A stretch of DNA of 64,000 nucleotides from assembly GCF_003350475.1 (NCBI RefSeq), contig NZ_QQAV01000004.1, forward strand, positions 124,001 through 188,000. The letters run 5' to 3'. Positions within the stretch are counted from its first letter, which is position 1, and each line of letters starts with the position of its first letter. Source of the stretch: Pseudacidovorax intermedius (GTDB taxonomy: Bacteria; Pseudomonadota; Gammaproteobacteria; Burkholderiales; Burkholderiaceae_C). Below, piece after piece: positions 1 through 64,000 of this stretch. Position numbers and translations under genes: made by a program. Below the pieces are notes generated by a model. It did no database searches. It was not told the origin of the DNA and saw only the letters and a list, made by a program, of their open reading frames with translations.

Positions 1-52
1 AGGGGTTTCCACTTCGCGTTACCTCCCTGTGGGGAGCTTGGTCAGGTCACCC

Positions 53-1216
53 ATGTCTGATTTAAGTCTTCGACTGCAGCAGGCTTCGAGCCAACTTCCG
101 GTCTCCAGCTACTTCGACGAGGCGCTCTATGCGAGCGAAATGGAAACACTCTTCAAGCAGGGCCCACGCTATGTGGGCCACAAGCTGTGGGTGCCCGAGG
201 CCGGCAGCTACCACACGCTGCCCCAGGAAGGGGAAGGCCGTGCGCTGGTGCACACGCCGCGCGGCGTCGAGCTCATCTCCAACGTCTGCCGCCACCGCCA
301 GGCCGTGATCCTTCGCGGCAAGGGCGAGTTGCCGCGCCAGAGCGGTGGTCACATCGTCTGCCCGCTGCACCGCTGGACCTACAACGCCGCCGGCCCCTCC
401 CCCACCGGCACGCTGCTGGGCGCGCCGCATTTCGCCCAGGACCCGTGCCTCAACCTGCACACCTATGGCCTGCGCGAATGGAATGGCCTGCTGTTCGAGG
501 ACAACGGCCGCGACATCGAGGCCGACCTGGCTGGCATGGGCCCGCGCGCCCACCTGAACTTCGACGGCTACGTGCTCGACCGCGTCGAGATGCACGAGTG
601 CAACTACAACTGGAAGACCTTCATCGAGGTCTATCTGGAGGACTACCACGTCGGTCCTTTCCATCCAGGCCTGGGCAACTTCGTGACCTGCGACGACCTG
701 CGCTGGGAGTTCAAGCCGCAGTATTCGGTGCAGACCGTGGGCGTGGCCAACCGGCTCGGCCGTGCCGGCAGCCCGGTGTACGAGCGCTGGCATGACGAGC
801 TGCTGCGCTACCGCAGCGGCCGCCCGCCCGAGTTCGGCGCCATCTGGCTGACCTACTACCCCCACATCATGGTGGAGTGGTACCCGCATGTGCTGACCGT
901 GTCGACGCTGCATCCCATGGGCCCGCACAAGACCATGAACGTGGTCGAGTTCTACTACCCCGAGGAGATCGCCCACTTCGAGCGCGAGTTCGTCGAGGCG
1001 CAGCAGGCTGCCTACATGGAGACCTGCATCGAGGACGACGAGATCGGCGAGCGCATGGACGCCGGGCGCCTCGCCCTCTTCCAGCGTGGCGACAACGAGG
1101 TCGGCCCCTACCAGAGCCCGATGGAAGACGGCATGCAGCACTTCCACGAGTGGTACCGCACGCAGATGACGGCCAGCGCCGCGGCGCGTGCCTGCCTGGG
1201 CAACGCCCGCGGCTGA
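53..1216 (+). CDS. Rieske [2Fe-2S] aromatic ring-hydroxylating oxygenase, alpha subunit
   Basis: This is a 387-residue Rieske non-heme iron oxygenase large subunit. The Rieske ligands are visible as Cys79-X-His81 (NVCRHRQ) and Cys103-X2-His106 (CPLHRW), and the mononuclear iron ligands as His199 and His204 in DYHVGPFH. The gap between the two Rieske pairs (21 residues) is longer than the usual 15-17. The frame is also open to a GTG at 29, but the ATG at 53 (MSDLSLRL) gives a more natural N-terminus. No small subunit, ferredoxin or reductase gene lies nearby, so the electron-transfer partners must be encoded elsewhere and the substrate cannot be read from context. An EamA exporter follows 51 bp downstream and may be co-transcribed. 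Confidence 0.9.
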   Translation: MSDLSLRLQQASSQLPVSSYFDEALYASEMETLFKQGPRYVGHKLWVPEAGSYHTLPQEGEGRALVHTPRGVELISNVCRHRQAVILRGKGELPRQSGGHIVCPLHRWTYNAAGPSPTGTLLGAPHFAQDPCLNLHTYGLREWNGLLFEDNGRDIEADLAGMGPRAHLNFDGYVLDRVEMHECNYNWKTFIEVYLEDYHVGPFHPGLGNFVTCDDLRWEFKPQYSVQTVGVANRLGRAGSPVYERWHDELLRYRSGRPPEFGAIWLTYYPHIMVEWYPHVLTVSTLHPMGPHKTMNVVEFYYPEEIAHFEREFVEAQQAAYMETCIEDDEIGERMDAGRLALFQRGDNEVGPYQSPMEDGMQHFHEWYRTQMTASAAARACLGNARG

Positions 1217-1267
1217 GCCGCCCCGGACCCCCACCGATCGACGCCAGACAGGAGACCCGCCCCGCGC

Positions 1268-2191
1268 ATGCAAAGCCTCTGGATGGTCGCTTCGGCCCTG
1301 TTCTTCGCGACCATGGGCGTGTGCGTGAAGATCGCCTCGGCCTGGTTCACCAGCGGCGAGCTGGTGTTCTGGCGCGGGGTGATCGGCATGGTCTTCATCG
1401 CCGTGCTGGCGCGGCGCCAGAAGGTGTCGCTGGCCACGCGTTACCCGGGCATGCATGCCTGGCGCAGCGTGATCGGCACGGCCTCGCTGGGTGCGTGGTG
1501 GTATGCCATCGCCAAGCTGCCGCTGGCCACGGCCATGACGCTCAACTACATGAGCAGCATCTGGGTTGCGGCCTTCCTGGTCGGCGGCGCATTGCTGGCG
1601 TGGGCACCGGTGCCGGGGCGTGGCGGGCGCGTGCCGCTGCCGCCCATGCAGGGGCCGCTGGCACTCACGGTGCTGGCCGGCTTTGCAGGGGTGGTGCTGC
1701 TGCTCAAGCCCTCGGTGCACGGCACCGACGCCTTCGCGGGCCTGATCGGGCTGCTGTCGGGCATGTCTGCGGCCTTTGCGTACATGCAGGTGATCGCGCT
1801 GTCGCGCATCGGCGAGCCGGAGACGCGCACGGTCTTCTACTTCGCCGTCGGCTCCACGGTGGCCGGGCTGCTGTGGACGCTGTTCACCGGCTGGTCGGCC
1901 TGGTCGTGGTCGCATGCCATCTGGCTGCTGCCGGTGGGCGTGCTCGCCGCCCTGGGGCAGCTGTGCCTCACCCGCGCCTATGCCAGCGCGAAGACGCAGG
2001 CGGCCACGCTGGTGGTGGCCAACCTGCAGTACTCCGGCATCGTGTTCGCGGCCGTCTACAGCGTGCTGCTCTTCGGCGACCGCATCGACGCGGCGGGCTG
2101 GGGCGGCATCGCGCTGATCATCGGCAGCGGCATCGCCGCCACCGTGCTGCGCCAGCGGGCCGTGCCCAAGGCCCCGGCCGAGGAACACTGA
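1268..2191 (+). CDS. DMT superfamily (EamA) transporter
   Basis: This 307-residue hydrophobic protein has the two-repeat, roughly ten-helix layout of EamA drug/metabolite transporters, with the typical start MQSLWMVASALFFATMGVCV and a second repeat beginning near residue 145. It sits in the inner membrane and probably exports a small metabolite; the substrate cannot be told from sequence. An AGGAGA Shine-Dalgarno at about 1249 supports the start, although the spacing is generous. It follows the Rieske oxygenase closely on the same strand. Confidence 0.88.
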   Translation: MQSLWMVASALFFATMGVCVKIASAWFTSGELVFWRGVIGMVFIAVLARRQKVSLATRYPGMHAWRSVIGTASLGAWWYAIAKLPLATAMTLNYMSSIWVAAFLVGGALLAWAPVPGRGGRVPLPPMQGPLALTVLAGFAGVVLLLKPSVHGTDAFAGLIGLLSGMSAAFAYMQVIALSRIGEPETRTVFYFAVGSTVAGLLWTLFTGWSAWSWSHAIWLLPVGVLAALGQLCLTRAYASAKTQAATLVVANLQYSGIVFAAVYSVLLFGDRIDAAGWGGIALIIGSGIAATVLRQRAVPKAPAEEH

Positions 2192-2255
2192 GCGCGCTCA
2201 GGCACCGGGCAGGCGCCGGGCCCACAATGGCGGCTTCGCCCTCGGAGCCTTGCCG

Positions 2256-3164
2256 ATGCACGACACCCTGATTTCCGTCGACCAGCTGCGCGCGCTGCAG
2301 GACAGCCACGCGCGGCTCATGATCTTCGACTGCAGCTTCGACCTGATGAAGCCGCATGCCGGCCGCGAGGCCTGGCTGCAGGCCCACATCCCCGGCGCGC
2401 TGCATGCCGACCTGGACCAGCACCTCAGCGCGCGCCATGGTGCGCCCGGCCATGACGGCCGCGTGATGGTCGCGCACGAGGCTGATCGGCCGGCCTCCGG
2501 TGGCCGCCATCCGCTGCCCAGCCGCGAACGCTTCGCGGCCTGGCTCGGCAGCATCGGCTTCGCCAACGACATGCAGGCCGTGGTCTACGACCGCAACGGC
2601 GCCAACTACTGCGGCCGCCTGTGGTGGATGCTGCAATGGGCCGGCCATGCCGCGACCGCGGTGCTCGACGGCGGCCTCCAGGCCTGGCAGGCCGCGGGCC
2701 TGCCGGTCGCCAGCGGCGAGGAGCCGGCGCACTTCCAGAGCAACTTCGTGCTGGGCGAGCCGCGCGTGAAGCTGGTCGACACCGCGGCCGTCCGCGCCGT
2801 CATGGACAGCGGCGCCGCCCCCATCGTCGATGCCCGTGCCGCCCCGCGCTACCGCGGCGAGGTGGAACCGCTGGACCCGATCGCCGGTCACATCCCCGGC
2901 GCGCTGAACCGGCCCTTCGTGGACAACATCGGACCGGACGGCCGCTTCAAGCCCGCCGACCAGCTGCGCGCCGAGTTCGAGGCGCTGCTGGGCGACCGCG
3001 CAGCCACGGGCGCGATCCACCACTGCGGCAGCGGCGTGAGCGCCGTCCCCAATGTACTGGCCGCCCGCATCGCCGGCCTGCCCGAGCCGGCGCTGTACGC
3101 CGGCAGTTGGAGCGAATGGAGCAACACCCCCGGCCTGCCCACCCGGCAAGGCCCCAACCCGTGA
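2256..3164 (+). CDS. Sulfurtransferase with two rhodanese domains (SseA-like)
   Basis: This 302-residue protein has two tandem rhodanese domains. The C-terminal domain carries the active-site loop CGSGVSA with catalytic Cys257, which is of the 3-mercaptopyruvate sulfurtransferase type (CG[S/T]GVT) rather than the thiosulfate type. It transfers sulfane sulfur, probably in the cytoplasm, to thiol acceptors. A TTG lies in frame at 2250, but the ATG at 2256 has a GGAG at 2244-2247 at good spacing and gives the expected N-terminus MHDTLISVDQL. The next gene starts 6 nt after the stop, so this is likely the first gene of the operon that runs to 6370. Confidence 0.9.
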   Translation: MHDTLISVDQLRALQDSHARLMIFDCSFDLMKPHAGREAWLQAHIPGALHADLDQHLSARHGAPGHDGRVMVAHEADRPASGGRHPLPSRERFAAWLGSIGFANDMQAVVYDRNGANYCGRLWWMLQWAGHAATAVLDGGLQAWQAAGLPVASGEEPAHFQSNFVLGEPRVKLVDTAAVRAVMDSGAAPIVDARAAPRYRGEVEPLDPIAGHIPGALNRPFVDNIGPDGRFKPADQLRAEFEALLGDRAATGAIHHCGSGVSAVPNVLAARIAGLPEPALYAGSWSEWSNTPGLPTRQGPNP

Positions 3165-3169
3165 CCTGC

Positions 3170-3802
3170 ATGACCTTCCGCCGACTCACTGCCCTTGCGG
3201 CGCTCTCGTCCCTCCTGTTCACCGGTTTTGCCGCGCCCGCCTTGGCCCAGCAGAAGCCCGCCCCCCGCGCCCAGCATGCCCATGTGCATGGCAAGCTGGA
3301 GCTGGACATCGCCATCGAAGGCACCGCCGTCACCATCGAAATGGAGGCGCCGCTGGACAGCCTTCTGGGCTTCGAGCGCGCGCCGCGCACCGACGCCGAG
3401 CGCGAGGCCGTGGCCAACATGGCCAGGCGCCTGCGCGCCGCCGACCAGCTCTTCGTGATCGACCCTGCGGCCGGCTGCAAGCTCGGTCCGGTGCAGCTCG
3501 ATTCGCCCGTGCTCAGCGGCGACAAGCCGGCCGATCCCAAGGCCGCGGCCAATGGCAAGCCGGGCGATGCCAAGCCCGCCGCCAAGCCGACAGCCAAACC
3601 GGCCGAGGACGGCGACCATGCCGACCTGGACGCCAGCTTCGCCTTCAACTGCGTCGATGCCTCGCGCGCCCGCTACGTCGAAGTGCAACTCTTCGACGCC
3701 TTCAAGAACCTGCGGCAGATCGAGTCCGAGATCGTCGCGCCGCAGGGCCAGTTCAAGCGTGTGCTGCGCCGTCCCGCCACGCGGCTGACCTGGGACAAGT
3801 GA
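3170..3802 (+). CDS. DUF2796 periplasmic protein, ZrgA-like
   Basis: This 210-residue protein begins with a cleavable signal peptide (MTFRRLTALAALSSLLFTGF, cut after AALAQ). Next comes a His-containing stretch (AQHAHVHGKLELDIAIEG) typical of DUF2796, then a low-complexity Lys/Ala/Pro linker around residues 120-145 and a conserved C-terminal part. DUF2796 proteins of Vibrio (ZrgA) are periplasmic zinc binders working with an ABC system. Here the ABC ATPase, the permease and a DUF3299 protein follow directly with overlapping stops and starts, which supports a metal-handling role. The stop overlaps the GTG start of the next gene (GTGA). Confidence 0.85.
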   Translation: MTFRRLTALAALSSLLFTGFAAPALAQQKPAPRAQHAHVHGKLELDIAIEGTAVTIEMEAPLDSLLGFERAPRTDAEREAVANMARRLRAADQLFVIDPAAGCKLGPVQLDSPVLSGDKPADPKAAANGKPGDAKPAAKPTAKPAEDGDHADLDASFAFNCVDASRARYVEVQLFDAFKNLRQIESEIVAPQGQFKRVLRRPATRLTWDK

Positions 3803-4503
3803 GCGCCGCCCCCGTCCTGGAGGCCCGGAGCCTGCGCTTCGGCTGGCCCGGCGCGGCCGCGCCCTGCATCGACATCGACCATTTGGCTGTCGCGGCCGAC
3901 GAGCCGGTGTTCCTGTACGGCCCCAGCGGCTGCGGCAAGAGCACGCTGCTGTCGCTGCTGGCCGGCGTGCTGCTCGCCGACGCGGGCGAGGTGAGGCTGC
4001 TGGGCCAGGCGTGGTCAGAACTCGGCGGCAGCGCCCGCGACCGCCGGCGCGTGGACCATGTGGGCTACATCTTCCAGCAGTTCAACCTGCTGCCCTACCT
4101 GAGCGTGATGGACAACGTGCTGCTGCCGCTGCGCTTCTCGCCGCGCCGCCGGGCCGAGGGATCGCGCGCGCAGGCCGAGGCGCTGCTGGGGCGCATGGGC
4201 CTGGACGCCACGCTCTGGAACCGCAGCGCCCTGCAGCTGTCGGTGGGCCAGCAGCAGCGCGTGGCGGCGGCGCGGGCGCTGGTCGGCCGGCCCGAGCTGG
4301 TGATCGCCGACGAGCCCACCTCCGCACTGGACGAGGAGCGCCGCGAGGCCTTCCTCGACACGCTGATGGCCGCCTGCCAGGAGGCCGGCAGCGCGCTGGT
4401 GCTGGTGAGCCACGACCCGCGCATCGCGCAGCGCTTCGCGCGCCAGCTGCACCTGCCCTCGCTCAACAAGGCCGCGATGGCCGTTGCCGCTTCCGCCGCA
4501 TGA
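3799..4503 (+). CDS. ABC transporter ATP-binding protein (MacB/LolD-type)
   Basis: This is a 234-residue ABC ATPase with Walker A GPSGCGKST, Q-loop in YIFQQFNLLPYLSV, signature LSVGQQQRVAAA (LSVGQ in place of LSGGQ), Walker B ELVIADEPTSALD and H-loop VLVSHD. Length and motifs match the MacB/LolD class, which pairs with FtsX-type permeases. The start is GTG at 3799, overlapping the upstream stop, and the stop overlaps the ATG of the permease gene (ATGA), so the three genes are translationally coupled. It energises the permease encoded next, probably for metal-related transport or envelope transfer. Confidence 0.93.
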   Translation: MSAAPVLEARSLRFGWPGAAAPCIDIDHLAVAADEPVFLYGPSGCGKSTLLSLLAGVLLADAGEVRLLGQAWSELGGSARDRRRVDHVGYIFQQFNLLPYLSVMDNVLLPLRFSPRRRAEGSRAQAEALLGRMGLDATLWNRSALQLSVGQQQRVAAARALVGRPELVIADEPTSALDEERREAFLDTLMAACQEAGSALVLVSHDPRIAQRFARQLHLPSLNKAAMAVAASAA

Positions 4504-5759
4504 AGACGCTGCTCGCCATCGCCGCCCGCAGCGCCTGGAACCGGCGCTTCACGCTGGCGCTCACGGTGTTCTCCATCGCGCTGTCGACGCTGCTGCTGCT
4601 GGGCGTGGAGCGCATCCGCACCGAGCTGCGCGACAACTTCTCGTCGGCCGTCTCGGGCACCGACCTGATCGTCGGCGCCCGCACCGGCAGCACGCAATTG
4701 CTGCTGTACTCGGTGTTCCGCATCGGCGCCGCCACCAACAACATGGGCTGGAAGAGCGTGCAGGACCTGCAGGCCCACCGCGGCGTGGCCTGGGTGGTGC
4801 CGATCTCGCTGGGCGACTCGCACCACGGCTTTCCGGTGCTGGCCACCACGCCCGAGTACTTCAGCCGCTTCCATTACGGCGACCGCCAGCCGCTCGCCAT
4901 GCGCGAGGGCAAGCCCTTCGAGCAACTGTTCGACGCCGTGCTGGGCGCCGACGTGGCCGAGCAGCTGGGCTACCGCGTGGGCCAGAAGATCACGCTGTCG
5001 CACGGCAGCGGCGAGCTCTCGCCCGAGCATGCCGACAAGCCCTTCACCGTGGTCGGCATCCTGGCGCGCACGGGCACCCCGGTGGACCGCACGGTGCACA
5101 TCGGGCTGGAGGCGATGCAGGCCATCCACCTCGACTGGGTGGCCGGCGTGCCCATGCCGGGCATCAAGATCCCGGCCGAGCAGGTGCGCAAGTTCGACCT
5201 CAGCCCCAAGAACGTGACCGCCGCGCTGGTGGGCCTCAAGAGCCGCGCCGCCGTGTTCGCCGTGCAGCGCTGGGTGGCCGGCTATACCGAGGAGCCGCTG
5301 ATGGCCATCCTTCCCGGCGTGGCGCTGGACGAGCTGTGGCAGGTGGTGGGCGTGGGCGAGAAGGCATTGCTGGTGCTGTCGGGCCTGGTGGGCATCGTCA
5401 GCCTGGCGGGGCTGGTGTCGGTGGTGCTGGCCGGCCTGAACGAGCGCCGCCGCGAGCTGGCCGTGCTGCGCGCCGTGGGCGCGGGCGCACGCCATGTGCT
5501 GGCGCTGCTGGCGCTCGAAGGTGCACTCGTCACGGCGCTGGGGGTGCTGCTCGGCGCCATCGCCGCGGCCGTCGCACTGGCCCTGCTGGGACCGTGGCTG
5601 CAATCGACCTACGGGCTCGCACTGACGATCTCGGCTCCTACACTGAACGAATGGACCTTGCTCGGCGCCCTGCTGGCCGCCGGCTGGCTGGCCAGCCTGC
5701 TGCCGGGCTGGCGGGCCTATCGCCTGTCGCTCGCCGACGGGCTTTCCCCAAGAATCTGA
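4500..5759 (+). CDS. ABC transporter permease, FtsX/MacB family
   Basis: This 419-residue membrane protein has one N-terminal helix (ALTVFSIALSTLLLLGV), a large periplasmic domain at about residues 45-275, and three C-terminal helices (the VVGVGEKALLVLSGLVGIVS region, then LALEGALVTALGVLLGAIAA, and a last one near residue 385). This is the FtsX/MacB topology. It contains the usual RRRELAVLRAVGA coupling segment. It partners the ATPase gene that overlaps it by 4 nt. Within this cassette its likely ligand is a metal or metal chaperone, by analogy with zrg systems; this is inference. Confidence 0.92.
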   Translation: MKTLLAIAARSAWNRRFTLALTVFSIALSTLLLLGVERIRTELRDNFSSAVSGTDLIVGARTGSTQLLLYSVFRIGAATNNMGWKSVQDLQAHRGVAWVVPISLGDSHHGFPVLATTPEYFSRFHYGDRQPLAMREGKPFEQLFDAVLGADVAEQLGYRVGQKITLSHGSGELSPEHADKPFTVVGILARTGTPVDRTVHIGLEAMQAIHLDWVAGVPMPGIKIPAEQVRKFDLSPKNVTAALVGLKSRAAVFAVQRWVAGYTEEPLMAILPGVALDELWQVVGVGEKALLVLSGLVGIVSLAGLVSVVLAGLNERRRELAVLRAVGAGARHVLALLALEGALVTALGVLLGAIAAAVALALLGPWLQSTYGLALTISAPTLNEWTLLGALLAAGWLASLLPGWRAYRLSLADGLSPRI

Positions 5760-5764
5760 TCACC

Positions 5765-6370
5765 ATGCCTTCTTCTTCGCGCTCCCTGCTCGCCGGCCTT
5801 GCGGCCGCCTTCGTGATGGCCTCGTCCCAGGCCGCCGGCCCGGCGCCCGAGGCCACCACGGCCACCAATCCGCTGGGCGGCAAGAGCAGCAGCCCTGCCA
5901 AGCCCGCCGCGGGCGCCAAGCAGATCACCTGGGTCGAGCTGGTGCCGCCGGGCTGGGACCCCTCCAAGGACTTCAAGGACATCGACCTGGGCAAGCTGGA
6001 GGACAACGACCCCCGCGCCGCCGAACTGCTGCAGAAGATGCAGGACGTGCTCAACAACGCCCCCACCAATGCCGCCCTCAACGGCGTGCAGGTGCGGCTG
6101 CCGGGCTTCGTGGTGCCGCTGGAGGAAAGCAAGGGCCTGGTGAGCGAGTTCCTGCTGGTGCCCTACTTCGGCGCCTGCATCCACACGCCGCCGCCGCCGG
6201 CCAACCAGATCCTGCACGTGCGGCCGCGCACGCCGGTCAAGTTCCGCGCCATGGATGCCGTGTGGGTCAGCGGCCCGTTGCGCACCGAGCGCAACGACTC
6301 GATGATGGGCGCCAGCGGCTACAGCATGACGGCGGAAGCCGTCACCAAGTACACCGAGGGCGGCAAGTAG
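5765..6370 (+). CDS. DUF3299 domain protein
   Basis: This 201-residue protein has a signal peptide (MPSSSRSLLAGLAAAFVMAS) and then a short Ala/Pro/Lys linker. The C-terminal DUF3299 domain carries the family hallmarks LPGFVVPLEE, the block around LVPYFGACIHTPPPPANQ and a Met-rich tail. The Cys/His pair in GACIHTPPPP is conserved and could bind metal or disulfide partners; no biochemical role is established. It starts 5 nt after the permease stop and ends the operon that runs from the sulfurtransferase. Confidence 0.88.
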   Translation: MPSSSRSLLAGLAAAFVMASSQAAGPAPEATTATNPLGGKSSSPAKPAAGAKQITWVELVPPGWDPSKDFKDIDLGKLEDNDPRAAELLQKMQDVLNNAPTNAALNGVQVRLPGFVVPLEESKGLVSEFLLVPYFGACIHTPPPPANQILHVRPRTPVKFRAMDAVWVSGPLRTERNDSMMGASGYSMTAEAVTKYTEGGK

Positions 6371-6584
6371 GGCCCGCAGGTCAGCTTCCCGCAGGTCGTC
6401 TGGCCGCCGCGACCTACAGGTTTGCGCGGGCGACGCTGGCAGCGGCTGCCTGCCAGCACGGGAAACTCATCGACACCACTGGTCACACAGCCGAGGCGCC
6501 GCGGGTGCACCGCGACAGATGCGGCGCCGTTGACCAGGAACCGGAAGGACTTCTCGTCCTTCCGACCGATGGGGACTTCCAACC
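6371..6584. other. Intergenic region with two hairpins before the DUF3300 gene
   Basis: Two inverted repeats are visible. One has 8-bp arms, GGCGCCGC (6495-6502) and GCGGCGCC (6521-6528). The other has 9-bp perfect arms, CGGAAGGAC (6542-6550) and GTCCTTCCG (6556-6564), around a 5-nt loop, and ends 20 nt before the DUF3300 start codon. Neither has a T-tract, so they do not look like simple terminators. The second could sit in the 5' leader of the DUF3300 mRNA. Confidence 0.5.
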
Positions 6585-8624
6585 ATGCCCGCTTTGCCAT
6601 TCCTTGCCGCCGCGCCGCAGCCATCGCGCCCGGCCGCCACCCCCCGCCCGCTCTGGGCGGCCCTGACGCTGGCCCTGGCGCTCGGCGCCTGCAACCAGAC
6701 GTCACCGTCGCCCGAAGCCCAGGCACCCGCTCCGGCCCCCGCCCCCGCAGTCCAGGCCGCCCCAGCCGCCGCGCCGGTTCCTGCGGCCTACACGCCACCT
6801 TCGGCCAATGAGCTGTATCGGCTGGTGGCGCCCATCGCGCTGTACCCGGACAAGCTGGTGGCCCAGGTACTGGCCGCCTCCACCTATCCCGACCAGGTGA
6901 CCGCCGCCCACCAGTGGCTGATGCAGAACCAGCAACTCAAGGCAGGCCCGCTGGCCGATGCCGCCAACCAGCAGCCCTGGGATCCGAGCGTGAAGGGGCT
7001 GACCGCATTCCGGCGCGTGCTGGACCAGATGGCCGGCAACGTCGCGTGGACCACGGCGCTGGGTCAGGCCTACTACAACGACCCGACGGACGTGATGAAC
7101 GCCATCCAGGTCATGCGCCAGCGCGCCCGCAGCGCCGGGGAACTCAAGAGCAGTTCGCAACTGAAGGTGGTGCAGAGCAGCGCGCCACCGGCGCAACCCG
7201 TCACGGTGCAGCCGGGGGTGGTGGTGCAGTCCACCCCGGTGGTGGTGGAGCCGCCGCCGACCTACATCACCATCGAGCCCGCCCAGCCCGACGTGGTCTA
7301 CGTGCCGCGCTACGACCCGCAGGTCGTGTACGGCGCGCCTGTGCCCTACTACAGCGGCTACAGCTACACGCCGCCCCTGCAGGTGGCCGAACCCGTGCCG
7401 GTGCAGCCCGTGGTCGTGGGCGCCCTGGCCTTCGGCGCCGGTGTCATCGTCAGCTCGGCGCTGCAGCGACACGACTGGGGCTGGCGCAACTGGGACCTGC
7501 GCTGGGGCAGCCCGCCACCGCCCCCGCCGCCTGGTGGCTGGGGACGCGACCGGCCGCCGCCCAACTGGCAGCGGCCGGCCGTGGTCTACAACAACAACAT
7601 CTACATGCCCCAGCCCGCGCCGGGCTACGGCCCCCCGCCCCGGCCGTGGGGCGGCCCGCCCCCCGGCGGTCCGGATCCACGCATGCTGGCTGTCCAGCAA
7701 CAGCAACAGCGCGAACTGGCCGAGCAGGCCGCACGCCAGAGCCAGGAGCAGCAGCGGCAGACGCAACTGATGCAGCAGCAGATGCAGCGCGACCAGCAGA
7801 TGCGCGACATGGCGCAACGGCAGGCCGACGAGCAACGCCGCGTGGCCGACATGCAGCGGCAGCAGGCCCAGCAGCAGCAGCGTCGACTCGCCGACCAGCA
7901 GCGGGACATGCAGATGCGGCAGCAGGCGGCCCAGGCACAAAGCCGCGAACAGCAGGATCGCATGCGCCAGGCCCAGCTGGAACGGCAGCGCCAACAGCAG
8001 GAGGCGCAACGGCAGCAGGCGGACATGGCACGCCGCCAGCAGGAGATGCAGCAGCGTCAGCAGCAGGACCAGGCCCATCGCCAGCAACAGGCCGTCGAAG
8101 AACAGCAGCGGCAGGCCCGTGCCCAGCAGGACCAACGCCAGGCGCAGGCGGAGCGTGACCGCCAGCAAGGGCAGATGCGCGACCAGCAGCGACAGATGCA
8201 GGAGCAGGCACGTCGGCAGCAGGAACAGGTGCAGCAGCAGGCCCAGGACCAGATGCGCCGGCAACAGGAGCAGCGCCAGGAGCAAGCGCGGCAACAGCAG
8301 CAGCAAGCCCAGGAGCAGGCACGCCGCCAGCAACAGCAGGCCCAGGAGCAGGTCCGCCAGCAGCAGCAACAAGCGCAGGAGCAGGCCCGACGCCAACAGC
8401 AGCAGGCGCAGGAGCAGATGCGCCAGCAGCAGCAACAGATGCAGGAGCGCGCCGGGCAACAGCAGCGGGAAGCACAGCAGCGGATGCAGGAGCAGATGCG
8501 TCAGCAACAGCAGCAGGCGCAGCAGCGCGCCCGCGAGGCCCAGCCGGGGCACGGCGGCGAACGGCGGGAAGGGCCGCCTGGGCCGGGCCGGCCGCCGCGT
8601 CCGGGCGAGCAGCCGCCGTCCTGA
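6585..8624 (+). CDS. DUF3300 lipoprotein with long Gln-rich coiled coil
   Basis: This 679-residue protein starts with a lipoprotein signal ending in LALGAC (lipobox Cys near residue 36), so it is probably anchored to the outer or inner membrane. A Pro/Ala linker leads to a DUF3300 domain (about residues 65-270) containing ELYRLVAPIALYPDKLVAQV and VVYVPRYDPQVVYG. A Pro/Gly-rich stretch follows, and then about 280 residues made almost only of Gln, Arg, Glu, Ala and Met. The end of this part is a run of 11-residue repeats (574-639; base unit QAQEQARRQQQ), the hendecad spacing of long coiled coils. The tail is Pro/Gly-rich. DUF3300 function is unknown. Confidence 0.85.
   Translation: MPALPFLAAAPQPSRPAATPRPLWAALTLALALGACNQTSPSPEAQAPAPAPAPAVQAAPAAAPVPAAYTPPSANELYRLVAPIALYPDKLVAQVLAASTYPDQVTAAHQWLMQNQQLKAGPLADAANQQPWDPSVKGLTAFRRVLDQMAGNVAWTTALGQAYYNDPTDVMNAIQVMRQRARSAGELKSSSQLKVVQSSAPPAQPVTVQPGVVVQSTPVVVEPPPTYITIEPAQPDVVYVPRYDPQVVYGAPVPYYSGYSYTPPLQVAEPVPVQPVVVGALAFGAGVIVSSALQRHDWGWRNWDLRWGSPPPPPPPGGWGRDRPPPNWQRPAVVYNNNIYMPQPAPGYGPPPRPWGGPPPGGPDPRMLAVQQQQQRELAEQAARQSQEQQRQTQLMQQQMQRDQQMRDMAQRQADEQRRVADMQRQQAQQQQRRLADQQRDMQMRQQAAQAQSREQQDRMRQAQLERQRQQQEAQRQQADMARRQQEMQQRQQQDQAHRQQQAVEEQQRQARAQQDQRQAQAERDRQQGQMRDQQRQMQEQARRQQEQVQQQAQDQMRRQQEQRQEQARQQQQQAQEQARRQQQQAQEQVRQQQQQAQEQARRQQQQAQEQMRQQQQQMQERAGQQQREAQQRMQEQMRQQQQQAQQRAREAQPGHGGERREGPPGPGRPPRPGEQPPS
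8304..8501 (+). repeat. Six 33-bp in-frame repeats coding an 11-residue coiled-coil unit
   Basis: Six consecutive 33-bp units encode 11-residue blocks: QAQEQARRQQQ, QAQEQVRQQQQ, QAQEQARRQQQ, QAQEQMRQQQQ and then two more diverged copies. They lie inside the DUF3300 gene. Synonymous codons differ between copies (CAA/CAG, CGC/CGA), so the array is not a very recent duplication. Confidence 0.85.
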
Positions 8625-8696
8625 CCACGGCGCCCGCCGCACATCAGGGCCAGCACGGCGCAGGCGCGGGCGGCCTGGGCTCGCAGGAAAACTGCC

Positions 8697-9641
8697 TCAG
8701 TGCGTGTGCGGGGGCGTGGCGCTCAAGGGCGGCGCCACTCCCTCATCGTGCCCATGCCCATGCTCAGCGCCATGGGACAGGCGGCTGACCCCGGTCACCA
8801 GCACGATGCCCGCCAGCAGCCACAACACCTGCAGCACCGTCTGGCGTGCGGCCAGCCTGCGCTGCAGTTGCGGGATGAGATCGGCCAGCGCCACATAGGC
8901 GAAGCTGCTGGACGCCAGCACCAGGAAGTACGGCAGCCAGCCATGCAGGCGCTCGACCAGCCACCAGCCCAGGACGCCGCCCAGCGCGGTCACCGTGCCC
9001 GCCAGGGACACCTTGATCAGCGCGGCGCGCGCATCCGGCGAGGTCTGTCGCATCACCACCAGGTCACCCACATGGTGCGGCACTTCATGGGCCAGCACCG
9101 ACAGCGCGGCGAGCAGGCCGAGCCGCGTGTCGGCCATGAAGGCCGAGGCGATGAGCACGCCGTCGCCGAAGCAGTGCACGCTGTCGCCGGCCAGCACCGC
9201 CCAGCCGCCGACCCGCGGTGCATGCGCATGTGCGTGGTCGTGGCCCGCGCTGTCGACGGCATGGGCATGACGATGCCCATGCCCCGGATGGTCGTGCCCA
9301 TGTGCCGCGGCGTGCGCATGGGCGTCGGGCGCGGGCCCGTGGTGGTGTTCATGCCCGTGGTGCCACAGCTCGGCCTTGTCGAGCAGGAAGAACAGCACCA
9401 GCCCACCCAGCAGCACGGCAAACAGCACCGAGGGCTCCAACCCGCTCTCGAAGGCCTCCGGCAGCAGGTGCATGAAGGCCGTCGCCAGCAAGGCACCCGC
9501 GGCCAGGCTCAGCAGATGCTGCGGCCCATGTCCTGCGTCCTGCGGCCGTCCGCGCACGCCCAGGCGCAGCAGCATGCCGGCGATCCAGACGCTGCCGATG
9601 CCGGTGACGAGGGTGGCGAGCAGGATCTGGAGCAGCTTCAT
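8697..9641 (-). CDS. ZIP family metal transporter with His-rich loop
   Basis: This 314-residue ZIP permease begins MKLLQILLATLVTGIGSVW. The frame stays open to 9857, but the extra N-terminus is non-membrane and unlike the family. Transmembrane helices 4 and 5 carry the metal-site motifs HCFGDGVLIASAF and HEVPHHVGDLVV. The cytoplasmic loop between helices 3 and 4 is very rich in His (more than 15 within about 60 residues), and the C-terminus ends in another His cluster. ZIP proteins import Zn, Fe or Mn into the cytoplasm. Its closeness to the DUF2796/ABC/DUF3299 cassette suggests zinc. Confidence 0.9.
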   Translation of the reverse strand: MKLLQILLATLVTGIGSVWIAGMLLRLGVRGRPQDAGHGPQHLLSLAAGALLATAFMHLLPEAFESGLEPSVLFAVLLGGLVLFFLLDKAELWHHGHEHHHGPAPDAHAHAAAHGHDHPGHGHRHAHAVDSAGHDHAHAHAPRVGGWAVLAGDSVHCFGDGVLIASAFMADTRLGLLAALSVLAHEVPHHVGDLVVMRQTSPDARAALIKVSLAGTVTALGGVLGWWLVERLHGWLPYFLVLASSSFAYVALADLIPQLQRRLAARQTVLQVLWLLAGIVLVTGVSRLSHGAEHGHGHDEGVAPPLSATPPHTH

Positions 9642-9670
9642 CGGGGGTCGGACGAACGGGAGGGATGACG

Positions 9671-9693
9671 AAAAAAGGCCGCCCGAAGGCGGC
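9671..9693 (-). terminator. Rho-independent terminator after the dienelactone hydrolase gene
   Basis: On the minus strand a perfect 7-bp stem, GGCCGCC / GGCGGCC, with a TTCG-type tetraloop is followed at once by six T residues. It lies 64 bp downstream of the hydrolase stop and 30 bp upstream of the ZIP start, so it separates these two minus-strand genes. Confidence 0.85.
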
Positions 9694-9756
9694 CCGTGCG
9701 GGAGGGTCAGGACAGCGGGCGGGCGCCATTGTCGGCGGCCCGGCCCTGCATGGCAC

Positions 9757-10653
9757 TCAGGCCACGCCGTTGGCCTTGAACCAGGCCGTGGCGTGCTTCC
9801 AGCCGTCCTCGGCGGCACTCTGCACATAGCTGGGCCGGTAGTCCGCATGGAAGGCATGGCCCGCCTCCGGATAGACGACGAACTGCGAGGCCTTGGCCGC
9901 AGGCGAGCCAGCGGCCAGCGCGGTCTTCATCTGCTCGACCGTGTCCAGCGGGATGCCCTGGTCCTTGCCGCCATAGAGGCCCAGCACGGGCGCCTTGAGC
10001 TCCGCCGCGATCTCCACCGGATGACGCGGCGTGAGCGGCGAGGCCTGCCCCACCAGACGTCCATACCAGGCGACGCCGGCCTTGACCCGGCCGGTGGCCG
10101 CATAAAGCCAGGTGATCCGGCCGCCCCAGCAGAAGCCGGTGATGCCGGCACGGCTGGTGTCGCCACCATTGGCAGCCGCCCAGGCGAGCGCACCGTCCAG
10201 GTCGGCCATGACCTGCGCGTCGGGCACCTTGGACACCACCTCGGCCATCAGCTTGGGGATGTCGGTGTAGCCGCGCGGATCGCCCTGCCGCGCGAAAAGC
10301 TCCGGCGCGATGGCCAGGTAGCCCAGCTTGGCGAAGCGGCGGCAGGTGTCGGCGATGTACTCGTGCACGCCGAAGATCTCCTGGACCACCAGGATCACCG
10401 GCAGGCCGGTCCGGCCTTCCGGCGCCGCGGCATAGGCCGGAACGTCGAAGCCGGCGACGGTGAACTTGACCGGCCCGGCCCGCAGCCCGTCGGCCGGTGT
10501 GCGGATGGCCGTCTGCGCGGCGATGGGTAGCGTGGCGGCGGCATAGCCCACGCCGAGCGCCGCTTTCAGGGCGGTGCGGCGGCTGGCGCCATCGCCCTCG
10601 GCACGGCCGGGCCGCAGGGAATCGAAGTCGCGCTGGATGTCGTCTTTCAGCAT
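9757..10653 (-). CDS. Dienelactone hydrolase family protein, probably exported
   Basis: This is a 298-residue alpha/beta hydrolase of the dienelactone hydrolase family. The nucleophile elbow is GFCWGG (catalytic Cys), and the Asp and His of the triad are seen in [10 protein letters not shown] and [10 protein letters not shown]. The N-terminus has twin arginines and a hydrophobic stretch ([19 protein letters not shown], then PIAAQ), suggesting Tat export to the periplasm. The start ATG at 10653 is preferred over the longer open frame because upstream residues look non-coding. It probably cleaves a lactone or ester; the true substrate is unknown. Confidence 0.88.
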
Positions 10654-10820
10654 GCGGGGTCTTCCTTGGCAGTAGGGGTGTCGGAGTCTAGGGAGCGCGC
10701 GGCGCTGTGCCTGCAAAGCCCTGCGCGGTGCAGGGCCGGCGACGCAGGACCTTGCGGGCCTAACTCAACACTACGACGGGAAGCGCCGGGCGGATCAGTC
10801 GACGGCCGATCCCAAGCTCG

Positions 10821-12116
10821 TCAGCGCAAAGGAACCTTGCCGGCCGACACGTCCATGATCAGCCGCGTGGTCAGGTACAGCCGCGGCGCGATGGAGTCGA
10901 TCAGCACGTACTCGGCATCGGCGGAGTGCGCGCCGTAGCCCTGCAGGCCGAAGCGCTCGACCACGGCCGCCTTGCCCGACAGGCCCGCGAAGGCCGCGTC
11001 GGTGCCACCGCCGGCCACCTTGTCGTCGGCGCCCAGCGTGCGGCCGAGTTCGCCGTAGATGCCTTGTGCATGCTTGGCCAGCGCCAGCGCGGTGGCATTG
11101 ACCTCCAGCGGCGGGCGGCGGCGCTCGAACACGGCCTCGACCTTGGCCTCGGGGATCAGCTGCGCCTTCACCCGCTCCTGGATGGCGCGCTCCAGACGGT
11201 CGTAGTCGGCCACCTTGATCACGCGCACATCGGCCATGGCCTGGGCCGACGCCGGGATCACGTTGCGGTTGTTGCCGGCCTGCCCCACGGTCCAGTTCAT
11301 CTTGAGGCCAGTGGCCGGATCAGACAGGTCGCGCATCTGCAGCACCTGGTGGGCCATCTCGTAGAAGGCATTGACGCCGCGCTCCGGCGCCGAGCCGGCA
11401 TGCGAGGCCTTGCCCTGCACCTTGAGGGTGACCGCGCCAATGCCGGCGGTGGCCAGCGACAGCTTGTCGTCGTTGGCATAGGCGCCTTCGTGCGACATCA
11501 CCACGTCGTGCTCGGCACCCAGCTTGGCGATCAGGGCGCGCGAGCCGGGCGAGCTGATCTCCTCGTCACCATTGATGAGCACGGTGATGCGGCCGTAGTC
11601 CTTGAAGTCCAGCGCCTTGAGCATGGCGAGGGTGTGCAGGATCACGGCGATGCCCTGCTTGTCGTCGGCGATGCCCAGACCGTAGGCCTTGTCGCCATCG
11701 ACGCGGAAGGGCTGCCGCGCGCCCATGCCGATGGTGTAGACCGTGTCCATGTGCGCGATGAGCAGGATGCGCGCCTTGCCCGTGCCCTCGAAGGTGGCGC
11801 GCACCATCTTGCCGATGCGCTCGGGCGTGTCGCCCATGCGGTAGACCTCGGGCGACTCGGCGCTGCCGGGCTCGATCACCGACACCTGCCCACCCAGCGC
11901 CCGCAGGCGCCCGGCCACCAGCGCCGCGATGCGGTCCAGGCCGTCGAGATCACGGCTGCCGGATTCGATGGCGACCAACTGCGAGAGCGTGTCCAGCAGC
12001 GGCTGCTTCTGCTGCTGGGCCAGCGTCTCGATGCGCGCGTCGCGCTGGGCGAATGCGGGCGCGACGGCAGCCGTCAGTGCCAGGGCGAGGATGAGGGAGC
12101 GGAGCGTAGGTTGCAT
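10821..12116 (-). CDS. M20 family metallopeptidase, glutamate carboxypeptidase-like, secreted
   Basis: This 431-residue protein has a signal peptide (MQPTLRSLILALALTAAVAP, cut after AFAQ). The M20 zinc ligands and catalytic residues appear in LLIAHMDTVY, GIADDKQG and INGDEEISSPGS, with the last ligand near the C-terminus in GYGAHSADAEYV. The dimerisation domain begins around residue 210. The family includes carboxypeptidase G2, which removes C-terminal glutamate from folates. The frame is open to 12287, but the signal peptide fixes the start at 12116. Confidence 0.9.
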   Translation of the reverse strand: MQPTLRSLILALALTAAVAPAFAQRDARIETLAQQQKQPLLDTLSQLVAIESGSRDLDGLDRIAALVAGRLRALGGQVSVIEPGSAESPEVYRMGDTPERIGKMVRATFEGTGKARILLIAHMDTVYTIGMGARQPFRVDGDKAYGLGIADDKQGIAVILHTLAMLKALDFKDYGRITVLINGDEEISSPGSRALIAKLGAEHDVVMSHEGAYANDDKLSLATAGIGAVTLKVQGKASHAGSAPERGVNAFYEMAHQVLQMRDLSDPATGLKMNWTVGQAGNNRNVIPASAQAMADVRVIKVADYDRLERAIQERVKAQLIPEAKVEAVFERRRPPLEVNATALALAKHAQGIYGELGRTLGADDKVAGGGTDAAFAGLSGKAAVVERFGLQGYGAHSADAEYVLIDSIAPRLYLTTRLIMDVSAGKVPLR

Positions 12117-12197
12117 GGAGTCTGGGGGCTGTTTAATGGAGTCGTTCGACGTTGAAGCCAAGGCGACCTTCAGACGGCCGCGGAGCAGGCCATGCCA

Positions 12198-12285
12198 GGG
12201 CACCCGAGGAACTGGCTTTGCCAGGCCTCGGGGTGCGCCCCCCTCCAAGCCGAAGGCGACAGAGAGGGGGGAGCCGCGAAGCGGC
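12198..12285. repeat. Palindromic intergenic element (three stem-loops) between polA and the M20 gene
   Basis: Three inverted repeats follow each other. The first is CACCCGAGG..CCTCGGGGTG with an inner CTGGC/GCCAG stem (about 12201-12235). The second is CCCCCCTC (12238-12245) with GAGGGGGG (12264-12271). The third is GCCGC-GAA-GCGGC (12273-12285). There is no T-tract. The element lies 17 bp downstream of the polA stop. It has the look of a mobile REP/BIME-type unit and could also act as an mRNA 3'-end stabiliser for polA. I have the impression of similar elements in other Comamonadaceae, but this is unverified. Confidence 0.6.
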
Positions 12286-12302
12286 ATGGGGGGTGAAGCC
12301 CA

Positions 12303-15092
12303 TCAATGCGCCTTTTCCCAGTTCGGGCCGAAGCCGATCTCGGCGAGCAGTGGCACCTTGAGCTCGGCCACGCCCGCCATAATGCGCGGCACCTCTGCCC
12401 GGACCCAGTCGACTTCGGCCTCGGGCACCTCGAACACCAGTTCATCGTGCACCTGCATGATCATCTTCGTGTCCAGGCCCTGCGCGTCCAGTGCCTTCTG
12501 CACGGCGTTCATGCTCAGCTTGATGAGGTCGGCCGCCGTGCCCTGCATGGGCGCGTTGATGGCTGCGCGCTCGGCCGCGCCACGGCGCGGGCCGTTGGGC
12601 GAGCGGATCTCGGGCAGGTACAGGCGCCGGCCGAACACGGTCTCGACGTAACCCTTCTCCTTGGCGCTGGCACGGGTCTCGTCCATGTAGTTCTTCACCC
12701 CAGGGTAGCGCGCGAAGTAGCGGTCGATGTAGCTCTTGGCGGCGGTGTTGTCGATGCCCAGGTTGCGCGCCAGGCCGAAGCTGCTCATGCCGTAGATGAG
12801 GCCGAAGTTGATCACCTTGGCATAGCGGCGCTGCTCGCTGCTGACCTGCTCGGGCGTGCTGCCGAAGACCTCGGCCGCAGTCGCACGGTGCACGTCGATG
12901 CCTTCGTTGAAGGCGCGCAACAGCGCCTCGTCGCCGCTGATGTGGGCCATGATGCGCAGCTCGATCTGCGAATAGTCGGCGCTGGCGATCGCCCGGCCCT
13001 CGGGCGCGATGAAGGCCTCGCGGATGCGCCGGCCTTCGGTGGTGCGCACCGGAATGTTCTGCAGGTTGGGGTCGTTGCTCGACAGCCGGCCCGTCACCGC
13101 CACCGCCTGCGCATAGTGCGTGTGCACGCGCCCCGTGCGCGGCAGCGCCATCTGCGCCAGCTTGTCGGTGTAGGTGCTCTTGAGCTTGGAAAGGCCCCGG
13201 TGCTCCAGGATCTTGGCCGGCAGCGGATAGTCCTCGGCCAGCTTCTCCAGCACCTCCTCGTCGGTGCTGGGCGCGCCGCTGGGCGTCTTCTTGACCACCG
13301 GCAGGCCCAGCTTGTTGAAGAAGATGTCGCCGATCTGCTTGGGGCTGCCCAGGTTGAAGGGCTGGCCGGCGATCTCGTAGGCCTGCTGCTCCAGCGCCAC
13401 GATGCGCTGGCCCAGCTCATGGCTCTGCGCGGACAGCGCGCCGGCGTCGATCAGCACGCCGTTGCGCTCGATGCGGTAGAGCGTCTCGCTGCTGGCGATC
13501 TCCAGCTCGTAGACAAACTTCAGCCGCTCGTCGGCCTCAAGCTGCGGCCACAGCACGCGGTGCACGTCCAGCGTCTGGTCGCTGTCCTCGCACGAATACT
13601 CGGCCGCCTTGTCGATGGCAACCTGGCTGAAGGGAATCTGGTGCGCGCCCTTGCCGCACAGGTCCTCGTAATCGATGCCGCTGCGGCCGGTGTGGCGCTC
13701 GGCCAGGCTGGCCAGGCCGTGGGGTTTGTGCACTTCGAGCACATAGCTCTGCAGCATGGTGTCGTGCACATAGCCCTGCACCTCGATGCCGTGGTTGGCG
13801 AACACATGGCGGTCGTACTTGATGTGCTGGCCCAGCTTGTGGCGGCTGGCGTCCTCCAGCCAGGGCTTCATGCGCGCCAGCACCTCGTCGCGCGGCAGCT
13901 GTTCGGGCGCGTCCGGGTAGTCGTGCGCCAGCGGCACGTAGGCGGCTTCGCCGGGCGTCACGCTGAAGCTGATGCCGACGATTTCGGCCTTCATCTCGTC
14001 GAGCGAGCTGGTCTCGGTGTCGATGGCGACCAGGTCTGCCGCCTGCAGCTTGGCCATCCAGGCGTCGAAGGCCGGCCAGTCGAGCACCGTGTCGTAGACC
14101 AGATTGCTCGCCCGCTCGGCCGCCGCGGCCAGCGTGCCGTCGAGCAGGCCGGTGCCGCCCTCGCCCGGCTGCGCGGCGCCATGGCCCAACAGCTCGGGCG
14201 CGGCGGCGTGCGCCTCCAGGCTCTTGGCCAGGCTCTTGAAGCCGTACTGCTCGTAGAAGTCCTTCAGCGCATCGGTCTGCAGCGGCTGGATGGAGATGCC
14301 CTCCAAAGCGGGCAGGCCCTCCACATGGCCGGCCAGGTCGCAGTCGGTGCGGATGGTGACCAGCCGCCGGCCCTGCGGCAGCCAGTCGAGCGCGCGGCGC
14401 AGGTTCTCGCCGGCCTGGCCCTTGATCTCGGCCGCGTGGGCGATCAGTCCGTCGAGCGAGCCGTACTGCGTGAGCCACTTGGCAGCAGTCTTGGGGCCCA
14501 CCTTGTCCACGCCGGGCACGTTGTCGACCGTGTCGCCCACCAGCGTCTGGTAGTCCACCATCAACGAAGGCGGCACGCCGAATTCGGCCGCGACACCGGC
14601 CACGTCGCGGCGCTTGCCGCTCATGGTGTCGATGATGGTGACGTGCTCGTCGACCAGCTGCGACAGGTCCTTGTCGCCGCTGCTCACGATCACCTCGATG
14701 CCCTGACCCGCGGCCGTGCGGGCCAGCGTGCCGATGACGTCGTCGGCCTCCACGTCGGGCACGCACAGCACCGGCCAGCCCAGCAGCCGCACCACCTGGT
14801 GGATGGGCGGGATCTGCGTGCGCAGGTCGTCGGGCATGGGCGCGCGGTGGGCCTTGTACTCGGGGTACCAGTCGTCGCGGAAGGTCTTGCCCGGCGCGTC
14901 GAACACGCAGGCCGCATAGTCGGCGCGCACCTCGCGGCGCAGGGCCTGCATCATGTTGATCATGCCCCGAATGGCCCCCGTCGCGGGGCTGTTGGGGTCG
15001 CCGGGCACCGCACGCAGGTCGGGCATGGCATGGAAGGCGCGGTACAGGTAGCTGGAGCCATCGACCAGCAGCAGCGTTTTCTTCTCGGTCAT
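12303..15092 (-). CDS. polA: DNA polymerase I
   Basis: At 929 residues this is full length for PolA. The N-terminal 5'-3' exonuclease domain (about 1-290) starts LLLVDGSSYLYRAFHA. The 3'-5' proofreading domain keeps its metal-binding Asp-X-Glu in VAIDTETSSLDE and an Asp in YSCEDSDQTL, so proofreading is probably active. The polymerase domain has motif A DYSQIELRIMAHIS, motif B around RRYAKVINFGLIYGMSSFG and motif C QVHDELVFEV. It fills gaps after Okazaki-fragment processing and repair. It is divergently transcribed from the DUF2782-like/thrB unit, an arrangement also familiar from Pseudomonas. Confidence 0.98.
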   Translation of the reverse strand: MTEKKTLLLVDGSSYLYRAFHAMPDLRAVPGDPNSPATGAIRGMINMMQALRREVRADYAACVFDAPGKTFRDDWYPEYKAHRAPMPDDLRTQIPPIHQVVRLLGWPVLCVPDVEADDVIGTLARTAAGQGIEVIVSSGDKDLSQLVDEHVTIIDTMSGKRRDVAGVAAEFGVPPSLMVDYQTLVGDTVDNVPGVDKVGPKTAAKWLTQYGSLDGLIAHAAEIKGQAGENLRRALDWLPQGRRLVTIRTDCDLAGHVEGLPALEGISIQPLQTDALKDFYEQYGFKSLAKSLEAHAAAPELLGHGAAQPGEGGTGLLDGTLAAAAERASNLVYDTVLDWPAFDAWMAKLQAADLVAIDTETSSLDEMKAEIVGISFSVTPGEAAYVPLAHDYPDAPEQLPRDEVLARMKPWLEDASRHKLGQHIKYDRHVFANHGIEVQGYVHDTMLQSYVLEVHKPHGLASLAERHTGRSGIDYEDLCGKGAHQIPFSQVAIDKAAEYSCEDSDQTLDVHRVLWPQLEADERLKFVYELEIASSETLYRIERNGVLIDAGALSAQSHELGQRIVALEQQAYEIAGQPFNLGSPKQIGDIFFNKLGLPVVKKTPSGAPSTDEEVLEKLAEDYPLPAKILEHRGLSKLKSTYTDKLAQMALPRTGRVHTHYAQAVAVTGRLSSNDPNLQNIPVRTTEGRRIREAFIAPEGRAIASADYSQIELRIMAHISGDEALLRAFNEGIDVHRATAAEVFGSTPEQVSSEQRRYAKVINFGLIYGMSSFGLARNLGIDNTAAKSYIDRYFARYPGVKNYMDETRASAKEKGYVETVFGRRLYLPEIRSPNGPRRGAAERAAINAPMQGTAADLIKLSMNAVQKALDAQGLDTKMIMQVHDELVFEVPEAEVDWVRAEVPRIMAGVAELKVPLLAEIGFGPNWEKAH

Positions 15093-15214
15093 CGGGCCAT
15101 TCTCCCCTGTCGCCGGAATGCGGCTGTGCGTTGGCGCCTACGGGCTACGGCAGCCTTCGACGACAGGGGGCAAGGCCGCGGGAACAAGGGGTGCGCACCT
15201 ACAATCGCCCGACC

Positions 15215-15583
15215 ATGCCTGCCCATTCCTCCCCGTCCGTGCGCGCAGCCCTGCTGGCTGCGGGACTGTCGCTCCTTCCGGCCCTCGGCCATGCCCAGAC
15301 ACCGTCGCCCGAGTCGGCCTCGGCAGCCCCGACGGCGGAGTCGCAGCCCCTGGACGGCCGCCGCAACCAGAAGATCGAGCACATCACAGTGGAAGACCGC
15401 GGCGCCAAGGTCGACGAGGTGCGCTACGGCGGCGTGACGCAGAGCATCACCGTCCAGCCCAAGGATTCGGCACTGCCCTCCTACGACATCCAGCCGACGG
15501 ACGGCACGCGCCAGCGCACCGGCGCGACCGACGGCAACAGTTCCAGCGGCGGTCAGCGCGTCTGGAACGTCCTCAAGTTCTGA
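15215..15583 (+). CDS. Small periplasmic DUF2782-like protein
   Basis: This 122-residue protein has a signal peptide (MPAHSSPSVRAALLAAGLSL, cut after GHAQ), a short acidic/Ala linker and a conserved core (QKIEHITVEDRGAKVDEVRY, then SITVQPKDSALPSYDI). The core resembles DUF2782 proteins, which lie between polA and thrB in pseudomonads; position and size agree. The function is unknown. The ATG at 15215 is chosen because the signal peptide starts there, not at the open-frame start at 15131. It ends 7 nt before thrB and is probably co-transcribed with it. Confidence 0.75.
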   Translation: MPAHSSPSVRAALLAAGLSLLPALGHAQTPSPESASAAPTAESQPLDGRRNQKIEHITVEDRGAKVDEVRYGGVTQSITVQPKDSALPSYDIQPTDGTRQRTGATDGNSSSGGQRVWNVLKF

Positions 15584-15590
15584 ACCGCCC

Positions 15591-16643
15591 GTGGCGGTCT
15601 TCACTGAAGTCCAGGCCGACGACGCGGCCGAACTGATGCGCTGCCTGGGGCTGGGCGAACTCACCGCACTGCGCGGCATCGAGGGCGGCATCGAGAACAC
15701 CAACTACTTCGCCACCACCGACCGGGGCGAGTACGTGCTGACGCTCTTCGAGCGCCTGACGCCGGCACAACTTCCGTACTACCTGGGGCTGATGAAGCAC
15801 CTGGCCGAGCGCGGCATGCCGGTGCCCGAGCCGGCGGCACGGGGCGCCGAAGGCGGTCCGCTCTTCGACGCCGAATCTCCGGACAGAGCCTGCCCGCTGC
15901 TGCAAACCATCGCCGGCAAGCCCGCTGCCGTGGTGCGCAAGCTGCAGGGCCGCAGCGAGCTGGCCCCGACGGCCGACCACTGCAGCGCGCTCGGCGACCT
16001 GCTGGCCCAGCTGCACCTGGCGGGGCGCGACTATGGTCAGGTGCAGCCCAACCTCCGGGGCCTGCCCTGGTGGAACGAGACCGTTCCGGTGGTGCTGCCG
16101 CATGTGGATGACGCCCAGGCCGCCCTGCTGCGCAGCGAACTGGCCTACCAGAACCATGTGGCCGAGTCCTCGGCCTACGCGGCCCTGCCCCGCGGCCCCG
16201 TGCATGCCGACCTGTTCCGCGACAACGCCATGTTCGCCCACGACGGCAAGGGCGGCACGCTGCCGGTGGTCACGGGCGTGTTCGACTTCTACTTCGCCGG
16301 CACCGACACCTGGCTCTTCGATCTGGCCGTGTGCCTGAACGACTGGGCCATCGACCTGCCCACCGGCCGTGCCGACCCGGCACGCAGCCGCGCCCTGCTC
16401 GATGCCTACCAAGCCCGCCGGCCGCTGGGCGCCGCCGAGCGCGAGCTGCTGCCCGCCATGCTGCGTGCCGGCGCCCTGCGCTTCTGGATCTCGCGCCTGT
16501 GGGACTTCCACCTCCCGCGCGAGGCCAGCATGCTCAAGCCGCACGATCCGACGCATTTCGAGCGCGTGCTGCGCGAACGGGTGCGTGCGCCGCAGGTGCC
16601 GGCGCTGCAGGCCGAACCCGTCGCCGAAACGCTGGGCGCCTGA
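15591..16643 (+). CDS. thrB: Homoserine kinase, APH-fold type
   Basis: This 350-residue homoserine kinase is of the aminoglycoside-phosphotransferase fold (ThrB type 2), not the GHMP type of E. coli. Visible motifs are GGIENTNYFATT (nucleotide loop), the catalytic loop VHADLFRDNAMF (His-X-Asp...Asn) and the metal-binding Asp in GVFDFYFAGTDTWLFDLAV. It makes O-phosphohomoserine for threonine synthesis. It starts with GTG at 15591, giving MAVFTEV, the usual start of this family. It lies downstream of the DUF2782-like gene and upstream of a membrane-protein gene. Confidence 0.95.
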   Translation: MAVFTEVQADDAAELMRCLGLGELTALRGIEGGIENTNYFATTDRGEYVLTLFERLTPAQLPYYLGLMKHLAERGMPVPEPAARGAEGGPLFDAESPDRACPLLQTIAGKPAAVVRKLQGRSELAPTADHCSALGDLLAQLHLAGRDYGQVQPNLRGLPWWNETVPVVLPHVDDAQAALLRSELAYQNHVAESSAYAALPRGPVHADLFRDNAMFAHDGKGGTLPVVTGVFDFYFAGTDTWLFDLAVCLNDWAIDLPTGRADPARSRALLDAYQARRPLGAAERELLPAMLRAGALRFWISRLWDFHLPREASMLKPHDPTHFERVLRERVRAPQVPALQAEPVAETLGA

Positions 16644-16684
16644 GCGCCCCTTGCGCCGGCCCCGGCCGCCCCCTTCTCCTGCTC

Positions 16685-17482
16685 ATGAAACTCCAAATCG
16701 TCTCGCCCCGCACCGGCGTCCAGTGGATGCGCGAGGGCCTGCGCGCCTTCCGCCGCCAGCCGATGGCCTTCTTCTCGCTGTTCATGCTGTTCATGTCGGC
16801 GATCGCGATGCTCTCGGTGGTGCCGCTCATCGGCGGCCCCCTGGCCGTGGCCCTGGGCCCGGCCACCACGCTGGCCCTGATGGTGGCCAGCGAGCGCACC
16901 GTCCACGGCCGTGCCGACCCCGCCGCGGGGCGGGTGGCCTCGGCCGGCATCTTCCTGCAGGCGCTGCAGGCCGTGCGCGCGCAGGCCCGGCCGCTGGTGG
17001 TGCTGGGGGTGCTGTATGCGCTGGGCGCCCTGGCCGCCGGCGGGTTGGCCACGCTGATCTTCGGCGACCCCTTCGATGGCGCCTTCGGCAACGATGGTGC
17101 GCCGCAGGCCGAGGTGGTCCAGAGCACCGGCTTCCAGATCGCCGTGCTGGCCCGGTTGCTGTTCTATGTGCCGGTGGCGCTGGCCTTCTGGCATGCGCCC
17201 GCACTGGTGCACTGGCATGGCGTGACGCCGGTCAAGAGCATCTTCTTCAGCCTGATCGCCTGCTGGCGCAACATGGGCGCCATGACGCTGTACGGCCTGG
17301 CCTGGGCCGGCGTCGTGCTGGCGTTGAGCCTGCTGATGAGCCTGATCGCCTCGCTGCTGATCGCCGTGAGCGGGGCCGGGGCGCTGGGCATGGCCGTGAT
17401 GGTGGGCGGCTCCTTCCTGCTCTCGGCCGCCTTCCTCGCCTCCGCCTGGTTCACCTTCCGGGACAGCTTCAGCGTGGAGTGA
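16685..17482 (+). CDS. BPSS1780 family inner-membrane protein
   Basis: This 265-residue integral membrane protein has about six hydrophobic segments. It starts MKLQIVSPRTGVQWMREGLR, followed by FRRQPMAFFSLFMLF, which matches the BPSS1780 family found next to thrB in Burkholderiales. The function is unknown. It begins 41 nt after thrB on the same strand and converges on uvrD, 24 nt away, with no clear terminator between them. Confidence 0.85.
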   Translation: MKLQIVSPRTGVQWMREGLRAFRRQPMAFFSLFMLFMSAIAMLSVVPLIGGPLAVALGPATTLALMVASERTVHGRADPAAGRVASAGIFLQALQAVRAQARPLVVLGVLYALGALAAGGLATLIFGDPFDGAFGNDGAPQAEVVQSTGFQIAVLARLLFYVPVALAFWHAPALVHWHGVTPVKSIFFSLIACWRNMGAMTLYGLAWAGVVLALSLLMSLIASLLIAVSGAGALGMAVMVGGSFLLSAAFLASAWFTFRDSFSVE

Positions 17483-17506
17483 AGGCGCGGCGCGCCCTGC
17501 ACTTCA

Positions 17507-19921
<2,415 letters not shown>

Positions 19922-19937
19922 GCCCCGATTGTAGGAA

Positions 19938-19959
19938 GCGGGGCCTGCGCCGGCCCCGC
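19938..19959 (-). terminator. GC-rich hairpin after azurin, probable terminator
   Basis: A perfect 8-bp stem, GCGGGGCC / GGCCCCGC, with a 6-nt loop lies 11 bp beyond the azurin stop and just before the uvrD start. On the minus strand it is followed only by TTCCTACAAT, so the T-tract is weak; termination is likely but could be partial. Confidence 0.55.
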
Positions 19960-19969
19960 GCAGGGCTGC

Positions 19970-20422
19970 TTACTTGGCCAGCGCGAAGCTGCCCTTCATG
20001 ACGCCGGAATGGCCGGGGAAGGAGCAGAAGAAGGTGTAGCCCTCACCCGCCTTGAGCTTGCTCACGTCCACGGCCACCGAGTCGCTTTCGCCGCCGCCCA
20101 CGACCTTGGTGTGGGCGATCACGCGGGTGTCGCCGGGCTTGATGTACTGCTTGTCCAGACCGGCGGCGATGCCATCGTTGGCAACGGCCTGCACGTCGGC
20201 GGTCTTTGCCAGCACCCAGTTGTGGCCCATCGCGGCCTTGGGCATCTTGCCAGCGTGCTTGAGCTGCACGGTGAAGCTCTTGCAGCTCTTGGGCACTTCG
20301 ATGGCGGTCTTGTTGAACTGCATGGCGTCGTTGCCTTCGATCTGCACGCTGCAATCGGCGGCGTAGAGGGGCGTGGAGACAGCGGCCAGCAGGGCTGCGG
20401 CAACGATGAAACGAGACGACAT
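19970..20422 (-). CDS. azu: Azurin (blue copper electron carrier)
   Basis: This 150-residue protein has a signal peptide ([20 protein letters not shown], cut after AA) and a mature part starting [14 protein letters not shown]. The type-1 copper ligands are all seen: His in MGHNWVLAK, and Cys, His and Met in [14 protein letters not shown]. The conserved disulfide Cys residues (DCS and KSCKSF) are present. It carries electrons in the periplasm, often in denitrification or stress. The frame is open to 20839 but the signal peptide sets the start. It is divergent from ompW, with an FNR-like box between the two genes. Confidence 0.96.
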
Positions 20423-20512
20423 GGAGAGTCTTTCGGGATGCGGTTGAAGTCGGATGCGGCCGCGCCAGCGCGAGCCGCAGGGGCATTGTGCGAAGCGCAC
20501 CACAGCATCCGC

Positions 20513-20526
20513 ATGACATGGATCAA
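20513..20526. promoter_or_regulatory. FNR/ANR-like box between azurin and ompW
   Basis: The sequence ATGACATGGATCAA matches the FNR/ANR palindrome TTGAT-N4-ATCAA at 7 to 8 of 10 positions, with one perfect half-site (ATCAA). It lies about 95-110 bp upstream of both start codons. Azurin is a known ANR target in Pseudomonas and ompW a known FNR target in enterics, which makes an oxygen-responsive site plausible. It is a guess based on one good half-site. Confidence 0.4.
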
Positions 20527-20633
20527 GCAACCGGCAGCGGCCCTCGCGCGGCCCCGCGGACTTGCGCCGCGTCAACACCGGCCCCGAGTCCCTTGCAGAC
20601 ACTGACCTGGCATTCACAACCAGAGCACAGCGT

Positions 20634-21296
20634 ATGTCCAGACTGTTCGCCCTCCGGGGCACCACCCTCCTCCTTGCCGCGCTGCTGAGCGGCGGCGCCT
20701 TTGCCCAGAGCACCTCGACGCCCGAAGGCAACTGGCTCGTGCGTGCACGTGCCGTGCGGCTCGATCCGGCCAACAAGTCCAGCGCCATCCCCTCGCTGCT
20801 CGTGCCGGCCGACGCCATCCACGTCAACGACAAGACCATCCCCGAGCTGGACGTGACCTACTTCTTCACGCCCAACATCGCCGCCGAGCTGGTGCTCACC
20901 GTGCCGCAGAAGCAGCGCGTGACCGTCCAGCAGAGCGCCCTGGGCGGCCCGGTGGACATCGGCAGCTTCAAGCACCTGCCGCCCACGCTGATGCTGCAGT
21001 ACCACTTCCTGCCCGAGGGCACCTTCCGCCCCTACGCGGGCGTGGGCCTCAACTACACCCGCATCAGCTCGGTGAACCTGGCCGTGCCGACCGTGGGCAG
21101 CCTGTCGCTCGACAAGAGCAGCGTCGGCCTGGCGCTGGGTGCGGGCGTGGACATCAAGATCGCGCCGCAGTGGTTCCTGAACTTCGACGTGAAGAAGGTG
21201 AAGATCGACTCCGACGTGCGCCTCGGCTGGCAGACCGTCTCGAAGGTCAAGATCGACCCCTGGCTGGTGGGCGTGGGCATCGGCTACCGCTTCTGA
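20634..21296 (+). CDS. ompW: OmpW family outer-membrane protein
   Basis: This 220-residue protein has a signal peptide ([20 protein letters not shown], cut after AFAQ). It is a predicted eight-stranded beta-barrel with OmpW signatures: [14 protein letters not shown] at the mature start, [32 protein letters not shown], and the C-terminal [11 protein letters not shown] ending in Phe as outer-membrane proteins do. OmpW barrels pass small hydrophobic molecules. The start at 20634 is set by the signal peptide. It is divergent from azurin. Confidence 0.93.
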
Positions 21297-21392
21297 GCTC
21301 CCGCCTCGGCGAAAGCCTCACAACCTTGCGTCTATAGAGGCTATACGCAAACCCATAGGCCGCCCTTTGCGGGGCACGCCTACACTCAATCA

Positions 21393-21424
21393 CCGGGCCC
21401 AAGTTTCTTGCGCCCGGTTTTTTT
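21393..21424 (+). terminator. Rho-independent terminator / possible attenuator before guaC
   Basis: The stem CCGGGC / GCCCGG (21393-21398 and 21412-21417) is followed by seven T residues. It lies 97 bp after ompW and 97 bp before guaC. It may end the ompW transcript or, if the guaC promoter lies upstream (a TTGCGT..ACGCAA inverted repeat is at 21326-21350), act as a leader attenuator for guaC. Confidence 0.75.
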
Positions 21425-21520
21425 GTGCCCTGCTTTTCCTGCAATGGCGGCACAGGAGGACCGGCCAGGCCAAGCGCTCATCCTTTTCGTTCAACCACGA
21501 TTCCCGGAGCCTGGACTGCC

Positions 21521-22498
21521 ATGCAGATCTTCGATTACGACAACGTTCTGCTCTTGCCGCGCAAATGCCGCGTGGAGAGCCGCGCGGAATGCGACACCAC
21601 CGTGCAACTCGGCAGCCGCCGATTCAAGCTGCCGGTGGTGCCTGCCAACATGAAGACGGTCATCGACGAGGCACGCTGCCTGTGGCTCGCACAGAACGGC
21701 TACTTCTACGTGATGCACCGCTTCGACCTCGACAGCCTGGCCTTCACGCGCCGGATGAAGTCGCAGGGTGCCTTCGCCTCGATCTCGCTGGGCGTCAAGG
21801 ACGCGGACTACCGCACCGTCGATGCGATGGCGGCCGAAGGCCTGGTGCCCGACTACGTGACCATCGACATCGCCCACGGCCATGCCGACAGCGTGCAGCG
21901 CATGATCGGCTACCTCAAGCAGAAGCTGCCGCAGACCTTCGTGATCGCCGGGAACGTCGGCACGCCCGAGGCCGTGATCGACCTGGAAAATTGGGGCGCC
22001 GACGCCACCAAGGTGGGCATCGGCCCTGGCAAGGTCTGCATCACCAAGCTCAAGACCGGCTTCGGCACGGGCGGCTGGCAGCTGTCGGCGCTCAAGTGGT
22101 GCGCCCGCGTGGCCACCAAGCCCATCATTGCCGACGGCGGCATCCGCGAGCACGGCGACATCGCCAAGAGCATCCGCTTTGGCGCCACCATGGTGATGAT
22201 CGGCTCGCTGCTGGCCGGCCTGGAAGAAAGCCCGGGCGAGACCGTCGAAGTGGACGGCAAGCGCTACAAGGAATACTTCGGCTCGGCCTCGGACTTCAAC
22301 AAGGGCGAGTACAAGCACGTCGAAGGCAAGCGCATCCTCGAGCCGGTGCGCGGCACCTGGGAAGGCACCCTGCGCGAGATGCAGGAAGACCTGCAGAGCG
22401 CCGTGAGCTATGCAGGCGGCAAGCAGCTGATGGACATCCGCAAGGTCAACTACGTGATCCTGGGCGGCGACAACGCGGGCGAGCACCTCTTGATGTGA
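21521..22498 (+). CDS. guaC: GMP reductase
   Basis: This 325-residue TIM-barrel enzyme of the IMPDH/GMPR family has the GMP-reductase layout: no CBS domains and a start with [16 protein letters not shown]. The catalytic loop Cys173 is in [17 protein letters not shown], and the phosphate-binding segments are [17 protein letters not shown] and [12 protein letters not shown]. It converts GMP to IMP with NADPH and links guanine and adenine nucleotide pools. The open frame extends to 21425, but the family start is at 21521. It is followed by the tRNA-Ala promoter. Confidence 0.95.
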
Positions 22499-22520
22499 GC
22501 CGCAACGCTGCGCTTATAAT
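22490..22520 (+). promoter_or_regulatory. Promoter of tRNA-Ala
   Basis: A perfect -10 element TATAAT lies at 22515-22520, 14 bp before the mature tRNA 5' end. A possible -35, TTGATG at 22490-22495, overlaps the last codons of guaC with a long 19-bp spacer. A strong -10 at this distance from a tRNA is as expected; the -35 is less certain. Confidence 0.6.
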
Positions 22521-22534
22521 CGCGCGATTGCGTT

Positions 22535-22610
<76 letters not shown>

Positions 22611-22617
22611 ACAATTC

Positions 22618-22649
22618 AAAACCCGTTGATTCGTCAACGGGTTTTTTTT
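22618..22649 (+). terminator. Rho-independent terminator after tRNA-Ala
   Basis: A perfect 9-bp stem, ACCCGTTGA / TCAACGGGT (22621-22629 and 22634-22642), with a TTCG tetraloop is preceded by A residues and followed by eight T residues. The A-run upstream may let it work on both strands. It begins 8 nt after the tRNA CCA. Confidence 0.93.
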
Positions 22650-22673
22650 GCGCGAAATCCAGAGTTTTGTTCG

Positions 22674-22711
22674 CTATTATGAACATTTCAATCATTTTTT
22701 GTCCATAATAG
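22674..22711. promoter_or_regulatory. Inverted-repeat operator of the hipBA-like pair
   Basis: CTATTATGAACA (22674-22685) and TGTCCATAATAG (22700-22711) form an inverted repeat matching at 11 of 12 positions. They lie in an AT-rich patch directly before the antitoxin start at 22716. The arms contain -10-like TATTAT and CATAAT elements, so a repressor bound here would block the promoter. This fits autorepression by the HipB-like protein. Confidence 0.75.
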
Positions 22712-22715
22712 AAGA

Positions 22716-23090
22716 ATGCCGCGCAAGCCCCCTATTGTTTTTCCACAAGAGCAGAGGCTGCTTTCCCAGTTGGGAGAACGGCTGAAACTCGCGCGCATGC
22801 GGCGCAAGCTGAGCAACGCGGTTGTGGCTCAGCGGGCGGGCATCTCCAGGTCCTCCCTCTACAAGGTCGAGGCGGGCGACGCGGGAGCGACCTTGGGCAC
22901 CTACCTTCGAGTCATGGCCGTCCTGGGTCTCGAGGCCGACATCAATGTGCTGGCCGCAGACGACAAGGTAGGCCGCAAGCTTCAGGACCTCACACTTGAA
23001 GCGCCCGCCTCCGCCCCTAGGCGTCGGCGAACTGCCATCAAGCCGCATCCTCCCGTCACCCCCACGGACGGCGCCGGGAGCGCGTCATGA
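22716..23090 (+). CDS. XRE-family antitoxin/regulator, HipB-like
   Basis: This 124-residue protein carries a helix-turn-helix XRE domain at about residues 18-75 (RLKLARMRRKLSNAVVAQRA, then GISRSSLYKVEAGD) and a basic, Pro-rich tail. Its stop overlaps the start of the HipA-like gene (ATGA), the usual antitoxin-toxin arrangement. It probably binds the kinase and represses the operon at the inverted repeat just upstream. The start codon lies only 5 nt from the operator arm and no good Shine-Dalgarno is seen, so the mRNA could be leaderless or nearly so. Confidence 0.85.
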   Translation: MPRKPPIVFPQEQRLLSQLGERLKLARMRRKLSNAVVAQRAGISRSSLYKVEAGDAGATLGTYLRVMAVLGLEADINVLAADDKVGRKLQDLTLEAPASAPRRRRTAIKPHPPVTPTDGAGSAS

Positions 23091-24349
23091 GCGACCGGGG
23101 CAATGCTCTGGAGGTCTGGCTCGATTGCGACCTTGGTCCGCCGTGCCTTGTGGGCACCTTGGCGCACGACCGCGGCCAAATTCGATTCCACTACGAGCGG
23201 TCTTGGCTGCGCGACGCGCGGGCGTTTGCGCTCGACCCGGACCTCTCCCTTGACGAAGCGCCCTTCTTTCCCAAGCCTGAACTAGGTAACTTCGGCATCT
23301 TCCTGGACTCGTCGCCCGACCGATGGGGTCAGACGCTGATGAAGCGTCGTGAGGCACTGCAAGCCAAGGACGAGAAGCGCCCCCCCCGTACGCTGTACGC
23401 GTGGGACTTCCTCATCGGAGTGCAGGACCTCACCCGACAGGGTGCGCTGCGCTTTAGGCCGGCCGGCACCGAGGAGTTCCTGGGCAACGAGAGGATGGCG
23501 GCCCCCCCCATCACCACACTGCGCGAGCTGGAAGCCGTTGCCTATCAGTTAAGCAGCCGCCGTATCGACGACCTCGAAGCGCTACGCAAGTGGCTGACCG
23601 TCTTGGTCGCGCCTGGCGCGTCCTTGGGTGGCGCCAGGCCGAAGGCCAACTTCACTGAGGCCGATGGCTCACTGTGGATCGGCAAATTCCCGGCGCGAGA
23701 CGATGACCGGGACATCGGGGCCTGGGAGTACCTGGTGCATGGCCTCGCGCTGAAGGCGGGAGTGGATGTCCCTGCCGCGAAGGTGGTGCGCCTGAACAAT
23801 CAGTTCCACACCTTCTGTGTGCGACGCTTTGACCGTGTCAACAGCGCGCGACGCTTTTATGCTTCCGCAATGACCTTGCTTCGCAGAGAGCAGAGCGAGG
23901 GCACCAGCTATCTGGAGCTGGCGCAGTTTCTTCGAGCTAAGGGCGACAGCGCCCACGTGGACGCTGACCTCGAGCAATTGTTCCGGAGGGTCGCATTCAA
24001 TGTTGCCGTTGGGAACAGGGATGACCACCTGCGCAACCACGGGTTCGTACTGGGGGCAACGGGCTGGCGCCTGGCGCCGGCATTCGACGTCAATCCGAAC
24101 ATCGACAAGGCAGAACACGTCCTCAACATCGACGACGTGGACAACCGTCCCAGCCTCGGAACAGTCCTGACCACCGCGGCCTTCTATGGGCTTACTGAAG
24201 AACGTGGAAAGCAGATCGTCGAAGAAGTCGTTTCTGTGGTCGACAGGTGGGAAGACGCAGCCAGGCAGGCTGGCCTTGCCAGCGGCGATGTGGAACTTGC
24301 CACCGTGGCGTTCTCCGCCCACGCGCAGTACCGGTCCTCAGCGTGGTAG
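23087..24349 (+). CDS. HipA-like serine/threonine kinase toxin
   Basis: This 420-residue protein has the HipA fold: an N-terminal HipA domain with a start like other HipA proteins, the conserved loop SLGGARPKA (Gly181-Lys186), the catalytic motif Asn310-X-Asp312-X-His314-X2-Asn317 in GNRDDHLRNHGF, and the metal-binding Asp334 in APAFDVNP. All kinase residues are intact. E. coli HipA phosphorylates glutamyl-tRNA synthetase and causes persistence; the target here is unknown. Codon use is somewhat less GC-biased than in neighbours, and the pair sits directly behind a tRNA gene, so acquisition by transfer is possible. Confidence 0.9.
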   Translation: MSDRGNALEVWLDCDLGPPCLVGTLAHDRGQIRFHYERSWLRDARAFALDPDLSLDEAPFFPKPELGNFGIFLDSSPDRWGQTLMKRREALQAKDEKRPPRTLYAWDFLIGVQDLTRQGALRFRPAGTEEFLGNERMAAPPITTLRELEAVAYQLSSRRIDDLEALRKWLTVLVAPGASLGGARPKANFTEADGSLWIGKFPARDDDRDIGAWEYLVHGLALKAGVDVPAAKVVRLNNQFHTFCVRRFDRVNSARRFYASAMTLLRREQSEGTSYLELAQFLRAKGDSAHVDADLEQLFRRVAFNVAVGNRDDHLRNHGFVLGATGWRLAPAFDVNPNIDKAEHVLNIDDVDNRPSLGTVLTTAAFYGLTEERGKQIVEEVVSVVDRWEDAARQAGLASGDVELATVAFSAHAQYRSSAW

Positions 24350-24820
24350 CGGGGCGAAGGCCCCCCGCCAGAACCGAACGAAACGTGGCTCGGCTGCCGC
24401 GCTCGCCCAGGTGTGAGACGTCAAGAGGTTGTTTCTTGACAAGCAGATTTGAGAGATGGACGGCGGGCCGCCGGTGTGCGTGAATGGGCGTCGGATGCTC
24501 AGCTCGAGACAGACTTGCCTGAAATCGTGCGAGCGGAAGGCAGCGCCGGTGCCGGTAAGCAGCCGCTCGATGATGGCCCCCGGTGGCGGTCAGAAGCCCC
24601 CCTCATTGCCCAGGAACAGCACCGCCTGCTGCCCCTTTGCATACGAATGCGTGGCGGATGAACGCCAGGCGGGCAGGGTCGTCGAAGCTTCACACGCCTT
24701 GCCGTGCAGCACGTTCCAGGGCGCCGCGCGATGCCTTTCACCGCCATGCGCCAGGCGCGCCGCGTGAAAAGAGGCTGAACTCCAGCACTGCCGCTGGCCC
24801 CTTCCGCACAAGCCCGAGCC
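24350..24820. other. Intergenic region, 471 bp, no recognisable gene
   Basis: No open frame here looks like a real gene on either strand. A GC-rich hairpin GCGGGG (24349-24354) / CCCCGC (24363-24368) overlaps the hipA stop and could aid termination, but it lacks a T-tract. The remainder, between the toxin gene and the convergent GFA gene, has mixed composition and may be decayed sequence. No copy of the tRNA-Ala 3' end was seen that would mark an integrated element. Confidence 0.5.
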
Positions 24821-25228
24821 TCAGGGCTGCCCTTCGAAGGAGGCCACGCCGTCCGGCAGGCCGACCCAGTCCAGCCGCCGCCGCGTCCAGATCTCGCGCT
24901 GCGGCACACCCAGCGCGTGGCGCTGCTTGATCGTGCCGACGCGCAATGAATAGACCTGGGGATCCTCGGTGGCACAGGCATACAGCGAGCTGCCGCAGAC
25001 CTCGCAGAAAGCGAGCAGGCGCCGGTTGCCGCTGGCCGCGGTCTTGACGTAGGTGCGGGGCGTCCCTCGCAGCAGCCGGAAGCCGGCCGCGGGCGCCGGC
25101 ATGTTGGCGCGGAAGGCAGATCCGGATTGCATCTGGCAATCCGCGCAGTGGCAGACCGTGATCGTGCCGGGCTCCACCTCGGCCTCGTAGGCGATGGCCC
25201 CGCAATAGCACTCACCTTGAACCTTCAT
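24821..25228 (-). CDS. GFA family protein (S-(hydroxymethyl)glutathione-type zinc fold)
   Basis: This 135-residue protein of the GFA (glutathione-dependent formaldehyde-activating) fold has its zinc-binding Cys residues in GECYCGAIAYE, CHCADCQ and FCEVCGSSLYA. Most such proteins have no proven reaction. The start at 25228 (MKVQGECYCG) fits the family; the longer open frame does not. It lies downstream of the SDR gene on the same strand with a 146-bp gap, so co-transcription is uncertain. Confidence 0.88.
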   Translation of the reverse strand: MKVQGECYCGAIAYEAEVEPGTITVCHCADCQMQSGSAFRANMPAPAAGFRLLRGTPRTYVKTAASGNRRLLAFCEVCGSSLYACATEDPQVYSLRVGTIKQRHALGVPQREIWTRRRLDWVGLPDGVASFEGQP

Positions 25229-25374
25229 CGACGACTCCTTGGCATGGGGCGCGCTCGCCCCGACCCCGCCGACTTTAGCCAGGGTGGCGCCGCCATGCAG
25301 GCAGCGCGGGCGGACGCCCCGCCGCGGCGCCCGGCGCGCTAACCGCGGGGCACCGGGCCCGCGGTAGCCCAAGC

Positions 25375-26178
25375 TCAGAGCGCCGCCCCCGCCGCCTCGA
25401 GTGCCGGCTTGACGCTTTCCAGCGCCCCACCGCCGTCGCAGGGAATCACGGCGCCCGAGATGTAGCCCGCATAGGACGAGCCCAGGAACAGGGCCAGGTT
25501 GGCGATGTCGTCCAGCCCGCCGAAACGCTGCAGCGGGACCTGCCGGCGCGCGAACTCGCGGTCCTCCGGCGTCGGCGCCATCAGCTTGCGGAAGCCTTCG
25601 GTCCCATCGATGGGCCCGGGCGAGATGCCGTTGAGCCGGATGCCCTCCCCGCCCCATTCGAGCGCCAGCGCGCGCGTGAGCTGATCCACACCCGCCTTGG
25701 CGGCGCTGGCATGGGCCTGGTAACGCATGGGCACGACGGACTGCGGCGCCGTGATGTTGATCACCGAAGCGCCCGGCCGGCGCAGGTGTGCATGCGCCTG
25801 GCGCAGCACATGGAAGGTGCCCAGCAGGTCGATGTCCACCACGACCTTGAAGCCGTTGGCCGACATGTCCTTGGCTGCGCACAGGAAGTTGCCGGCGGCG
25901 CCGGAGACCAGCACGTCGATGGGACCGAAGGCCTCGGCCGACCGCGCGAAGGCCGCACCCACGGCGTCGAAGTCGCGCACATCGGCGCTGACACCCTGGA
26001 CCTCGCCGCCGTGCTGGCGCAGCGCGGCGACCGCCGCATCGACGTTCTCCGGCTTACGGCTCGCCACGGTGAGACGGGCGCCCTGGCGCGCGAAGGCATG
26101 GGCGATGCCCAGGTTGATGCCGGTGGTGCCGCCGAACACCACGACATGGCGGCCGGTGAAGTCGAGATCGATCTGCAT
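25375..26178 (-). CDS. SDR oxidoreductase resembling 2,4-dienoyl-CoA reductase
   Basis: This 267-residue short-chain dehydrogenase has an NAD(P)-binding loop GGTTGINLGIA. In place of the usual Tyr-X3-Lys it shows His-X-Ser-X2-Lys (QAHASAAKAGVDQLTRALAL), and it continues with LNGISPGPIDGTEG. This pattern is the one seen in peroxisomal-type 2,4-dienoyl-CoA reductases (DECR2), where His replaces Tyr. It therefore probably reduces an unsaturated acyl-CoA, which fits the surrounding acyl-CoA genes. It follows the AraC-type gene on the same strand with a 30-nt gap and is likely the last gene of the 28307-25375 unit. Confidence 0.85.
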   Translation of the reverse strand: MQIDLDFTGRHVVVFGGTTGINLGIAHAFARQGARLTVASRKPENVDAAVAALRQHGGEVQGVSADVRDFDAVGAAFARSAEAFGPIDVLVSGAAGNFLCAAKDMSANGFKVVVDIDLLGTFHVLRQAHAHLRRPGASVINITAPQSVVPMRYQAHASAAKAGVDQLTRALALEWGGEGIRLNGISPGPIDGTEGFRKLMAPTPEDREFARRQVPLQRFGGLDDIANLALFLGSSYAGYISGAVIPCDGGGALESVKPALEAAGAAL

Positions 26179-26208
26179 GGAAGGAAGGCTGCAAGCGAAG
26201 AGGCAGCG

Positions 26209-27060
26209 TCAATGGAAGGCGAAACGCGGCAGGGCGGCGGCACCGCTGCCATAGAGCGCCAGCCGTCTACAGCCGGCAAAGATCGACTTGGGCGTGAGCC
26301 CGTAGATCTGCCGGATCGAGTGGCTGAAATGGGTCGAATCCGGATAGCCGACATCCAGCGCGATGGCGGCCAGGTTGGCGTTCCGGGTGACGAAATAGAG
26401 CAGGCTGCGTGCGCGCTGCCAGGTGCGGAAGCTGCGGAACGGCGCCTCCACCTCGGCGCGGAACAGATGCAGGAAGCGCGACACCGACAGATGGCAGCTG
26501 GCCGCGCAGTCCTCGGCCGGGAAATGGCGGTTGGGGTCGTCCTTGATGCGTGCCAGCACCTGGGCGATGCGGCGGTCCATGGGCCGCGCAGGCAAGGCCG
26601 CACCGAAGAAGGCGCGGTCGAAGTCGGCGGTGCTGGCGTACTGCCGCGTACTGCCGAGCCGGAAGCGCAGCAACGCCTCGCGCAGCGACTGCACGGCCTG
26701 CGGGTCTTGGATGGCCCCCCGCCCGGCACGAAGCACGCCGCACAGATCGGCCGCACGCACCGTGTCGGCCTCGACGAGCACATTGCAGATCATCCGGTCC
26801 ACCGAGACGATGCGGTGCGGGACGTAGGGCGGCACCACCGACAGCAAGGTCTCCTCCCAGCGGCCGCCCTCCACGCAGATGCGATGCGGACGGGCGAGCG
26901 ACAGGTACAGCGAATAGGCGCCGAAGGTGCGCACCGAGGGCGCGCCCAGCAGGCCCACGTACAGCACCCGGTCGGCGTTGAGCCACATCAGCGGCTCGGC
27001 CGGCCCGGCCACGGCCGCCGGTTCCGCTTTCCCCCGTGCGGGATCGGTCGCACTGTGCAT
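26209..27060 (-). CDS. AraC family transcriptional regulator
   Basis: This 283-residue protein has a variable N-terminal half and a C-terminal AraC DNA-binding domain with two helix-turn-helix motifs (CHLSVSRFLHLFRAEVEAPF and LAAIALDVGYPDSTHFSHSI, ending in IYGLTPKSI). It lies between an acyl-CoA dehydrogenase and the SDR gene, reading the same way, so it is part of the catabolic unit. AraC proteins often activate promoters lacking a -35 by binding at about -41, which is the architecture of the six boxed promoters in this region. It is the best candidate activator; this is inference. Confidence 0.9.
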   Translation of the reverse strand: MHSATDPARGKAEPAAVAGPAEPLMWLNADRVLYVGLLGAPSVRTFGAYSLYLSLARPHRICVEGGRWEETLLSVVPPYVPHRIVSVDRMICNVLVEADTVRAADLCGVLRAGRGAIQDPQAVQSLREALLRFRLGSTRQYASTADFDRAFFGAALPARPMDRRIAQVLARIKDDPNRHFPAEDCAASCHLSVSRFLHLFRAEVEAPFRSFRTWQRARSLLYFVTRNANLAAIALDVGYPDSTHFSHSIRQIYGLTPKSIFAGCRRLALYGSGAAALPRFAFH

Positions 27061-27104
27061 CGATATCTCCTTGGCGGTCTGTAGGCAGAGCCGCGGTGCT
27101 GCGC

Positions 27105-28307
<1,203 letters not shown>

Positions 28308-28385
28308 GGGAGGCCTTTCGAGAGGTGGGGCAAGCAGCGGGCCACAAGGATCCGCGAGGTGTTTCGGCCAAATAGTAGGAGGATT

Positions 28386-28396
28386 TCGTCAGACGA
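28386..28396. promoter_or_regulatory. FadR-type GntR operator
   Basis: TCGTCAGACGA is a perfect 11-bp palindrome and fits the FadR-subfamily GntR consensus T-N-GT-N3-AC-N-A at every fixed position. It lies in the divergent region between the acyl-CoA dehydrogenase and the GntR gene. It is downstream of the boxed promoter of the dehydrogenase, where a bound repressor would block transcription. Confidence 0.65.
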
Positions 28397-28476
28397 TCTT
28401 AGGGACTTGCCCCGGCCTCGGTCGCGTGGGCGACGCGCTTCAGGCTGCGCCGCAACGCCGATCGGCGCAGGTCCGC

Positions 28477-28519
28477 AGCGTAGGACAAGGGCCCCTTGCC
28501 GTCTTGCGTCCACCGGCTG
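28477..28519 (-). promoter_or_regulatory. Boxed promoter of the ACAD-AraC-SDR unit
   Basis: In gene sense the box CAGCCGGTGGACGCAAG (28519-28503) is followed by exactly 20 nt and then TACGCT (28482-28477). No -35 consensus is seen. It is the most diverged of six such promoters in this region and leaves a leader of about 160 nt, within which the GntR operator lies. Confidence 0.6.
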
Positions 28520-28598
28520 GGGCGCCCCGCCATGTGCCGGCGCAGTGCCCACTTCGCACCCGCATCGCCTGACAATGACGCAGGAAGACATCCACCCC

Positions 28599-29324
28599 AT
28601 GAGCGACAGCAAGCCCACTGCCCCACGCCGCCCCGCCGCGCGCAAGACACCCGTCACCGTCTCCACAGGCCATCCCCGCAGCACGCCCGACCGCGTGGCC
28701 GACGCGATCGGCAAGGGCATCCTCAATCGCCGGTTCGTGGTGGGCCAGCGCTTGGTCGAAACCGACCTGATGCGCGACCTGGGCGTGGGCCGCAGCACGG
28801 TGCGCGAGGCACTGCGCATCCTGGCCGCCAGCGGTGTGGTCGAACTCACACCGCACCGGGGCGCCGTTATCCGCTCGCTCACCCGCGAGGACGCGACCAG
28901 CCTGCTGGGCGTGCTGGAAGTGCTTTCGGGGCTGGCCGCACGCTTGGCCGCCCAACGCATCCACCTGGGCGACAACGCCAAGCGCTTCGAGGCGGCCGCG
29001 CACAAGCTGGTGCGCGCCGAGACGCCCGAGGCGCTGGACCACGTGCTCGACGCACGCGCCAACTACTACAAGGTCATGTTCGACATCGCGGCAAGCCCGG
29101 AGCTCGACCGCGTGCTGCCGCAGGCCCGGGCCCATCTCTTCCGCGCCCAGTTCCACCACCTGCTCACGCCCGCCGATGTGCGCGGCATGGTGGCCGAATA
29201 CCGCGGCATCACCGAAGCCATCCTGCAGGGCGACGCCGACAAGGCGGAAAAGCGCATGCGCCGCCATCTGCAGAAGTCCGGCGAGCGCACCCTGCCCCGC
29301 ATGCGCGGGCTCGCCCTGGACTGA
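28599..29324 (+). CDS. GntR family regulator (FCD/FadR subfamily)
   Basis: This 241-residue protein has an N-terminal winged helix (about 30-95; VGQRLVETDLMRDLGVGRST, then VREALRILAASGVVEL) and a C-terminal all-helical FCD ligand domain. The start at 28599 has AGGAAG at 28582-28587; an in-frame ATG at 28575 is less well placed. Such regulators usually sense an acid or acyl ligand and repress. A perfect operator for this subfamily lies 200 bp upstream, between it and the divergent acyl-CoA dehydrogenase. It converges on the livM-type gene (19-bp gap). Confidence 0.92.
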   Translation: MSDSKPTAPRRPAARKTPVTVSTGHPRSTPDRVADAIGKGILNRRFVVGQRLVETDLMRDLGVGRSTVREALRILAASGVVELTPHRGAVIRSLTREDATSLLGVLEVLSGLAARLAAQRIHLGDNAKRFEAAAHKLVRAETPEALDHVLDARANYYKVMFDIAASPELDRVLPQARAHLFRAQFHHLLTPADVRGMVAEYRGITEAILQGDADKAEKRMRRHLQKSGERTLPRMRGLALD

Positions 29325-29342
29325 GCGCGGCCGGGCGGGTCC

Positions 29343-30410
29343 TCAGCGCCGAACCACGGCCATACGCAGCCGGCCCACGACGCCACTCGGGAAGAAGTAC
29401 ACCGACAGCACGAACACCAGGCCGAACCAGAGCATCCAGCGGTCGGGGTGGAACAGCTTGGCCAGCAGCGGCGCGGCGGCCAGGGCGCCGCTGAGCCCCG
29501 CCATCAGGCTCTGCAGGTAGTTCTCGGCCACGATGTACAGCGTCACGCCGATGACCGCGCCGTAGACGGTGCCCAGCCCACCGATCACGGCCATCAGCAG
29601 GATGTTGAGCATCACGTTGAAGCCCACCGTGGTCTGCGGCCCCACGTAGCGCAACCACAGCGCCATCAGGATGCCGGCACAGGTGGCCAGTGCCGCGGCC
29701 AGGCAGTTGACGGCGATGCGGTAGTGGAGCGTGCGATAGCCGATGGCCTCGGCCCGGAACTCGTTCTCGCGGATGGCCTCCAGCACGCGCCCGAAGCGCG
29801 AGTTGACCACCCGCAGCATGAGCAGGAAGAGCAGCAGCGACACGCCGAAGACCAGGTAGTAGGTCAGCAACCGGCCGTTGATGGCCGTGCCCAGCACCTC
29901 GTCCTCGACCAGTCGGAAGGCCGGCGTCAGGGCCTGCGGCAGGCGGAAGGTGCGGCCATCGTCGCCGCCGGTGATGCCGCTCAGGCGCATCACCAGGGCG
30001 CCGAAGGCGGCCCCGAAGGCCAGCGTCATCATGGTGTAGAAGATGGCCTTGATCCGCAGCGAGATCAGCGCGATCAGGAAGGACAGCAGCACCGACAGCC
30101 CGATCGCCGCCAGCGCGCCGACGCCCATGGCCGTCCACGTGGGCCCCAGCGTGTGCATGGCAATGGCCACGCCATAGGCGCCGATGCCATAGAACATGGC
30201 ATGCGCGAAGGACACCACGCCGCAGTAGCCCAGCAGCAGGTCGAAGGACGCCACCAGCACGATGAATACGCAGATGGTGGCCGCCACGTTCAACGGCCGG
30301 GCGCCCGAGAAGAGGAAAGGCGCCGTGGCCAGGTAGAACAGCACCAGGAGCAGCAGCACGGTCAGCGCCCGGCTGCGCGGCAGGTCGCCCGAAAGGAGTC
30401 GTGTGAGCAT
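29343..30410 (-). CDS. Branched-chain amino acid-type ABC transporter permease (LivM)
   Basis: This 355-residue integral membrane protein has about eight to ten helices and LivM signatures, including GYCGVVSFAHAMFYGIGAYG and AIRENEFRAEAIGYRT (EAA-like coupling loop), then MAVIGGLGTVYGAVIG. It is the last gene of the long minus-strand operon that starts with the acyl-CoA carboxylase at 42675. With LivH, LivF, LivG and the binding protein it forms a complete high-affinity importer. In this context the substrate is more likely an organic acid degraded by the operon than an amino acid. Confidence 0.93.
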   Translation of the reverse strand: MLTRLLSGDLPRSRALTVLLLLVLFYLATAPFLFSGARPLNVAATICVFIVLVASFDLLLGYCGVVSFAHAMFYGIGAYGVAIAMHTLGPTWTAMGVGALAAIGLSVLLSFLIALISLRIKAIFYTMMTLAFGAAFGALVMRLSGITGGDDGRTFRLPQALTPAFRLVEDEVLGTAINGRLLTYYLVFGVSLLLFLLMLRVVNSRFGRVLEAIRENEFRAEAIGYRTLHYRIAVNCLAAALATCAGILMALWLRYVGPQTTVGFNVMLNILLMAVIGGLGTVYGAVIGVTLYIVAENYLQSLMAGLSGALAAAPLLAKLFHPDRWMLWFGLVFVLSVYFFPSGVVGRLRMAVVRR

Positions 30411-30423
30411 CGCGGGTGCCTTC

Positions 30424-31488
30424 CTACGGCTTGTGGACCGGGTACAGCCCCTGCGGCCGCCACAGCAGCACGGCCATCATCACGAGGATGTTGGACACCA
30501 GCGCCAGGTCGGGCAGCAGAAAGCTCACGTAATTGGTGGTCAGCGCCACCAGCATGGCACCGGCGAAGCAGCCGGCCACCGAGCCCAGCCCGCCGATGAT
30601 GACGATGATGAGCATCTGCACCAGCACCTCGGCGCCGATGGCCACGGTGAACTGCTCGCGGTAGAAGCCCCACATCACGCCGCCCAGGCCCGCCAGTGCC
30701 GAGCCGGCCACGAACACGCCCACGAACACCATGCGGACGCGGTAGCCGAGGGCCTCGACCATGCCCCGGTTTTCCACGCCCGCGCGGATCAGCAGGCCGA
30801 TGCGCGTGCGCCCGAGCACCAGCGTCAGCCCGATGAAGACGGCCAGCCCCACGCCCACGGCCACCAGCCGGTAGCGCTCGATGGCCACGTCGTCGCCCAG
30901 CAGGATCGAGCCGCGCAGGGCCTCGGGCAGCGGCAGCAGCATCTGGTTGGCGCCGAACACCACCAGCACCAGCTGCTCCATGACGATCATGGCGCCGATG
31001 GTGATGAGGATCTGCTTGAGATGGTCGCCATAGACCGGCTTCACGAACAGCCGCTCGTACACCCAGCCCAGCAGCGCCGTCACGGCCATGGCCACGGCGA
31101 TCACGGCCAGGACGGCGGCCATGCCGGCCCAGACCGACGCCGACTGCAGCAGGCCCTGCAAGGGCCCGACCATCAGCGTCGCGGTGTAGGCGCCGACCGC
31201 CACGAAGGCCGCGTGGCCGAGATTCATCACGTCCATGAGGCCGAAGACCAGCGTGAGGCCACTGGCCATGATGAACAGCATCATGCCCATGGCCAGGGCC
31301 GCCACGGTCAGCGTGACCCAGGTGGGCAGGCTGCCCGTGACCGGCAGCGCGACGGCGATGAAGGCCAGGATGACCAGGACGGGCACCAGGTCGCGTCGCC
31401 GGCCCGGCAGGGCCTCCAGCGCTGCAGGTGCGGCGGGCATGGCCGCGGCCTGCCGCCGCGCGGCCAGGGTGGAGTCGGTGGCGGACAT
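30424..31488 (-). CDS. Branched-chain amino acid-type ABC transporter permease (LivH)
   Basis: This 354-residue permease carries LivH features: ASGLTLVFGLMDVMNLGHAAFV near the first third and AGVENRGMVEALGYRV (EAA-type loop), then MLIIVIIGGLGSVAGCFAGA. The N-terminus is extended by about 40 mostly hydrophilic residues compared with short LivH proteins. The start at 31488 (MSATDS) is preferred to an in-frame ATG at 31521 because it follows the livF stop more naturally. It pairs with the LivM-type permease 13 nt downstream. Confidence 0.92.
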   Translation of the reverse strand: MSATDSTLAARRQAAAMPAAPAALEALPGRRRDLVPVLVILAFIAVALPVTGSLPTWVTLTVAALAMGMMLFIMASGLTLVFGLMDVMNLGHAAFVAVGAYTATLMVGPLQGLLQSASVWAGMAAVLAVIAVAMAVTALLGWVYERLFVKPVYGDHLKQILITIGAMIVMEQLVLVVFGANQMLLPLPEALRGSILLGDDVAIERYRLVAVGVGLAVFIGLTLVLGRTRIGLLIRAGVENRGMVEALGYRVRMVFVGVFVAGSALAGLGGVMWGFYREQFTVAIGAEVLVQMLIIVIIGGLGSVAGCFAGAMLVALTTNYVSFLLPDLALVSNILVMMAVLLWRPQGLYPVHKP

Positions 31489-31501
31489 TCGTCGGTCTCC
31501 C

Positions 31502-32254
31502 TCAATGGACGGCGCCGGCATGCAGGCCGAGCAGCCGGGCCTGCAGCGCCTCGTCCGCGTCCAGCGCGGCCATGGTGCCGGTGTGCACGATGCGGCCGTC
31601 GTCCATCACCGCGACATGGTCGCCCAGCGCACGCACGAAATGGAAGTTCTGCTCCACCAGCAGGATGGTGGTGCCGCGGGCCTTCAGGGCCTCGAAGGCA
31701 TCGGCCAGGTTGTCGACGATGGCCGGCGCGAGGCCCTTTGTGGGCTCGTCGATCAGCAGCAGCTTGCGCGGCTCGACGATGGCGCGGGCGATGGCCACCA
31801 TCTGCTTCTGCCCACCCGACAGCGTGCCGCCCGGTCGCAGCCAGAAGCGCTTGAGCGCCGGGAAGAGCCCGAAGATCCACGCCAGCCTCGCCTCGTCGAA
31901 GCGCCCGCCGATGGCTGCCAGGCGCAGGTTCTCCTGCACCGTGAGCCCGGCGAACACGCCCATGTCCTCGGGAACGAAGGCGATGCCGCGGCGTGCGATG
32001 TCCGGCGTGCGGCTGGCGGTGATGTCCTCGCCATCGAAGCGCAGCGTGCCGCGGCTGGCGTGCCACAGGCCCATGATCGTGCGCAGGGTGGTGCTCTTGC
32101 CGGCGCCGTTGCGGCCCAGCAGCACCGTCAGGCCGGCGCGCGGAACCTGAAGGTCCACGCCCTGCAGGATGTGGTATTCGCCGATGTGGGTGTGCACGCC
32201 GGTGAGCGACAGCAGCGCGTCGTCGCCCGTCTTCGGCTCCGGCATCTCATGCAT
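31502..32254 (-). CDS. ABC transporter ATP-binding protein (LivF)
   Basis: This 250-residue ABC ATPase has Walker A GRNGAGKST, signature LSGGQKQMVAIARA, Walker B LLLIDEPTKGLAP and the LivF-type start LTGVHTHIGEYHILQGVDL. It overlaps the end of the livG-type gene by 8 nt, which is typical of coupled liv genes. It drives the LivHM permease. Confidence 0.93.
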   Translation of the reverse strand: MHEMPEPKTGDDALLSLTGVHTHIGEYHILQGVDLQVPRAGLTVLLGRNGAGKSTTLRTIMGLWHASRGTLRFDGEDITASRTPDIARRGIAFVPEDMGVFAGLTVQENLRLAAIGGRFDEARLAWIFGLFPALKRFWLRPGGTLSGGQKQMVAIARAIVEPRKLLLIDEPTKGLAPAIVDNLADAFEALKARGTTILLVEQNFHFVRALGDHVAVMDDGRIVHTGTMAALDADEALQARLLGLHAGAVH

Positions 32255-33071
32255 GGGCCACCTCCCTGCGCGCCGTGCGCTGGCGGCGCACGCCGAGGTA
32301 AGCCTCCTGCACGACGGCCGAGGCCATCACCTCGGCGGGCATGCCGTCAGCCACCAGGCGGCCGTTGTGCAGCACGACGATGCGGTCGGCGAGCGAACGG
32401 ATCACGTCCATCTTGTGCTCCACCAGAAGGATGGTGCGGTCGCCCTGCGCCTTCAGGCGCGCGATCAGGTCCAGGATCACGGGCACCTCGTCCACGCTCA
32501 TGCCGGCCGTGGGCTCGTCGAGCATGACGACCTGCGGCTCCAGCGCCATCAGGATGGCGACCTCCAGCTTGCGCTTGTCGCCGTGCGACAGCCGCGCCGC
32601 CTGCTCGTCCAGGCGCGCGGCCAAGCCCACCTGCTGCACATGCTGGCGGGCCTGCTCCACCAGGTCGGCCCGGCTGCGCCACACGGCCAGCATGTTGAAG
32701 CCGGCGCGGTGGCGGCTCTGCACCGCCAGCCGCACGTTCTCCAGCACGCTCAGCCGCGGGAACAGGTGGGTGAGCTGGAAGGCGCGGCCGATGCCGCGGG
32801 CCGTGCGCCGCGCGGCGTCGAGCCGCGTGATGTCGTCCCCATGCAGCAGCACGCGACCCGCCGTGGCCGGCAACTGGCCCGAGAGCAGGTTGAAGTAGGT
32901 CGTCTTGCCGGCCCCGTTGGGCCCGACGATGGCCGTCAGCGTTCCCGCATGGAAGGCCGCGCTCACGTCGTCCACCGCGGCATGGCCGCCGAAGCGGATG
33001 CCCAGTCCGCGGCTCTCCAGGACCGGCGCACGCGCTTCAGGCGGGCGGACTTGCGCTGTCGGGTCGTGCAT
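32247..33071 (-). CDS. ABC transporter ATP-binding protein (LivG)
   Basis: This 274-residue ABC ATPase has Walker A GPNGAGKTTYF, a signature of the LivG form LSHGDKRKLEVAI, Walker B VVMLDEPTAGMS and the usual C-terminal HKMDVIRSLADRIVVLHNGR. About 20 extra residues at the N-terminus precede the first beta strand (LESRGLGIRFGGHAAV). The gene lies 4 nt after the binding-protein stop and overlaps livF. Confidence 0.93.
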   Translation of the reverse strand: MHDPTAQVRPPEARAPVLESRGLGIRFGGHAAVDDVSAAFHAGTLTAIVGPNGAGKTTYFNLLSGQLPATAGRVLLHGDDITRLDAARRTARGIGRAFQLTHLFPRLSVLENVRLAVQSRHRAGFNMLAVWRSRADLVEQARQHVQQVGLAARLDEQAARLSHGDKRKLEVAILMALEPQVVMLDEPTAGMSVDEVPVILDLIARLKAQGDRTILLVEHKMDVIRSLADRIVVLHNGRLVADGMPAEVMASAVVQEAYLGVRRQRTARREVAHA

Positions 33072-33075
33072 GCGC

Positions 33076-34269
33076 TCAGCGCTTGACGGTGATCGGCAGC
33101 GGCATCTCGGACGCCGGGATCTCGCGCACCAGCTCGAACAGGTCCCACTCGTTCGCGGGCGCCTTCTTCATGCGGAACTGGTACTGCGACTGCAGCGCCT
33201 GGTGGTCTTCCTTGCGGAAGGTCATCTTGCCCTTGGGCGTGTCGAACTCCATGCCTTCCATGGCGGCGATGAGCTTGGGCGTGTCGACCGAGTTGGCCTT
33301 CTTCACCCCGGCCACGATGGCCGCCGCCGTGACGAAGCCGCCCGCGGTGAACAGGTCCGGCGGCGTCTGGTAGCGCTTGCGGTGCTCGGCCACCAGCCAG
33401 TCGTTCATGGGGTTCTTGGGGAAGTCGTAGTAGTAGAAGGTGCCGCCGGTGATGTCCAGGCCACGCCAGGGCTTGGCGTTCTCGAGGTTGGCCCCACCGA
33501 TGGAAAGGAACTCGATGCCGTAGCGGCCCGGGTTGAGCTCCGAGATCTTGCGGATGGGATTGGGTGCGCCCCAGATCACCACCAGGTACTTCTTGCCCTG
33601 CACATCCTTCATGCGGTCGAAGATGCGCTGCATGGGCGCGGTGAAGTCGGTGGTGGACAGCGGGATGTACTCCTCGTGCACCACGGTCGCCTTCTTTTTG
33701 GTGGCGGCCAGCGCCTCTTTGGCCGCCTTCACGCCGTCCTTGCCGTAGACATAGTCGGGCGCCAGGAAGGCGACGTTGTCGCCATCCTTCAGCGCCGCGG
33801 CGCTGGCCAGCGCGTCCTGGAACGAGTTGCGGCTGGCGCGGAAGAGGTACTTGTTCCACGCCGAGCCCGTGAGCGAATCGGCGATGGCCGGCTCGACCAT
33901 CAGCAGCTTGCCGTACTCCTCCGCCACCGGCGCCATCGAGAGCGCGCCGCCGGACCAGGAGGTGCCGATGGCGATGTCGGCCTTGTCGTCCGCCAGCGCC
34001 TCGGTGAGCATGGCCTTGGACAGCTCGGGCTTCATCTGGTCGTCCTTGACGATCAGCTCGATCTTGCGGCCGAGCAGCGTCATCGATCCCTGGGTGAGGT
34101 ATTCGAGGCCCAGCCGCAGGCCGCGCTCGGTGTCGCGGGCATAGGCCTCGGACGGCCCGGTCTTGCTGGCAATGAGCGCGATCTTGATCGGCTTGTCCTG
34201 CGCGAAGGCCTGTGGCGCGAGCCAGCAGGCCGCGGCCGCGGTGGCGGCCATGGCGAGTTTCTTCAACAT
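33076..34269 (-). CDS. ABC transporter substrate-binding protein (Liv-type)
   Basis: This 397-residue periplasmic protein has a signal peptide (MLKKLAMAATAAAACWLAPQ, cut after AFAQ) followed by the type-I fold of leucine-binding proteins: IKIALIASKTGPSEAYARDT, GRKIELIVKDDQMKPELSKA and a C-terminal lobe with FTAGGFVTAAAIVAGVKKA. It delivers the substrate to LivHMGF. The downstream genes encode no amino-acid enzymes, so the ligand is probably a carboxylic acid used by the acyl-CoA synthetase upstream. The frame is open far beyond the start, but the signal peptide fixes 34269. Confidence 0.93.
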   Translation of the reverse strand: MLKKLAMAATAAAACWLAPQAFAQDKPIKIALIASKTGPSEAYARDTERGLRLGLEYLTQGSMTLLGRKIELIVKDDQMKPELSKAMLTEALADDKADIAIGTSWSGGALSMAPVAEEYGKLLMVEPAIADSLTGSAWNKYLFRASRNSFQDALASAAALKDGDNVAFLAPDYVYGKDGVKAAKEALAATKKKATVVHEEYIPLSTTDFTAPMQRIFDRMKDVQGKKYLVVIWGAPNPIRKISELNPGRYGIEFLSIGGANLENAKPWRGLDITGGTFYYYDFPKNPMNDWLVAEHRKRYQTPPDLFTAGGFVTAAAIVAGVKKANSVDTPKLIAAMEGMEFDTPKGKMTFRKEDHQALQSQYQFRMKKAPANEWDLFELVREIPASEMPLPITVKR

Positions 34270-34325
34270 GCTTGTCTCCGTTGTAGATAGGAACAGGCGC
34301 CTCTTCGTGCGCCCGGGATGCGCGT

Positions 34326-35888
34326 CTAGCCCACGGCGCGGGTCTGGCCTCTCCAGTAGGGCTCGCGCAGCACGCGCTTGAGCACCTTGCCGCTGGGGTT
34401 GCGTGGCAGCGCCTCGACGATGTCGATGGTCTTCGGGCACTTGTAGTGCGCGAGGTTCTCGCGCATGAAGTCGATGATGGCGCTCGCGTCGGCCGTGGCA
34501 CCGGGGCGCAGCACCACGCAGGCCTTGACCGACTCGCCCCAGGTCGGGTCGGGCACGCCGATGACGGCGCCGTCGGCCACGGCCGGATGACGCATCAGCA
34601 CGTTCTCCACCTCGGCCGGATAGATGTTCTCGCCGCCCGAGACGATCATGTCCTTGATGCGGTCGTTGATGTAGAGATAGCCGTTCTTCATGTAGCCCGC
34701 GTCGCCCGACCGGAACCAGCCGCCGTTGGCATTGCGGCCTTCCGGGTAGGCGGCCGCCGTGGCCTCGGGGTTGCGCCAGTACTCCTTGAGGTTGCGGTCG
34801 GACTCGATCCAGATCTCGCCCACCTGCCCGTCGGGCAGGTCCTTGAGGTCGATGGGATCGACGATGCGCAGGCGCCCGCCTCCGATGGGGCGACCCGCCG
34901 AACGCAGCAGTTCGGCATCGCCGGCGCGGTGGTCCTCGGGAAAGAGGAAGGTGGCCGGGCCGGAGACCTCCGTCAGGCCATAGACCTGCAGGAAGTCGCA
35001 GCCGAAGACCTCGAAGGCCTGTTGCAGCACCGACTCGCTCACCGGCGAGCCCCCGTAGGCGACGATTTGCAGCCGGCCGAAGTCGAAGGACTTCGCCTCG
35101 GGCACCTGCAGCATGAACAGGATCATGGCCGGCACCACGAAAGTGTGGGTGATGCCGTGCTCGCCGATGGCACGCAGGTAGCCGCGCGGATCGAACTCCG
35201 GGTACGACGAGGTCTGGCCGCCCGTGTAGAGCGTCAGCAGCAGCATCGTCATGCCCGCCACATGGAAGACCGGCAACGGGTTGCCCAGCACATGCCGGTG
35301 GTCGAACTTCCATTCGCGCGATACCACCCGCGAGGTGGACAGCAGCCCCGCATGCGTCAGCACGATGCCTTTGGGCAGGCCCGTGGTGCCCGAGGAATAG
35401 AGCTGCAGCGCCGCGTCATGCGTGTCCGCGGCCACCGGCTCGAAGCGGTCGGACTGGCCGGCGCACCACTGTGCCAGCGAAGGCAATGCCGTGCCTTCGG
35501 TGGTGCACACGCGGATGCGCACGCCCGGCAGCTCGGCCTTCTCCAGCAGCGGCAGGAACTCGGCATCGGCCATCAGGAATGGCGCTTCGCCGTTGTTGAC
35601 GATGTACTCCACCTCCTTGGCCGCCAGCCGCCAGTTGACCGGCATGCACACGGCCCCCAGCTTGCAGGCGGCGAGCGTCACCAGGATGCACTCGACATGG
35701 TGTTTGGTGAGCACCGCCACGCGCGAGCCGCGTCCCACGCCCGCAGCGGCCAGGGCGTTGGCCAGCCGGTTGGTGAGGGCCTCGATGTCGCGGTAGCTGA
35801 GCCGCCGCTCGCCCTGCCGGTAGGCGGTGGCGTCCGGCCGCTCGGCGAGCTGACGTCGCAGTCCGTCGATGAGGGTGAGGTCTTCCAT
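34326..35888 (-). CDS. Acyl-CoA synthetase (AMP-binding)
   Basis: This is a 520-residue ANL-family ligase. The P-loop is YSSGTTGLPKGIVLTHAG, the A5 motif YGLTEVSGPATF, the A7/A8 hinge SGDAGYMKNGYLYINDRIKD and the catalytic Lys lies in the C-terminal RNPSGKVLKRVLREP. It activates a carboxylic acid to its CoA ester, the first step of the pathway. It lies between the fused beta-oxidation gene and the transporter binding protein in the operon, which ties uptake to activation. Confidence 0.94.
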   Translation of the reverse strand: MEDLTLIDGLRRQLAERPDATAYRQGERRLSYRDIEALTNRLANALAAAGVGRGSRVAVLTKHHVECILVTLAACKLGAVCMPVNWRLAAKEVEYIVNNGEAPFLMADAEFLPLLEKAELPGVRIRVCTTEGTALPSLAQWCAGQSDRFEPVAADTHDAALQLYSSGTTGLPKGIVLTHAGLLSTSRVVSREWKFDHRHVLGNPLPVFHVAGMTMLLLTLYTGGQTSSYPEFDPRGYLRAIGEHGITHTFVVPAMILFMLQVPEAKSFDFGRLQIVAYGGSPVSESVLQQAFEVFGCDFLQVYGLTEVSGPATFLFPEDHRAGDAELLRSAGRPIGGGRLRIVDPIDLKDLPDGQVGEIWIESDRNLKEYWRNPEATAAAYPEGRNANGGWFRSGDAGYMKNGYLYINDRIKDMIVSGGENIYPAEVENVLMRHPAVADGAVIGVPDPTWGESVKACVVLRPGATADASAIIDFMRENLAHYKCPKTIDIVEALPRNPSGKVLKRVLREPYWRGQTRAVG

Positions 35889-35933
35889 GGCGTGTCTCCG
35901 ATGTGGGTGATGCGTGAGATGGTCGGGCGGCGC

Positions 35934-38051
35934 TCAGCCAGGAAGCCCGTCGGACAGGCGCCGCCCGCTGCGAACGAGCTCCGACAGCAACGGCGCCACG
36001 CGCCAGTAGCCGAAGCGGTCGCCGCGGGTGCGGCCGTAGAAGGTCAGTCGGTCGGCCACGGTGGCCAGGCCGAGCGCGTCGGCCCACCACATCGGCCCGC
36101 CCAGGTGATCGGGAAAGCCATAGCCGGCGGTCCAGACGATGTCGATGTCGCCTGGCCGGTAGGCGATGCCCTCCTCCAGGATCCGCACGCCTTCGTTGAT
36201 CAACGGGTACAGCAGCCGCTCCACGATCTCCGGCGCGCCGATGTCCGTGCGGCGCGCGATGCCGTGGGCCGCGGCCAGCTCGGCCGCTATGCGTGCGACC
36301 TCGGGGTCGTCCACCGGCGTGCGGCCTTGGTAGCGGTAGTACCCCGCGCCCGTCTTCTGGCCGAAGCGGCCCAGTTCGTAGAGCCGACGCACCATGGCAC
36401 GGTAGCTGTCGTCCGGCGGCAGCCCACCGGCCTTGCCGTACTCGATGACGGTGCGGGCCCCCACGTCAATGCCCGCCATGTCGAGCATGCGGCACGGGCC
36501 CATCGCCATGCCGAGCGCCTCGACCGCGCCGTCGACCTGCGAGGGGCTTGCGCCCTCCATCAACAGGAACTCGGCTTCACGCATGTAGACCTCGGCCATG
36601 CGGTTGCCGATGAAGCCGTAGCACACGCCCGAGACAACCGCCACCTTGCGGATGGTGCGTGCCAGCTGCATGGCCGTGGCCAGCACATCGGGCGCGGTCC
36701 GCGCGCCGCGCACCACCTCCAGCAGGCGCATCACGTTGGCGGGGCTGAAGAAGTGCAGGCCGACGACATCGGCCGGCCGGCCCGTGGCCTCGGCCAGCAC
36801 ATCCACGTCCAGCGTGGAGGTGTTGGTGGCGATGATCGCGCCCGGTCGACACACGGCACCCAGCCGCGCGCAGACCTGCTGCTTGAGGGCCATGTCCTCG
36901 AACACCGCCTCGATGACCAGGTCGCAATCGGCCAGCGCGGTGTCGTCGAGCGTGCCGTGCAGCAGCGCCATGCGCTCGTCCACCTGCGCGGACGTCATGC
37001 GGCCCTTGGCAGCGCTGGCCTCGTAATTGCGGCGGATGATGCCCAGCCCCCGCGCCAGGGCCTCGGCCGAGGCCTCGACCAGCGTGACCGGCAGGCCGAC
37101 ATTGGCGAAGTTCATCGCGATGCCACCCCCCATGGTCCCGGCGCCGAGGATGCCGACGCGGCGCACCGGCCGCAGCGCCGTGTCGCGCGGCAGGCCCGGA
37201 ATGCGCGCCGCCTGGCGCTCGGCGAAGAACAGGTGGCGCAGCGCCTGCGATTCGGGCGACACGCGCAGCTGCTCGAACAGCCGCGCCTCGGTCGCCTCGC
37301 CATCGGCAAAGGGCCGCGTGGCCGCCGCCTGCACCGCCAGCACGATGCTGCGCGCGGCGGGATGGAAAGGCTTGCGCTGCGCGGCGGCCTGCAGTGCCTG
37401 CGCGAAGAAGTCGGCCGGCAGGCCCTCGTCGGGCACGGGCTGCGCGCTCAGGCGCCGCACGCCCTCGCCCCGGGCCTGCAGCTCGCCCAGGTAGGCCAGC
37501 CCCACGGCCAGCGGATCGCCCGCACGCACGGCGTCGACGATGCCGGCGTCGCGCGCGGCCTCGGCGTCCAGGCTGCGTCCGGTCGAGATCATGTCCAGCG
37601 CCTGCCGCACGCCCACCGCGCGCGGCAGGCGCTGCGTGCCCAGCGAACCCGGCAGCAGGCCCAGCTTGACCTCCGGCAGCCCGAACTGCGTGCCCGGCAG
37701 CGCCACGCGGGCATGGCAGGCCAGAGCCAGCTCCAGACCGCCGCCCAGCACCGTGCCATGCAGCGTGGCCACCACCGGACGGTCCTGCGCCTCGATGCGG
37801 GCCAGGGTGCGGTTGTAGGGCGCGGCCGAGAAGGCCGGATCGTCGAAGCTGCCGATGTCGCCGCCCGCCACGAAGGTGCGGCCCGTGCAGTGCACCAGCA
37901 GGCCGGCAAAGCTGCGGTCGGCCTCGAAGGCCAGCACAGCCTCGGCCAGGCCCGCCACCACCGCCTTCGACAGTGCATTGACAGGCGGGTTGGCGATGGT
38001 CAGCACGGCCATGTCGCCATGGCGTGCAAGGGAAACGACGGGCTCGGTCAT
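35934..38051 (-). CDS. Fused enoyl-CoA hydratase / 3-hydroxyacyl-CoA dehydrogenase (FadB/FadJ-like)
   Basis: This 705-residue protein has an N-terminal crotonase domain (about 1-190) with both catalytic Glu positions kept ([12 protein letters not shown] and [14 protein letters not shown]). A Rossmann domain starts at about residue 300 ([20 protein letters not shown]), with catalytic His in [18 protein letters not shown], and two C-terminal HCDH domains end in [11 protein letters not shown]. It hydrates enoyl-CoA and oxidises the 3-hydroxyacyl-CoA. Unlike the genes around it, it is preceded by its own boxed promoter at 38095-38137. Confidence 0.94.
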
Positions 38052-38094
38052 GGGGGTCTCAGGGGTCTTCGCGCCGGTTGCGGGCGGCGAAGAA

Positions 38095-38137
38095 AGGCTA
38101 GCAAAGGGGTTCTTCGGCCTCTTGCGTCTACACGCTG
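38095..38137 (-). promoter_or_regulatory. Boxed promoter of the fused beta-oxidation gene
   Basis: In gene sense the box CAGCGTGTAGACGCAAG (38137-38121) is followed by exactly 20 nt and TAGCCT (38100-38095); the start codon is at 38051. It is one of six matching promoters in the region. Here it sits inside the long operon, between the enoyl-CoA hydratase gene and this gene, and gives the downstream half (including the transporter) a second entry point. Confidence 0.7.
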
Positions 38138-38180
38138 TCCGGCTCGGTATCGACCCGGGGCCGCGGCCGCATCGGCAGGC

Positions 38181-38978
38181 TCAGCGTCCCGTCCACACCG
38201 GCTTTCGCTTTTCGTTAAAGGCGGCCAGGCCCTCTCGCGCGTCCTCGGTCATGGCGAGCAGCGCGATCTGGCTCTCGGTGTAGGCGATGCCTTCGTCGAA
38301 GGACATGGCGGCCATGGCCCGCATGGCGTACTTGCCGCGGCGCAGCGCCGTGGGCGACTTGTCGGCCAGGCGGTCGACCAGCCACTGGGTCTTCGCGTCC
38401 AGTTCGGCCGCGGGCACCACATGGTTGAGCAGGCCGGCCGCGTGGGCTTCGGCGGCGCCGAAGGGCTCGCCGCTCAGGCACCACTCGCGCAGCACGCGGC
38501 GCGGCACCAGGCCCTGCAGCAGGCTCAGCACCTGCATGGGAAAAAGGCCGATCTTGACCTCAGGCAGGCCGAACTGCACGGCCTCCGCCGCGACGGCCAT
38601 GTCGGTCATGCACAGCAGCCCGATGCCGCCGGCCATGCAGGTGCCGTTGATGCGCGCAATGCTGGGCAGCGTGGCGTTCTGCACCTCGCGCAGCAGGTCG
38701 GCGTAGTCGATGTTGGGCCGCGAGAGGTCGAAGGCGAAGCCGGCGCCCGGTTGCAGGTCGCCCCCCGCACAGAAGGCCTTGTCGCCAGCCCCGGTGAGCA
38801 CGATCACGCGCACCTCGGGGTCGGCATGGGCGCGCCGCCAGCCCTCGCGGATGCCCGCGACGACCTCCTTGTTGATGGCATTGCGCTTGTCGGGCCGGTT
38901 GAGGATGACCCACAGGGCATGGCCCCGCTTCTCGCACAGCACGGCGGGCGCCGCGGCAGGCGCTGCGTTCTCTGTCAT
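38181..38978 (-). CDS. Enoyl-CoA hydratase/isomerase family protein
   Basis: This 265-residue crotonase-fold protein keeps the oxyanion hole (AGGDLQPGAGF, then MAGGIGLLCMTD) and the second catalytic Glu (FGLPEVKIGLFPM). The first catalytic Glu of classic hydratases is replaced by Gly in AGGIGLL. This is seen in several non-classical crotonases, so it may hydrate a carboxylated substrate such as a glutaconyl-CoA (AtuE- or LiuC-like) or act as an isomerase. Its place right after the carboxylase genes favours the first. A gap of 50 nt separates it from the carboxylase alpha gene upstream. Confidence 0.88.
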   Translation of the reverse strand: MTENAAPAAAPAVLCEKRGHALWVILNRPDKRNAINKEVVAGIREGWRRAHADPEVRVIVLTGAGDKAFCAGGDLQPGAGFAFDLSRPNIDYADLLREVQNATLPSIARINGTCMAGGIGLLCMTDMAVAAEAVQFGLPEVKIGLFPMQVLSLLQGLVPRRVLREWCLSGEPFGAAEAHAAGLLNHVVPAAELDAKTQWLVDRLADKSPTALRRGKYAMRAMAAMSFDEGIAYTESQIALLAMTEDAREGLAAFNEKRKPVWTGR

Positions 38979-39028
38979 GGATGTCTCGCTGTAAGGAATG
39001 AAACGGCGGCGCGTGGCCGCCAGCCCGC

Positions 39029-41056
39029 TCAGGCGGGTACGGCCTCGGTCACCGGCTCGATCTCGGCGACGACGCGGCTCGCCGCCACCTGGTCGCCGGT
39101 CCTCACATGCAGGGCGACCAACCGGCCCGCCACGGGCGCGGCATGCACGTGCTCCATCTTCATGGCCTCCAGCGTGAGCACGGGCTGGCCGGGCTGCACC
39201 ATGTCGCCGATGGCGGCCAGCACCGCCACCACACGGCCGTTCATGGAAGCGCGCACCTTGCCGTCACCGCCCGCCTCGCCCTGGCGCGCCGCCGCGGCGC
39301 GGGTACGGTCCTCGATGCGGATCGGCAGGCCGGCGTAGTGCAGCAGCAGCGTGGCGCCGTCGCGGTGGAAGGCGGCGCTCTCCTGCAGGCCGTCGCAGGT
39401 GAAGCGCGCATGGTGCGGCGCCAGCCCGTCGAGCGCGACGCGGTAGGTGGCCTCGCCGATGTCGACGGCAAAGTGGCGCCCCTCGGTCAGCACGACGCTG
39501 GCGGCCACCGCCTCACCCGCCACCTGCAGGCGCATGCCGATGGGCAGGCTGGGCGCCAGGCGCCGCTGGCCGGCGGCCTGCGCCGCCGCGGTGGTCTCGT
39601 ACAGCAGCACGGCGGCGATGGCGGCTGCGCGCGCGCGCAGTGCGGCATCCGGCGCCAGCAATACGTCCTGGTGGTCGGCGATGAAGGCGGTGGTCGCACC
39701 ACCGGCCGCAAAGACGTCATGGCCCAGGCAGCGGTGCAGGAAGGCCTGGTTGGTGGTGACGCCAAGCGCCACCGCATCTTCCAAACCGGCCATCAGCAGA
39801 CGGCGTGCGTCCTCGCGGCTGTCGCCATGGGCGATGAGCTTGGCGATCATCGAGTCGTAATACGGCGGGATCTCGGCGCCGGACTGCAGCGCATGCTCCA
39901 CCCGCAGCTGCGGCGGCATCTGCCACAGGGCCATGGTGCCGCTCTGGGGCATGAAGCCCTGGTCGGCGTCCTCGGCGCACAGGCGCACCTCGATGGCATG
40001 GCCGCTAAACCGCACATCCTCCTGCGCGATGCCCAGGGGCTCTCCCGCCGCCACGCGCAACTGCAGGGCCACCAGGTCCAGGCCGGTGATGGCCTCGGTG
40101 ACCGGATGCTCCACCTGTAGCCGCGTGTTCATCTCCATGAAGTAGTAGCGGCCCTCGGCGTCCAGCAGGAACTCGAGCGTGCCCGCGCCTTCGTAGCGGA
40201 TGGCCTTGACCGCCGCCACCGCCGTGGCACCCATGCGCGCGCGCAACGCTGCGTCGACGGCGGGCGACGGCGCCTCCTCGATCAGCTTCTGGTGCCGGCG
40301 TTGCACCGAGCAGTCGCGCTCGCCCAGGTGGATGGCGTGGCCGTGGCGGTCGGCGAACACCTGGATCTCGATGTGCCGGGGCCGCACGATGGCGCGCTCC
40401 AGGATCACCTCGGGGTCGCCGAAGGCGCTCTGCGCCTCGGAGCGGGCGCTGCGCAGCAGCTCCGGAAACTCGGCCGCGCTGTTCACCAGCCTCATGCCGC
40501 GCCCCCCGCCACCGGCCGTGGCCTTGATCATGACCGGGAAGCCGATGCGCCCGGCCTCGTCGGCCAGACGCGCCTCGCTCTGGTCCTCGCCCTGGTAGCC
40601 GGGAATGCACGGCACGCCCGCGGCCTGCATCAGCACCTTGGCGCCGGCCTTGTTGCCCATGGCGCGGATCGCCTCGGCCGAGGGACCGATGAAGACCAAC
40701 CCGGCGTCGTGGCAGGCCTGGGCGAAGTCCTCGTTCTCGGCCAGGAAGCCGTAGCCGGGGTGTACCGCGTCGGCCCCGCTGCGGAGGGCGGCCTCGATCA
40801 GCGCCGAAATGCGCAGATAGCTCTGCGCCGGCAGCGGCTCGCCGATGCATACCGCCTGGTCGGCCTCGCGCACATGGCGTGCGCCGGCATCGGCGGTGGA
40901 ATGGACAGCCACGGTGCGGTAGCCCAGGGCGCGGGCGCTGCGGATGATGCGCAGTGCGATCTCCCCGCGGTTGGCAATGAGGATCTTGCGGAAGGGCGTG
41001 CGCGCGGGGGTATCGGCGGTCATGGCGTGGAGGTTCGATCGGTCGCGGGAGGTCAT
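39029..41056 (-). CDS. Acyl-CoA carboxylase alpha subunit (biotin carboxylase + biotin carrier)
   Basis: This is a protein of about 675 residues. The biotin carboxylase domain (about 15-460) starts FRKILIANRGEIALRIIRSA, has the ATP-grasp Gly loop MIKATAGGGGRGMRL and the RLQVEHPVTE motif. A linker domain leads to the C-terminal biotin carrier with the biotinyl Lys in LEAMKMEHVHA. It carboxylates biotin and serves the beta subunit. The start at 41056 overlaps the beta stop (ATGA), suggesting coupling; an in-frame ATG 33 nt further in (41023) is a good alternative. This is the AtuF/LiuD (geranyl-/methylcrotonyl-CoA carboxylase) position. Confidence 0.93.
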   Translation of the reverse strand: MTSRDRSNLHAMTADTPARTPFRKILIANRGEIALRIIRSARALGYRTVAVHSTADAGARHVREADQAVCIGEPLPAQSYLRISALIEAALRSGADAVHPGYGFLAENEDFAQACHDAGLVFIGPSAEAIRAMGNKAGAKVLMQAAGVPCIPGYQGEDQSEARLADEAGRIGFPVMIKATAGGGGRGMRLVNSAAEFPELLRSARSEAQSAFGDPEVILERAIVRPRHIEIQVFADRHGHAIHLGERDCSVQRRHQKLIEEAPSPAVDAALRARMGATAVAAVKAIRYEGAGTLEFLLDAEGRYYFMEMNTRLQVEHPVTEAITGLDLVALQLRVAAGEPLGIAQEDVRFSGHAIEVRLCAEDADQGFMPQSGTMALWQMPPQLRVEHALQSGAEIPPYYDSMIAKLIAHGDSREDARRLLMAGLEDAVALGVTTNQAFLHRCLGHDVFAAGGATTAFIADHQDVLLAPDAALRARAAAIAAVLLYETTAAAQAAGQRRLAPSLPIGMRLQVAGEAVAASVVLTEGRHFAVDIGEATYRVALDGLAPHHARFTCDGLQESAAFHRDGATLLLHYAGLPIRIEDRTRAAAARQGEAGGDGKVRASMNGRVVAVLAAIGDMVQPGQPVLTLEAMKMEHVHAAPVAGRLVALHVRTGDQVAASRVVAEIEPVTEAVPA

Positions 41057-42675
41057 GGCCGGGCCACGGAGAACTGCATGGCCTGCGGCTGCCGCTGTTC
41101 GGCATCGCGGCAGATGGCCAGCACGTTGGCCAGCACGGCGCGGGTGTCGCGCGGGTCGATCACACCGTCGTCCAGCAGGTGCGCGCTGGTGGTGAACACG
41201 CTCATCTGGCTGTCGAAGCGCTCCACGATGCGGCGCTCCAGCTCGGCCAGCTTGGCGTGGTCCACCTCGCCGCCCTTGCGCTTCATGGCGGCCTCGGTCA
41301 CGTTGACCATCGTCTGCGCCGCCTGCTCGCCGCCCATCACGGCCGTCTTGGCATTGGGCCAACTGAAGCAGAAGCGCGGATGGAAGCCGCGGCCGCACAT
41401 GCCGTAGTTGCCGGCCCCGAACGAAGCGCCGCAGTAGATGGTGATCTGCGGCACCGTCGCATTGGTCACGGCCTGGATCATCTTGGAGCCGTGCTTGATG
41501 ATGCCGGCCTCCTCGTACGCACGGCCCACCATGAAGCCGGTCGTGTTGTTGAGGTACAGGATGGGCGTGCGCGACTGGCAGCAGGCCTGGATGAAGTGCG
41601 TGGCCTTGGCCGCGCCGGCCGGGTCGATGGGCCCGTTGTTGGTGACGATGCCCAGCGGCATGCCTTCGATCTTGATGTGGCCGACCACGGTGGCGCCGCC
41701 GTAGTTCTGGCCGAATTCGAGAAAGTCGGAGTCGTCGGCGATGCGGGCGATGACCTGCTTCATGTCCACGGGCCGCTTGTGGTCCATGGGCATGATGCCC
41801 AGCAGTTCCTCCGCGTCATGGCGTGGCGGCTTGAAGGAGCGCTCGGGCTCAACCGGCACGCTGCGCTGCCAGTCGATGTTGGCCAGGATCTCGCGGGCCA
41901 GGCGGATGGCGTCGCGGTCATCCTCGGCCAGGTAGTCGCCCAGGCCGGAGATGGACGTGTGCATGAGCGCGCCGCCCAGTTCCTCCTCCGTCGCGATCTC
42001 GCCGGTGGCGGCCTTGAGCAGCGGCGGCCCGGCCAGGAAGGCCCGAGAGCGGCCGCGCACCATGATGATGTAGTCCGAGAGGCCCGTCTGGTAGGCCCCG
42101 CCCGCGGTGGACGAGCCATGCGTGACGGTGACCACCGGCAGGCCGGCCGCGGAGATGCGCGCGATGTTGCGGAACAGGCTGCCGCCGGTGACGAATTCCT
42201 CGACCTTGTAGGTCATGAGGTTGGCGCCGGCCGACTCCACGAGCTGCACGTAGGGCAGCTTGTTCTCCAGCGCCAGCTCCTGCATGCGCAATTGCTTGGG
42301 GATGCCCATGGGCTGCAGGGCACCGGCGTCGATGCCGGAGTCCGAGGCATTGACCATGACGCGCACGCCGCTGACCCGGCCGATGCCGCCGATGACGCCG
42401 CCTCCGGGGACGCTTCGGTCGAGGTCGGGGTTGTCGAGGCCCAGGCCAGCGAGGGCACCGATCTCGAGGAAGGGCGTGCCGGGGTCGAGCAGCAAGGCCA
42501 GGCGCTCGCGCGGGAGCAGTTGGCCGCGTTTCTCGAAGCGCTCGCGGGACTTGGCGGAGGTGGCGATGCTGCGTTGCTGATAAGTGCGCACGCGCTCGAT
42601 GAGCGCGAGCATGCCGGCCCGGTTGGCTTCGAAGGCATCGCTGCCGGGGGAGATGGTCGACTCGATGATGGCCAT
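41053..42675 (-). CDS. Acyl-CoA carboxylase beta subunit (carboxyltransferase)
   Basis: This 540-residue biotin-dependent carboxyltransferase has two crotonase-like domains and MCC/GCC-type features: QLLPRERLALLLDPGTPFLE, YVQLVESAGANLMTY, VTHGSSTAGGAYQTGLSDY and YCGASFGAGNYGMCGRGF. Overall it looks like the methylcrotonyl/geranyl-CoA group and not propionyl-CoA carboxylase. Which acyl-CoA it uses cannot be decided by eye; the absence of a nearby HMG-CoA lyase argues against a plain leucine cluster. It opens the 42675-29343 operon and has a boxed promoter at 42737-42779. Confidence 0.93.
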   Translation of the reverse strand: MAIIESTISPGSDAFEANRAGMLALIERVRTYQQRSIATSAKSRERFEKRGQLLPRERLALLLDPGTPFLEIGALAGLGLDNPDLDRSVPGGGVIGGIGRVSGVRVMVNASDSGIDAGALQPMGIPKQLRMQELALENKLPYVQLVESAGANLMTYKVEEFVTGGSLFRNIARISAAGLPVVTVTHGSSTAGGAYQTGLSDYIIMVRGRSRAFLAGPPLLKAATGEIATEEELGGALMHTSISGLGDYLAEDDRDAIRLAREILANIDWQRSVPVEPERSFKPPRHDAEELLGIMPMDHKRPVDMKQVIARIADDSDFLEFGQNYGGATVVGHIKIEGMPLGIVTNNGPIDPAGAAKATHFIQACCQSRTPILYLNNTTGFMVGRAYEEAGIIKHGSKMIQAVTNATVPQITIYCGASFGAGNYGMCGRGFHPRFCFSWPNAKTAVMGGEQAAQTMVNVTEAAMKRKGGEVDHAKLAELERRIVERFDSQMSVFTTSAHLLDDGVIDPRDTRAVLANVLAICRDAEQRQPQAMQFSVARP

Positions 42676-42736
42676 GAGGTGCTTCTGGTGCGGGCGTCTG
42701 CGGTGCTGCGAACGCCTGCCATGTTGGGTGGGGGTC

Positions 42737-42779
42737 AGCTTAGGCAGCGCGGCCTTGCGGGTCTTGCGCGAAGTGGCTG
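42737..42779 (-). promoter_or_regulatory. Boxed promoter of the carboxylase/ABC operon
   Basis: In gene sense the box CAGCCACTTCGCGCAAG (42779-42763) is followed by exactly 20 nt and TAAGCT (42742-42737); the start codon is at 42675. The predicted transcript start is near 42730. It drives the ten-gene operon from the beta subunit to livM. Confidence 0.75.
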
Positions 42780-42838
42780 TCTGGCGGTTGCGTGAGGCAC
42801 TTCGGTCGGGCGTGCACGGTGCACTTCGGTCCGGGGCG

Positions 42839-42925
42839 CGCGCGCCGGGGCCGGGGCCTGGGGGCCGCGGGCTCATACTTTTTCAGAAATCGCCCGCGGC
42901 CCCCAGGCCCCGGCCCCGACGCGCG
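42839..42925. repeat. 34-bp GC-rich inverted repeat with 19-nt AT-rich spacer
   Basis: The arms are 42839-42872 and 42892-42925. The inner 27 bp match perfectly (left arm ends GGGGGCCGCGGGC, right arm begins GCCCGCGGCCCCC), followed by one mismatch and six more pairs. The spacer 42873-42891 is TCATACTTTTTCAGAAATC, unlike its surroundings in composition. In RNA this would be an extremely stable hairpin; in DNA it could extrude as a cruciform. Confidence 0.9.
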
Positions 42926-43158
42926 GGAGACGGCGTGTCGGCACCGGCGAGATCAGTGCCGTGGCGAGCGGAACGACTGCCGTGCACTTCCCCATCCCTG
43001 CCATCCCCACCGCGAGAAGGAGTCAGTGCCGGCCGTTTACCCGCAACGCAGGCCCAGGTGCCGGTGAGGGCGTGGCGGCGCGCCTGTGGGGTGCCGAGGA
43101 GCGCAGGGCGGACGGGCTGCAGGCCTGCCGGAGGACAGGCCTGCTTCGTGATCTGACT

Positions 43159-43208
43159 CGCGGCAGTTGTTTGAGCGCAGCGCGAAGCGCGTAGCGAGTT
43201 CTGCCGCG
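43159..43208. repeat. REP-like palindrome
   Basis: CGCGGCAG (43159-43166) and CTGCCGCG (43201-43208) are perfect 8-bp arms enclosing a second hairpin of GCGC..GCGC type with a GAA loop. This nested shape is typical of REP elements. I have the impression of similar copies in related genomes, but this cannot be verified here. Confidence 0.6.
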
Positions 43209-43276
43209 GCCCGTTCGTCCGAGCACCGGAGGGAAGTCGGCGAAGCCGACCGCCCCACTTGAAGCGCCGACACGCC

Positions 43277-43400
43277 CTCACCGGCACCAGGGCCGGACCA
43301 CCGTCAACGAACGAGCTCTCATCGGCACCAGGCCCCGGCCATCGTCAATGACCGGGCTCTCATCAGCGCCAAGGCCGGACCATCGCCACGAAAGTTGGAA
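43277..43400. repeat. Three imperfect 41-bp tandem repeats
   Basis: Units start at 43277, 43318 and 43359, each with CTCA-C/T-C-G/A-GC-A/G-CCA and later a CCGGACCA/CCGGCCAT block and CGTCAA/CGCCAC. The period is exactly 41 bp. They are not in a coding frame. Confidence 0.75.
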
Positions 43401-43433
43401 CTCCGCAAAACCAGCTCGTCGCAAGGGCCAGGG

Positions 43434-44303
43434 TCAAGGCGAGTGCGACACCCGCCACTTCGCCAGCAAGCCCTGCGGCGCATACGACCGCTTGCTCCGC
43501 CGGAAGCCAGGATTGCCCATGTCCTGCTCGAAGTTCAGCCAGACCACCGGCCGCACGAACGACCGGCAGAAGTGCTGGAACATGAACGGGTAGACGCCCA
43601 CATGGCTGTCCAGGCCCTTGGCGAAGCGGATGGCGAACACGCCCGGCTCCAGCGCCTGCGCGAGCACGAAGGCCACCGGCTGCGACTGGACGTAGTACAC
43701 GAAGCCTTCGAGGCCGAAGCGCCCGGCATGCGTGAGGGCCTCCAGACACGCGTGCTCGTCGGCCTCGCCCGCGTTCTTGCCCTTCTGGGCCATCCAGCCC
43801 TCAAGCACCTCGCGCGCCGCCGCTTCCAGTGATGGACCGAAGGGCACGGCCTCGGGCACATGGTGGGCCAGGAACTGCCGCACCAGGTTGCGCTTCTTGG
43901 CCAGGGCCCGACCCGCATAGTCACGGAAGGACTCGGCCGCGTAGAGGTAGTCCGCGTCGTCGTCGTTGGCGCTGCATGCGAAGCGGCCGGCCGGCAAGGC
44001 CCCGACCTGATGCTCGGCCACCGGATAGAGACAGCCATGCCTTTCGATCAACGCATCCAGCACCGCCAGCGGCGCCGCACCGATGTCGAAGAGCGGCATG
44101 AAGTGCCCGGCACCGTCGTAGGTACGACCCACCACGCCCGGCCACTCGCCGGGCAGGAAGCGGTACGCATGGGCCTCGCGGAACAGGTACAGGTTGGAGA
44201 AGGCATGGTCCGACAGCGCCTGCGCGCCCTGCCCCGCCCGCAAGGCCGCCAGCGACGCGTCGATGCGCGGCTGCAGGTCCAGCGTGATCGGCAGGCCGGT
44301 CAA
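43434..44303 (-). CDS. DUF2156/GNAT-fold protein (phosphatidylglycerol lysyltransferase C-terminal-like)
   Basis: This is a protein of about 289 residues resembling the DUF2156 acyltransferase domain, with the start region LPITLDLQPRIDASLAALRA and conserved DYLYAAESFRDYAGRALAKK, then PVAFVLAQALEPGVFAIRFA and the C-terminal NPGFRRSKRSYAPQGL. DUF2156 proteins transfer amino-acyl groups from tRNA to lipids or other acceptors; the role in this unit is unknown. No ATG fits. A TTG at 44303 overlaps the upstream stop (TTGA), mirroring the usual ATGA coupling, so I take it as the start. Confidence 0.75.
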   Translation of the reverse strand: MTGLPITLDLQPRIDASLAALRAGQGAQALSDHAFSNLYLFREAHAYRFLPGEWPGVVGRTYDGAGHFMPLFDIGAAPLAVLDALIERHGCLYPVAEHQVGALPAGRFACSANDDDADYLYAAESFRDYAGRALAKKRNLVRQFLAHHVPEAVPFGPSLEAAAREVLEGWMAQKGKNAGEADEHACLEALTHAGRFGLEGFVYYVQSQPVAFVLAQALEPGVFAIRFAKGLDSHVGVYPFMFQHFCRSFVRPVVWLNFEQDMGNPGFRRSKRSYAPQGLLAKWRVSHSP

Positions 44304-45130
44304 GCGAGCGTGTCGAGGTACTCGACGCGGCGCACGCCGGGCGGCGGCGCGCTGGCCGGCTCGCCGGCAAAGCACTGAGCGATCTGCAGCCATTCGCGCG
44401 CGGCGCCGTCGCTGTAGCGCAGCGCCGTATCGGCCACATTGCGGCGCTGCGTCACCAGCAGGCAGAAGTCCTCGGCCGTGCCGCGCACCCACTCGGACGA
44501 TGCCGGGTCGCCCCAGGTCCAGGCACCCTCGCCTTCTGCGCCGCCGAGTGGCGGCTGCAGTTCCACGTACGGCACCACCGCCGGCACCGGCAGGCCGCGG
44601 TTCACGAAGCTCCAGCCGAAGGTGGTGACGCCGATGTGGGCGATGTGACGAAGCCGCGGGCCGACCGGACGGCGCCGGCGCACCACATCCCACACGTCCT
44701 GGCCATGGGCCCAGGTCTCCATCAGACGGGCCGTCGCGAAGGAGCGCGCGCTCATGCTGGGGCCGTACCAGGGCAGCCGGGCCTTCGGGTCCAGCGCTGC
44801 CAGCGCATCGGTGAGCCGCGCCGACACCGGCTCCCATCGCGCCAGCAGGGCCGGCCCGTCCAGATGGCCGTACTTCTCGCGGGCGATGGCACTGATCTCG
44901 CGGCCGGCCGACAGCTGCGCCGTGAGTGCGGCGGTGTCGCGTGCAAAGGCGTCGGCGTCGGTGGCTGCCAGGAGCGCGGTCTCGTCGAAGTACAGCAGGT
45001 GTGCGATCTCGTCCCACGGTGTCCAGCCGTAGAAGTCGCTGCGCAGGCGCCACTGTTCGGCGCTCAGGCCGCGCGCCAGTCCGGCCAGTTCGGCGTACTC
45101 GGTGCGCAGGTCGTCGATGGTGTCGTTCAT
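44300..45130 (-). CDS. TIGR03084 family DinB-fold protein
   Basis: This 276-residue protein starts MNDTIDDLRTEYAELAGLAR. The N-terminal four-helix DinB/mycothiol-isomerase-like domain has metal-ligand-type His residues in WTPWDEIAHLLYFDE and METWAHGQDVWD, and the C-terminal domain contains the AEDFCLLVTQRRN stretch. This matches TIGR03084, a family of unknown function with a putative metal site. It lies between the acyl-CoA dehydrogenase and the DUF2156 gene in one unit, so it may act on the same pathway or detoxify an intermediate. Confidence 0.82.
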   Translation of the reverse strand: MNDTIDDLRTEYAELAGLARGLSAEQWRLRSDFYGWTPWDEIAHLLYFDETALLAATDADAFARDTAALTAQLSAGREISAIAREKYGHLDGPALLARWEPVSARLTDALAALDPKARLPWYGPSMSARSFATARLMETWAHGQDVWDVVRRRRPVGPRLRHIAHIGVTTFGWSFVNRGLPVPAVVPYVELQPPLGGAEGEGAWTWGDPASSEWVRGTAEDFCLLVTQRRNVADTALRYSDGAAREWLQIAQCFAGEPASAPPPGVRRVEYLDTLA

Positions 45131-45159
45131 CGTGGTCGTGTCTTGTCGGTTCGTCGCGT

Positions 45160-46335
45160 TCAGATGCCCAGCTGCCGCGCAGCCAGGTCCTTCATCACTT
45201 CCTCGGCGCCTCCGCCGATCATCATGACCTTGACCTCGCGGTAGATGCGCTCGCTCTTCGTGCCGCGCATGAAGCCCATGCCGCCCAGCAGCTGCACGGC
45301 CTGATCGGCACAGAACTGCATGGTCTGCGTGGCCTGCACCTTGGCCAGGCACACGCGCGCCACCAGTTGCGCCGGCTGCGCCAGCCGGTGCTCGATGCGG
45401 TAGGCCAGGTCATGGAGCAGCGCGCGGGTCGCGTCGATGCGCATGACCATGTCCATCAGCTTGTGACGCACCACTTGCCGGTCGGACAGCAGGCTGCCGC
45501 CCACGCTGCGCTGGCCTGTCCAGTCCAGTGCCTCGTTCAGACAGACCTCGGCATAACCGCAGGCCAGCGCGGCCATCAGCAGGCGCTCGCTGTTGAAGTT
45601 GTTCATCACCAGCTTGAAGCCGTGGTTCTCTTCGCCGACGAGATGCGCGACGGGCACCCGGCACTGGTCGAAGCGCAGGTGTGCGGTGTCGGAGCTCCAC
45701 CAGCCCATCTTCTTGAGCGGCGTCCGGGTCAGGCCGGGCGTGTCGCCGTCGATCACCAGCAGCGAGATGCCGCCCGCGCCCTTGGCCGCCGGGTCGGTGC
45801 GCACGGCCGTGGTGATGAAGTCGGCGCGCACGCCGGAGGTGATGAAGGTCTTCTCGCCGTTGACGATGTAGTGGTCGCCGTCCCGCACGGCCGTCGTGCG
45901 CAGGCTGGCCACGTCGGAGCCGCCCGAGGGCTCGGTGATGGCCAGGGCCGCGATCTTCTGCCCCGCCAGCACCGGTGGAATCACCCGCTGGCGCAGCGCC
46001 TCGCTCCCGGCCTTGAGCACCGGCGGCAGCGCGATGCTGTGCGACAGGAGCGAAGCCTGCACGCCGCCGCTGCCGCAGCGCGCGAATTCCTCGGCCACGA
46101 CCAGTTGGTAGAACAGGTCCGCGGGCGTGCCGCCATAGGCCTCGGGGTAGCCCAGGCCCTGCACGCCCAGCTCCGCCATGCGCGCGTAAAGCGTACGCGG
46201 AAAGGTCTCGGCCTCGTCCCACTCGTGCACATGGGGCGTGATCTCGCGGGCGATGAAGTCGCGCAGGCTCGCGCGGAACTGCTCGTGCTCCGGCGTGAAA
46301 TGGAAGGGAAGCGGCGGCGCTTCGAGCAGGTCCAT
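45160..46335 (-). CDS. Acyl-CoA dehydrogenase (AtuD/citronellyl-CoA-dehydrogenase-like position)
   Basis: This 391-residue acyl-CoA dehydrogenase has the FAD/substrate motif ALAITEPSGGSDVASLRT, YIVNGEKTFITSG, the arginine-rich helix DRQVVRHKLMDMVMRID, and the C-terminal QLLGGMGFMRGTKSERIYRE, then GGGAEEVMKDL. The start ATG at 46335 has AGGAGA at a good distance; an upstream ATG at 46359 is less likely. It lies opposite the acyl-CoA synthetase and close to atuA, like atuD in Pseudomonas. Its promoter shares a dyad with that of the divergent synthetase. Confidence 0.92.
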   Translation of the reverse strand: MDLLEAPPLPFHFTPEHEQFRASLRDFIAREITPHVHEWDEAETFPRTLYARMAELGVQGLGYPEAYGGTPADLFYQLVVAEEFARCGSGGVQASLLSHSIALPPVLKAGSEALRQRVIPPVLAGQKIAALAITEPSGGSDVASLRTTAVRDGDHYIVNGEKTFITSGVRADFITTAVRTDPAAKGAGGISLLVIDGDTPGLTRTPLKKMGWWSSDTAHLRFDQCRVPVAHLVGEENHGFKLVMNNFNSERLLMAALACGYAEVCLNEALDWTGQRSVGGSLLSDRQVVRHKLMDMVMRIDATRALLHDLAYRIEHRLAQPAQLVARVCLAKVQATQTMQFCADQAVQLLGGMGFMRGTKSERIYREVKVMMIGGGAEEVMKDLAARQLGI

Positions 46336-46358
46336 CGAGGTCTCCTGATGCTGCTGCA

Positions 46359-46401
46359 AGGCTACCGGCAGCGGAGATCCCAGTCTTGTGCGAACTGGCT
46401 G
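46359..46401 (-). promoter_or_regulatory. Boxed promoter of the ACAD-TIGR03084-DUF2156 unit
   Basis: In gene sense the box CAGCCAGTTCGCACAAG (46401-46385) is followed by exactly 20 nt and TAGCCT (46364-46359), with the start codon at 46335. It lies back to back with the box of the divergent synthetase, with only 4 nt between, so the two form one 38-bp dyad at 46385-46422. Confidence 0.75.
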
Positions 46402-46405
46402 CCGG

Positions 46406-46448
46406 CAGCGAGTTCACGCAAGCCAGCCAGGCCGCCGCCGCCTAGGCT
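46406..46448 (+). promoter_or_regulatory. Boxed promoter of the acyl-CoA synthetase
   Basis: The box CAGCGAGTTCACGCAAG (46406-46422) is followed by exactly 20 nt and TAGGCT (46443-46448); the start codon is at 46486. With the opposing box at 46385-46401 it forms a dyad that two activator molecules could fill to fire both directions. Confidence 0.75.
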
Positions 46449-46485
46449 GACGGGTTCCGCGTTGCCGCATTCTTCTTCGCTTTCC

Positions 46486-48057
46486 ATGGCCGCTCTGCCC
46501 CCTGCCGATACCCTCGTCCCGCCGGTCCTGCTGCTGCCGGCGGCCCTGCACCACGCAGCCCTGCGCCATCACCAGGTGACGGCCTACATCGATGGCGAGC
46601 GCCGCTTCGGCTTTGCCGACCTGGATGCCGCAAGCCAGCGGCTCGCCAGCGCGCTGCTGCACATGGGCCTGGTGCGCGGCGACCGCATCGCCGTGCTGTG
46701 CGTCAACCGGATCGAATGGCTGCAGCTCTTCTTTGCCGCGACGCGCATCGGCGTCGCCGTCGTGGCACTGAGCCCGCGCTACCGCGAAGCGGAGATCGGC
46801 TTCATGCTCGCGGACAGCGAGGCACGGGCCGTGTTCACCACGCGCTGCATCGACGGCTTCGACTTCGAGGCTGCCATCGAGGCGATGGCGCCCGCGCTGC
46901 CTTCGCTGCGCCGCGTGCTCGCCATTGATGGCCAGGCCTTCGCGACGATGGCCGGCGCCCGCATCGACGAGGATGCGCTCCAGGCCACCACGGCGGCCGT
47001 GCAGCCCGACGACCTGGCGATGGTGATCTACACCTCGGGCACCACCGGCAGGCCCAAGGGCTGTGCGCTCACCCACCGCAGCCTGCTCGCCTCGGCGGCC
47101 GCCCAAGCCCGTCACACCCGCGTGCAGCCGGGCGAGCTGATGCAGCTGGCCAACCCCTTCAACCACGTCGGCGGCATCACCTGCGGCATCCTGGCCCAGA
47201 TGCTGGCAGGCGGCAGCTGCGAGCTGGTGCCGGTGTTCAAGGCCAAGACCGTGCTGGACATGATCCGCCGGCATCCACCGGCCATCCTGGTGGGCGTGCC
47301 GACCATGATGACGCTGCTGCTCACCCACCCGGAGTCGGCCGAGGTCGACCTGGCGTCGGTGCGGCTGATCATCACCGGCGGCTCCAATGCCGATGCCACG
47401 CTGCTGTCGCAGCTGCGCCAGCGCATGCCGGCCGCCACCGTGATGAACCTCTACGGGCTCTCCGAAGCCTCGGGCGCGCTGGTGATGACGCCCTGGCACG
47501 GCACGGACGAGGACCTGATGCGCAGCATCGGCACGCCGCTCGAAGGTGTCGAGGTGCGTGTGTGCGCGCCCGACGGCCGCACCGTGCCCACTGGCGAGAT
47601 CGGCGAGCTGCAGTTCCGCGGCGGCGGCGTGGTCCGCGGCTACATCGGCGCCGCGGCCGGCCAGGGCGGCTTCGAGGACGGCTGGCTGCGCACCGGCGAC
47701 CTGGGCGAGGTGGACGCGCGCGGTTTCATCACCTTGCGTGGCCGCATGAAGGACATGTACATCCAGGGTGGCTTCAATGTCTACCCGGCGGAGGTGGAAG
47801 CCCTCATCGCCACCCATCCCGCAGTGCTGATGGTGGCCGGCGTGGGCGTGCCCGACCCGGTGCTCGGCGAGGTGGGACGCTACTTCGTCGTGCCCAAGCC
47901 TGGCAGCACGCTCACCGCCGAACAGGTGCTCGCGCACTGCGAGGGCCGCATCGCCGACTACAAGATGCCGCGCCAGGTGGTGCTGCGCGAGGCACTGCCG
48001 CTCACGCCGGCCGGCAAAATCCACAAGGCGGCGCTGCGCGAGGACGAGTCGGCCTAG
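46486..48057 (+). CDS. Acyl-CoA synthetase (AMP-binding), second copy
   Basis: This 523-residue ANL ligase has P-loop VIYTSGTTGRPKGCALTHRS, A5 motif MNLYGLSEASGALV, hinge LRTGDLGEVDARGFITLRGR and C-terminal Lys in LTPAGKIHKAALRE. It is quite different from the ligase at 34326, so the two probably activate different acids or different intermediates. It lies upstream of atuA (91-nt gap with its own boxed promoter) and corresponds in position to atuH. The ATG at 46486 is the only reasonable start in a much longer open frame. Confidence 0.94.
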   Translation: MAALPPADTLVPPVLLLPAALHHAALRHHQVTAYIDGERRFGFADLDAASQRLASALLHMGLVRGDRIAVLCVNRIEWLQLFFAATRIGVAVVALSPRYREAEIGFMLADSEARAVFTTRCIDGFDFEAAIEAMAPALPSLRRVLAIDGQAFATMAGARIDEDALQATTAAVQPDDLAMVIYTSGTTGRPKGCALTHRSLLASAAAQARHTRVQPGELMQLANPFNHVGGITCGILAQMLAGGSCELVPVFKAKTVLDMIRRHPPAILVGVPTMMTLLLTHPESAEVDLASVRLIITGGSNADATLLSQLRQRMPAATVMNLYGLSEASGALVMTPWHGTDEDLMRSIGTPLEGVEVRVCAPDGRTVPTGEIGELQFRGGGVVRGYIGAAAGQGGFEDGWLRTGDLGEVDARGFITLRGRMKDMYIQGGFNVYPAEVEALIATHPAVLMVAGVGVPDPVLGEVGRYFVVPKPGSTLTAEQVLAHCEGRIADYKMPRQVVLREALPLTPAGKIHKAALREDESA

Positions 48058-48082
48058 GCCGCAGATCGGTGCGCACCGACAT

Positions 48083-48125
48083 CAGCGAGTTGGCGCAAGC
48101 CCCGTGCCACCCGTCTCGCTAAGCT
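48083..48125 (+). promoter_or_regulatory. Boxed promoter of atuA
   Basis: The box CAGCGAGTTGGCGCAAG (48083-48099) is followed by exactly 20 nt and TAAGCT (48120-48125); the start codon is at 48148. It differs from the synthetase box at only two of 17 positions. It lets atuA be expressed apart from read-through from the synthetase gene. Confidence 0.75.
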
Positions 48126-48147
48126 GGTCTCATCCAAGGAAACGCGC

Positions 48148-49971
48148 ATGACAGACACGCCGAACAACGCCTCCCGCACGGTCCGCATCGGCGGCGCCTC
48201 GGGCTTCTGGGGCGACAGCATGGTGGCCGCGCCGCAGCTCGTGAAGGGCGGCCGGCTCGACTACCTGGTCTTCGACTACCTGGCCGAGACCACCATGGCC
48301 ATCCTGGCCGCGGCCCGGGCCAAGAACCCCGAACTGGGTTACGCCACCGACTTCGTCGACATCGCCATGAAGCCCGTGCTGGCCGAGGTCAAGCGCCAGG
48401 GCATCAAGGTGGTCAGCAATGCGGGCGGCATCAACCCGCACGGCTGCGCCGCCGCGCTCAAGGCCGTGGCCGAGGCGCAGGGCATCGCACTGCGCATCGC
48501 CGTGATCGAGGGCGATGACGTGAGCAGCCTGATGCCCGGCCTGCGCGCCGACGGCGTGCGCGACATGTTCACCGGCGAGGCCCTGCCCGAGAAGGTGCTG
48601 AGCGCCAACGCCTACCTGGGCGCCGCGCCCATCGCCGCCGCGCTGGCCGCCGGTGCCGAGGTGGTCATCACCGGCCGCTGCGTGGACAGCGCCGTCACGC
48701 TGGGCCCGCTGATGCACGAGTTCGGCTGGACGGCCACTCAGCACGACCTGCTCGCGTCGGGCAGCCTGGCCGGCCACATCATCGAATGCGGCTGCCAGGC
48801 CACCGGCGGCCTGCACACCGACTGGGAGGACATCCCGGACTGGGCCCACATCGGCTACCCGATCGTGGAATGCCATGCCGACGGCAGCTTCGTCGTCACC
48901 AAGCCGGAGGGCACCGGCGGCAAGGTGATCCGCGCAGGCGTGGTGGAACAGCTGCTCTACGAGATCGGTGACCCGGGCGCCTACCTGCTGCCCGAGGTGA
49001 GTTGCGACTTCCGCGAAGTGCGCGTCACCCAGCAGGGCGAGAACCGCGTGCACGTGAGCCCGGCCAAAGGCCGCGCGCCGACGCCCCATTACAAGGTGTC
49101 GGCCACGCAGCTGGACGGCTTCCGCTGCGCGGGCAGCATGGTGATCATCGGCATCGACGCCGAGAAGAAGGCGCGGCGCACGGCCGAGGCCATCCTCGAG
49201 CGCACCGGCGAGATCCTGCAGGCGCAGGGCCTGCCGCCCTTCACCTCCACCTACATCGAAGTCATCGGCGCCGAGACGCTCTACGGCCCGCACGCCCGCA
49301 CCCGCCAGGCGCGCGAGGTGATGATGCGCGTGGTGGCCAACCATCCGCAGAAGGCGGCACTGGCCATGTTCGCGCGCGAGATCGCGCCTTCCGGCACGTC
49401 ATGGTCGCCGGGCACCACCAGCCCCGGTGGCGGGCGACCGGCGGTGTCGCCGCTGGTCAAGCCCTTCGCCTTCCTGCTGGACAAGCGCGCGGTGCAGCCG
49501 GGCTTCGTGCTCAATGGCGTGCGTCATGCGGTGGCCGTCCCTGCCGGCGCGCAGGCCTCGCCCGTGCCGGCCCTGCCCGACCCACCCGCCTGGCGCCCTG
49601 ACGAACCCGCCACCGAGACCGTGCGCCTGATCGACCTGGCCTGGGCGCGCAGCGGCGACAAGGGCAACCTGTCCAACATCGGCGTGGTGGCGCGCCGGCC
49701 GCAGTGGCTGCCGCTGCTGTGGCACGCGCTGCAGCCGGCAGTGGTGGAGGCCTGGTTCAGGCACCTGCCCGCCGGGCACGTCACGCGCTACCACCTGCCC
49801 GGCACGGATGCGATGAACCTGCTGATCCACGATGCCCTCGACGGCGGCGGCCCTTCGTCCATGCGCATGGACCCGCTGGGCAAGGGCATGGCGCAGATGC
49901 TGCTGGACATGCCGGTCGCGGTGCCGCCCAGCGTGGCGGCCGAAGCACTCAGGCGCGCGGGCCGAGCATGA
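48148..49971 (+). CDS. atuA: Acyclic terpene utilisation protein AtuA (DUF1446)
   Basis: This 607-residue protein has the DUF1446 domain (about 10-455: [40 protein letters not shown] and [15 protein letters not shown]) and a C-terminal AtuA ferredoxin-like domain (about 485-600: [20 protein letters not shown]). In Pseudomonas AtuA is needed for growth on citronellol/geraniol, but its reaction is unknown. Similar two-domain proteins also occur in other carboxylase clusters, so the name shows family, not proven substrate. It overlaps the convergent ynfA-type gene by 23 nt. Confidence 0.9.
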
Positions 49972-50287
49972 TCACCGCCATGCCGGCCAGGCACAGCGCG
50001 ACGCCGACCAGGTCATAGGCGGTGGGCGTCACGCCGTCCACCCGCCACAGCCACAGGATCGCCACGCCCACATACACGCCCCCATAGGCCGCATACACGC
50101 GGCCACTGCCGGTGGGATGCAGCGTCAGCAACCAGGCGAACAGCGCCAGGCTGGCGGCCGCTGGCAGCAGCAGCCAGGCCGAGCGGCCCTGACGCAGCCA
50201 CAGCCAGGGCAGATAACAACCCACGATCTCGGCCAGGGCCGTGAGCACGAAGAGTGCGAAGGTCTTGAGCAGGTACACGGTGGGCAT
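49949..50287 (-). CDS. ynfA: YnfA family small membrane protein
   Basis: This 112-residue protein with four transmembrane helices fits YnfA (UPF0060): it starts [20 protein letters not shown], then [37 protein letters not shown] and a conserved [15 protein letters not shown]. Members resemble small multidrug-resistance transporters. The longer open frame upstream is not membrane-like, so I take 50287. Its 3' end overlaps atuA on the other strand by 23 nt. Confidence 0.92.
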
Positions 50288-50325
50288 TCTGCATGGCGGT
50301 GCCTCGCCCACTCCGCCGCCCGCGG

Positions 50326-51516
50326 CTAGAGCACGACCTCGTCCACCCGGTACTCGAACAGCCAGTGGTAGCGCTCGTGCACACGCTCCGGCCGCCATTC
50401 GCGGTCCACATAGGCGGCCGCGCCCGAAGCACTGGCCAGTTCGGGGTTGTGGAAGCGGCGTCCGTTCTCGGTCGACTTCTCCACGATGCGGGTCGTCCGG
50501 TCGTGGCGTGCGGCTTCGTAGCGACGCAGCGCCTCAGGCGCGTCGTCGATTTCGGCCAGTGCACGACCCAGCACGAAGCCGTCCTCGATGGCCATGGCGG
50601 CGCCCTGCGCCAGAAAGGGCAGCGTGGGATGCGCGGCATCGCCCAGCAGCGTCACCCTGTCCTGCGTCCAGCGCGCAAGGGCGGGCCGCGCCATCAGCGC
50701 CCAGCGGTACGGCACGTCGATGTGGCGGATCAGCGCATGCACGTCGTCATGCCAGCCCTCGAAGTCGGCATGGCATTCGGCGTGCGTGCCGCGCTGCGTC
50801 CACGACTCGGCCACCCAGCGGTCGGTCTCGACGATGCCGACGAAGTTCATCAGCTGGCCCCCGCGCAGGGGGTAGTGGATGACATGGCGCCCGGGCCCGA
50901 CCCAGTTGGTACCGACCGGGCGCACCAGTTCGACCGGCAGGCGGCCGATCGGGATCACGCCGCGCCAGGCCATGCAGCCCGAATAGACGGCGGGCCCATC
51001 GCCAAAGAGCTGGCGGCGCACGGCCGAGTGCACGCCGTCGGCGCCGATCAACACACGCCCGCGGTGCTCCGAGCCATCGGCCAGCGTGAGCGTCACGCCG
51101 TCGGCTGTCTGGGCAAAGCGCTCGCAACGCGCGCCCAGGCACAACGCATCTGGCGCAAGGGCGCGGATCGCCTCCACCAGCACCCGATGCAGGTCGGGCC
51201 GGTAGAGCGTGTAGTAGGGATGCCCGTATTCCGCCACCGACGCATCGCCCAGGTCGAAGAGCTTCCAGGTCTGGCCGGTGCTCCACAGCCGGATCTCCTT
51301 GCCCATCGGCTCTGCCGCGACGTGGGCCAGCGGCTCGGCCAGGCCCAGCAGATGCAACGCGCGGGTGGCGTTGGCGCTCAGCTGCAGGCCCGCGCCCACC
51401 TCGCCAAGCTGCGCGGCCTGCTCGAAGACGCGCACGGCGTGGCCGCGACGCAGAAGCGCCAGCGCAGCGGTCAGGCCGCCGAGGCCGGCGCCGGCGATGA
51501 GGATCGGGTCAGGCAT
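50326..51516 (-). CDS. FAD-dependent monooxygenase (salicylate/3-hydroxybenzoate hydroxylase-like)
   Basis: This 396-residue class-A flavoprotein hydroxylase has the FAD-binding [20 protein letters not shown], the DG motif [15 protein letters not shown], and the GD motif [19 protein letters not shown]. It probably hydroxylates an aromatic acid using NAD(P)H. It lies 3 nt after a Bug binding protein (upstream on the same strand) and opposite a LysR gene, so the unit may pair sensing or uptake of an aromatic acid with its hydroxylation. No ring-cleavage gene is in the window. Confidence 0.92.
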
Positions 51517-51519
51517 CGC

Positions 51520-52485
51520 TCACTCTCCCGTCACACCGGCCTGCTGGATGATGCGCGCCCACTTCGCGGCATCGGTGGCGATGACCTGGCCGAAGGCCTC
51601 GGGCCCATCCACGCCGGGTTCCACGCCCTGATCGCTCAGTACCTGCCGGATCTCGGCCGTGCGCGATACCTGCGCCATGGCCTTGCGCAGCGTCTCCAGC
51701 ACGGCAGGCGGCGTTTCCTTGGGCGCCACCAGGCCGAACCAGGAGTAGGCCTCATACGGCTTGCCGAGGGCGGACTGCAGCGTCGGCGTCTGCGGCAGCG
51801 GCGCGTAGGGCTGGGTGCCGCCCACGCCGAGGGCGCGCAGCTTTCCCGTCTTGACGAAGGGCTGCAATGCAGCCGCGGTGTCGAACACCAGGTCGACCTG
51901 TCCGCCGATGGCATCGGTGATCGCCGGGCTGCCACCGCGGTAAGGCACGTGGGTCAGCTTGATGCCGGCGACGTCGGCGTACAGCTCGGTCGATAGGTGA
52001 CCGATGGATCCCGTGCCGGCCGTGCCCACGGTCAGGCGCCCGTCGCGCGCCTTGCGGGGCAGGTCGGCCAGCGAGGCGATGCCGCTGGCCGGTGAAGCCG
52101 CCAACATCATCGGGCCGCGCAGGGCCATGCCGATGGGCACGAAGGACTGGGCGTCGTAGCGCAGGTTCTTGTAGAGGCCCGGCGCCACGGCAAGCGTGCT
52201 GGTGCCGCCCCACAGCAGCGTGTAGCCGTCGGCAGGCGCCCGCGCGACGAAGGCGCTGCCGACGGTGCCGGCGGCGCCCGCACGGTTGTCGATGACCACC
52301 GGCTGGCCCAGCGTCTCGCCCAGCGCCTTGCCGTACACCCGGGCACTGGCGTCGGTGGGACCGCCCGCCGGGAAAGGCACGACGATGGTGATGGCGCGGG
52401 AGGGATAGGGAGCCTGGGCCAGCGCCGGCACAACGGGCAAGGCCATCAGCGAGGCCGCGAGGGCGCGGCGCACAAGGGAAGTCAT
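51520..52485 (-). CDS. Tripartite tricarboxylate-type (Bug) binding protein
   Basis: This 321-residue periplasmic protein has a signal peptide (MTSLVRRALAASLMALPVVP, cut after ALAQ) and the Bug hallmarks: YPSRAITIVVPFPAGGPTDA, NRAGAAGTVGSAFVARAPAD with GYTLLWG, and LTHVPYRGGSPAITDAIGGQ. No TctA/TctB membrane partners are nearby, so it may serve a distant transporter or a sensor. It heads the unit with the FAD monooxygenase, opposite a LysR gene. Confidence 0.93.
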   Translation of the reverse strand: MTSLVRRALAASLMALPVVPALAQAPYPSRAITIVVPFPAGGPTDASARVYGKALGETLGQPVVIDNRAGAAGTVGSAFVARAPADGYTLLWGGTSTLAVAPGLYKNLRYDAQSFVPIGMALRGPMMLAASPASGIASLADLPRKARDGRLTVGTAGTGSIGHLSTELYADVAGIKLTHVPYRGGSPAITDAIGGQVDLVFDTAAALQPFVKTGKLRALGVGGTQPYAPLPQTPTLQSALGKPYEAYSWFGLVAPKETPPAVLETLRKAMAQVSRTAEIRQVLSDQGVEPGVDGPEAFGQVIATDAAKWARIIQQAGVTGE

Positions 52486-52618
52486 GGGTCTGTCTCCTGA
52501 AGGGGCGACCGGCACATCCCGCCGGTCCGAATCCCGATTGGAAGCGGCATGGCCAGCAAAGTAAAAGTCAGAAATAAAATCAATTGATGACTGATCTTTA
52601 TCAAGAAAACGTCGGGCC
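52486..52618. promoter_or_regulatory. Divergent LysR/Bug intergenic region
   Basis: Between the Bug gene and the LysR gene lies an AT-rich patch. It contains a perfect 10-bp palindrome ATCAATTGAT (52579-52588) and the inverted repeat TGAT-CTTT-ATCA (52592-52603), both close to the LysR start. Either could be the LysR-type operator. The rest shows nothing notable. Confidence 0.5.
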
Positions 52619-53566
52619 ATGAACCTTTCGGCTCGGCAGTTGCGGGCATTCGTGGCCGCCGCGCGGGTGCAGAGCTTCACCCGCGCGGCCGAGCAGTTGC
52701 ACGTCACCCAGCCGGGGCTGAGCGCGATGCTCCGTGAGCTGGAGGCCCAGCTGGACTGCCGCCTCTTCGAGCGCACCACGCGCAGCGTGGCCCTCACGGC
52801 CCAGGGCATGGCCTTCCTGCCCACGGCCACGCGCGTGCTGAGGGAGCTGGACGATGCCGCTGCATCGCTGGGCCGCATCACGGCCACGCAGAAGCGTCGG
52901 CTGTCGGTGGGTGCCACGCCGGTCATTGCCTCGTCGGTCCTGCCCCAGGCCTGCGCGGTCTTCGCGCAGGCGCATCCGAACGTCGAGGTGGAGGTGCAGG
53001 ACCTGGACCGCGCGCTGATCTACGAACGGGTGCAGAGCGGGGTGCTCGATGCCGGCTTTGGCGCCTTCCTCACCACCTCGCGGGCGGTGCGCCGACGCAA
53101 GCTGCTCGATGCGCAGCTGCTGCTGATCCTGCCGGCGGACGAGTCACCGGCGGAAGCGGCCCCCTTGCGCTGGAAGGAAGTTCCTCGTCACGGGCTGCTG
53201 GGCTTGCCGCCCACCAACCCCATCCAGCAGCAGGTGGAGGCCTCTCTGCGCGACAGCGGCGATCCCGGCCAATTCGTGCAGAGCTTCAATCACCTGCACA
53301 CGCTGCTGGCGATGGTCGAGGCGGGCCGCGGGGCGGCCGTGCTGCCCTCCTTCGTGGCTGGCGCCGCGGCGCGCTATCGCGTCGCGCTGCATGCACTGCG
53401 GCAACCGGTGGTGCCCGTCGACTTCTTCGAGATCACCAAGGCGGGCCGGGAGGAAAGCGACCTGCTCACGGCATTCGCCGAATGCATCACGGCGGTGCTG
53501 TCACCCTGGACCTCCGCTGTCGGCGCACCACAGACGCGCGGCCGGTCCGCCCGGTCCCGCGCCTGA
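52619..53566 (+). CDS. LysR family transcriptional regulator
   Basis: This 315-residue LysR protein has an N-terminal winged HTH (LSARQLRAFVAAARVQSFTR and LHVTQPGLSAMLRELEAQLD, then CRLFERTTRSVALT) and a periplasmic-binding-like effector domain from about residue 90. It is divergent from the Bug/monooxygenase unit, the usual target. The last 15 residues are Arg/Ala-rich and probably unstructured. Confidence 0.94.
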   Translation: MNLSARQLRAFVAAARVQSFTRAAEQLHVTQPGLSAMLRELEAQLDCRLFERTTRSVALTAQGMAFLPTATRVLRELDDAAASLGRITATQKRRLSVGATPVIASSVLPQACAVFAQAHPNVEVEVQDLDRALIYERVQSGVLDAGFGAFLTTSRAVRRRKLLDAQLLLILPADESPAEAAPLRWKEVPRHGLLGLPPTNPIQQQVEASLRDSGDPGQFVQSFNHLHTLLAMVEAGRGAAVLPSFVAGAAARYRVALHALRQPVVPVDFFEITKAGREESDLLTAFAECITAVLSPWTSAVGAPQTRGRSARSRA

Positions 53567-53616
53567 GCTGAGCGGGGGCGACGCCCGTCAACGGGCGGAC
53601 GCGCCGCCCACATGGG

Positions 53617-54624
53617 TCAGCCTGGCGACGCCCAGATGCGCTGCCAGGTGCGTCCCAGCATGCCCCTCGCATTCCGGATGCCGCCCTGCAATGCCACGGG
53701 CACCGGCCGCCACGTCCCGTCGCCCCAACGCGCCACGCGGTAATTGAAGCTGTAGTCGGGTTCCGCGCCCATGCGCAGGTCCGACACGACCAGGTCATCT
53801 CCGTCCCGCGCGGCCTTCATGAAGCCATGGGTGAACCAGCGCAGCCGGGCCACGGCGCGCTCCTGCGACAAGGCCTGCAGCGCCTGCACCTCGCTGGCAT
53901 GGTGCGTGAAGCGCATAGGGCCGCTGTCGGCCACCAGCGAACGCTCGCCCTCCAGGAAGCCATCCGGCGTCATGACCACCACGCGCCACAACAGCGTGTT
54001 GAGCGGCGACGCCACGACCAGCCGTGGCGCGTCCTGCAGACCCTGCGCCGCCAGCGCGCGTGCCGCGATGTGGTCCACCCGCTGCTGCGCGACGAGGCTC
54101 CAGCCCAGGTACAGGCTGCTGAGCACCAGTGCGCCAGACAGCCATCGCCGGCCGCGTGCGCGAGGTCCCGCCACTGCGGCCACGATCACGGCGACGAGCA
54201 AGGGCAGCGTGTAGAGCGGATCGATGATGAACACGCTGCCGCCCATCACAGGCGGCGTCGGCGAGGGCCACCACAGTTGCGTGCCATAGACGGTGAAGGC
54301 GTCCAGCAGCGGATGCGTGATCAGCGCCAGCCAGATGGCGATAAGCCACGCGCGGGGCGCCGCCCGCACGCGCGTGCTCCAGCGCCGCGCCAGAAGCCAC
54401 ATCAGCCAGCCCGCCACCAGCAGCACCGGCAGCGAATGCGAAGGGCCGCGATGCCAGGTGACGTTGGTCACGGCATCGACGCCCATCCAGGCCAGCGGCA
54501 GACCGTCGAGGTCGGGCAGCGTGCCGAGCACGGCACCGGCGACGAGGGCCACGCGCCGGTCGCGGGCCGGCACGGCCACGGCGGCGACCGAGGCGCCGAG
54601 AACGATCTGGGTGAGGGAGTCCAA
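53617..54624 (-). CDS. YdjM-type membrane-bound metal-dependent hydrolase
   Basis: This 335-residue protein has an N-terminal four-to-five-helix domain of the LexA-induced YdjM/DUF457 family: MDSLTQIVLGASVAAVAV at the start, GTLPDLDG, the metal-type His motif TWHRGPSHSLPVL and THPLLDAFTVYGTQLWWP. A soluble C-terminal half (about 180-335) follows. The start is TTG at 54624; MDSLTQ is the conserved start of this family, which supports this unusual codon. No substrate is known. It stands alone between LysR genes. Confidence 0.88.
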   Translation of the reverse strand: MDSLTQIVLGASVAAVAVPARDRRVALVAGAVLGTLPDLDGLPLAWMGVDAVTNVTWHRGPSHSLPVLLVAGWLMWLLARRWSTRVRAAPRAWLIAIWLALITHPLLDAFTVYGTQLWWPSPTPPVMGGSVFIIDPLYTLPLLVAVIVAAVAGPRARGRRWLSGALVLSSLYLGWSLVAQQRVDHIAARALAAQGLQDAPRLVVASPLNTLLWRVVVMTPDGFLEGERSLVADSGPMRFTHHASEVQALQALSQERAVARLRWFTHGFMKAARDGDDLVVSDLRMGAEPDYSFNYRVARWGDGTWRPVPVALQGGIRNARGMLGRTWQRIWASPG

Positions 54625-54672
54625 GCGATGTCGCCCCGGGAAAGGTCAAAAAAACGGAGCGCGCATCGTCGC

Positions 54673-55650
54673 TTATGCGCCCGCCGCCGCCTGCCGGACA
54701 TGGCCGACCAACGCGGCGCGCCATTGGACGACCTGTGGCAGTGACGCCAGTTCGGCGCGGGTGATGAAGAACATGGGGCCCGACGGCAGGGGCCGCTGCA
54801 GCAGCAGCGCCTTCACCACGCCGCGTGCCTGGTAGTGTTCGACGGCCGTCTGCGGCGCCGCGGCCAGCAGCCGGCCGGCGCCGGCCAGCGCCAGGCTGGT
54901 GTGGAAGGAGGTCGATTCCACCGCCGCCGCCGGCGGCTGCAGGCCACTCTCCAGGAACCAGCGCTCGACGTTGCGCCGCGTGTTGGTGGCCGGCGGCGGC
55001 AGGATCCAGCGCTCGGCCTGCAGCGTCGCCAGGGTGTGCCGCCGGCGGCCGACCAGCGGATGGCCGGGCGCGGCCGCGACGGCCATGCGTTCCTCCCACA
55101 GGCGCTCGATCTGCAGGTCGCCCGTGGCATCCTCGCCGGCTTCGAGGCGGCCGATCACGCAGTCGACCTCGCCGTCGCGCAGCAGGCGCATGAGCTGGTC
55201 CACATTGGCCTCGCGCAACACCAGCCGGGGCAGTTGCCCGGCTGCATCGATGGCCGCGGTGATGGCCGGCAGCACGGCCACGGCGACCAGCGGCAGGATG
55301 CCCATGCGCAGCACCGGCATCGCCAGGGCCGCATCCGCACCCGCGGCGGCATCGAGCGCGCCGAGCGCCACACGCAGCCGGTCCAGCGCCACGCGGCCGG
55401 CGGGGCTCAGGCGGGCGCCGCGGGCGCTGCGCTCGATCAGGCCCACGCCCAGCGCGGCCTCGATCTCCTGGAGCATCTTGGTGGCGCCGGGCTGGCTCAC
55501 CTGCAGGCGCTCGGCGGCGGCGCTGAGCGAGCCAGTCTCGGCCACCCAGTGCAGCAGCCGCAGATGCCGCACGCGCAGGCGGTCCATGCGCCGGGCACGG
55601 CGCTGCTCCGCGCGTGCAAGCAGCCCAACGTCGGATTCGGACTTGGCCAT
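54673..55650 (-). CDS. LysR family transcriptional regulator
   Basis: This 325-residue LysR protein has the HTH at about residues 20-80 (MDRLRVRHLRLLHWVAETGS, then LSAAAERLQVSQPGATKMLQ), and its effector domain ends near QVVQWRAALVGHV. The ATG at 55650 (MAKSESDVG) is preferred; two upstream in-frame ATGs exist at 55695 and 55743. It is divergent from the Bug/CaiB pair, with a perfect palindrome between them. Confidence 0.92.
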   Translation of the reverse strand: MAKSESDVGLLARAEQRRARRMDRLRVRHLRLLHWVAETGSLSAAAERLQVSQPGATKMLQEIEAALGVGLIERSARGARLSPAGRVALDRLRVALGALDAAAGADAALAMPVLRMGILPLVAVAVLPAITAAIDAAGQLPRLVLREANVDQLMRLLRDGEVDCVIGRLEAGEDATGDLQIERLWEERMAVAAAPGHPLVGRRRHTLATLQAERWILPPPATNTRRNVERWFLESGLQPPAAAVESTSFHTSLALAGAGRLLAAAPQTAVEHYQARGVVKALLLQRPLPSGPMFFITRAELASLPQVVQWRAALVGHVRQAAAGA

Positions 55651-55742
55651 ATCGCTCCGTGATGGCTCGTTTCGAAACCAATAATTGTCTGGCATGGCCC
55701 GCGATTCCAGAATCGGCGTATCGAACGACGGAGACAACGGCA
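55651..55742. promoter_or_regulatory. Divergent LysR/Bug-CaiB intergenic region
   Basis: A perfect 10-bp palindrome, GTTTCGAAAC (55669-55678), lies 19 bp before the LysR start and is followed by AT-rich ATAATTGT. It is the likely LysR operator for the Bug/CaiB unit. Confidence 0.55.
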
Positions 55743-56741
55743 ATGAACGAGACGACCCTGCGTCGGCGCGGGCTGCTGCTCGGCGCCCTGGGCCTGGCCG
55801 CCGGTCGCGGCGCCCTGGCGGCCGCGCCCGAGGCCACGGCGCGCTACCCCGAACGGCCCGTGCGGCTGATCGTGCCCTACGCCGCGGGCGGTGGCCCCGA
55901 CATCCAGGCCCGCCTGCTCGGCCCCGTGCTGGGCAAGCAACTCGGCCAGGCGATGGTGCTGGAGAACAAGGTAGGCGCTGGCGGCATCCTGGCGGCCGAA
56001 TACGTGAACCAGCAACCGCCCGATGGCTACACCCTGCTGCTGGGCAGCTCCACCCACGTCACGCAAAAGCTGCTGCAGCCCTCGGTCAAGTTCGACCCGC
56101 AGGCCTTCAGCCACATCTGCCGTACCGGCACCAGCGGCTGCCTGCTGGTGGTGGGCGCCGATTCGCCGCTGCGCAGCGTGGACGACCTGCTGGAGGCCGC
56201 ACGGCGCGATCCCGGCCGGCTGAACTACGCCTCGGGCGGCATCGGCAGCGCGGCCCATCTGTTCGCGGCGGCCTTTCTGTCGGCGGCCGACGTGCAGGCC
56301 ACCCATGTCCCCTACCGCGGCTCGGTGGAGATCGGCCTGGCGCTGATCCGCGGCGATGCGCAGTTCGCCTTCCCCGTCATCTCCACCGCCCTGCCCCAGG
56401 TGCGTGACGGCAAGCTGCGCGCACTGGCCGTCACGGCCGGCGAGCGCGATCCGGCCCTGCCGCAGGTGCCCACGCTCAACGAGGCGCTGCGGCGGCAGGA
56501 CCTGGACCTGGTGTCGTGGTCGGGCATCTGGGGTCCGCCGGGGCTGCCCGATGCGCTGGTGCAGCGCCTGTTCGGCGCGGTGCGCACGGCCATGCAGGAC
56601 CCCGGCCTGCGCGCCGCCTATGCACGCGACGGCACGGTGCCCAACGTGTCCGAATCGCCCTCCGAATTCAGCCGCTTCATCGCCCAAGAGACCACGCGCT
56701 ACCGCACGCTCATCGCCCGCAATCGCATCAGCCTTCCATGA
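55743..56741 (+). CDS. Tripartite tricarboxylate-type (Bug) binding protein
   Basis: This 332-residue Bug protein has a Tat-like signal (NETTLRRRGLLLGALGLAAG, cut after ALAA) and family motifs YPERPVRLIVPYAAGGGPDI, NKVGAGGILAAEYVNQQPPD with GYTLLLG, and THVPYRGSVEIGLALIRGDA. Its stop overlaps the CaiB start (ATGA), so the binding protein and the CoA-transferase are made together. The ligand is probably the acid that the CoA-transferase then activates. Confidence 0.93.
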   Translation: MNETTLRRRGLLLGALGLAAGRGALAAAPEATARYPERPVRLIVPYAAGGGPDIQARLLGPVLGKQLGQAMVLENKVGAGGILAAEYVNQQPPDGYTLLLGSSTHVTQKLLQPSVKFDPQAFSHICRTGTSGCLLVVGADSPLRSVDDLLEAARRDPGRLNYASGGIGSAAHLFAAAFLSAADVQATHVPYRGSVEIGLALIRGDAQFAFPVISTALPQVRDGKLRALAVTAGERDPALPQVPTLNEALRRQDLDLVSWSGIWGPPGLPDALVQRLFGAVRTAMQDPGLRAAYARDGTVPNVSESPSEFSRFIAQETTRYRTLIARNRISLP

Positions 56742-57877
56742 GCACCGCCGCCATGCCCTCCCCCGCCCCGCTCGCGCCTGTGACCGACTTCGCGCCGCTC
56801 GTCGGCGTGCGCGTCCTGGACTTCTCGCATGTGATCGCCGGCCCCTTCGCCACCTTCCTGCTGGCACGCCTGGGCGCCCAGGTCACCAAGGTCGAGAGCC
56901 TGGACGGCGACGTGATGCGCCGGGCCGGCCAGGGCGGCGACAAGTTCCTGGCCCTCAACGCCGGCAAGCACCACCTTCGGCTGGACCTGCGCAGCGAGGA
57001 AGGTCGGCATCAGGCCGAGGCGCTGGCGCTGGCCAGCGACGTGGTGGTCGACAACCTGCGGCCCGGCGTGCTCGAAGGCTTCGGCCTGGGCTATGCGGCG
57101 CTGCAGGCGCGGCATCCGGGGCTGCTGTACTGCACCATCTCCGGCTACGGCCGGGGGGCGGAGGAATGGCGCGCCCGCCCGGCCTACGACCACGTCATCC
57201 AGGCGGCAAGCGGCATGGCCTGGATGGCCGGCGCCGAGGGCGATCCGCCCGTCAAGACCGGCTTTCCCGTCGTCGACTCGGCGACCGGCCTGCTGGCCGC
57301 ACTGGCCATCCTGAGCGCGCTGCGCGAGCGCGAGCGCAGCGGCCGCGGCGCGCTGGTCGATGTCTCCATGGCCGGCGCGGCACTGCAGCTCATGTATCCG
57401 CTGGCCTGCGACGCGCTCACCACGGGCAGCGTGCCGCCGCGCGTGGGCAACCAGGGCTACTCGGGCAGTCCGGCGGCCGACTTCTTCCAGGCCGAGGACG
57501 GATGGCTCGCCATCGGCGCGAACACGCCGCGCCAGTTGCTGGCCGTGCTGCAGGTGTTGGGCCTGGGCCATCTGGCCAGCGATCCCGCCGTGTTCGCGCA
57601 GCCGCTGGACGCGGGCGGCCCCGTGAGCTTCGTGCGGGCGCTCGACCCTGCCGCGCTCAAAGCGGCGCTGGCCCGTGCGATTGCAGCGCGCGGTGCCGCC
57701 GAACTCGAAGCCGCGATCAGCCAGGCCGGCGCCCCCGCCGCGCGACTGCGCACCATCGCCGAATTCAGCCGCGAGGCGGCCGACAACGGCTGCATCGGCA
57801 CCGTGGTCCTGACCGAGGGCGAGACCACGGTGCGCTCGACGGGGCTGGGCTTCCAGGTCTACAGGCCGCTCGGCTGA
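56738..57877 (+). CDS. CaiB/BaiF family CoA-transferase
   Basis: This 379-residue class-III CoA-transferase has the N-terminal GVRVLDFSHVIAGPFATFLL and AQVTKVES, then HHLRLDLRSEEGR, and the catalytic Asp probably in ARPAYDHVIQAASGMAW, followed by a second Rossmann half. It moves CoA between acids without ATP. It is coupled to the Bug gene by ATGA overlap and converges on the esterase gene (39-bp gap). Confidence 0.92.
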   Translation: MSTAAMPSPAPLAPVTDFAPLVGVRVLDFSHVIAGPFATFLLARLGAQVTKVESLDGDVMRRAGQGGDKFLALNAGKHHLRLDLRSEEGRHQAEALALASDVVVDNLRPGVLEGFGLGYAALQARHPGLLYCTISGYGRGAEEWRARPAYDHVIQAASGMAWMAGAEGDPPVKTGFPVVDSATGLLAALAILSALRERERSGRGALVDVSMAGAALQLMYPLACDALTTGSVPPRVGNQGYSGSPAADFFQAEDGWLAIGANTPRQLLAVLQVLGLGHLASDPAVFAQPLDAGGPVSFVRALDPAALKAALARAIAARGAAELEAAISQAGAPAARLRTIAEFSREAADNGCIGTVVLTEGETTVRSTGLGFQVYRPLG

Positions 57878-57916
57878 CGTGCACGCGCCGCGGCGCGTTG
57901 CGCCGACGGCAGACGC

Positions 57917-59689
57917 TCATCGCACGCCGATGGCCTTGTCCATCGCCGTGGCGTCGAAGACCAGCCGCCCCGGCCACTGCGGCCATTCCCGTCCCAATGA
58001 CGGATCGTTGGGATTGCCGCTGCGCGCGAAGGCGCCCAGGCTGGCCATCATGGCCTGCGACAGCGCCAGCCGCCCCGGCGCATTGGCCCGGCTGAATGAG
58101 ATGTTGGCAAAGAGCGAGGGGCCGAAATTGCCGAAGACGAAGGGCAGGTCGAAGGCATGGGCCGCACCGAAGATACGGTCGAAGGGCGCGGGCAGCTCGT
58201 CCCATTCGAACTCGTAGGCCCAGAGCTCGCGCTGTCGGCTGTGCAGCGCATTCATCATGTCGTCACGGATGGCCGTGAACCACAGGCGGTCGAGCTCGGC
58301 CGCGCGGGCGTCGAAGCCGGTGCGCGGCGCATCGGTGGGCAGGTACGCGGGCGGGATCCATTGCTCGATGCGGGTCTGCGGCGGCCCGTCGGGGTCGTAG
58401 CGGTGGGCCAGCGCAAAGACGGCCGCATCGTCCAGCAGCCGGCCGCTGGTGCCACCCAGGTCCGGCCGCAGCGCGAAGAGCTGGGGAAAGAGCTTGGTCT
58501 CGTCGCGCGCATGGCCGGCCAGCACGGGCACCTTCACATAGCGGCCGGCGCGCACCGCGGCGATCGGGTCCGGGGGCAGCACCCAGCCGTCGGGAATGGG
58601 ATTGGAGGCAGCCATGCCGCGGGCGGCGAGTCGCGTGCGGACCAGATCGAGCAGCGTGTCGGCCGGCATGGCGCGCAGCCAGGCTGCCAGCTGGGCCGGA
58701 GCGGCGTCGCGTGCGAGCTGACGGGCCTGCGCTTCGTTCGCCGCATGACCGCCTGCGATCAGGCTTTCGAGCAGCAGGGCCTCTCCGCGGGTGGCCCAGA
58801 CGGACCTCGGAAGCACTCCGGCGATGGCACCCCGCGGCAGCGTCGCCGCCGTGGACAGCCCGCCGCTCAGCGCGGCCACGCGGTGGAACACCGGCCGCTC
58901 GCGCGCCACCAGCATCGGCGACACCAGCAGCGCATCGACGTTGACCGCACCCGCGGATTGGCCCATGAGCGTCACGCGGCCTGGATCGCCGCCGAAGGCC
59001 GCGATGTTCCCGGCCACGAACTCCAGCGCACGGCTGATATCCAGCAGGGCGAAGTTGCCCGAGTCCTCCTCGCGCTGGCCGGTCTTGAGCGGCGCCGCAT
59101 CGAGGAAGCCGAAGATGCCGAGCCGGTAGTTGACGCTGACGACCACGGCGTCCTGCGAGCGCGCCAGCGCGGCGCCGTCGTAGACCGGGTCGGCGGTGTA
59201 GCCGCTGATGTTGCTGCCGCCATGGACGAAGACGATCACCGGCCGCGGCGCGGCGGGACGCGAGGCCGGCGTCCAGATGTTGAGGTAGAGGCAGTCTTCC
59301 GAACCCACGGTTCGGCCGAGCGCAGTGCCGACGGTCTCGTCGTAGCGGTTGTTCAAGCCCGGCCCATACAGACGCTGGGTCTGCACGCAGGCCGGACCGA
59401 AGCGCGTGGCGTCGCGGGCGACGGTCCACGGCTCGGGGTCCTGCGGGGCGCGCCAGCGCAGCGGGCCTACCGGCGCTCGGGCATAAGGAACGCCCGACCA
59501 GCGCCAGGTGCCGGTGGTGGCCGCCTCGTCGCGGCCGACGATGGGGCCGAAGGCGGTCTGACGCCGGAGGCTGTCGGCATCGGAACCGGCTGTGGGCGCG
59601 GCACATGCCACCAGGCCCGCTGCAGCCAACAGGGCCGCCAGGCGCAGCACGCGGGCCAGCGGCCCCGCCCCGTTGATGACGTGGCTCAT
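57917..59689 (-). CDS. Type-B carboxylesterase, lipoprotein
   Basis: This 590-residue alpha/beta hydrolase of the carboxylesterase type-B family has a lipobox LVACAAP (Cys near residue 29), so it is probably membrane-anchored. The oxyanion hole is VFVHGGSNISGY, the nucleophile elbow GQSAGAVNVD, and SEDCLYLNIWTP is the family signature. The His of the triad is not obvious by eye. The start at 59689 overlaps the stop of the Bug gene (ATGA). It may release an acid from an ester outside the cytoplasm for uptake through the Bug protein. Confidence 0.9.
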   Translation of the reverse strand: MSHVINGAGPLARVLRLAALLAAAGLVACAAPTAGSDADSLRRQTAFGPIVGRDEAATTGTWRWSGVPYARAPVGPLRWRAPQDPEPWTVARDATRFGPACVQTQRLYGPGLNNRYDETVGTALGRTVGSEDCLYLNIWTPASRPAAPRPVIVFVHGGSNISGYTADPVYDGAALARSQDAVVVSVNYRLGIFGFLDAAPLKTGQREEDSGNFALLDISRALEFVAGNIAAFGGDPGRVTLMGQSAGAVNVDALLVSPMLVARERPVFHRVAALSGGLSTAATLPRGAIAGVLPRSVWATRGEALLLESLIAGGHAANEAQARQLARDAAPAQLAAWLRAMPADTLLDLVRTRLAARGMAASNPIPDGWVLPPDPIAAVRAGRYVKVPVLAGHARDETKLFPQLFALRPDLGGTSGRLLDDAAVFALAHRYDPDGPPQTRIEQWIPPAYLPTDAPRTGFDARAAELDRLWFTAIRDDMMNALHSRQRELWAYEFEWDELPAPFDRIFGAAHAFDLPFVFGNFGPSLFANISFSRANAPGRLALSQAMMASLGAFARSGNPNDPSLGREWPQWPGRLVFDATAMDKAIGVR

Positions 59690-60675
59690 GATTCGGCCGT
59701 GATGTTGGCGGCCTTGATGATCTGCGCCCACTTGCGCGTCTCGGTGCCGATGAAGGTGCTGAAGGCCTCGGCCGTGCCGCCGCGCAGTTCCAGCCCCGCG
59801 GCCTCGGCCTTGCGCCGCACCTCGGTGTCGGCGATGGCGGCATTGATCTCGGCATTGAGCCGCTCGACCACCGGTGCCGGTGTGCCGGCCGGCGCCAGCA
59901 GGCCGTACCAGCCATAGCCCACCACCTGCGCCAGGCCCTGCTCGCGCAGCGTGGGCGCGTCGGGGTAGAGCGGCGTGCGCATCTCGTTGGCCACGCCCAG
60001 CACACGCAGCTTGCCGGCCTGGATGTGCGGCACCGCCGTGGAAATGGCGGTGAGCGTCGCATCGATGCGCCCGGCCAGCAGCTCGGTGTAGGCCGGCGCA
60101 TCGCCGCGGTACTGCACCACGATGCCCTTGGCGCCGGCGGCGCGCAGCAGCAGTTCGGCCGTCAGGTGCGGCGCCGAGCCCGCCCCCGGTGAGCCGAAGG
60201 TCGCGCCCTTGGGGTTCGACTTGGCGTACTGCACGAATTCCGCCAGCGTCTTGTACGGCGCCTGCGCATTCACCACCAGGAAGAGGGGCGCGATGGCCGT
60301 GCTGCCGATGGCGGCGAAGCTCTTGTGCACGTCGTAGGGCAGGTCCTTGTAGAGCGCCTCGCCGATGGCGATGGGCGCGGCGGCGTGCAGCAGCGTGTAG
60401 CCGTCGGGCGCGGCCTTGGCCACGTAGTCGTTGGCGATGCGAGTGCCGGCGCCGGCCTTGTTCTCGACCACCACGCTCTGGCCGAGGCGGCGGCCGAGAA
60501 AGTCGCCCAGCACGCGCGTGAGGATGTCGTTCGAACCGCCCGCGCCGTACGGCGAGACAAGGCGGATGGCACGGCCTGGCCACGCGTCGGCCGCGGCGGC
60601 GCCGATGGGCCAGGGCAGTGCGAGGCCGGCAGCGGCCGTGGCCAGGAAATGGCGGCGGGCAAGGGTCTTGGTCAT
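59686..60675 (-). CDS. Tripartite tricarboxylate-type (Bug) binding protein
   Basis: This 329-residue Bug protein has a signal sequence with a Tat-like start (LARRHFLATAAAGLALPWPI) and motifs WPGRAIRLVSPYGAGGSNDI, NKAGAGTRIANDYVAKAAPD with GYTLLHA, and IVVQYRGDAPAYTELLAGRI. It is the third Bug protein in 9 kb, again without TctAB. It lies between the DUF1254 gene upstream and the esterase downstream in a four-gene unit. Confidence 0.93.
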   Translation of the reverse strand: MTKTLARRHFLATAAAGLALPWPIGAAAADAWPGRAIRLVSPYGAGGSNDILTRVLGDFLGRRLGQSVVVENKAGAGTRIANDYVAKAAPDGYTLLHAAAPIAIGEALYKDLPYDVHKSFAAIGSTAIAPLFLVVNAQAPYKTLAEFVQYAKSNPKGATFGSPGAGSAPHLTAELLLRAAGAKGIVVQYRGDAPAYTELLAGRIDATLTAISTAVPHIQAGKLRVLGVANEMRTPLYPDAPTLREQGLAQVVGYGWYGLLAPAGTPAPVVERLNAEINAAIADTEVRRKAEAAGLELRGGTAEAFSTFIGTETRKWAQIIKAANITAES

Positions 60676-60715
60676 GTCTTTGTCTCCGTTCTTGCTTTGT
60701 CGTCGAGTGGCTTGC

Positions 60716-61984
60716 TCAGAGCCGCCGGATCGGCGGGTAGTCGAAGCGCAGCGCCAGGTGCGCCTCCTGCGGCTGGTAGAGGCGCAGCACCACGTAGAAG
60801 GGCTCGCCCGGCGGTGCTGGCAGCCAATTGAACCCCGGGCCGGGGTCCTCGGCCTGCAGGCGGATCGCCAGACTGCCGTCGGGTCCATGCACCAGGCCCG
60901 GCGTGCGGTCGCCGATGGAATAGCGGTCGATGGGGTTGGCCACGAAGAGGCAGTCGCTGCGGCGATACATCGTGAGCGACCAGAAGGCGCCCACCTGCGG
61001 CCCGCGGCCGGGGGCGAAGCGCAGTTCGTAGCGCTTGGCGCCGTCGAGCACGGCGCCGTCGGCGTCCACCTCGGCAGTGGGGTACATCGCCTCGTCCATG
61101 CCCAGCGCGCCGATGAAGTTGCGCGCGATGCGGGCGCGGGTGAGCCAGTCGTCGCCCCAGTGCGTGCGCACCATCACCGGGATGGCCCAGCCACCGCCCA
61201 GGTCGTGCGGCTGGCCAGCGGTGCGCAGGTGCGCGTACACCACCGGCAGCGCGGCGGCCAGGGCCTCGGGCGCCAGCGGCCAAGCCAGCGCCTCGCCCCC
61301 GGGTGGCGGGTTGCCGGCCAGCGCGGCATCCACCACGCGCCGGTAGGTGGCGGCGTCGGGCACGCGGGTGTCGCGGCCGTCGATGCCTGTATCGACCCGC
61401 ATCGCGGCGTCGCTGCCGTCCAGCCGCTGCATGCGCAGCGCAGCCTGCAGGCGCCGCACCTGCTGCGCGTCCGGCCCGTCGTCCTCCACCAGGATGCGGC
61501 CGATGAGCCAGACGTCGTGGCCCGGCGCGGCGATGACCTGCGTCACCTCCGGCGGCACCCTGCCCTGCCAGCCCGGACCATGGACCAGCGTGCGCTGCGG
61601 CCGGTTGCCGGTGGTGCGGCGGCCCACGTAAGCGAAGGGATTGGTCCAGGCATCGAGCAGGCCCAGCGTCCAGTAGCGATCGCCCATGTCCGGCGACTCG
61701 ATCAGCACCGGCCCCTCGGACAGGTCGAGCCAGGCATTGCTGTAGACGGTGTCGTTGTTGGGGCTGACCACCTCCTTGTCCTGCGGGCCAAGCCGGCGGT
61801 GGGTGTGGGTGAACTGGTTGACCCAGCGCCAGTGCGAATCGCGCTCGGGTGCGGCGAATCCCTGTTGCGGATGGCGCCGGGCGGTGGTCGCGGCACGCAT
61901 GCGCATCATCTCGAACAGCGGCAGGGTCTGGATCACCGCCTGCTCGGCGGCGTCCGGACGGACAAGGTGGGTGTCAGGGCTCAT
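60716..61984 (-). CDS. DUF1254/DUF1214 domain protein
   Basis: This 422-residue protein has an N-terminal DUF1254 domain (QAVIQTLPLFEMMRMRAATT, VVSPNNDTVYSNAWLDLSEG, RYWTLGLLDAWTNPFAYVG) and a C-terminal DUF1214 domain (YELRFAPGRGPQVGAFWSLT, then MYRRSDCLFVANPIDRYSIG). It has no signal peptide. The family has no agreed reaction. It overlaps the stop of the CaiB gene (ATGA) and precedes the Bug gene by 40 nt. Confidence 0.9.
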   Translation of the reverse strand: MSPDTHLVRPDAAEQAVIQTLPLFEMMRMRAATTARRHPQQGFAAPERDSHWRWVNQFTHTHRRLGPQDKEVVSPNNDTVYSNAWLDLSEGPVLIESPDMGDRYWTLGLLDAWTNPFAYVGRRTTGNRPQRTLVHGPGWQGRVPPEVTQVIAAPGHDVWLIGRILVEDDGPDAQQVRRLQAALRMQRLDGSDAAMRVDTGIDGRDTRVPDAATYRRVVDAALAGNPPPGGEALAWPLAPEALAAALPVVYAHLRTAGQPHDLGGGWAIPVMVRTHWGDDWLTRARIARNFIGALGMDEAMYPTAEVDADGAVLDGAKRYELRFAPGRGPQVGAFWSLTMYRRSDCLFVANPIDRYSIGDRTPGLVHGPDGSLAIRLQAEDPGPGFNWLPAPPGEPFYVVLRLYQPQEAHLALRFDYPPIRRL

Positions 61985-63225
61985 CGGGTCGTCTCCGTCT
62001 CGTTGTTCTTGCGGCATCCGCCGACGACGCCGTCGCGGCGCAGGGCGTCGATCTGCTCGGGCGAGAAGCCGAGGTCGGCCAGCACGGCATCGGTGTCGGC
62101 GCCCACGGCCGGCGCCGCGGGCGGGGCGGCCCGCGGCGCGTCGTCCAGCGTGTAAGGCAGGGCCAGCGTGGTGTAGCGGCTGCCGTCGGCTGCGACGGCT
62201 TCGACCAGCATGCCGCTGGCCTGCACATCGGCGCTCTGCAGCACCTGGCTGTAGCTGCGCACAGCGCCCACCACGATCTGGTTGCGACTGAGCAGGGCCA
62301 CGCATTCCTCGCTGCTGAAGGCGGAGAGGCACTCGCGCAGCACAGTGCGCAGTTCATCGCGGTGGCGCACGCGTTGCGCATTGCTGCAGAAGCGCGGGTC
62401 GTCGACGAGCGCCTCGCGGCCCACCACGCGGCAGAAGCGCGCCCAGTGCTCGTCGGCATAGGCCGAGAGCACGATGTGGCCGTCGCGCGTGGGCACCACC
62501 TCGGCGGCCGGCGCGTTGTGGGGCTGGCCGTCGCCGATGCGCGTGGGCTCGGGCGCGCCGCCCAGGTAGTCGCTCCAGGTGGTGGCCTGCAGGTGCAGCG
62601 CCACTTCCAGCAGCGAGGTGCGCACCGTGGCGCCCTGCCCGCTGCGCTCGCGGCCGTAGAGCGCCGCCAGCACCGCCTGCGCGCCCAGATGGGCCGCCGC
62701 CGCATCGACGATGGGCGCGCCCACCTTCTGCGGCAGCCGGTCGGGCTCGCCGGTGACGGACATCAGCCCGCTCTCCGCCTGGGCCGCGATGTCGTAGCCG
62801 GGCCGTCCGCGCGACGGGCCCTGCATGCCGAAGCCCGAAATCGACAGGTACACCAGTCGCGGATGGCGTGCGCGCACCGCATCGGGGCCGAAGCCCAGCG
62901 CCTCCACGGCGCCTGGGCGCAGGTTCTGCACCAGCACGTCGCTGGCGCCGATCAGCCGCCAGGCCACGGCGCGGCCCTCCTCGCGCTTGAGGTCCAGCGC
63001 GATGGACTGCTTGCCGCGGCTGTAGGCCCGCAGCATCGATTCGCCATAGCGCCCGATGTGGCGCGCCTGGTCGCCGGCCAGCGGTTCGATCTTGATGACC
63101 TGGGCGCCCAGTTCCGCCAGCACCATGGCGGCACCGGGTCCGGCGATGTACTGGCCCATGTCGATCACACGCACGCCATCGAGCGGCGTGGCGGCGCGGA
63201 CTGTATCGGTCTCTTGGAAGCTCAT
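61981..63225 (-). CDS. CaiB/BaiF family CoA-transferase
   Basis: This 414-residue class-III CoA-transferase has the N-terminal DGVRVIDMGQYIAGPGAAMV and AQVIKIEPLAGDQAR, then KQSIALDLKREEGRAVAWRL, and the catalytic Asp probably in SRGRPGYDIAAQAESGLMS. It heads the unit CaiB-DUF1254-Bug-esterase and is divergent from a LysR gene. The start at 63225 (MSFQETDTV) is preferred to a longer open frame whose extra residues look non-coding. Confidence 0.92.
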   Translation of the reverse strand: MSFQETDTVRAATPLDGVRVIDMGQYIAGPGAAMVLAELGAQVIKIEPLAGDQARHIGRYGESMLRAYSRGKQSIALDLKREEGRAVAWRLIGASDVLVQNLRPGAVEALGFGPDAVRARHPRLVYLSISGFGMQGPSRGRPGYDIAAQAESGLMSVTGEPDRLPQKVGAPIVDAAAAHLGAQAVLAALYGRERSGQGATVRTSLLEVALHLQATTWSDYLGGAPEPTRIGDGQPHNAPAAEVVPTRDGHIVLSAYADEHWARFCRVVGREALVDDPRFCSNAQRVRHRDELRTVLRECLSAFSSEECVALLSRNQIVVGAVRSYSQVLQSADVQASGMLVEAVAADGSRYTTLALPYTLDDAPRAAPPAAPAVGADTDAVLADLGFSPEQIDALRRDGVVGGCRKNNETETTR

Positions 63226-63312
63226 GGACCGCGAAGTTACCGGCGGCGGCCATTCTTGAAAATTCAATAATCGTGAGGTCGTGATCACCAGGCGCTATCG
63301 CCGACCACCCCC
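63226..63312. promoter_or_regulatory. Divergent LysR/CaiB intergenic region
   Basis: The inverted repeat TTGAA-AA-TTCAA lies at 63256-63267 in an AT-rich patch 31 bp before the CaiB start and 46 bp before the LysR start. It is the likely operator for the LysR protein. Confidence 0.5.
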
Positions 63313-64000
63313 ATGGACAGCCGGACCGACCACCTCGTGCGCAAGCTGCGCCTGCGCCACCTCGAACTGCTGGTCGCGCTGAGCGAGACCGCCACCATGC
63401 GCGGGGCGGCCGCCCGCCTGCACCTGAGCCAGCCGGCGCTGAGCAAGATGCTGGGCGAGATCGAAGCCTGCTTCGACGCTCGCCTCTTCGAGCGAAGCCA
63501 CCAGGGCATGCAGCCCAATGCGCTGGGCGCGAGCGCCGCCTACCGCGCGCGGGCGGTGCTCCATGAACTGGAACGCGCGACCGAGGAGGTGGCCGCCCTG
63601 AAAAGCGGCGCTGTGGCTCTGCTGCGCGTCGGCGCGCCGTCGGTGACCGCCGCCGTGCCCGCCGCGGTGGCCGAGCTGCGCCGTCAGGTGCCTGGCACCG
63701 TCGTGCAGATTCGCGAAGGACGGGTGCACGAACTGATCCAGCGGCTGCTGGCGGGTGAACTCGACTGTGTGTTCGGCGCAGTCACGCCCGAGCTGTTGGC
63801 CGCCGACATCATGCCGAGGCTGGAGCCCGTGCTCATGCTGGAGGACGAGCTGCACGTGCTGACGGCGGGGGCCCCGCCTCGCCCCGATAAGGGACGCCTG
63901 CACTGGACCGACCTGCGGGATGCGCCATGGATGGTGCCTCCGCGCGACACGCTGGTGCGTCAAGCCTTCATGACCGCCTTTCTCAACGAGGCCGCGGCGC
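63313..64000 (+). CDS. LysR family transcriptional regulator (partial, runs off the window)
   Basis: About 229 residues are visible and no stop occurs before the window end. The winged HTH is clear (LVRKLRLRHLELLVALSETA, then TMRGAAARLHLSQPALSKML and DARLFERSHQGMQPN), followed by the start of the effector domain. It is divergent from the CaiB-DUF1254-Bug-esterase unit, which is its likely target. It is the third LysR of this type in 11 kb. Confidence 0.92.
   Translation, partial: MDSRTDHLVRKLRLRHLELLVALSETATMRGAAARLHLSQPALSKMLGEIEACFDARLFERSHQGMQPNALGASAAYRARAVLHELERATEEVAALKSGAVALLRVGAPSVTAAVPAAVAELRRQVPGTVVQIREGRVHELIQRLLAGELDCVFGAVTPELLAADIMPRLEPVLMLEDELHVLTAGAPPRPDKGRLHWTDLRDAPWMVPPRDTLVRQAFMTAFLNEAAA

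Follow-up and report, generated by a model that had tools for sequence, protein, structure and literature searches.

A shared promoter box in an acyl-CoA catabolic cluster of Pseudacidovorax intermedius and its predicted reader, an AraC-type regulator

Background

The promoters closest in kind to those described here are the class II promoters of MarA, SoxS and RamA in enterobacteria, of which MarA and RamA are small proteins acting as monomers (PMC8811837), and the geometry of the box reported below resembles that of described class II promoters (PMC10268841, PMC8811837). In contrast to these stress regulons, the regulon proposed here is catabolic and local, its box has a different sequence, and its protein carries a sensor-like domain at the N-terminus. 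The atu cluster of Pseudomonas is likewise regulated and also pairs AtuA with an enzyme of the geranyl-CoA carboxylase type; its regulator is a TetR repressor, AtuR/RdmA, with 13-bp inverted repeats (PMC9973270), whereas the one found here is of the AraC type. The proteobacterial regulons of LiuR, LiuQ, FadP, PsrA and FadR, also concerned with the breakdown of branched-chain amino acids or fatty acids, were found by comparative genomics as well; LiuR is of the MerR type, LiuQ and FadP of the TetR type and FadR of the GntR type, and the word AraC does not occur in the main text of that paper (PMC5343134). The published regulons compared for such pathways use TetR, MerR or GntR proteins, unlike the present cluster.

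Results and discussion

The gene cluster and its six predicted promoters

The window, by which we mean the whole stretch of 64,000 nucleotides analysed (contig NZ_QQAV01000004.1, positions 124,001 to 188,000), holds at 25375-49971 a gene cluster that looks built for the breakdown of branched acyl acids. The six boxes, gaps and -10 hexamers listed in the initial annotation were all recovered where it had placed them, with six matches in the window and none in 100 dinucleotide shuffles. As it had also claimed, all six boxes are intergenic and directed at a gene, the gap from box to -10 is 20 nt at every site, and 10 of the 17 box positions, read off the matches, are invariant among the six.

Promoter 1 (28477..28519, minus strand; box 28519-28503, 20 nt, -10 TACGCT) drives acyl-CoA dehydrogenase 1 (27105..28307, minus; Pfam), an AraC-type regulator of 283 residues (26209..27060, minus; HTH_18, HTH_AraC), which is the proposed box reader, and a short-chain dehydrogenase (SDR; 25375..26178, minus; Pfam), the last gene of operon 1; a divergent GntR/FCD regulator (28575-29324) lies beside this box. 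Promoter 2 (38095..38137, minus; box 38137-38121, -10 TAGCCT) drives a FadB/FadJ-like hydratase/dehydrogenase (35934..38051, minus; NCBIfam, below equivalog cut-offs), acyl-CoA synthetase 1 (34326..35888, minus; NCBIfam) and a branched-chain-type ABC transporter with two permeases and two ATPases (29343..33071, minus; Pfam), next to which a periplasmic binding protein is encoded (33076..34269, minus; Peripla_BP_6). Promoter 3 (42737..42779, minus; box 42779-42763, -10 TAAGCT) drives a carboxyltransferase subunit (41053..42675, minus), a biotin carboxylase subunit (39029..41023, minus; Pfam, PDB) and an enoyl-CoA hydratase family protein (38181..38978, minus; NCBIfam below cut-offs, PDB). The closest solved relative of the carboxyltransferase is the beta subunit of geranyl-CoA carboxylase (PDB identifier 5ikl, 636.8 bits), followed by methylcrotonyl-CoA carboxylase (466.5).

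Promoters 4 and 5 stand back to back. Promoter 4 (46359..46401, minus; box 46401-46385, -10 TAGCCT) drives acyl-CoA dehydrogenase 2 (45160..46335, minus) and two further genes; an MDMPI_N/DinB-like protein (44300-45130, minus; Pfam) and an LPG_synthase_C protein (43434-44303, minus; Pfam) are encoded in this region. Promoter 5 (46406..46448, plus; box 46406-46422, -10 TAGGCT) drives acyl-CoA synthetase 2 (46486..48057, plus; AMP-binding), and promoter 6 (48083..48125, plus; box 48083-48099, -10 TAAGCT) drives atuA (48148..49971, plus; PF07287, E 8.2e-145). The substrate of the cluster is uncertain since the best PDB matches of the hydratase at E 1e-40 do not include AtuE. A search for AtuR-type 13-bp inverted repeats gave five matches in the window (up to two mismatches) against 3.63 expected, with none before atuA, and this candidate was rejected; the window proteins scanned, a part of the ORFs, include no TetR protein.

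Rarity of the box in the genome

The strict pattern (17-nt box, N20, TANSCT) matches the genome (5,975,233 bases or 5.98 Mb, 29 contigs) exactly six times, all in the window, and its reversed control does not match; likewise, none of 2000 random patterns, built by permuting its letters and drawing the gaps at random, matched. Thus, a chance origin of the boxes, which the shuffles also speak against, could be rejected, and, in favour of the initial annotation, the box is not strewn at equal density before random genes. A relaxed genome-wide scan (TANNNT, up to two mismatches, 20 nt) returned 35 matches, compared with 23 for the control; among the 35, the exact ones are the six of the window and C1:504478, one has a single mismatch and 27 have two. 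With a gap of 21 nt and up to one mismatch, there is one match (C1:524945; control 1), upstream of a paralogous AraC gene. The regulon extends beyond the window. A matrix trained on 76 sites outside the closest clusters, themselves found with the same fixed bases, gave the six sites scores of 26.9-38.5, with no other position in the window exceeding 10.

Placement of the box at the -35 position

By its sequence, the box is an asymmetric site of 17-19 bp, one per promoter, made up of two conserved stretches that are separated by roughly one turn of the helix. Its commonest form in relatives is CAGCCAGTTnnCGCAAGAC. No second upstream half-site, as for an AraC dimer on direct repeats, was seen in either orientation from -100 to -17 at 84 sites, with a matrix that is harsh because its fixed bases derive from the search pattern. 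The -10, TAnnCT, is sigma-70-like, and the box extends into the -35 position with the spacing usual for sigma-70: in relatives it continues as AAG-A/C-C, which occupies the place of TTGACA at a distance of 17 or 18 nt ahead of the -10. The aligned hexamer, AAG[A/C]NN, differs from TTGACA at its first two bases in all 84 sites, these bases being fixed by the search pattern, and the six sites of the window match TTGACA at three of six positions at most, the limit used for a poor -35 in class II promoters (PMC10268841). The earlier statement that none of the promoters has a -35 therefore holds in part: there is a weak -35, and the box itself overlaps it. A single orientation, a fixed distance to the -10 and overlap with the -35 are the marks of a class II site, and the placement bears out the class II position first proposed. 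Class II activation via the AraC-type protein would follow because the box abuts the -35 position at this spacing, with activation rather than repression inferred from the geometry.

Conservation before orthologous genes

The comparison set comprised 80 loci retrieved using the AraC protein alone, to which the window was added for the spacing count. A TAxxxT hexamer follows 66 of 82 boxes at 20 or 21 nt, and no other distance from 0 to 44 holds more than one box. With up to two mismatches allowed, the box precedes AtuA orthologues in 20 of 22 cases and carboxyltransferase orthologues in 13 of 16; stretches fetched around known sites were left out here, and with them the counts become 24/27 and 22/25, respectively. 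Other genes follow with acyl-CoA dehydrogenase 2 (8/14), acyl-CoA synthetase 2 (3/7), acyl-CoA dehydrogenase 1 (6/18), FadB (2/7), AraC itself (10/60) and acyl-CoA synthetase 1 (1/6), operon-internal genes are practically free of it (SDR 0/13, hydratase 0/16, biotin carboxylase 1/16), and the reversed control gave 0 before every gene in these 80 loci. Behind 64 boxes, the first genes include AtuA (15), carboxyltransferase (11), acyl-CoA dehydrogenase (8), AMP-binding (7), ECH domain (6) and AraC-type (4) genes, and 29 of the 80 loci hold no site with up to one mismatch within the stretch examined. Conservation of box and spacing before orthologous operons, on which the initial annotation had staked its case, is thus strong for atuA and the carboxyltransferase and weak for the others; together with the genome-wide exclusivity, it supports one regulon across the cluster.

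The AraC-type protein and its co-occurrence with the box

Among 299 family genomes, the box is present in 16 of 18 with the AraC gene and in 12 of 281 without it (Fisher 3e-17), the latter rate being about that of the reversed-pattern control; all 12 family genomes with at least two sites have the gene, and AtuA without AraC does not bring the box (5/129 genomes). In a wider set of 274 class genomes, no genome but that of the window yielded the AraC protein (E 1e-40); 16 further genomes have one box match each, similar to the reversed control (15 matches, 14 genomes). When the AraC protein of another locus (L083) was searched against 399 order genomes, three gave a match; one of these, from another family (G832), has a site nearby. 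Absence of AraC or AtuA in these searches holds at their depth, since only a part of the first-look candidates was scored (for example, 8 of 20).

The protein has the two parts expected of the AraC/XylS family, a C-terminal domain with two helix-turn-helix motifs and a separate N-terminal sensor domain (model mean pLDDT 89.3), and its predicted recognition helices (193-204 and 242-253) are near-invariant among relatives. Val193 in place of Phe193, where recognition helix 1 begins, often goes with G at box base 5 (11/16 sites vs 0/66), a covariation that comes largely from one clade; the two Val193 proteins outside it differ, with G at this base in one and C in the other. In Val193 genomes, base 5 is not G at 5 of 16 sites, and some Phe193 loci (L027, L034, L038, L071) also show G there in boxes that lack a -10 and were left out of the count. 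The two family genomes that have AraC and no exact site carry Ala193 and Glu193; G241 (Ala193) has a box and G289 (Glu193) a one-mismatch site. The AraC-type protein, the regulator originally put forward, is favoured by exclusivity, orthologue conservation, co-occurrence, near-invariant helices and covariation, and it is very probably the reader of the box, ahead of a sigma factor or the adjacent GntR protein, because the box tracks AraC and not AtuA alone and base 5 covaries with residue 193.

Alternative readings

The fixed spacing between two conserved elements could also mean that an alternative sigma factor recognises box and -10 as one bipartite promoter with no activator. This is highly improbable, as a 17-19-nt box of two parts a helical turn apart enters the -35 position at sigma-70 spacing before a sigma-70-like -10, its presence follows the AraC gene, its base 5 covaries with a residue of AraC, and no sigma gene is among the window proteins scanned (part of the ORFs). 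The divergent GntR/FCD regulator is encoded beside box 1, and 12 of 81 loci contain a relative of it; as a reader of the box it is scarcely credible and was rejected, being absent from 41 of 51 loci with a site, with no box before any of its 12 orthologues. Moreover, the box is asymmetric, unlike the palindromes to which FCD regulators usually bind.

That the AraC-type protein binds the box but mainly represses, or answers an unrelated signal, so that the units do not form one substrate-induced programme, seems unlikely. A protein covering the -35 might obstruct rather than recruit, and the substrate, given the missing AtuE match, leaves room for this; geometry and a weak -35 nevertheless fit activated class II promoters (PMC10268841), and no sigma-70 consensus promoter lies in 25000-43500, which is weak evidence because only 1.2 are expected in shuffles.

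Proposed circuit and its relatives

We therefore prefer, with a probability of about 0.86, the reading in which the box is the operator of the AraC-type protein at 26209-27060, which would switch the transcription units of 25375-49971 together by class II activation. Helix-turn-helix 1 would face the CAGC part of the box and helix-turn-helix 2 the CAAG part, beside sigma-70 region 4, from where the protein may recruit RNA polymerase to promoters with a poor -35. Its N-terminal cupin-like domain may sense a ligand of the acyl type, possibly a branched acid or the corresponding CoA ester. As a candidate sensor, the protein could respond to branched or terpenoid acids. Uptake, activation, dehydrogenation, a geranyl-CoA-carboxylase-like step, hydration and AtuA (18 genes by annotation, the divergent GntR apart) would be switched as one, and positive feedback is expected because the AraC gene sits inside a controlled unit.

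The shared box is real, and the control circuit to which it points is of a familiar type and apparently undescribed: in open-licence papers on the regulator, the genes, their functional neighbours and class II geometry, we recognised no description of regulator or box. Operator, regulator and targets are predicted for a regulon in which an atu-like acyl-CoA carboxylase pathway and AtuA are linked to a single family of regulators, one that occurs mainly in Comamonadaceae, and the pairing of residue 193 with base 5 is a direct handle on recognition. Likeness to the full-length AraC regulators ToxT, Rns and CsvR is in fold only, with no sequence-profile match at E 0.001 and three PDB matches that cover the DNA-binding domain alone, and a shared fold shows no shared ligand. 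Tentatively, paralogous AraC proteins with divergent sensors might read one operator, so that several acyl-type signals converge on one promoter code, with residue 193 and base 5 tuning specificity and a ToxT/Rns-like cupin pocket for acyl or fatty-acid ligands serving catabolic control. The paralogue of the same genome, whose gene has the same box upstream, is identical to the AraC-type protein at 52 of 130 positions in the sensor domain and at 10 of 13 and 12 of 13 in the two recognition helices.

Box, spacing and −10 hexamer in the genome and in related loci

The initial annotation had proposed that six promoters of the acyl-CoA cluster (25375-49971) share a 17-nt box placed exactly 20 nt before a TANSCT-like −10 hexamer, and our coordinates for all boxes, gaps and hexamers agree with it (100 shuffles yield no match). 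In the whole genome of 5,975,233 bases the strict pattern occurs six times and no more, always inside this cluster, and the reversed-pattern control does not occur at all. A set of 2000 permuted patterns with random gaps likewise has no match. With the −10 loosened to TANNNT, two more sites appear: C1:504478 at 20 nt, upstream of an acyl-CoA dehydrogenase gene, and C1:524945 at 21 nt, upstream of a paralogous AraC-type gene. When up to two mismatches are allowed at 20 nt with TANNNT, the whole genome gives 35 matches (7 exact, 1 with one mismatch and 27 with two) versus 23 for the control. When a matrix is trained on 76 sites that lie outside the closest clusters, the six window sites score 26.9-38.5, and the rest of the window never rises above 10.

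The AraC-type regulator encoded at 26209-27060 (minus strand), hereafter AraC, was the sole query for a set of 80 loci in named genomes; its relatives there are 47-98% identical, with that of Pseudacidovorax sp. NFM-22 at 98%. A box expression with 10 fixed bases and an optional −10 has 82 non-redundant matches in these loci and the window, the window's six counted in; the counts for five controls made by reversal or permutation, of which one has additional fixed bases, are 0, 0, 5, 3 and 3. Downstream of the 82 boxes, TAxxxT occurs 48 times at 20 nt and 18 times at 21 nt, and never more than once at any other distance from 0 to 44 nt. An exact site with −10 is present in 45 of the 80 loci and one with at most one mismatch in 51 (reversed control, none); in the remaining 29 the latter is absent within the stretch covered, some of these being short contigs.

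Genes behind the box

One box heads every transcription unit that can be drawn in the cluster from strand and short gaps, the GntR gene excepted. These units comprise acyl-CoA dehydrogenase 1, AraC and an SDR; a FadB-like protein, synthetase 1, a binding protein, two ATPases and two permeases; carboxyltransferase, biotin carboxylase and hydratase; acyl-CoA dehydrogenase 2 with two further genes; synthetase 2; and AtuA. Orthologues (at least 50% identity, 80 loci) were scored for an upstream site with up to two mismatches and a required −10, leaving out four genes with less than 120 nt upstream. The site precedes 20 of 22 AtuA orthologues (14 exact) and 13 of 16 carboxyltransferases (10 exact), followed by acyl-CoA dehydrogenase 2 (8/14), synthetase 2 (3/7), acyl-CoA dehydrogenase 1 (6/18), FadB (2/7), synthetase 1 (1/6) and AraC (10/60). 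Operon-internal genes have it at 0/13 (SDR), 0/6 (binding protein), 0/10 (permease), 0/16 (hydratase) and 1/16 (biotin carboxylase), GntR orthologues at 0/12, and the reversed control gives 0 for every gene. Mechanically chosen first ORFs behind boxes (n = 64) encode AtuA (15), carboxyltransferase (11), acyl-CoA dehydrogenase (8), AMP-binding (7), ECH-domain (6), AraC-type (4) and 3HCDH-domain (2) proteins.

The closest solved structure to the carboxyltransferase is geranyl-CoA carboxylase beta (636.8 bits; methylcrotonyl-CoA carboxylase, 466.5), to the biotin carboxylase methylcrotonyl-CoA carboxylase alpha, and to the hydratase crotonases of other kinds. On this homology the cluster is described as atu-like.

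The protein associated with the box

Across 299 family genomes (AraC cut-off E ≤ 1e-40; site at 20-21 nt), AraC is found in 18, the site in 28 and both in 16 (Fisher 3e-17). The 18 AraC genomes hold 40 sites versus 1 control match, whereas in AraC-free genomes the site is found in 12, never more than once, against 10 control matches; AraC is present in every one of the 12 genomes with at least two sites. AtuA is found in 146 of the 299, and the site occurs in 5 of 129 genomes with AtuA but no AraC and in 7 of 152 with neither; the box thus accompanies AraC and not AtuA. The GntR neighbour is absent from 41 of the 51 loci with a site. The family-genome and named-locus results depend on each other in part, since some of the genomes coincide or overlap with those loci. 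A class survey of 274 genomes found AraC only in the window's genome and single box matches in 16 others, which is the control level.

AraC would also be the reader of the box on the pattern of its residues. Among 84 AraC sequences the mean majority fraction is 0.76 in the DNA-binding domain versus 0.59 in the sensor part, with hardly any variation in the recognition helices SRFLHLF and YPDSTHFSHSIRQ. At the 70% level the window's clade differs from the others at three domain positions, viz., 193 (Val/Phe), 215 (Gln/Lys) and 259 (Ser/Asp), of which residue 193 is the first of a predicted helix (193-204). Counted per genome with the −10 required, G at the fifth box base occurs at 11 of 16 sites in Val193 genomes and at 0 of 66 in Phe193 genomes (Fisher 3e-10, kinship ignored); genomes kept apart for mixed residues, the window's included, have 3 of 10, and those with other residues 0 of 2. 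Locus L083, outside the clade, combines Val193 with Lys215 and Asp259 and has the sole G site with −10 outside it. In L080 (Val193) the site with −10 has C and a further box, without −10, has G; G is also present in some −10-less boxes, excluded from the count, of the Phe193 loci L027, L034, L038 and L071. The two AraC-bearing family genomes without an exact site carry Ala193 (G132) and Glu193 (G289, with a one-mismatch site upstream of its carboxyltransferase gene), yet G241 has Ala193 and a box. Because kinship is ignored, the pairing supports AraC as the putative reader without proving it.

A second AraC of the same genome (C1:523916-524692; 49% identity) has an upstream box at 21-nt spacing, and ABC-transporter, synthetase and binding-protein genes adjoin. 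The helices of the two agree at 10/13 and 12/13 positions and the sensor parts at 52/130, and the paralogues may share boxes. This second cluster (C1:504478-524988; L106, L107) includes a branched-chain-type transporter and a long acyl-CoA synthetase, with the boxed acyl-CoA dehydrogenase gene about 20 kb away.

Relation to known systems

The atu-type cluster of Pseudomonas is controlled by AtuR/RdmA, a TetR repressor acting via 13-bp inverted repeats (PMC9973270), unlike the AraC-type regulator proposed here, and in the window the frequency of that repeat does not exceed the chance level. For these pathways, a survey covering 33 orthologous groups of proteobacterial regulators describes members of the MerR, TetR and GntR families; its main text does not contain the word AraC (PMC5343134). 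No description of the regulator or box was recognised in the open-licence literature, judged mostly from titles and abstract openings. Within that literature the predicted regulon is new. It has clear comparative support: the finding of the initial annotation is real and its interpretation sound, with binding and activation as predictions.

Additional features of the cluster

The GntR/FCD gene (28575-29324) is divergent from the acyl-CoA dehydrogenase-AraC-SDR operon and has relatives in just 12 of 81 loci. Behind promoter 4, in an acyl-CoA catabolism operon, 43434-45130 encodes two proteins, one with an LPG_synthase_C domain and one of MDMPI_N/DinB-like type. A HipA-type gene (23087-24349; HipA_C and Couple_hipA domains) lies near the cluster. 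Directly upstream of promoter 3 is an inverted repeat (42839-42925; 34 nt, 97%, 19-nt loop). Contig C14 carries an almost complete copy (96%), and three further places have pairs of arms spaced by about 215 bp; the repeat may be a MITE- or REP-like element present in many copies.
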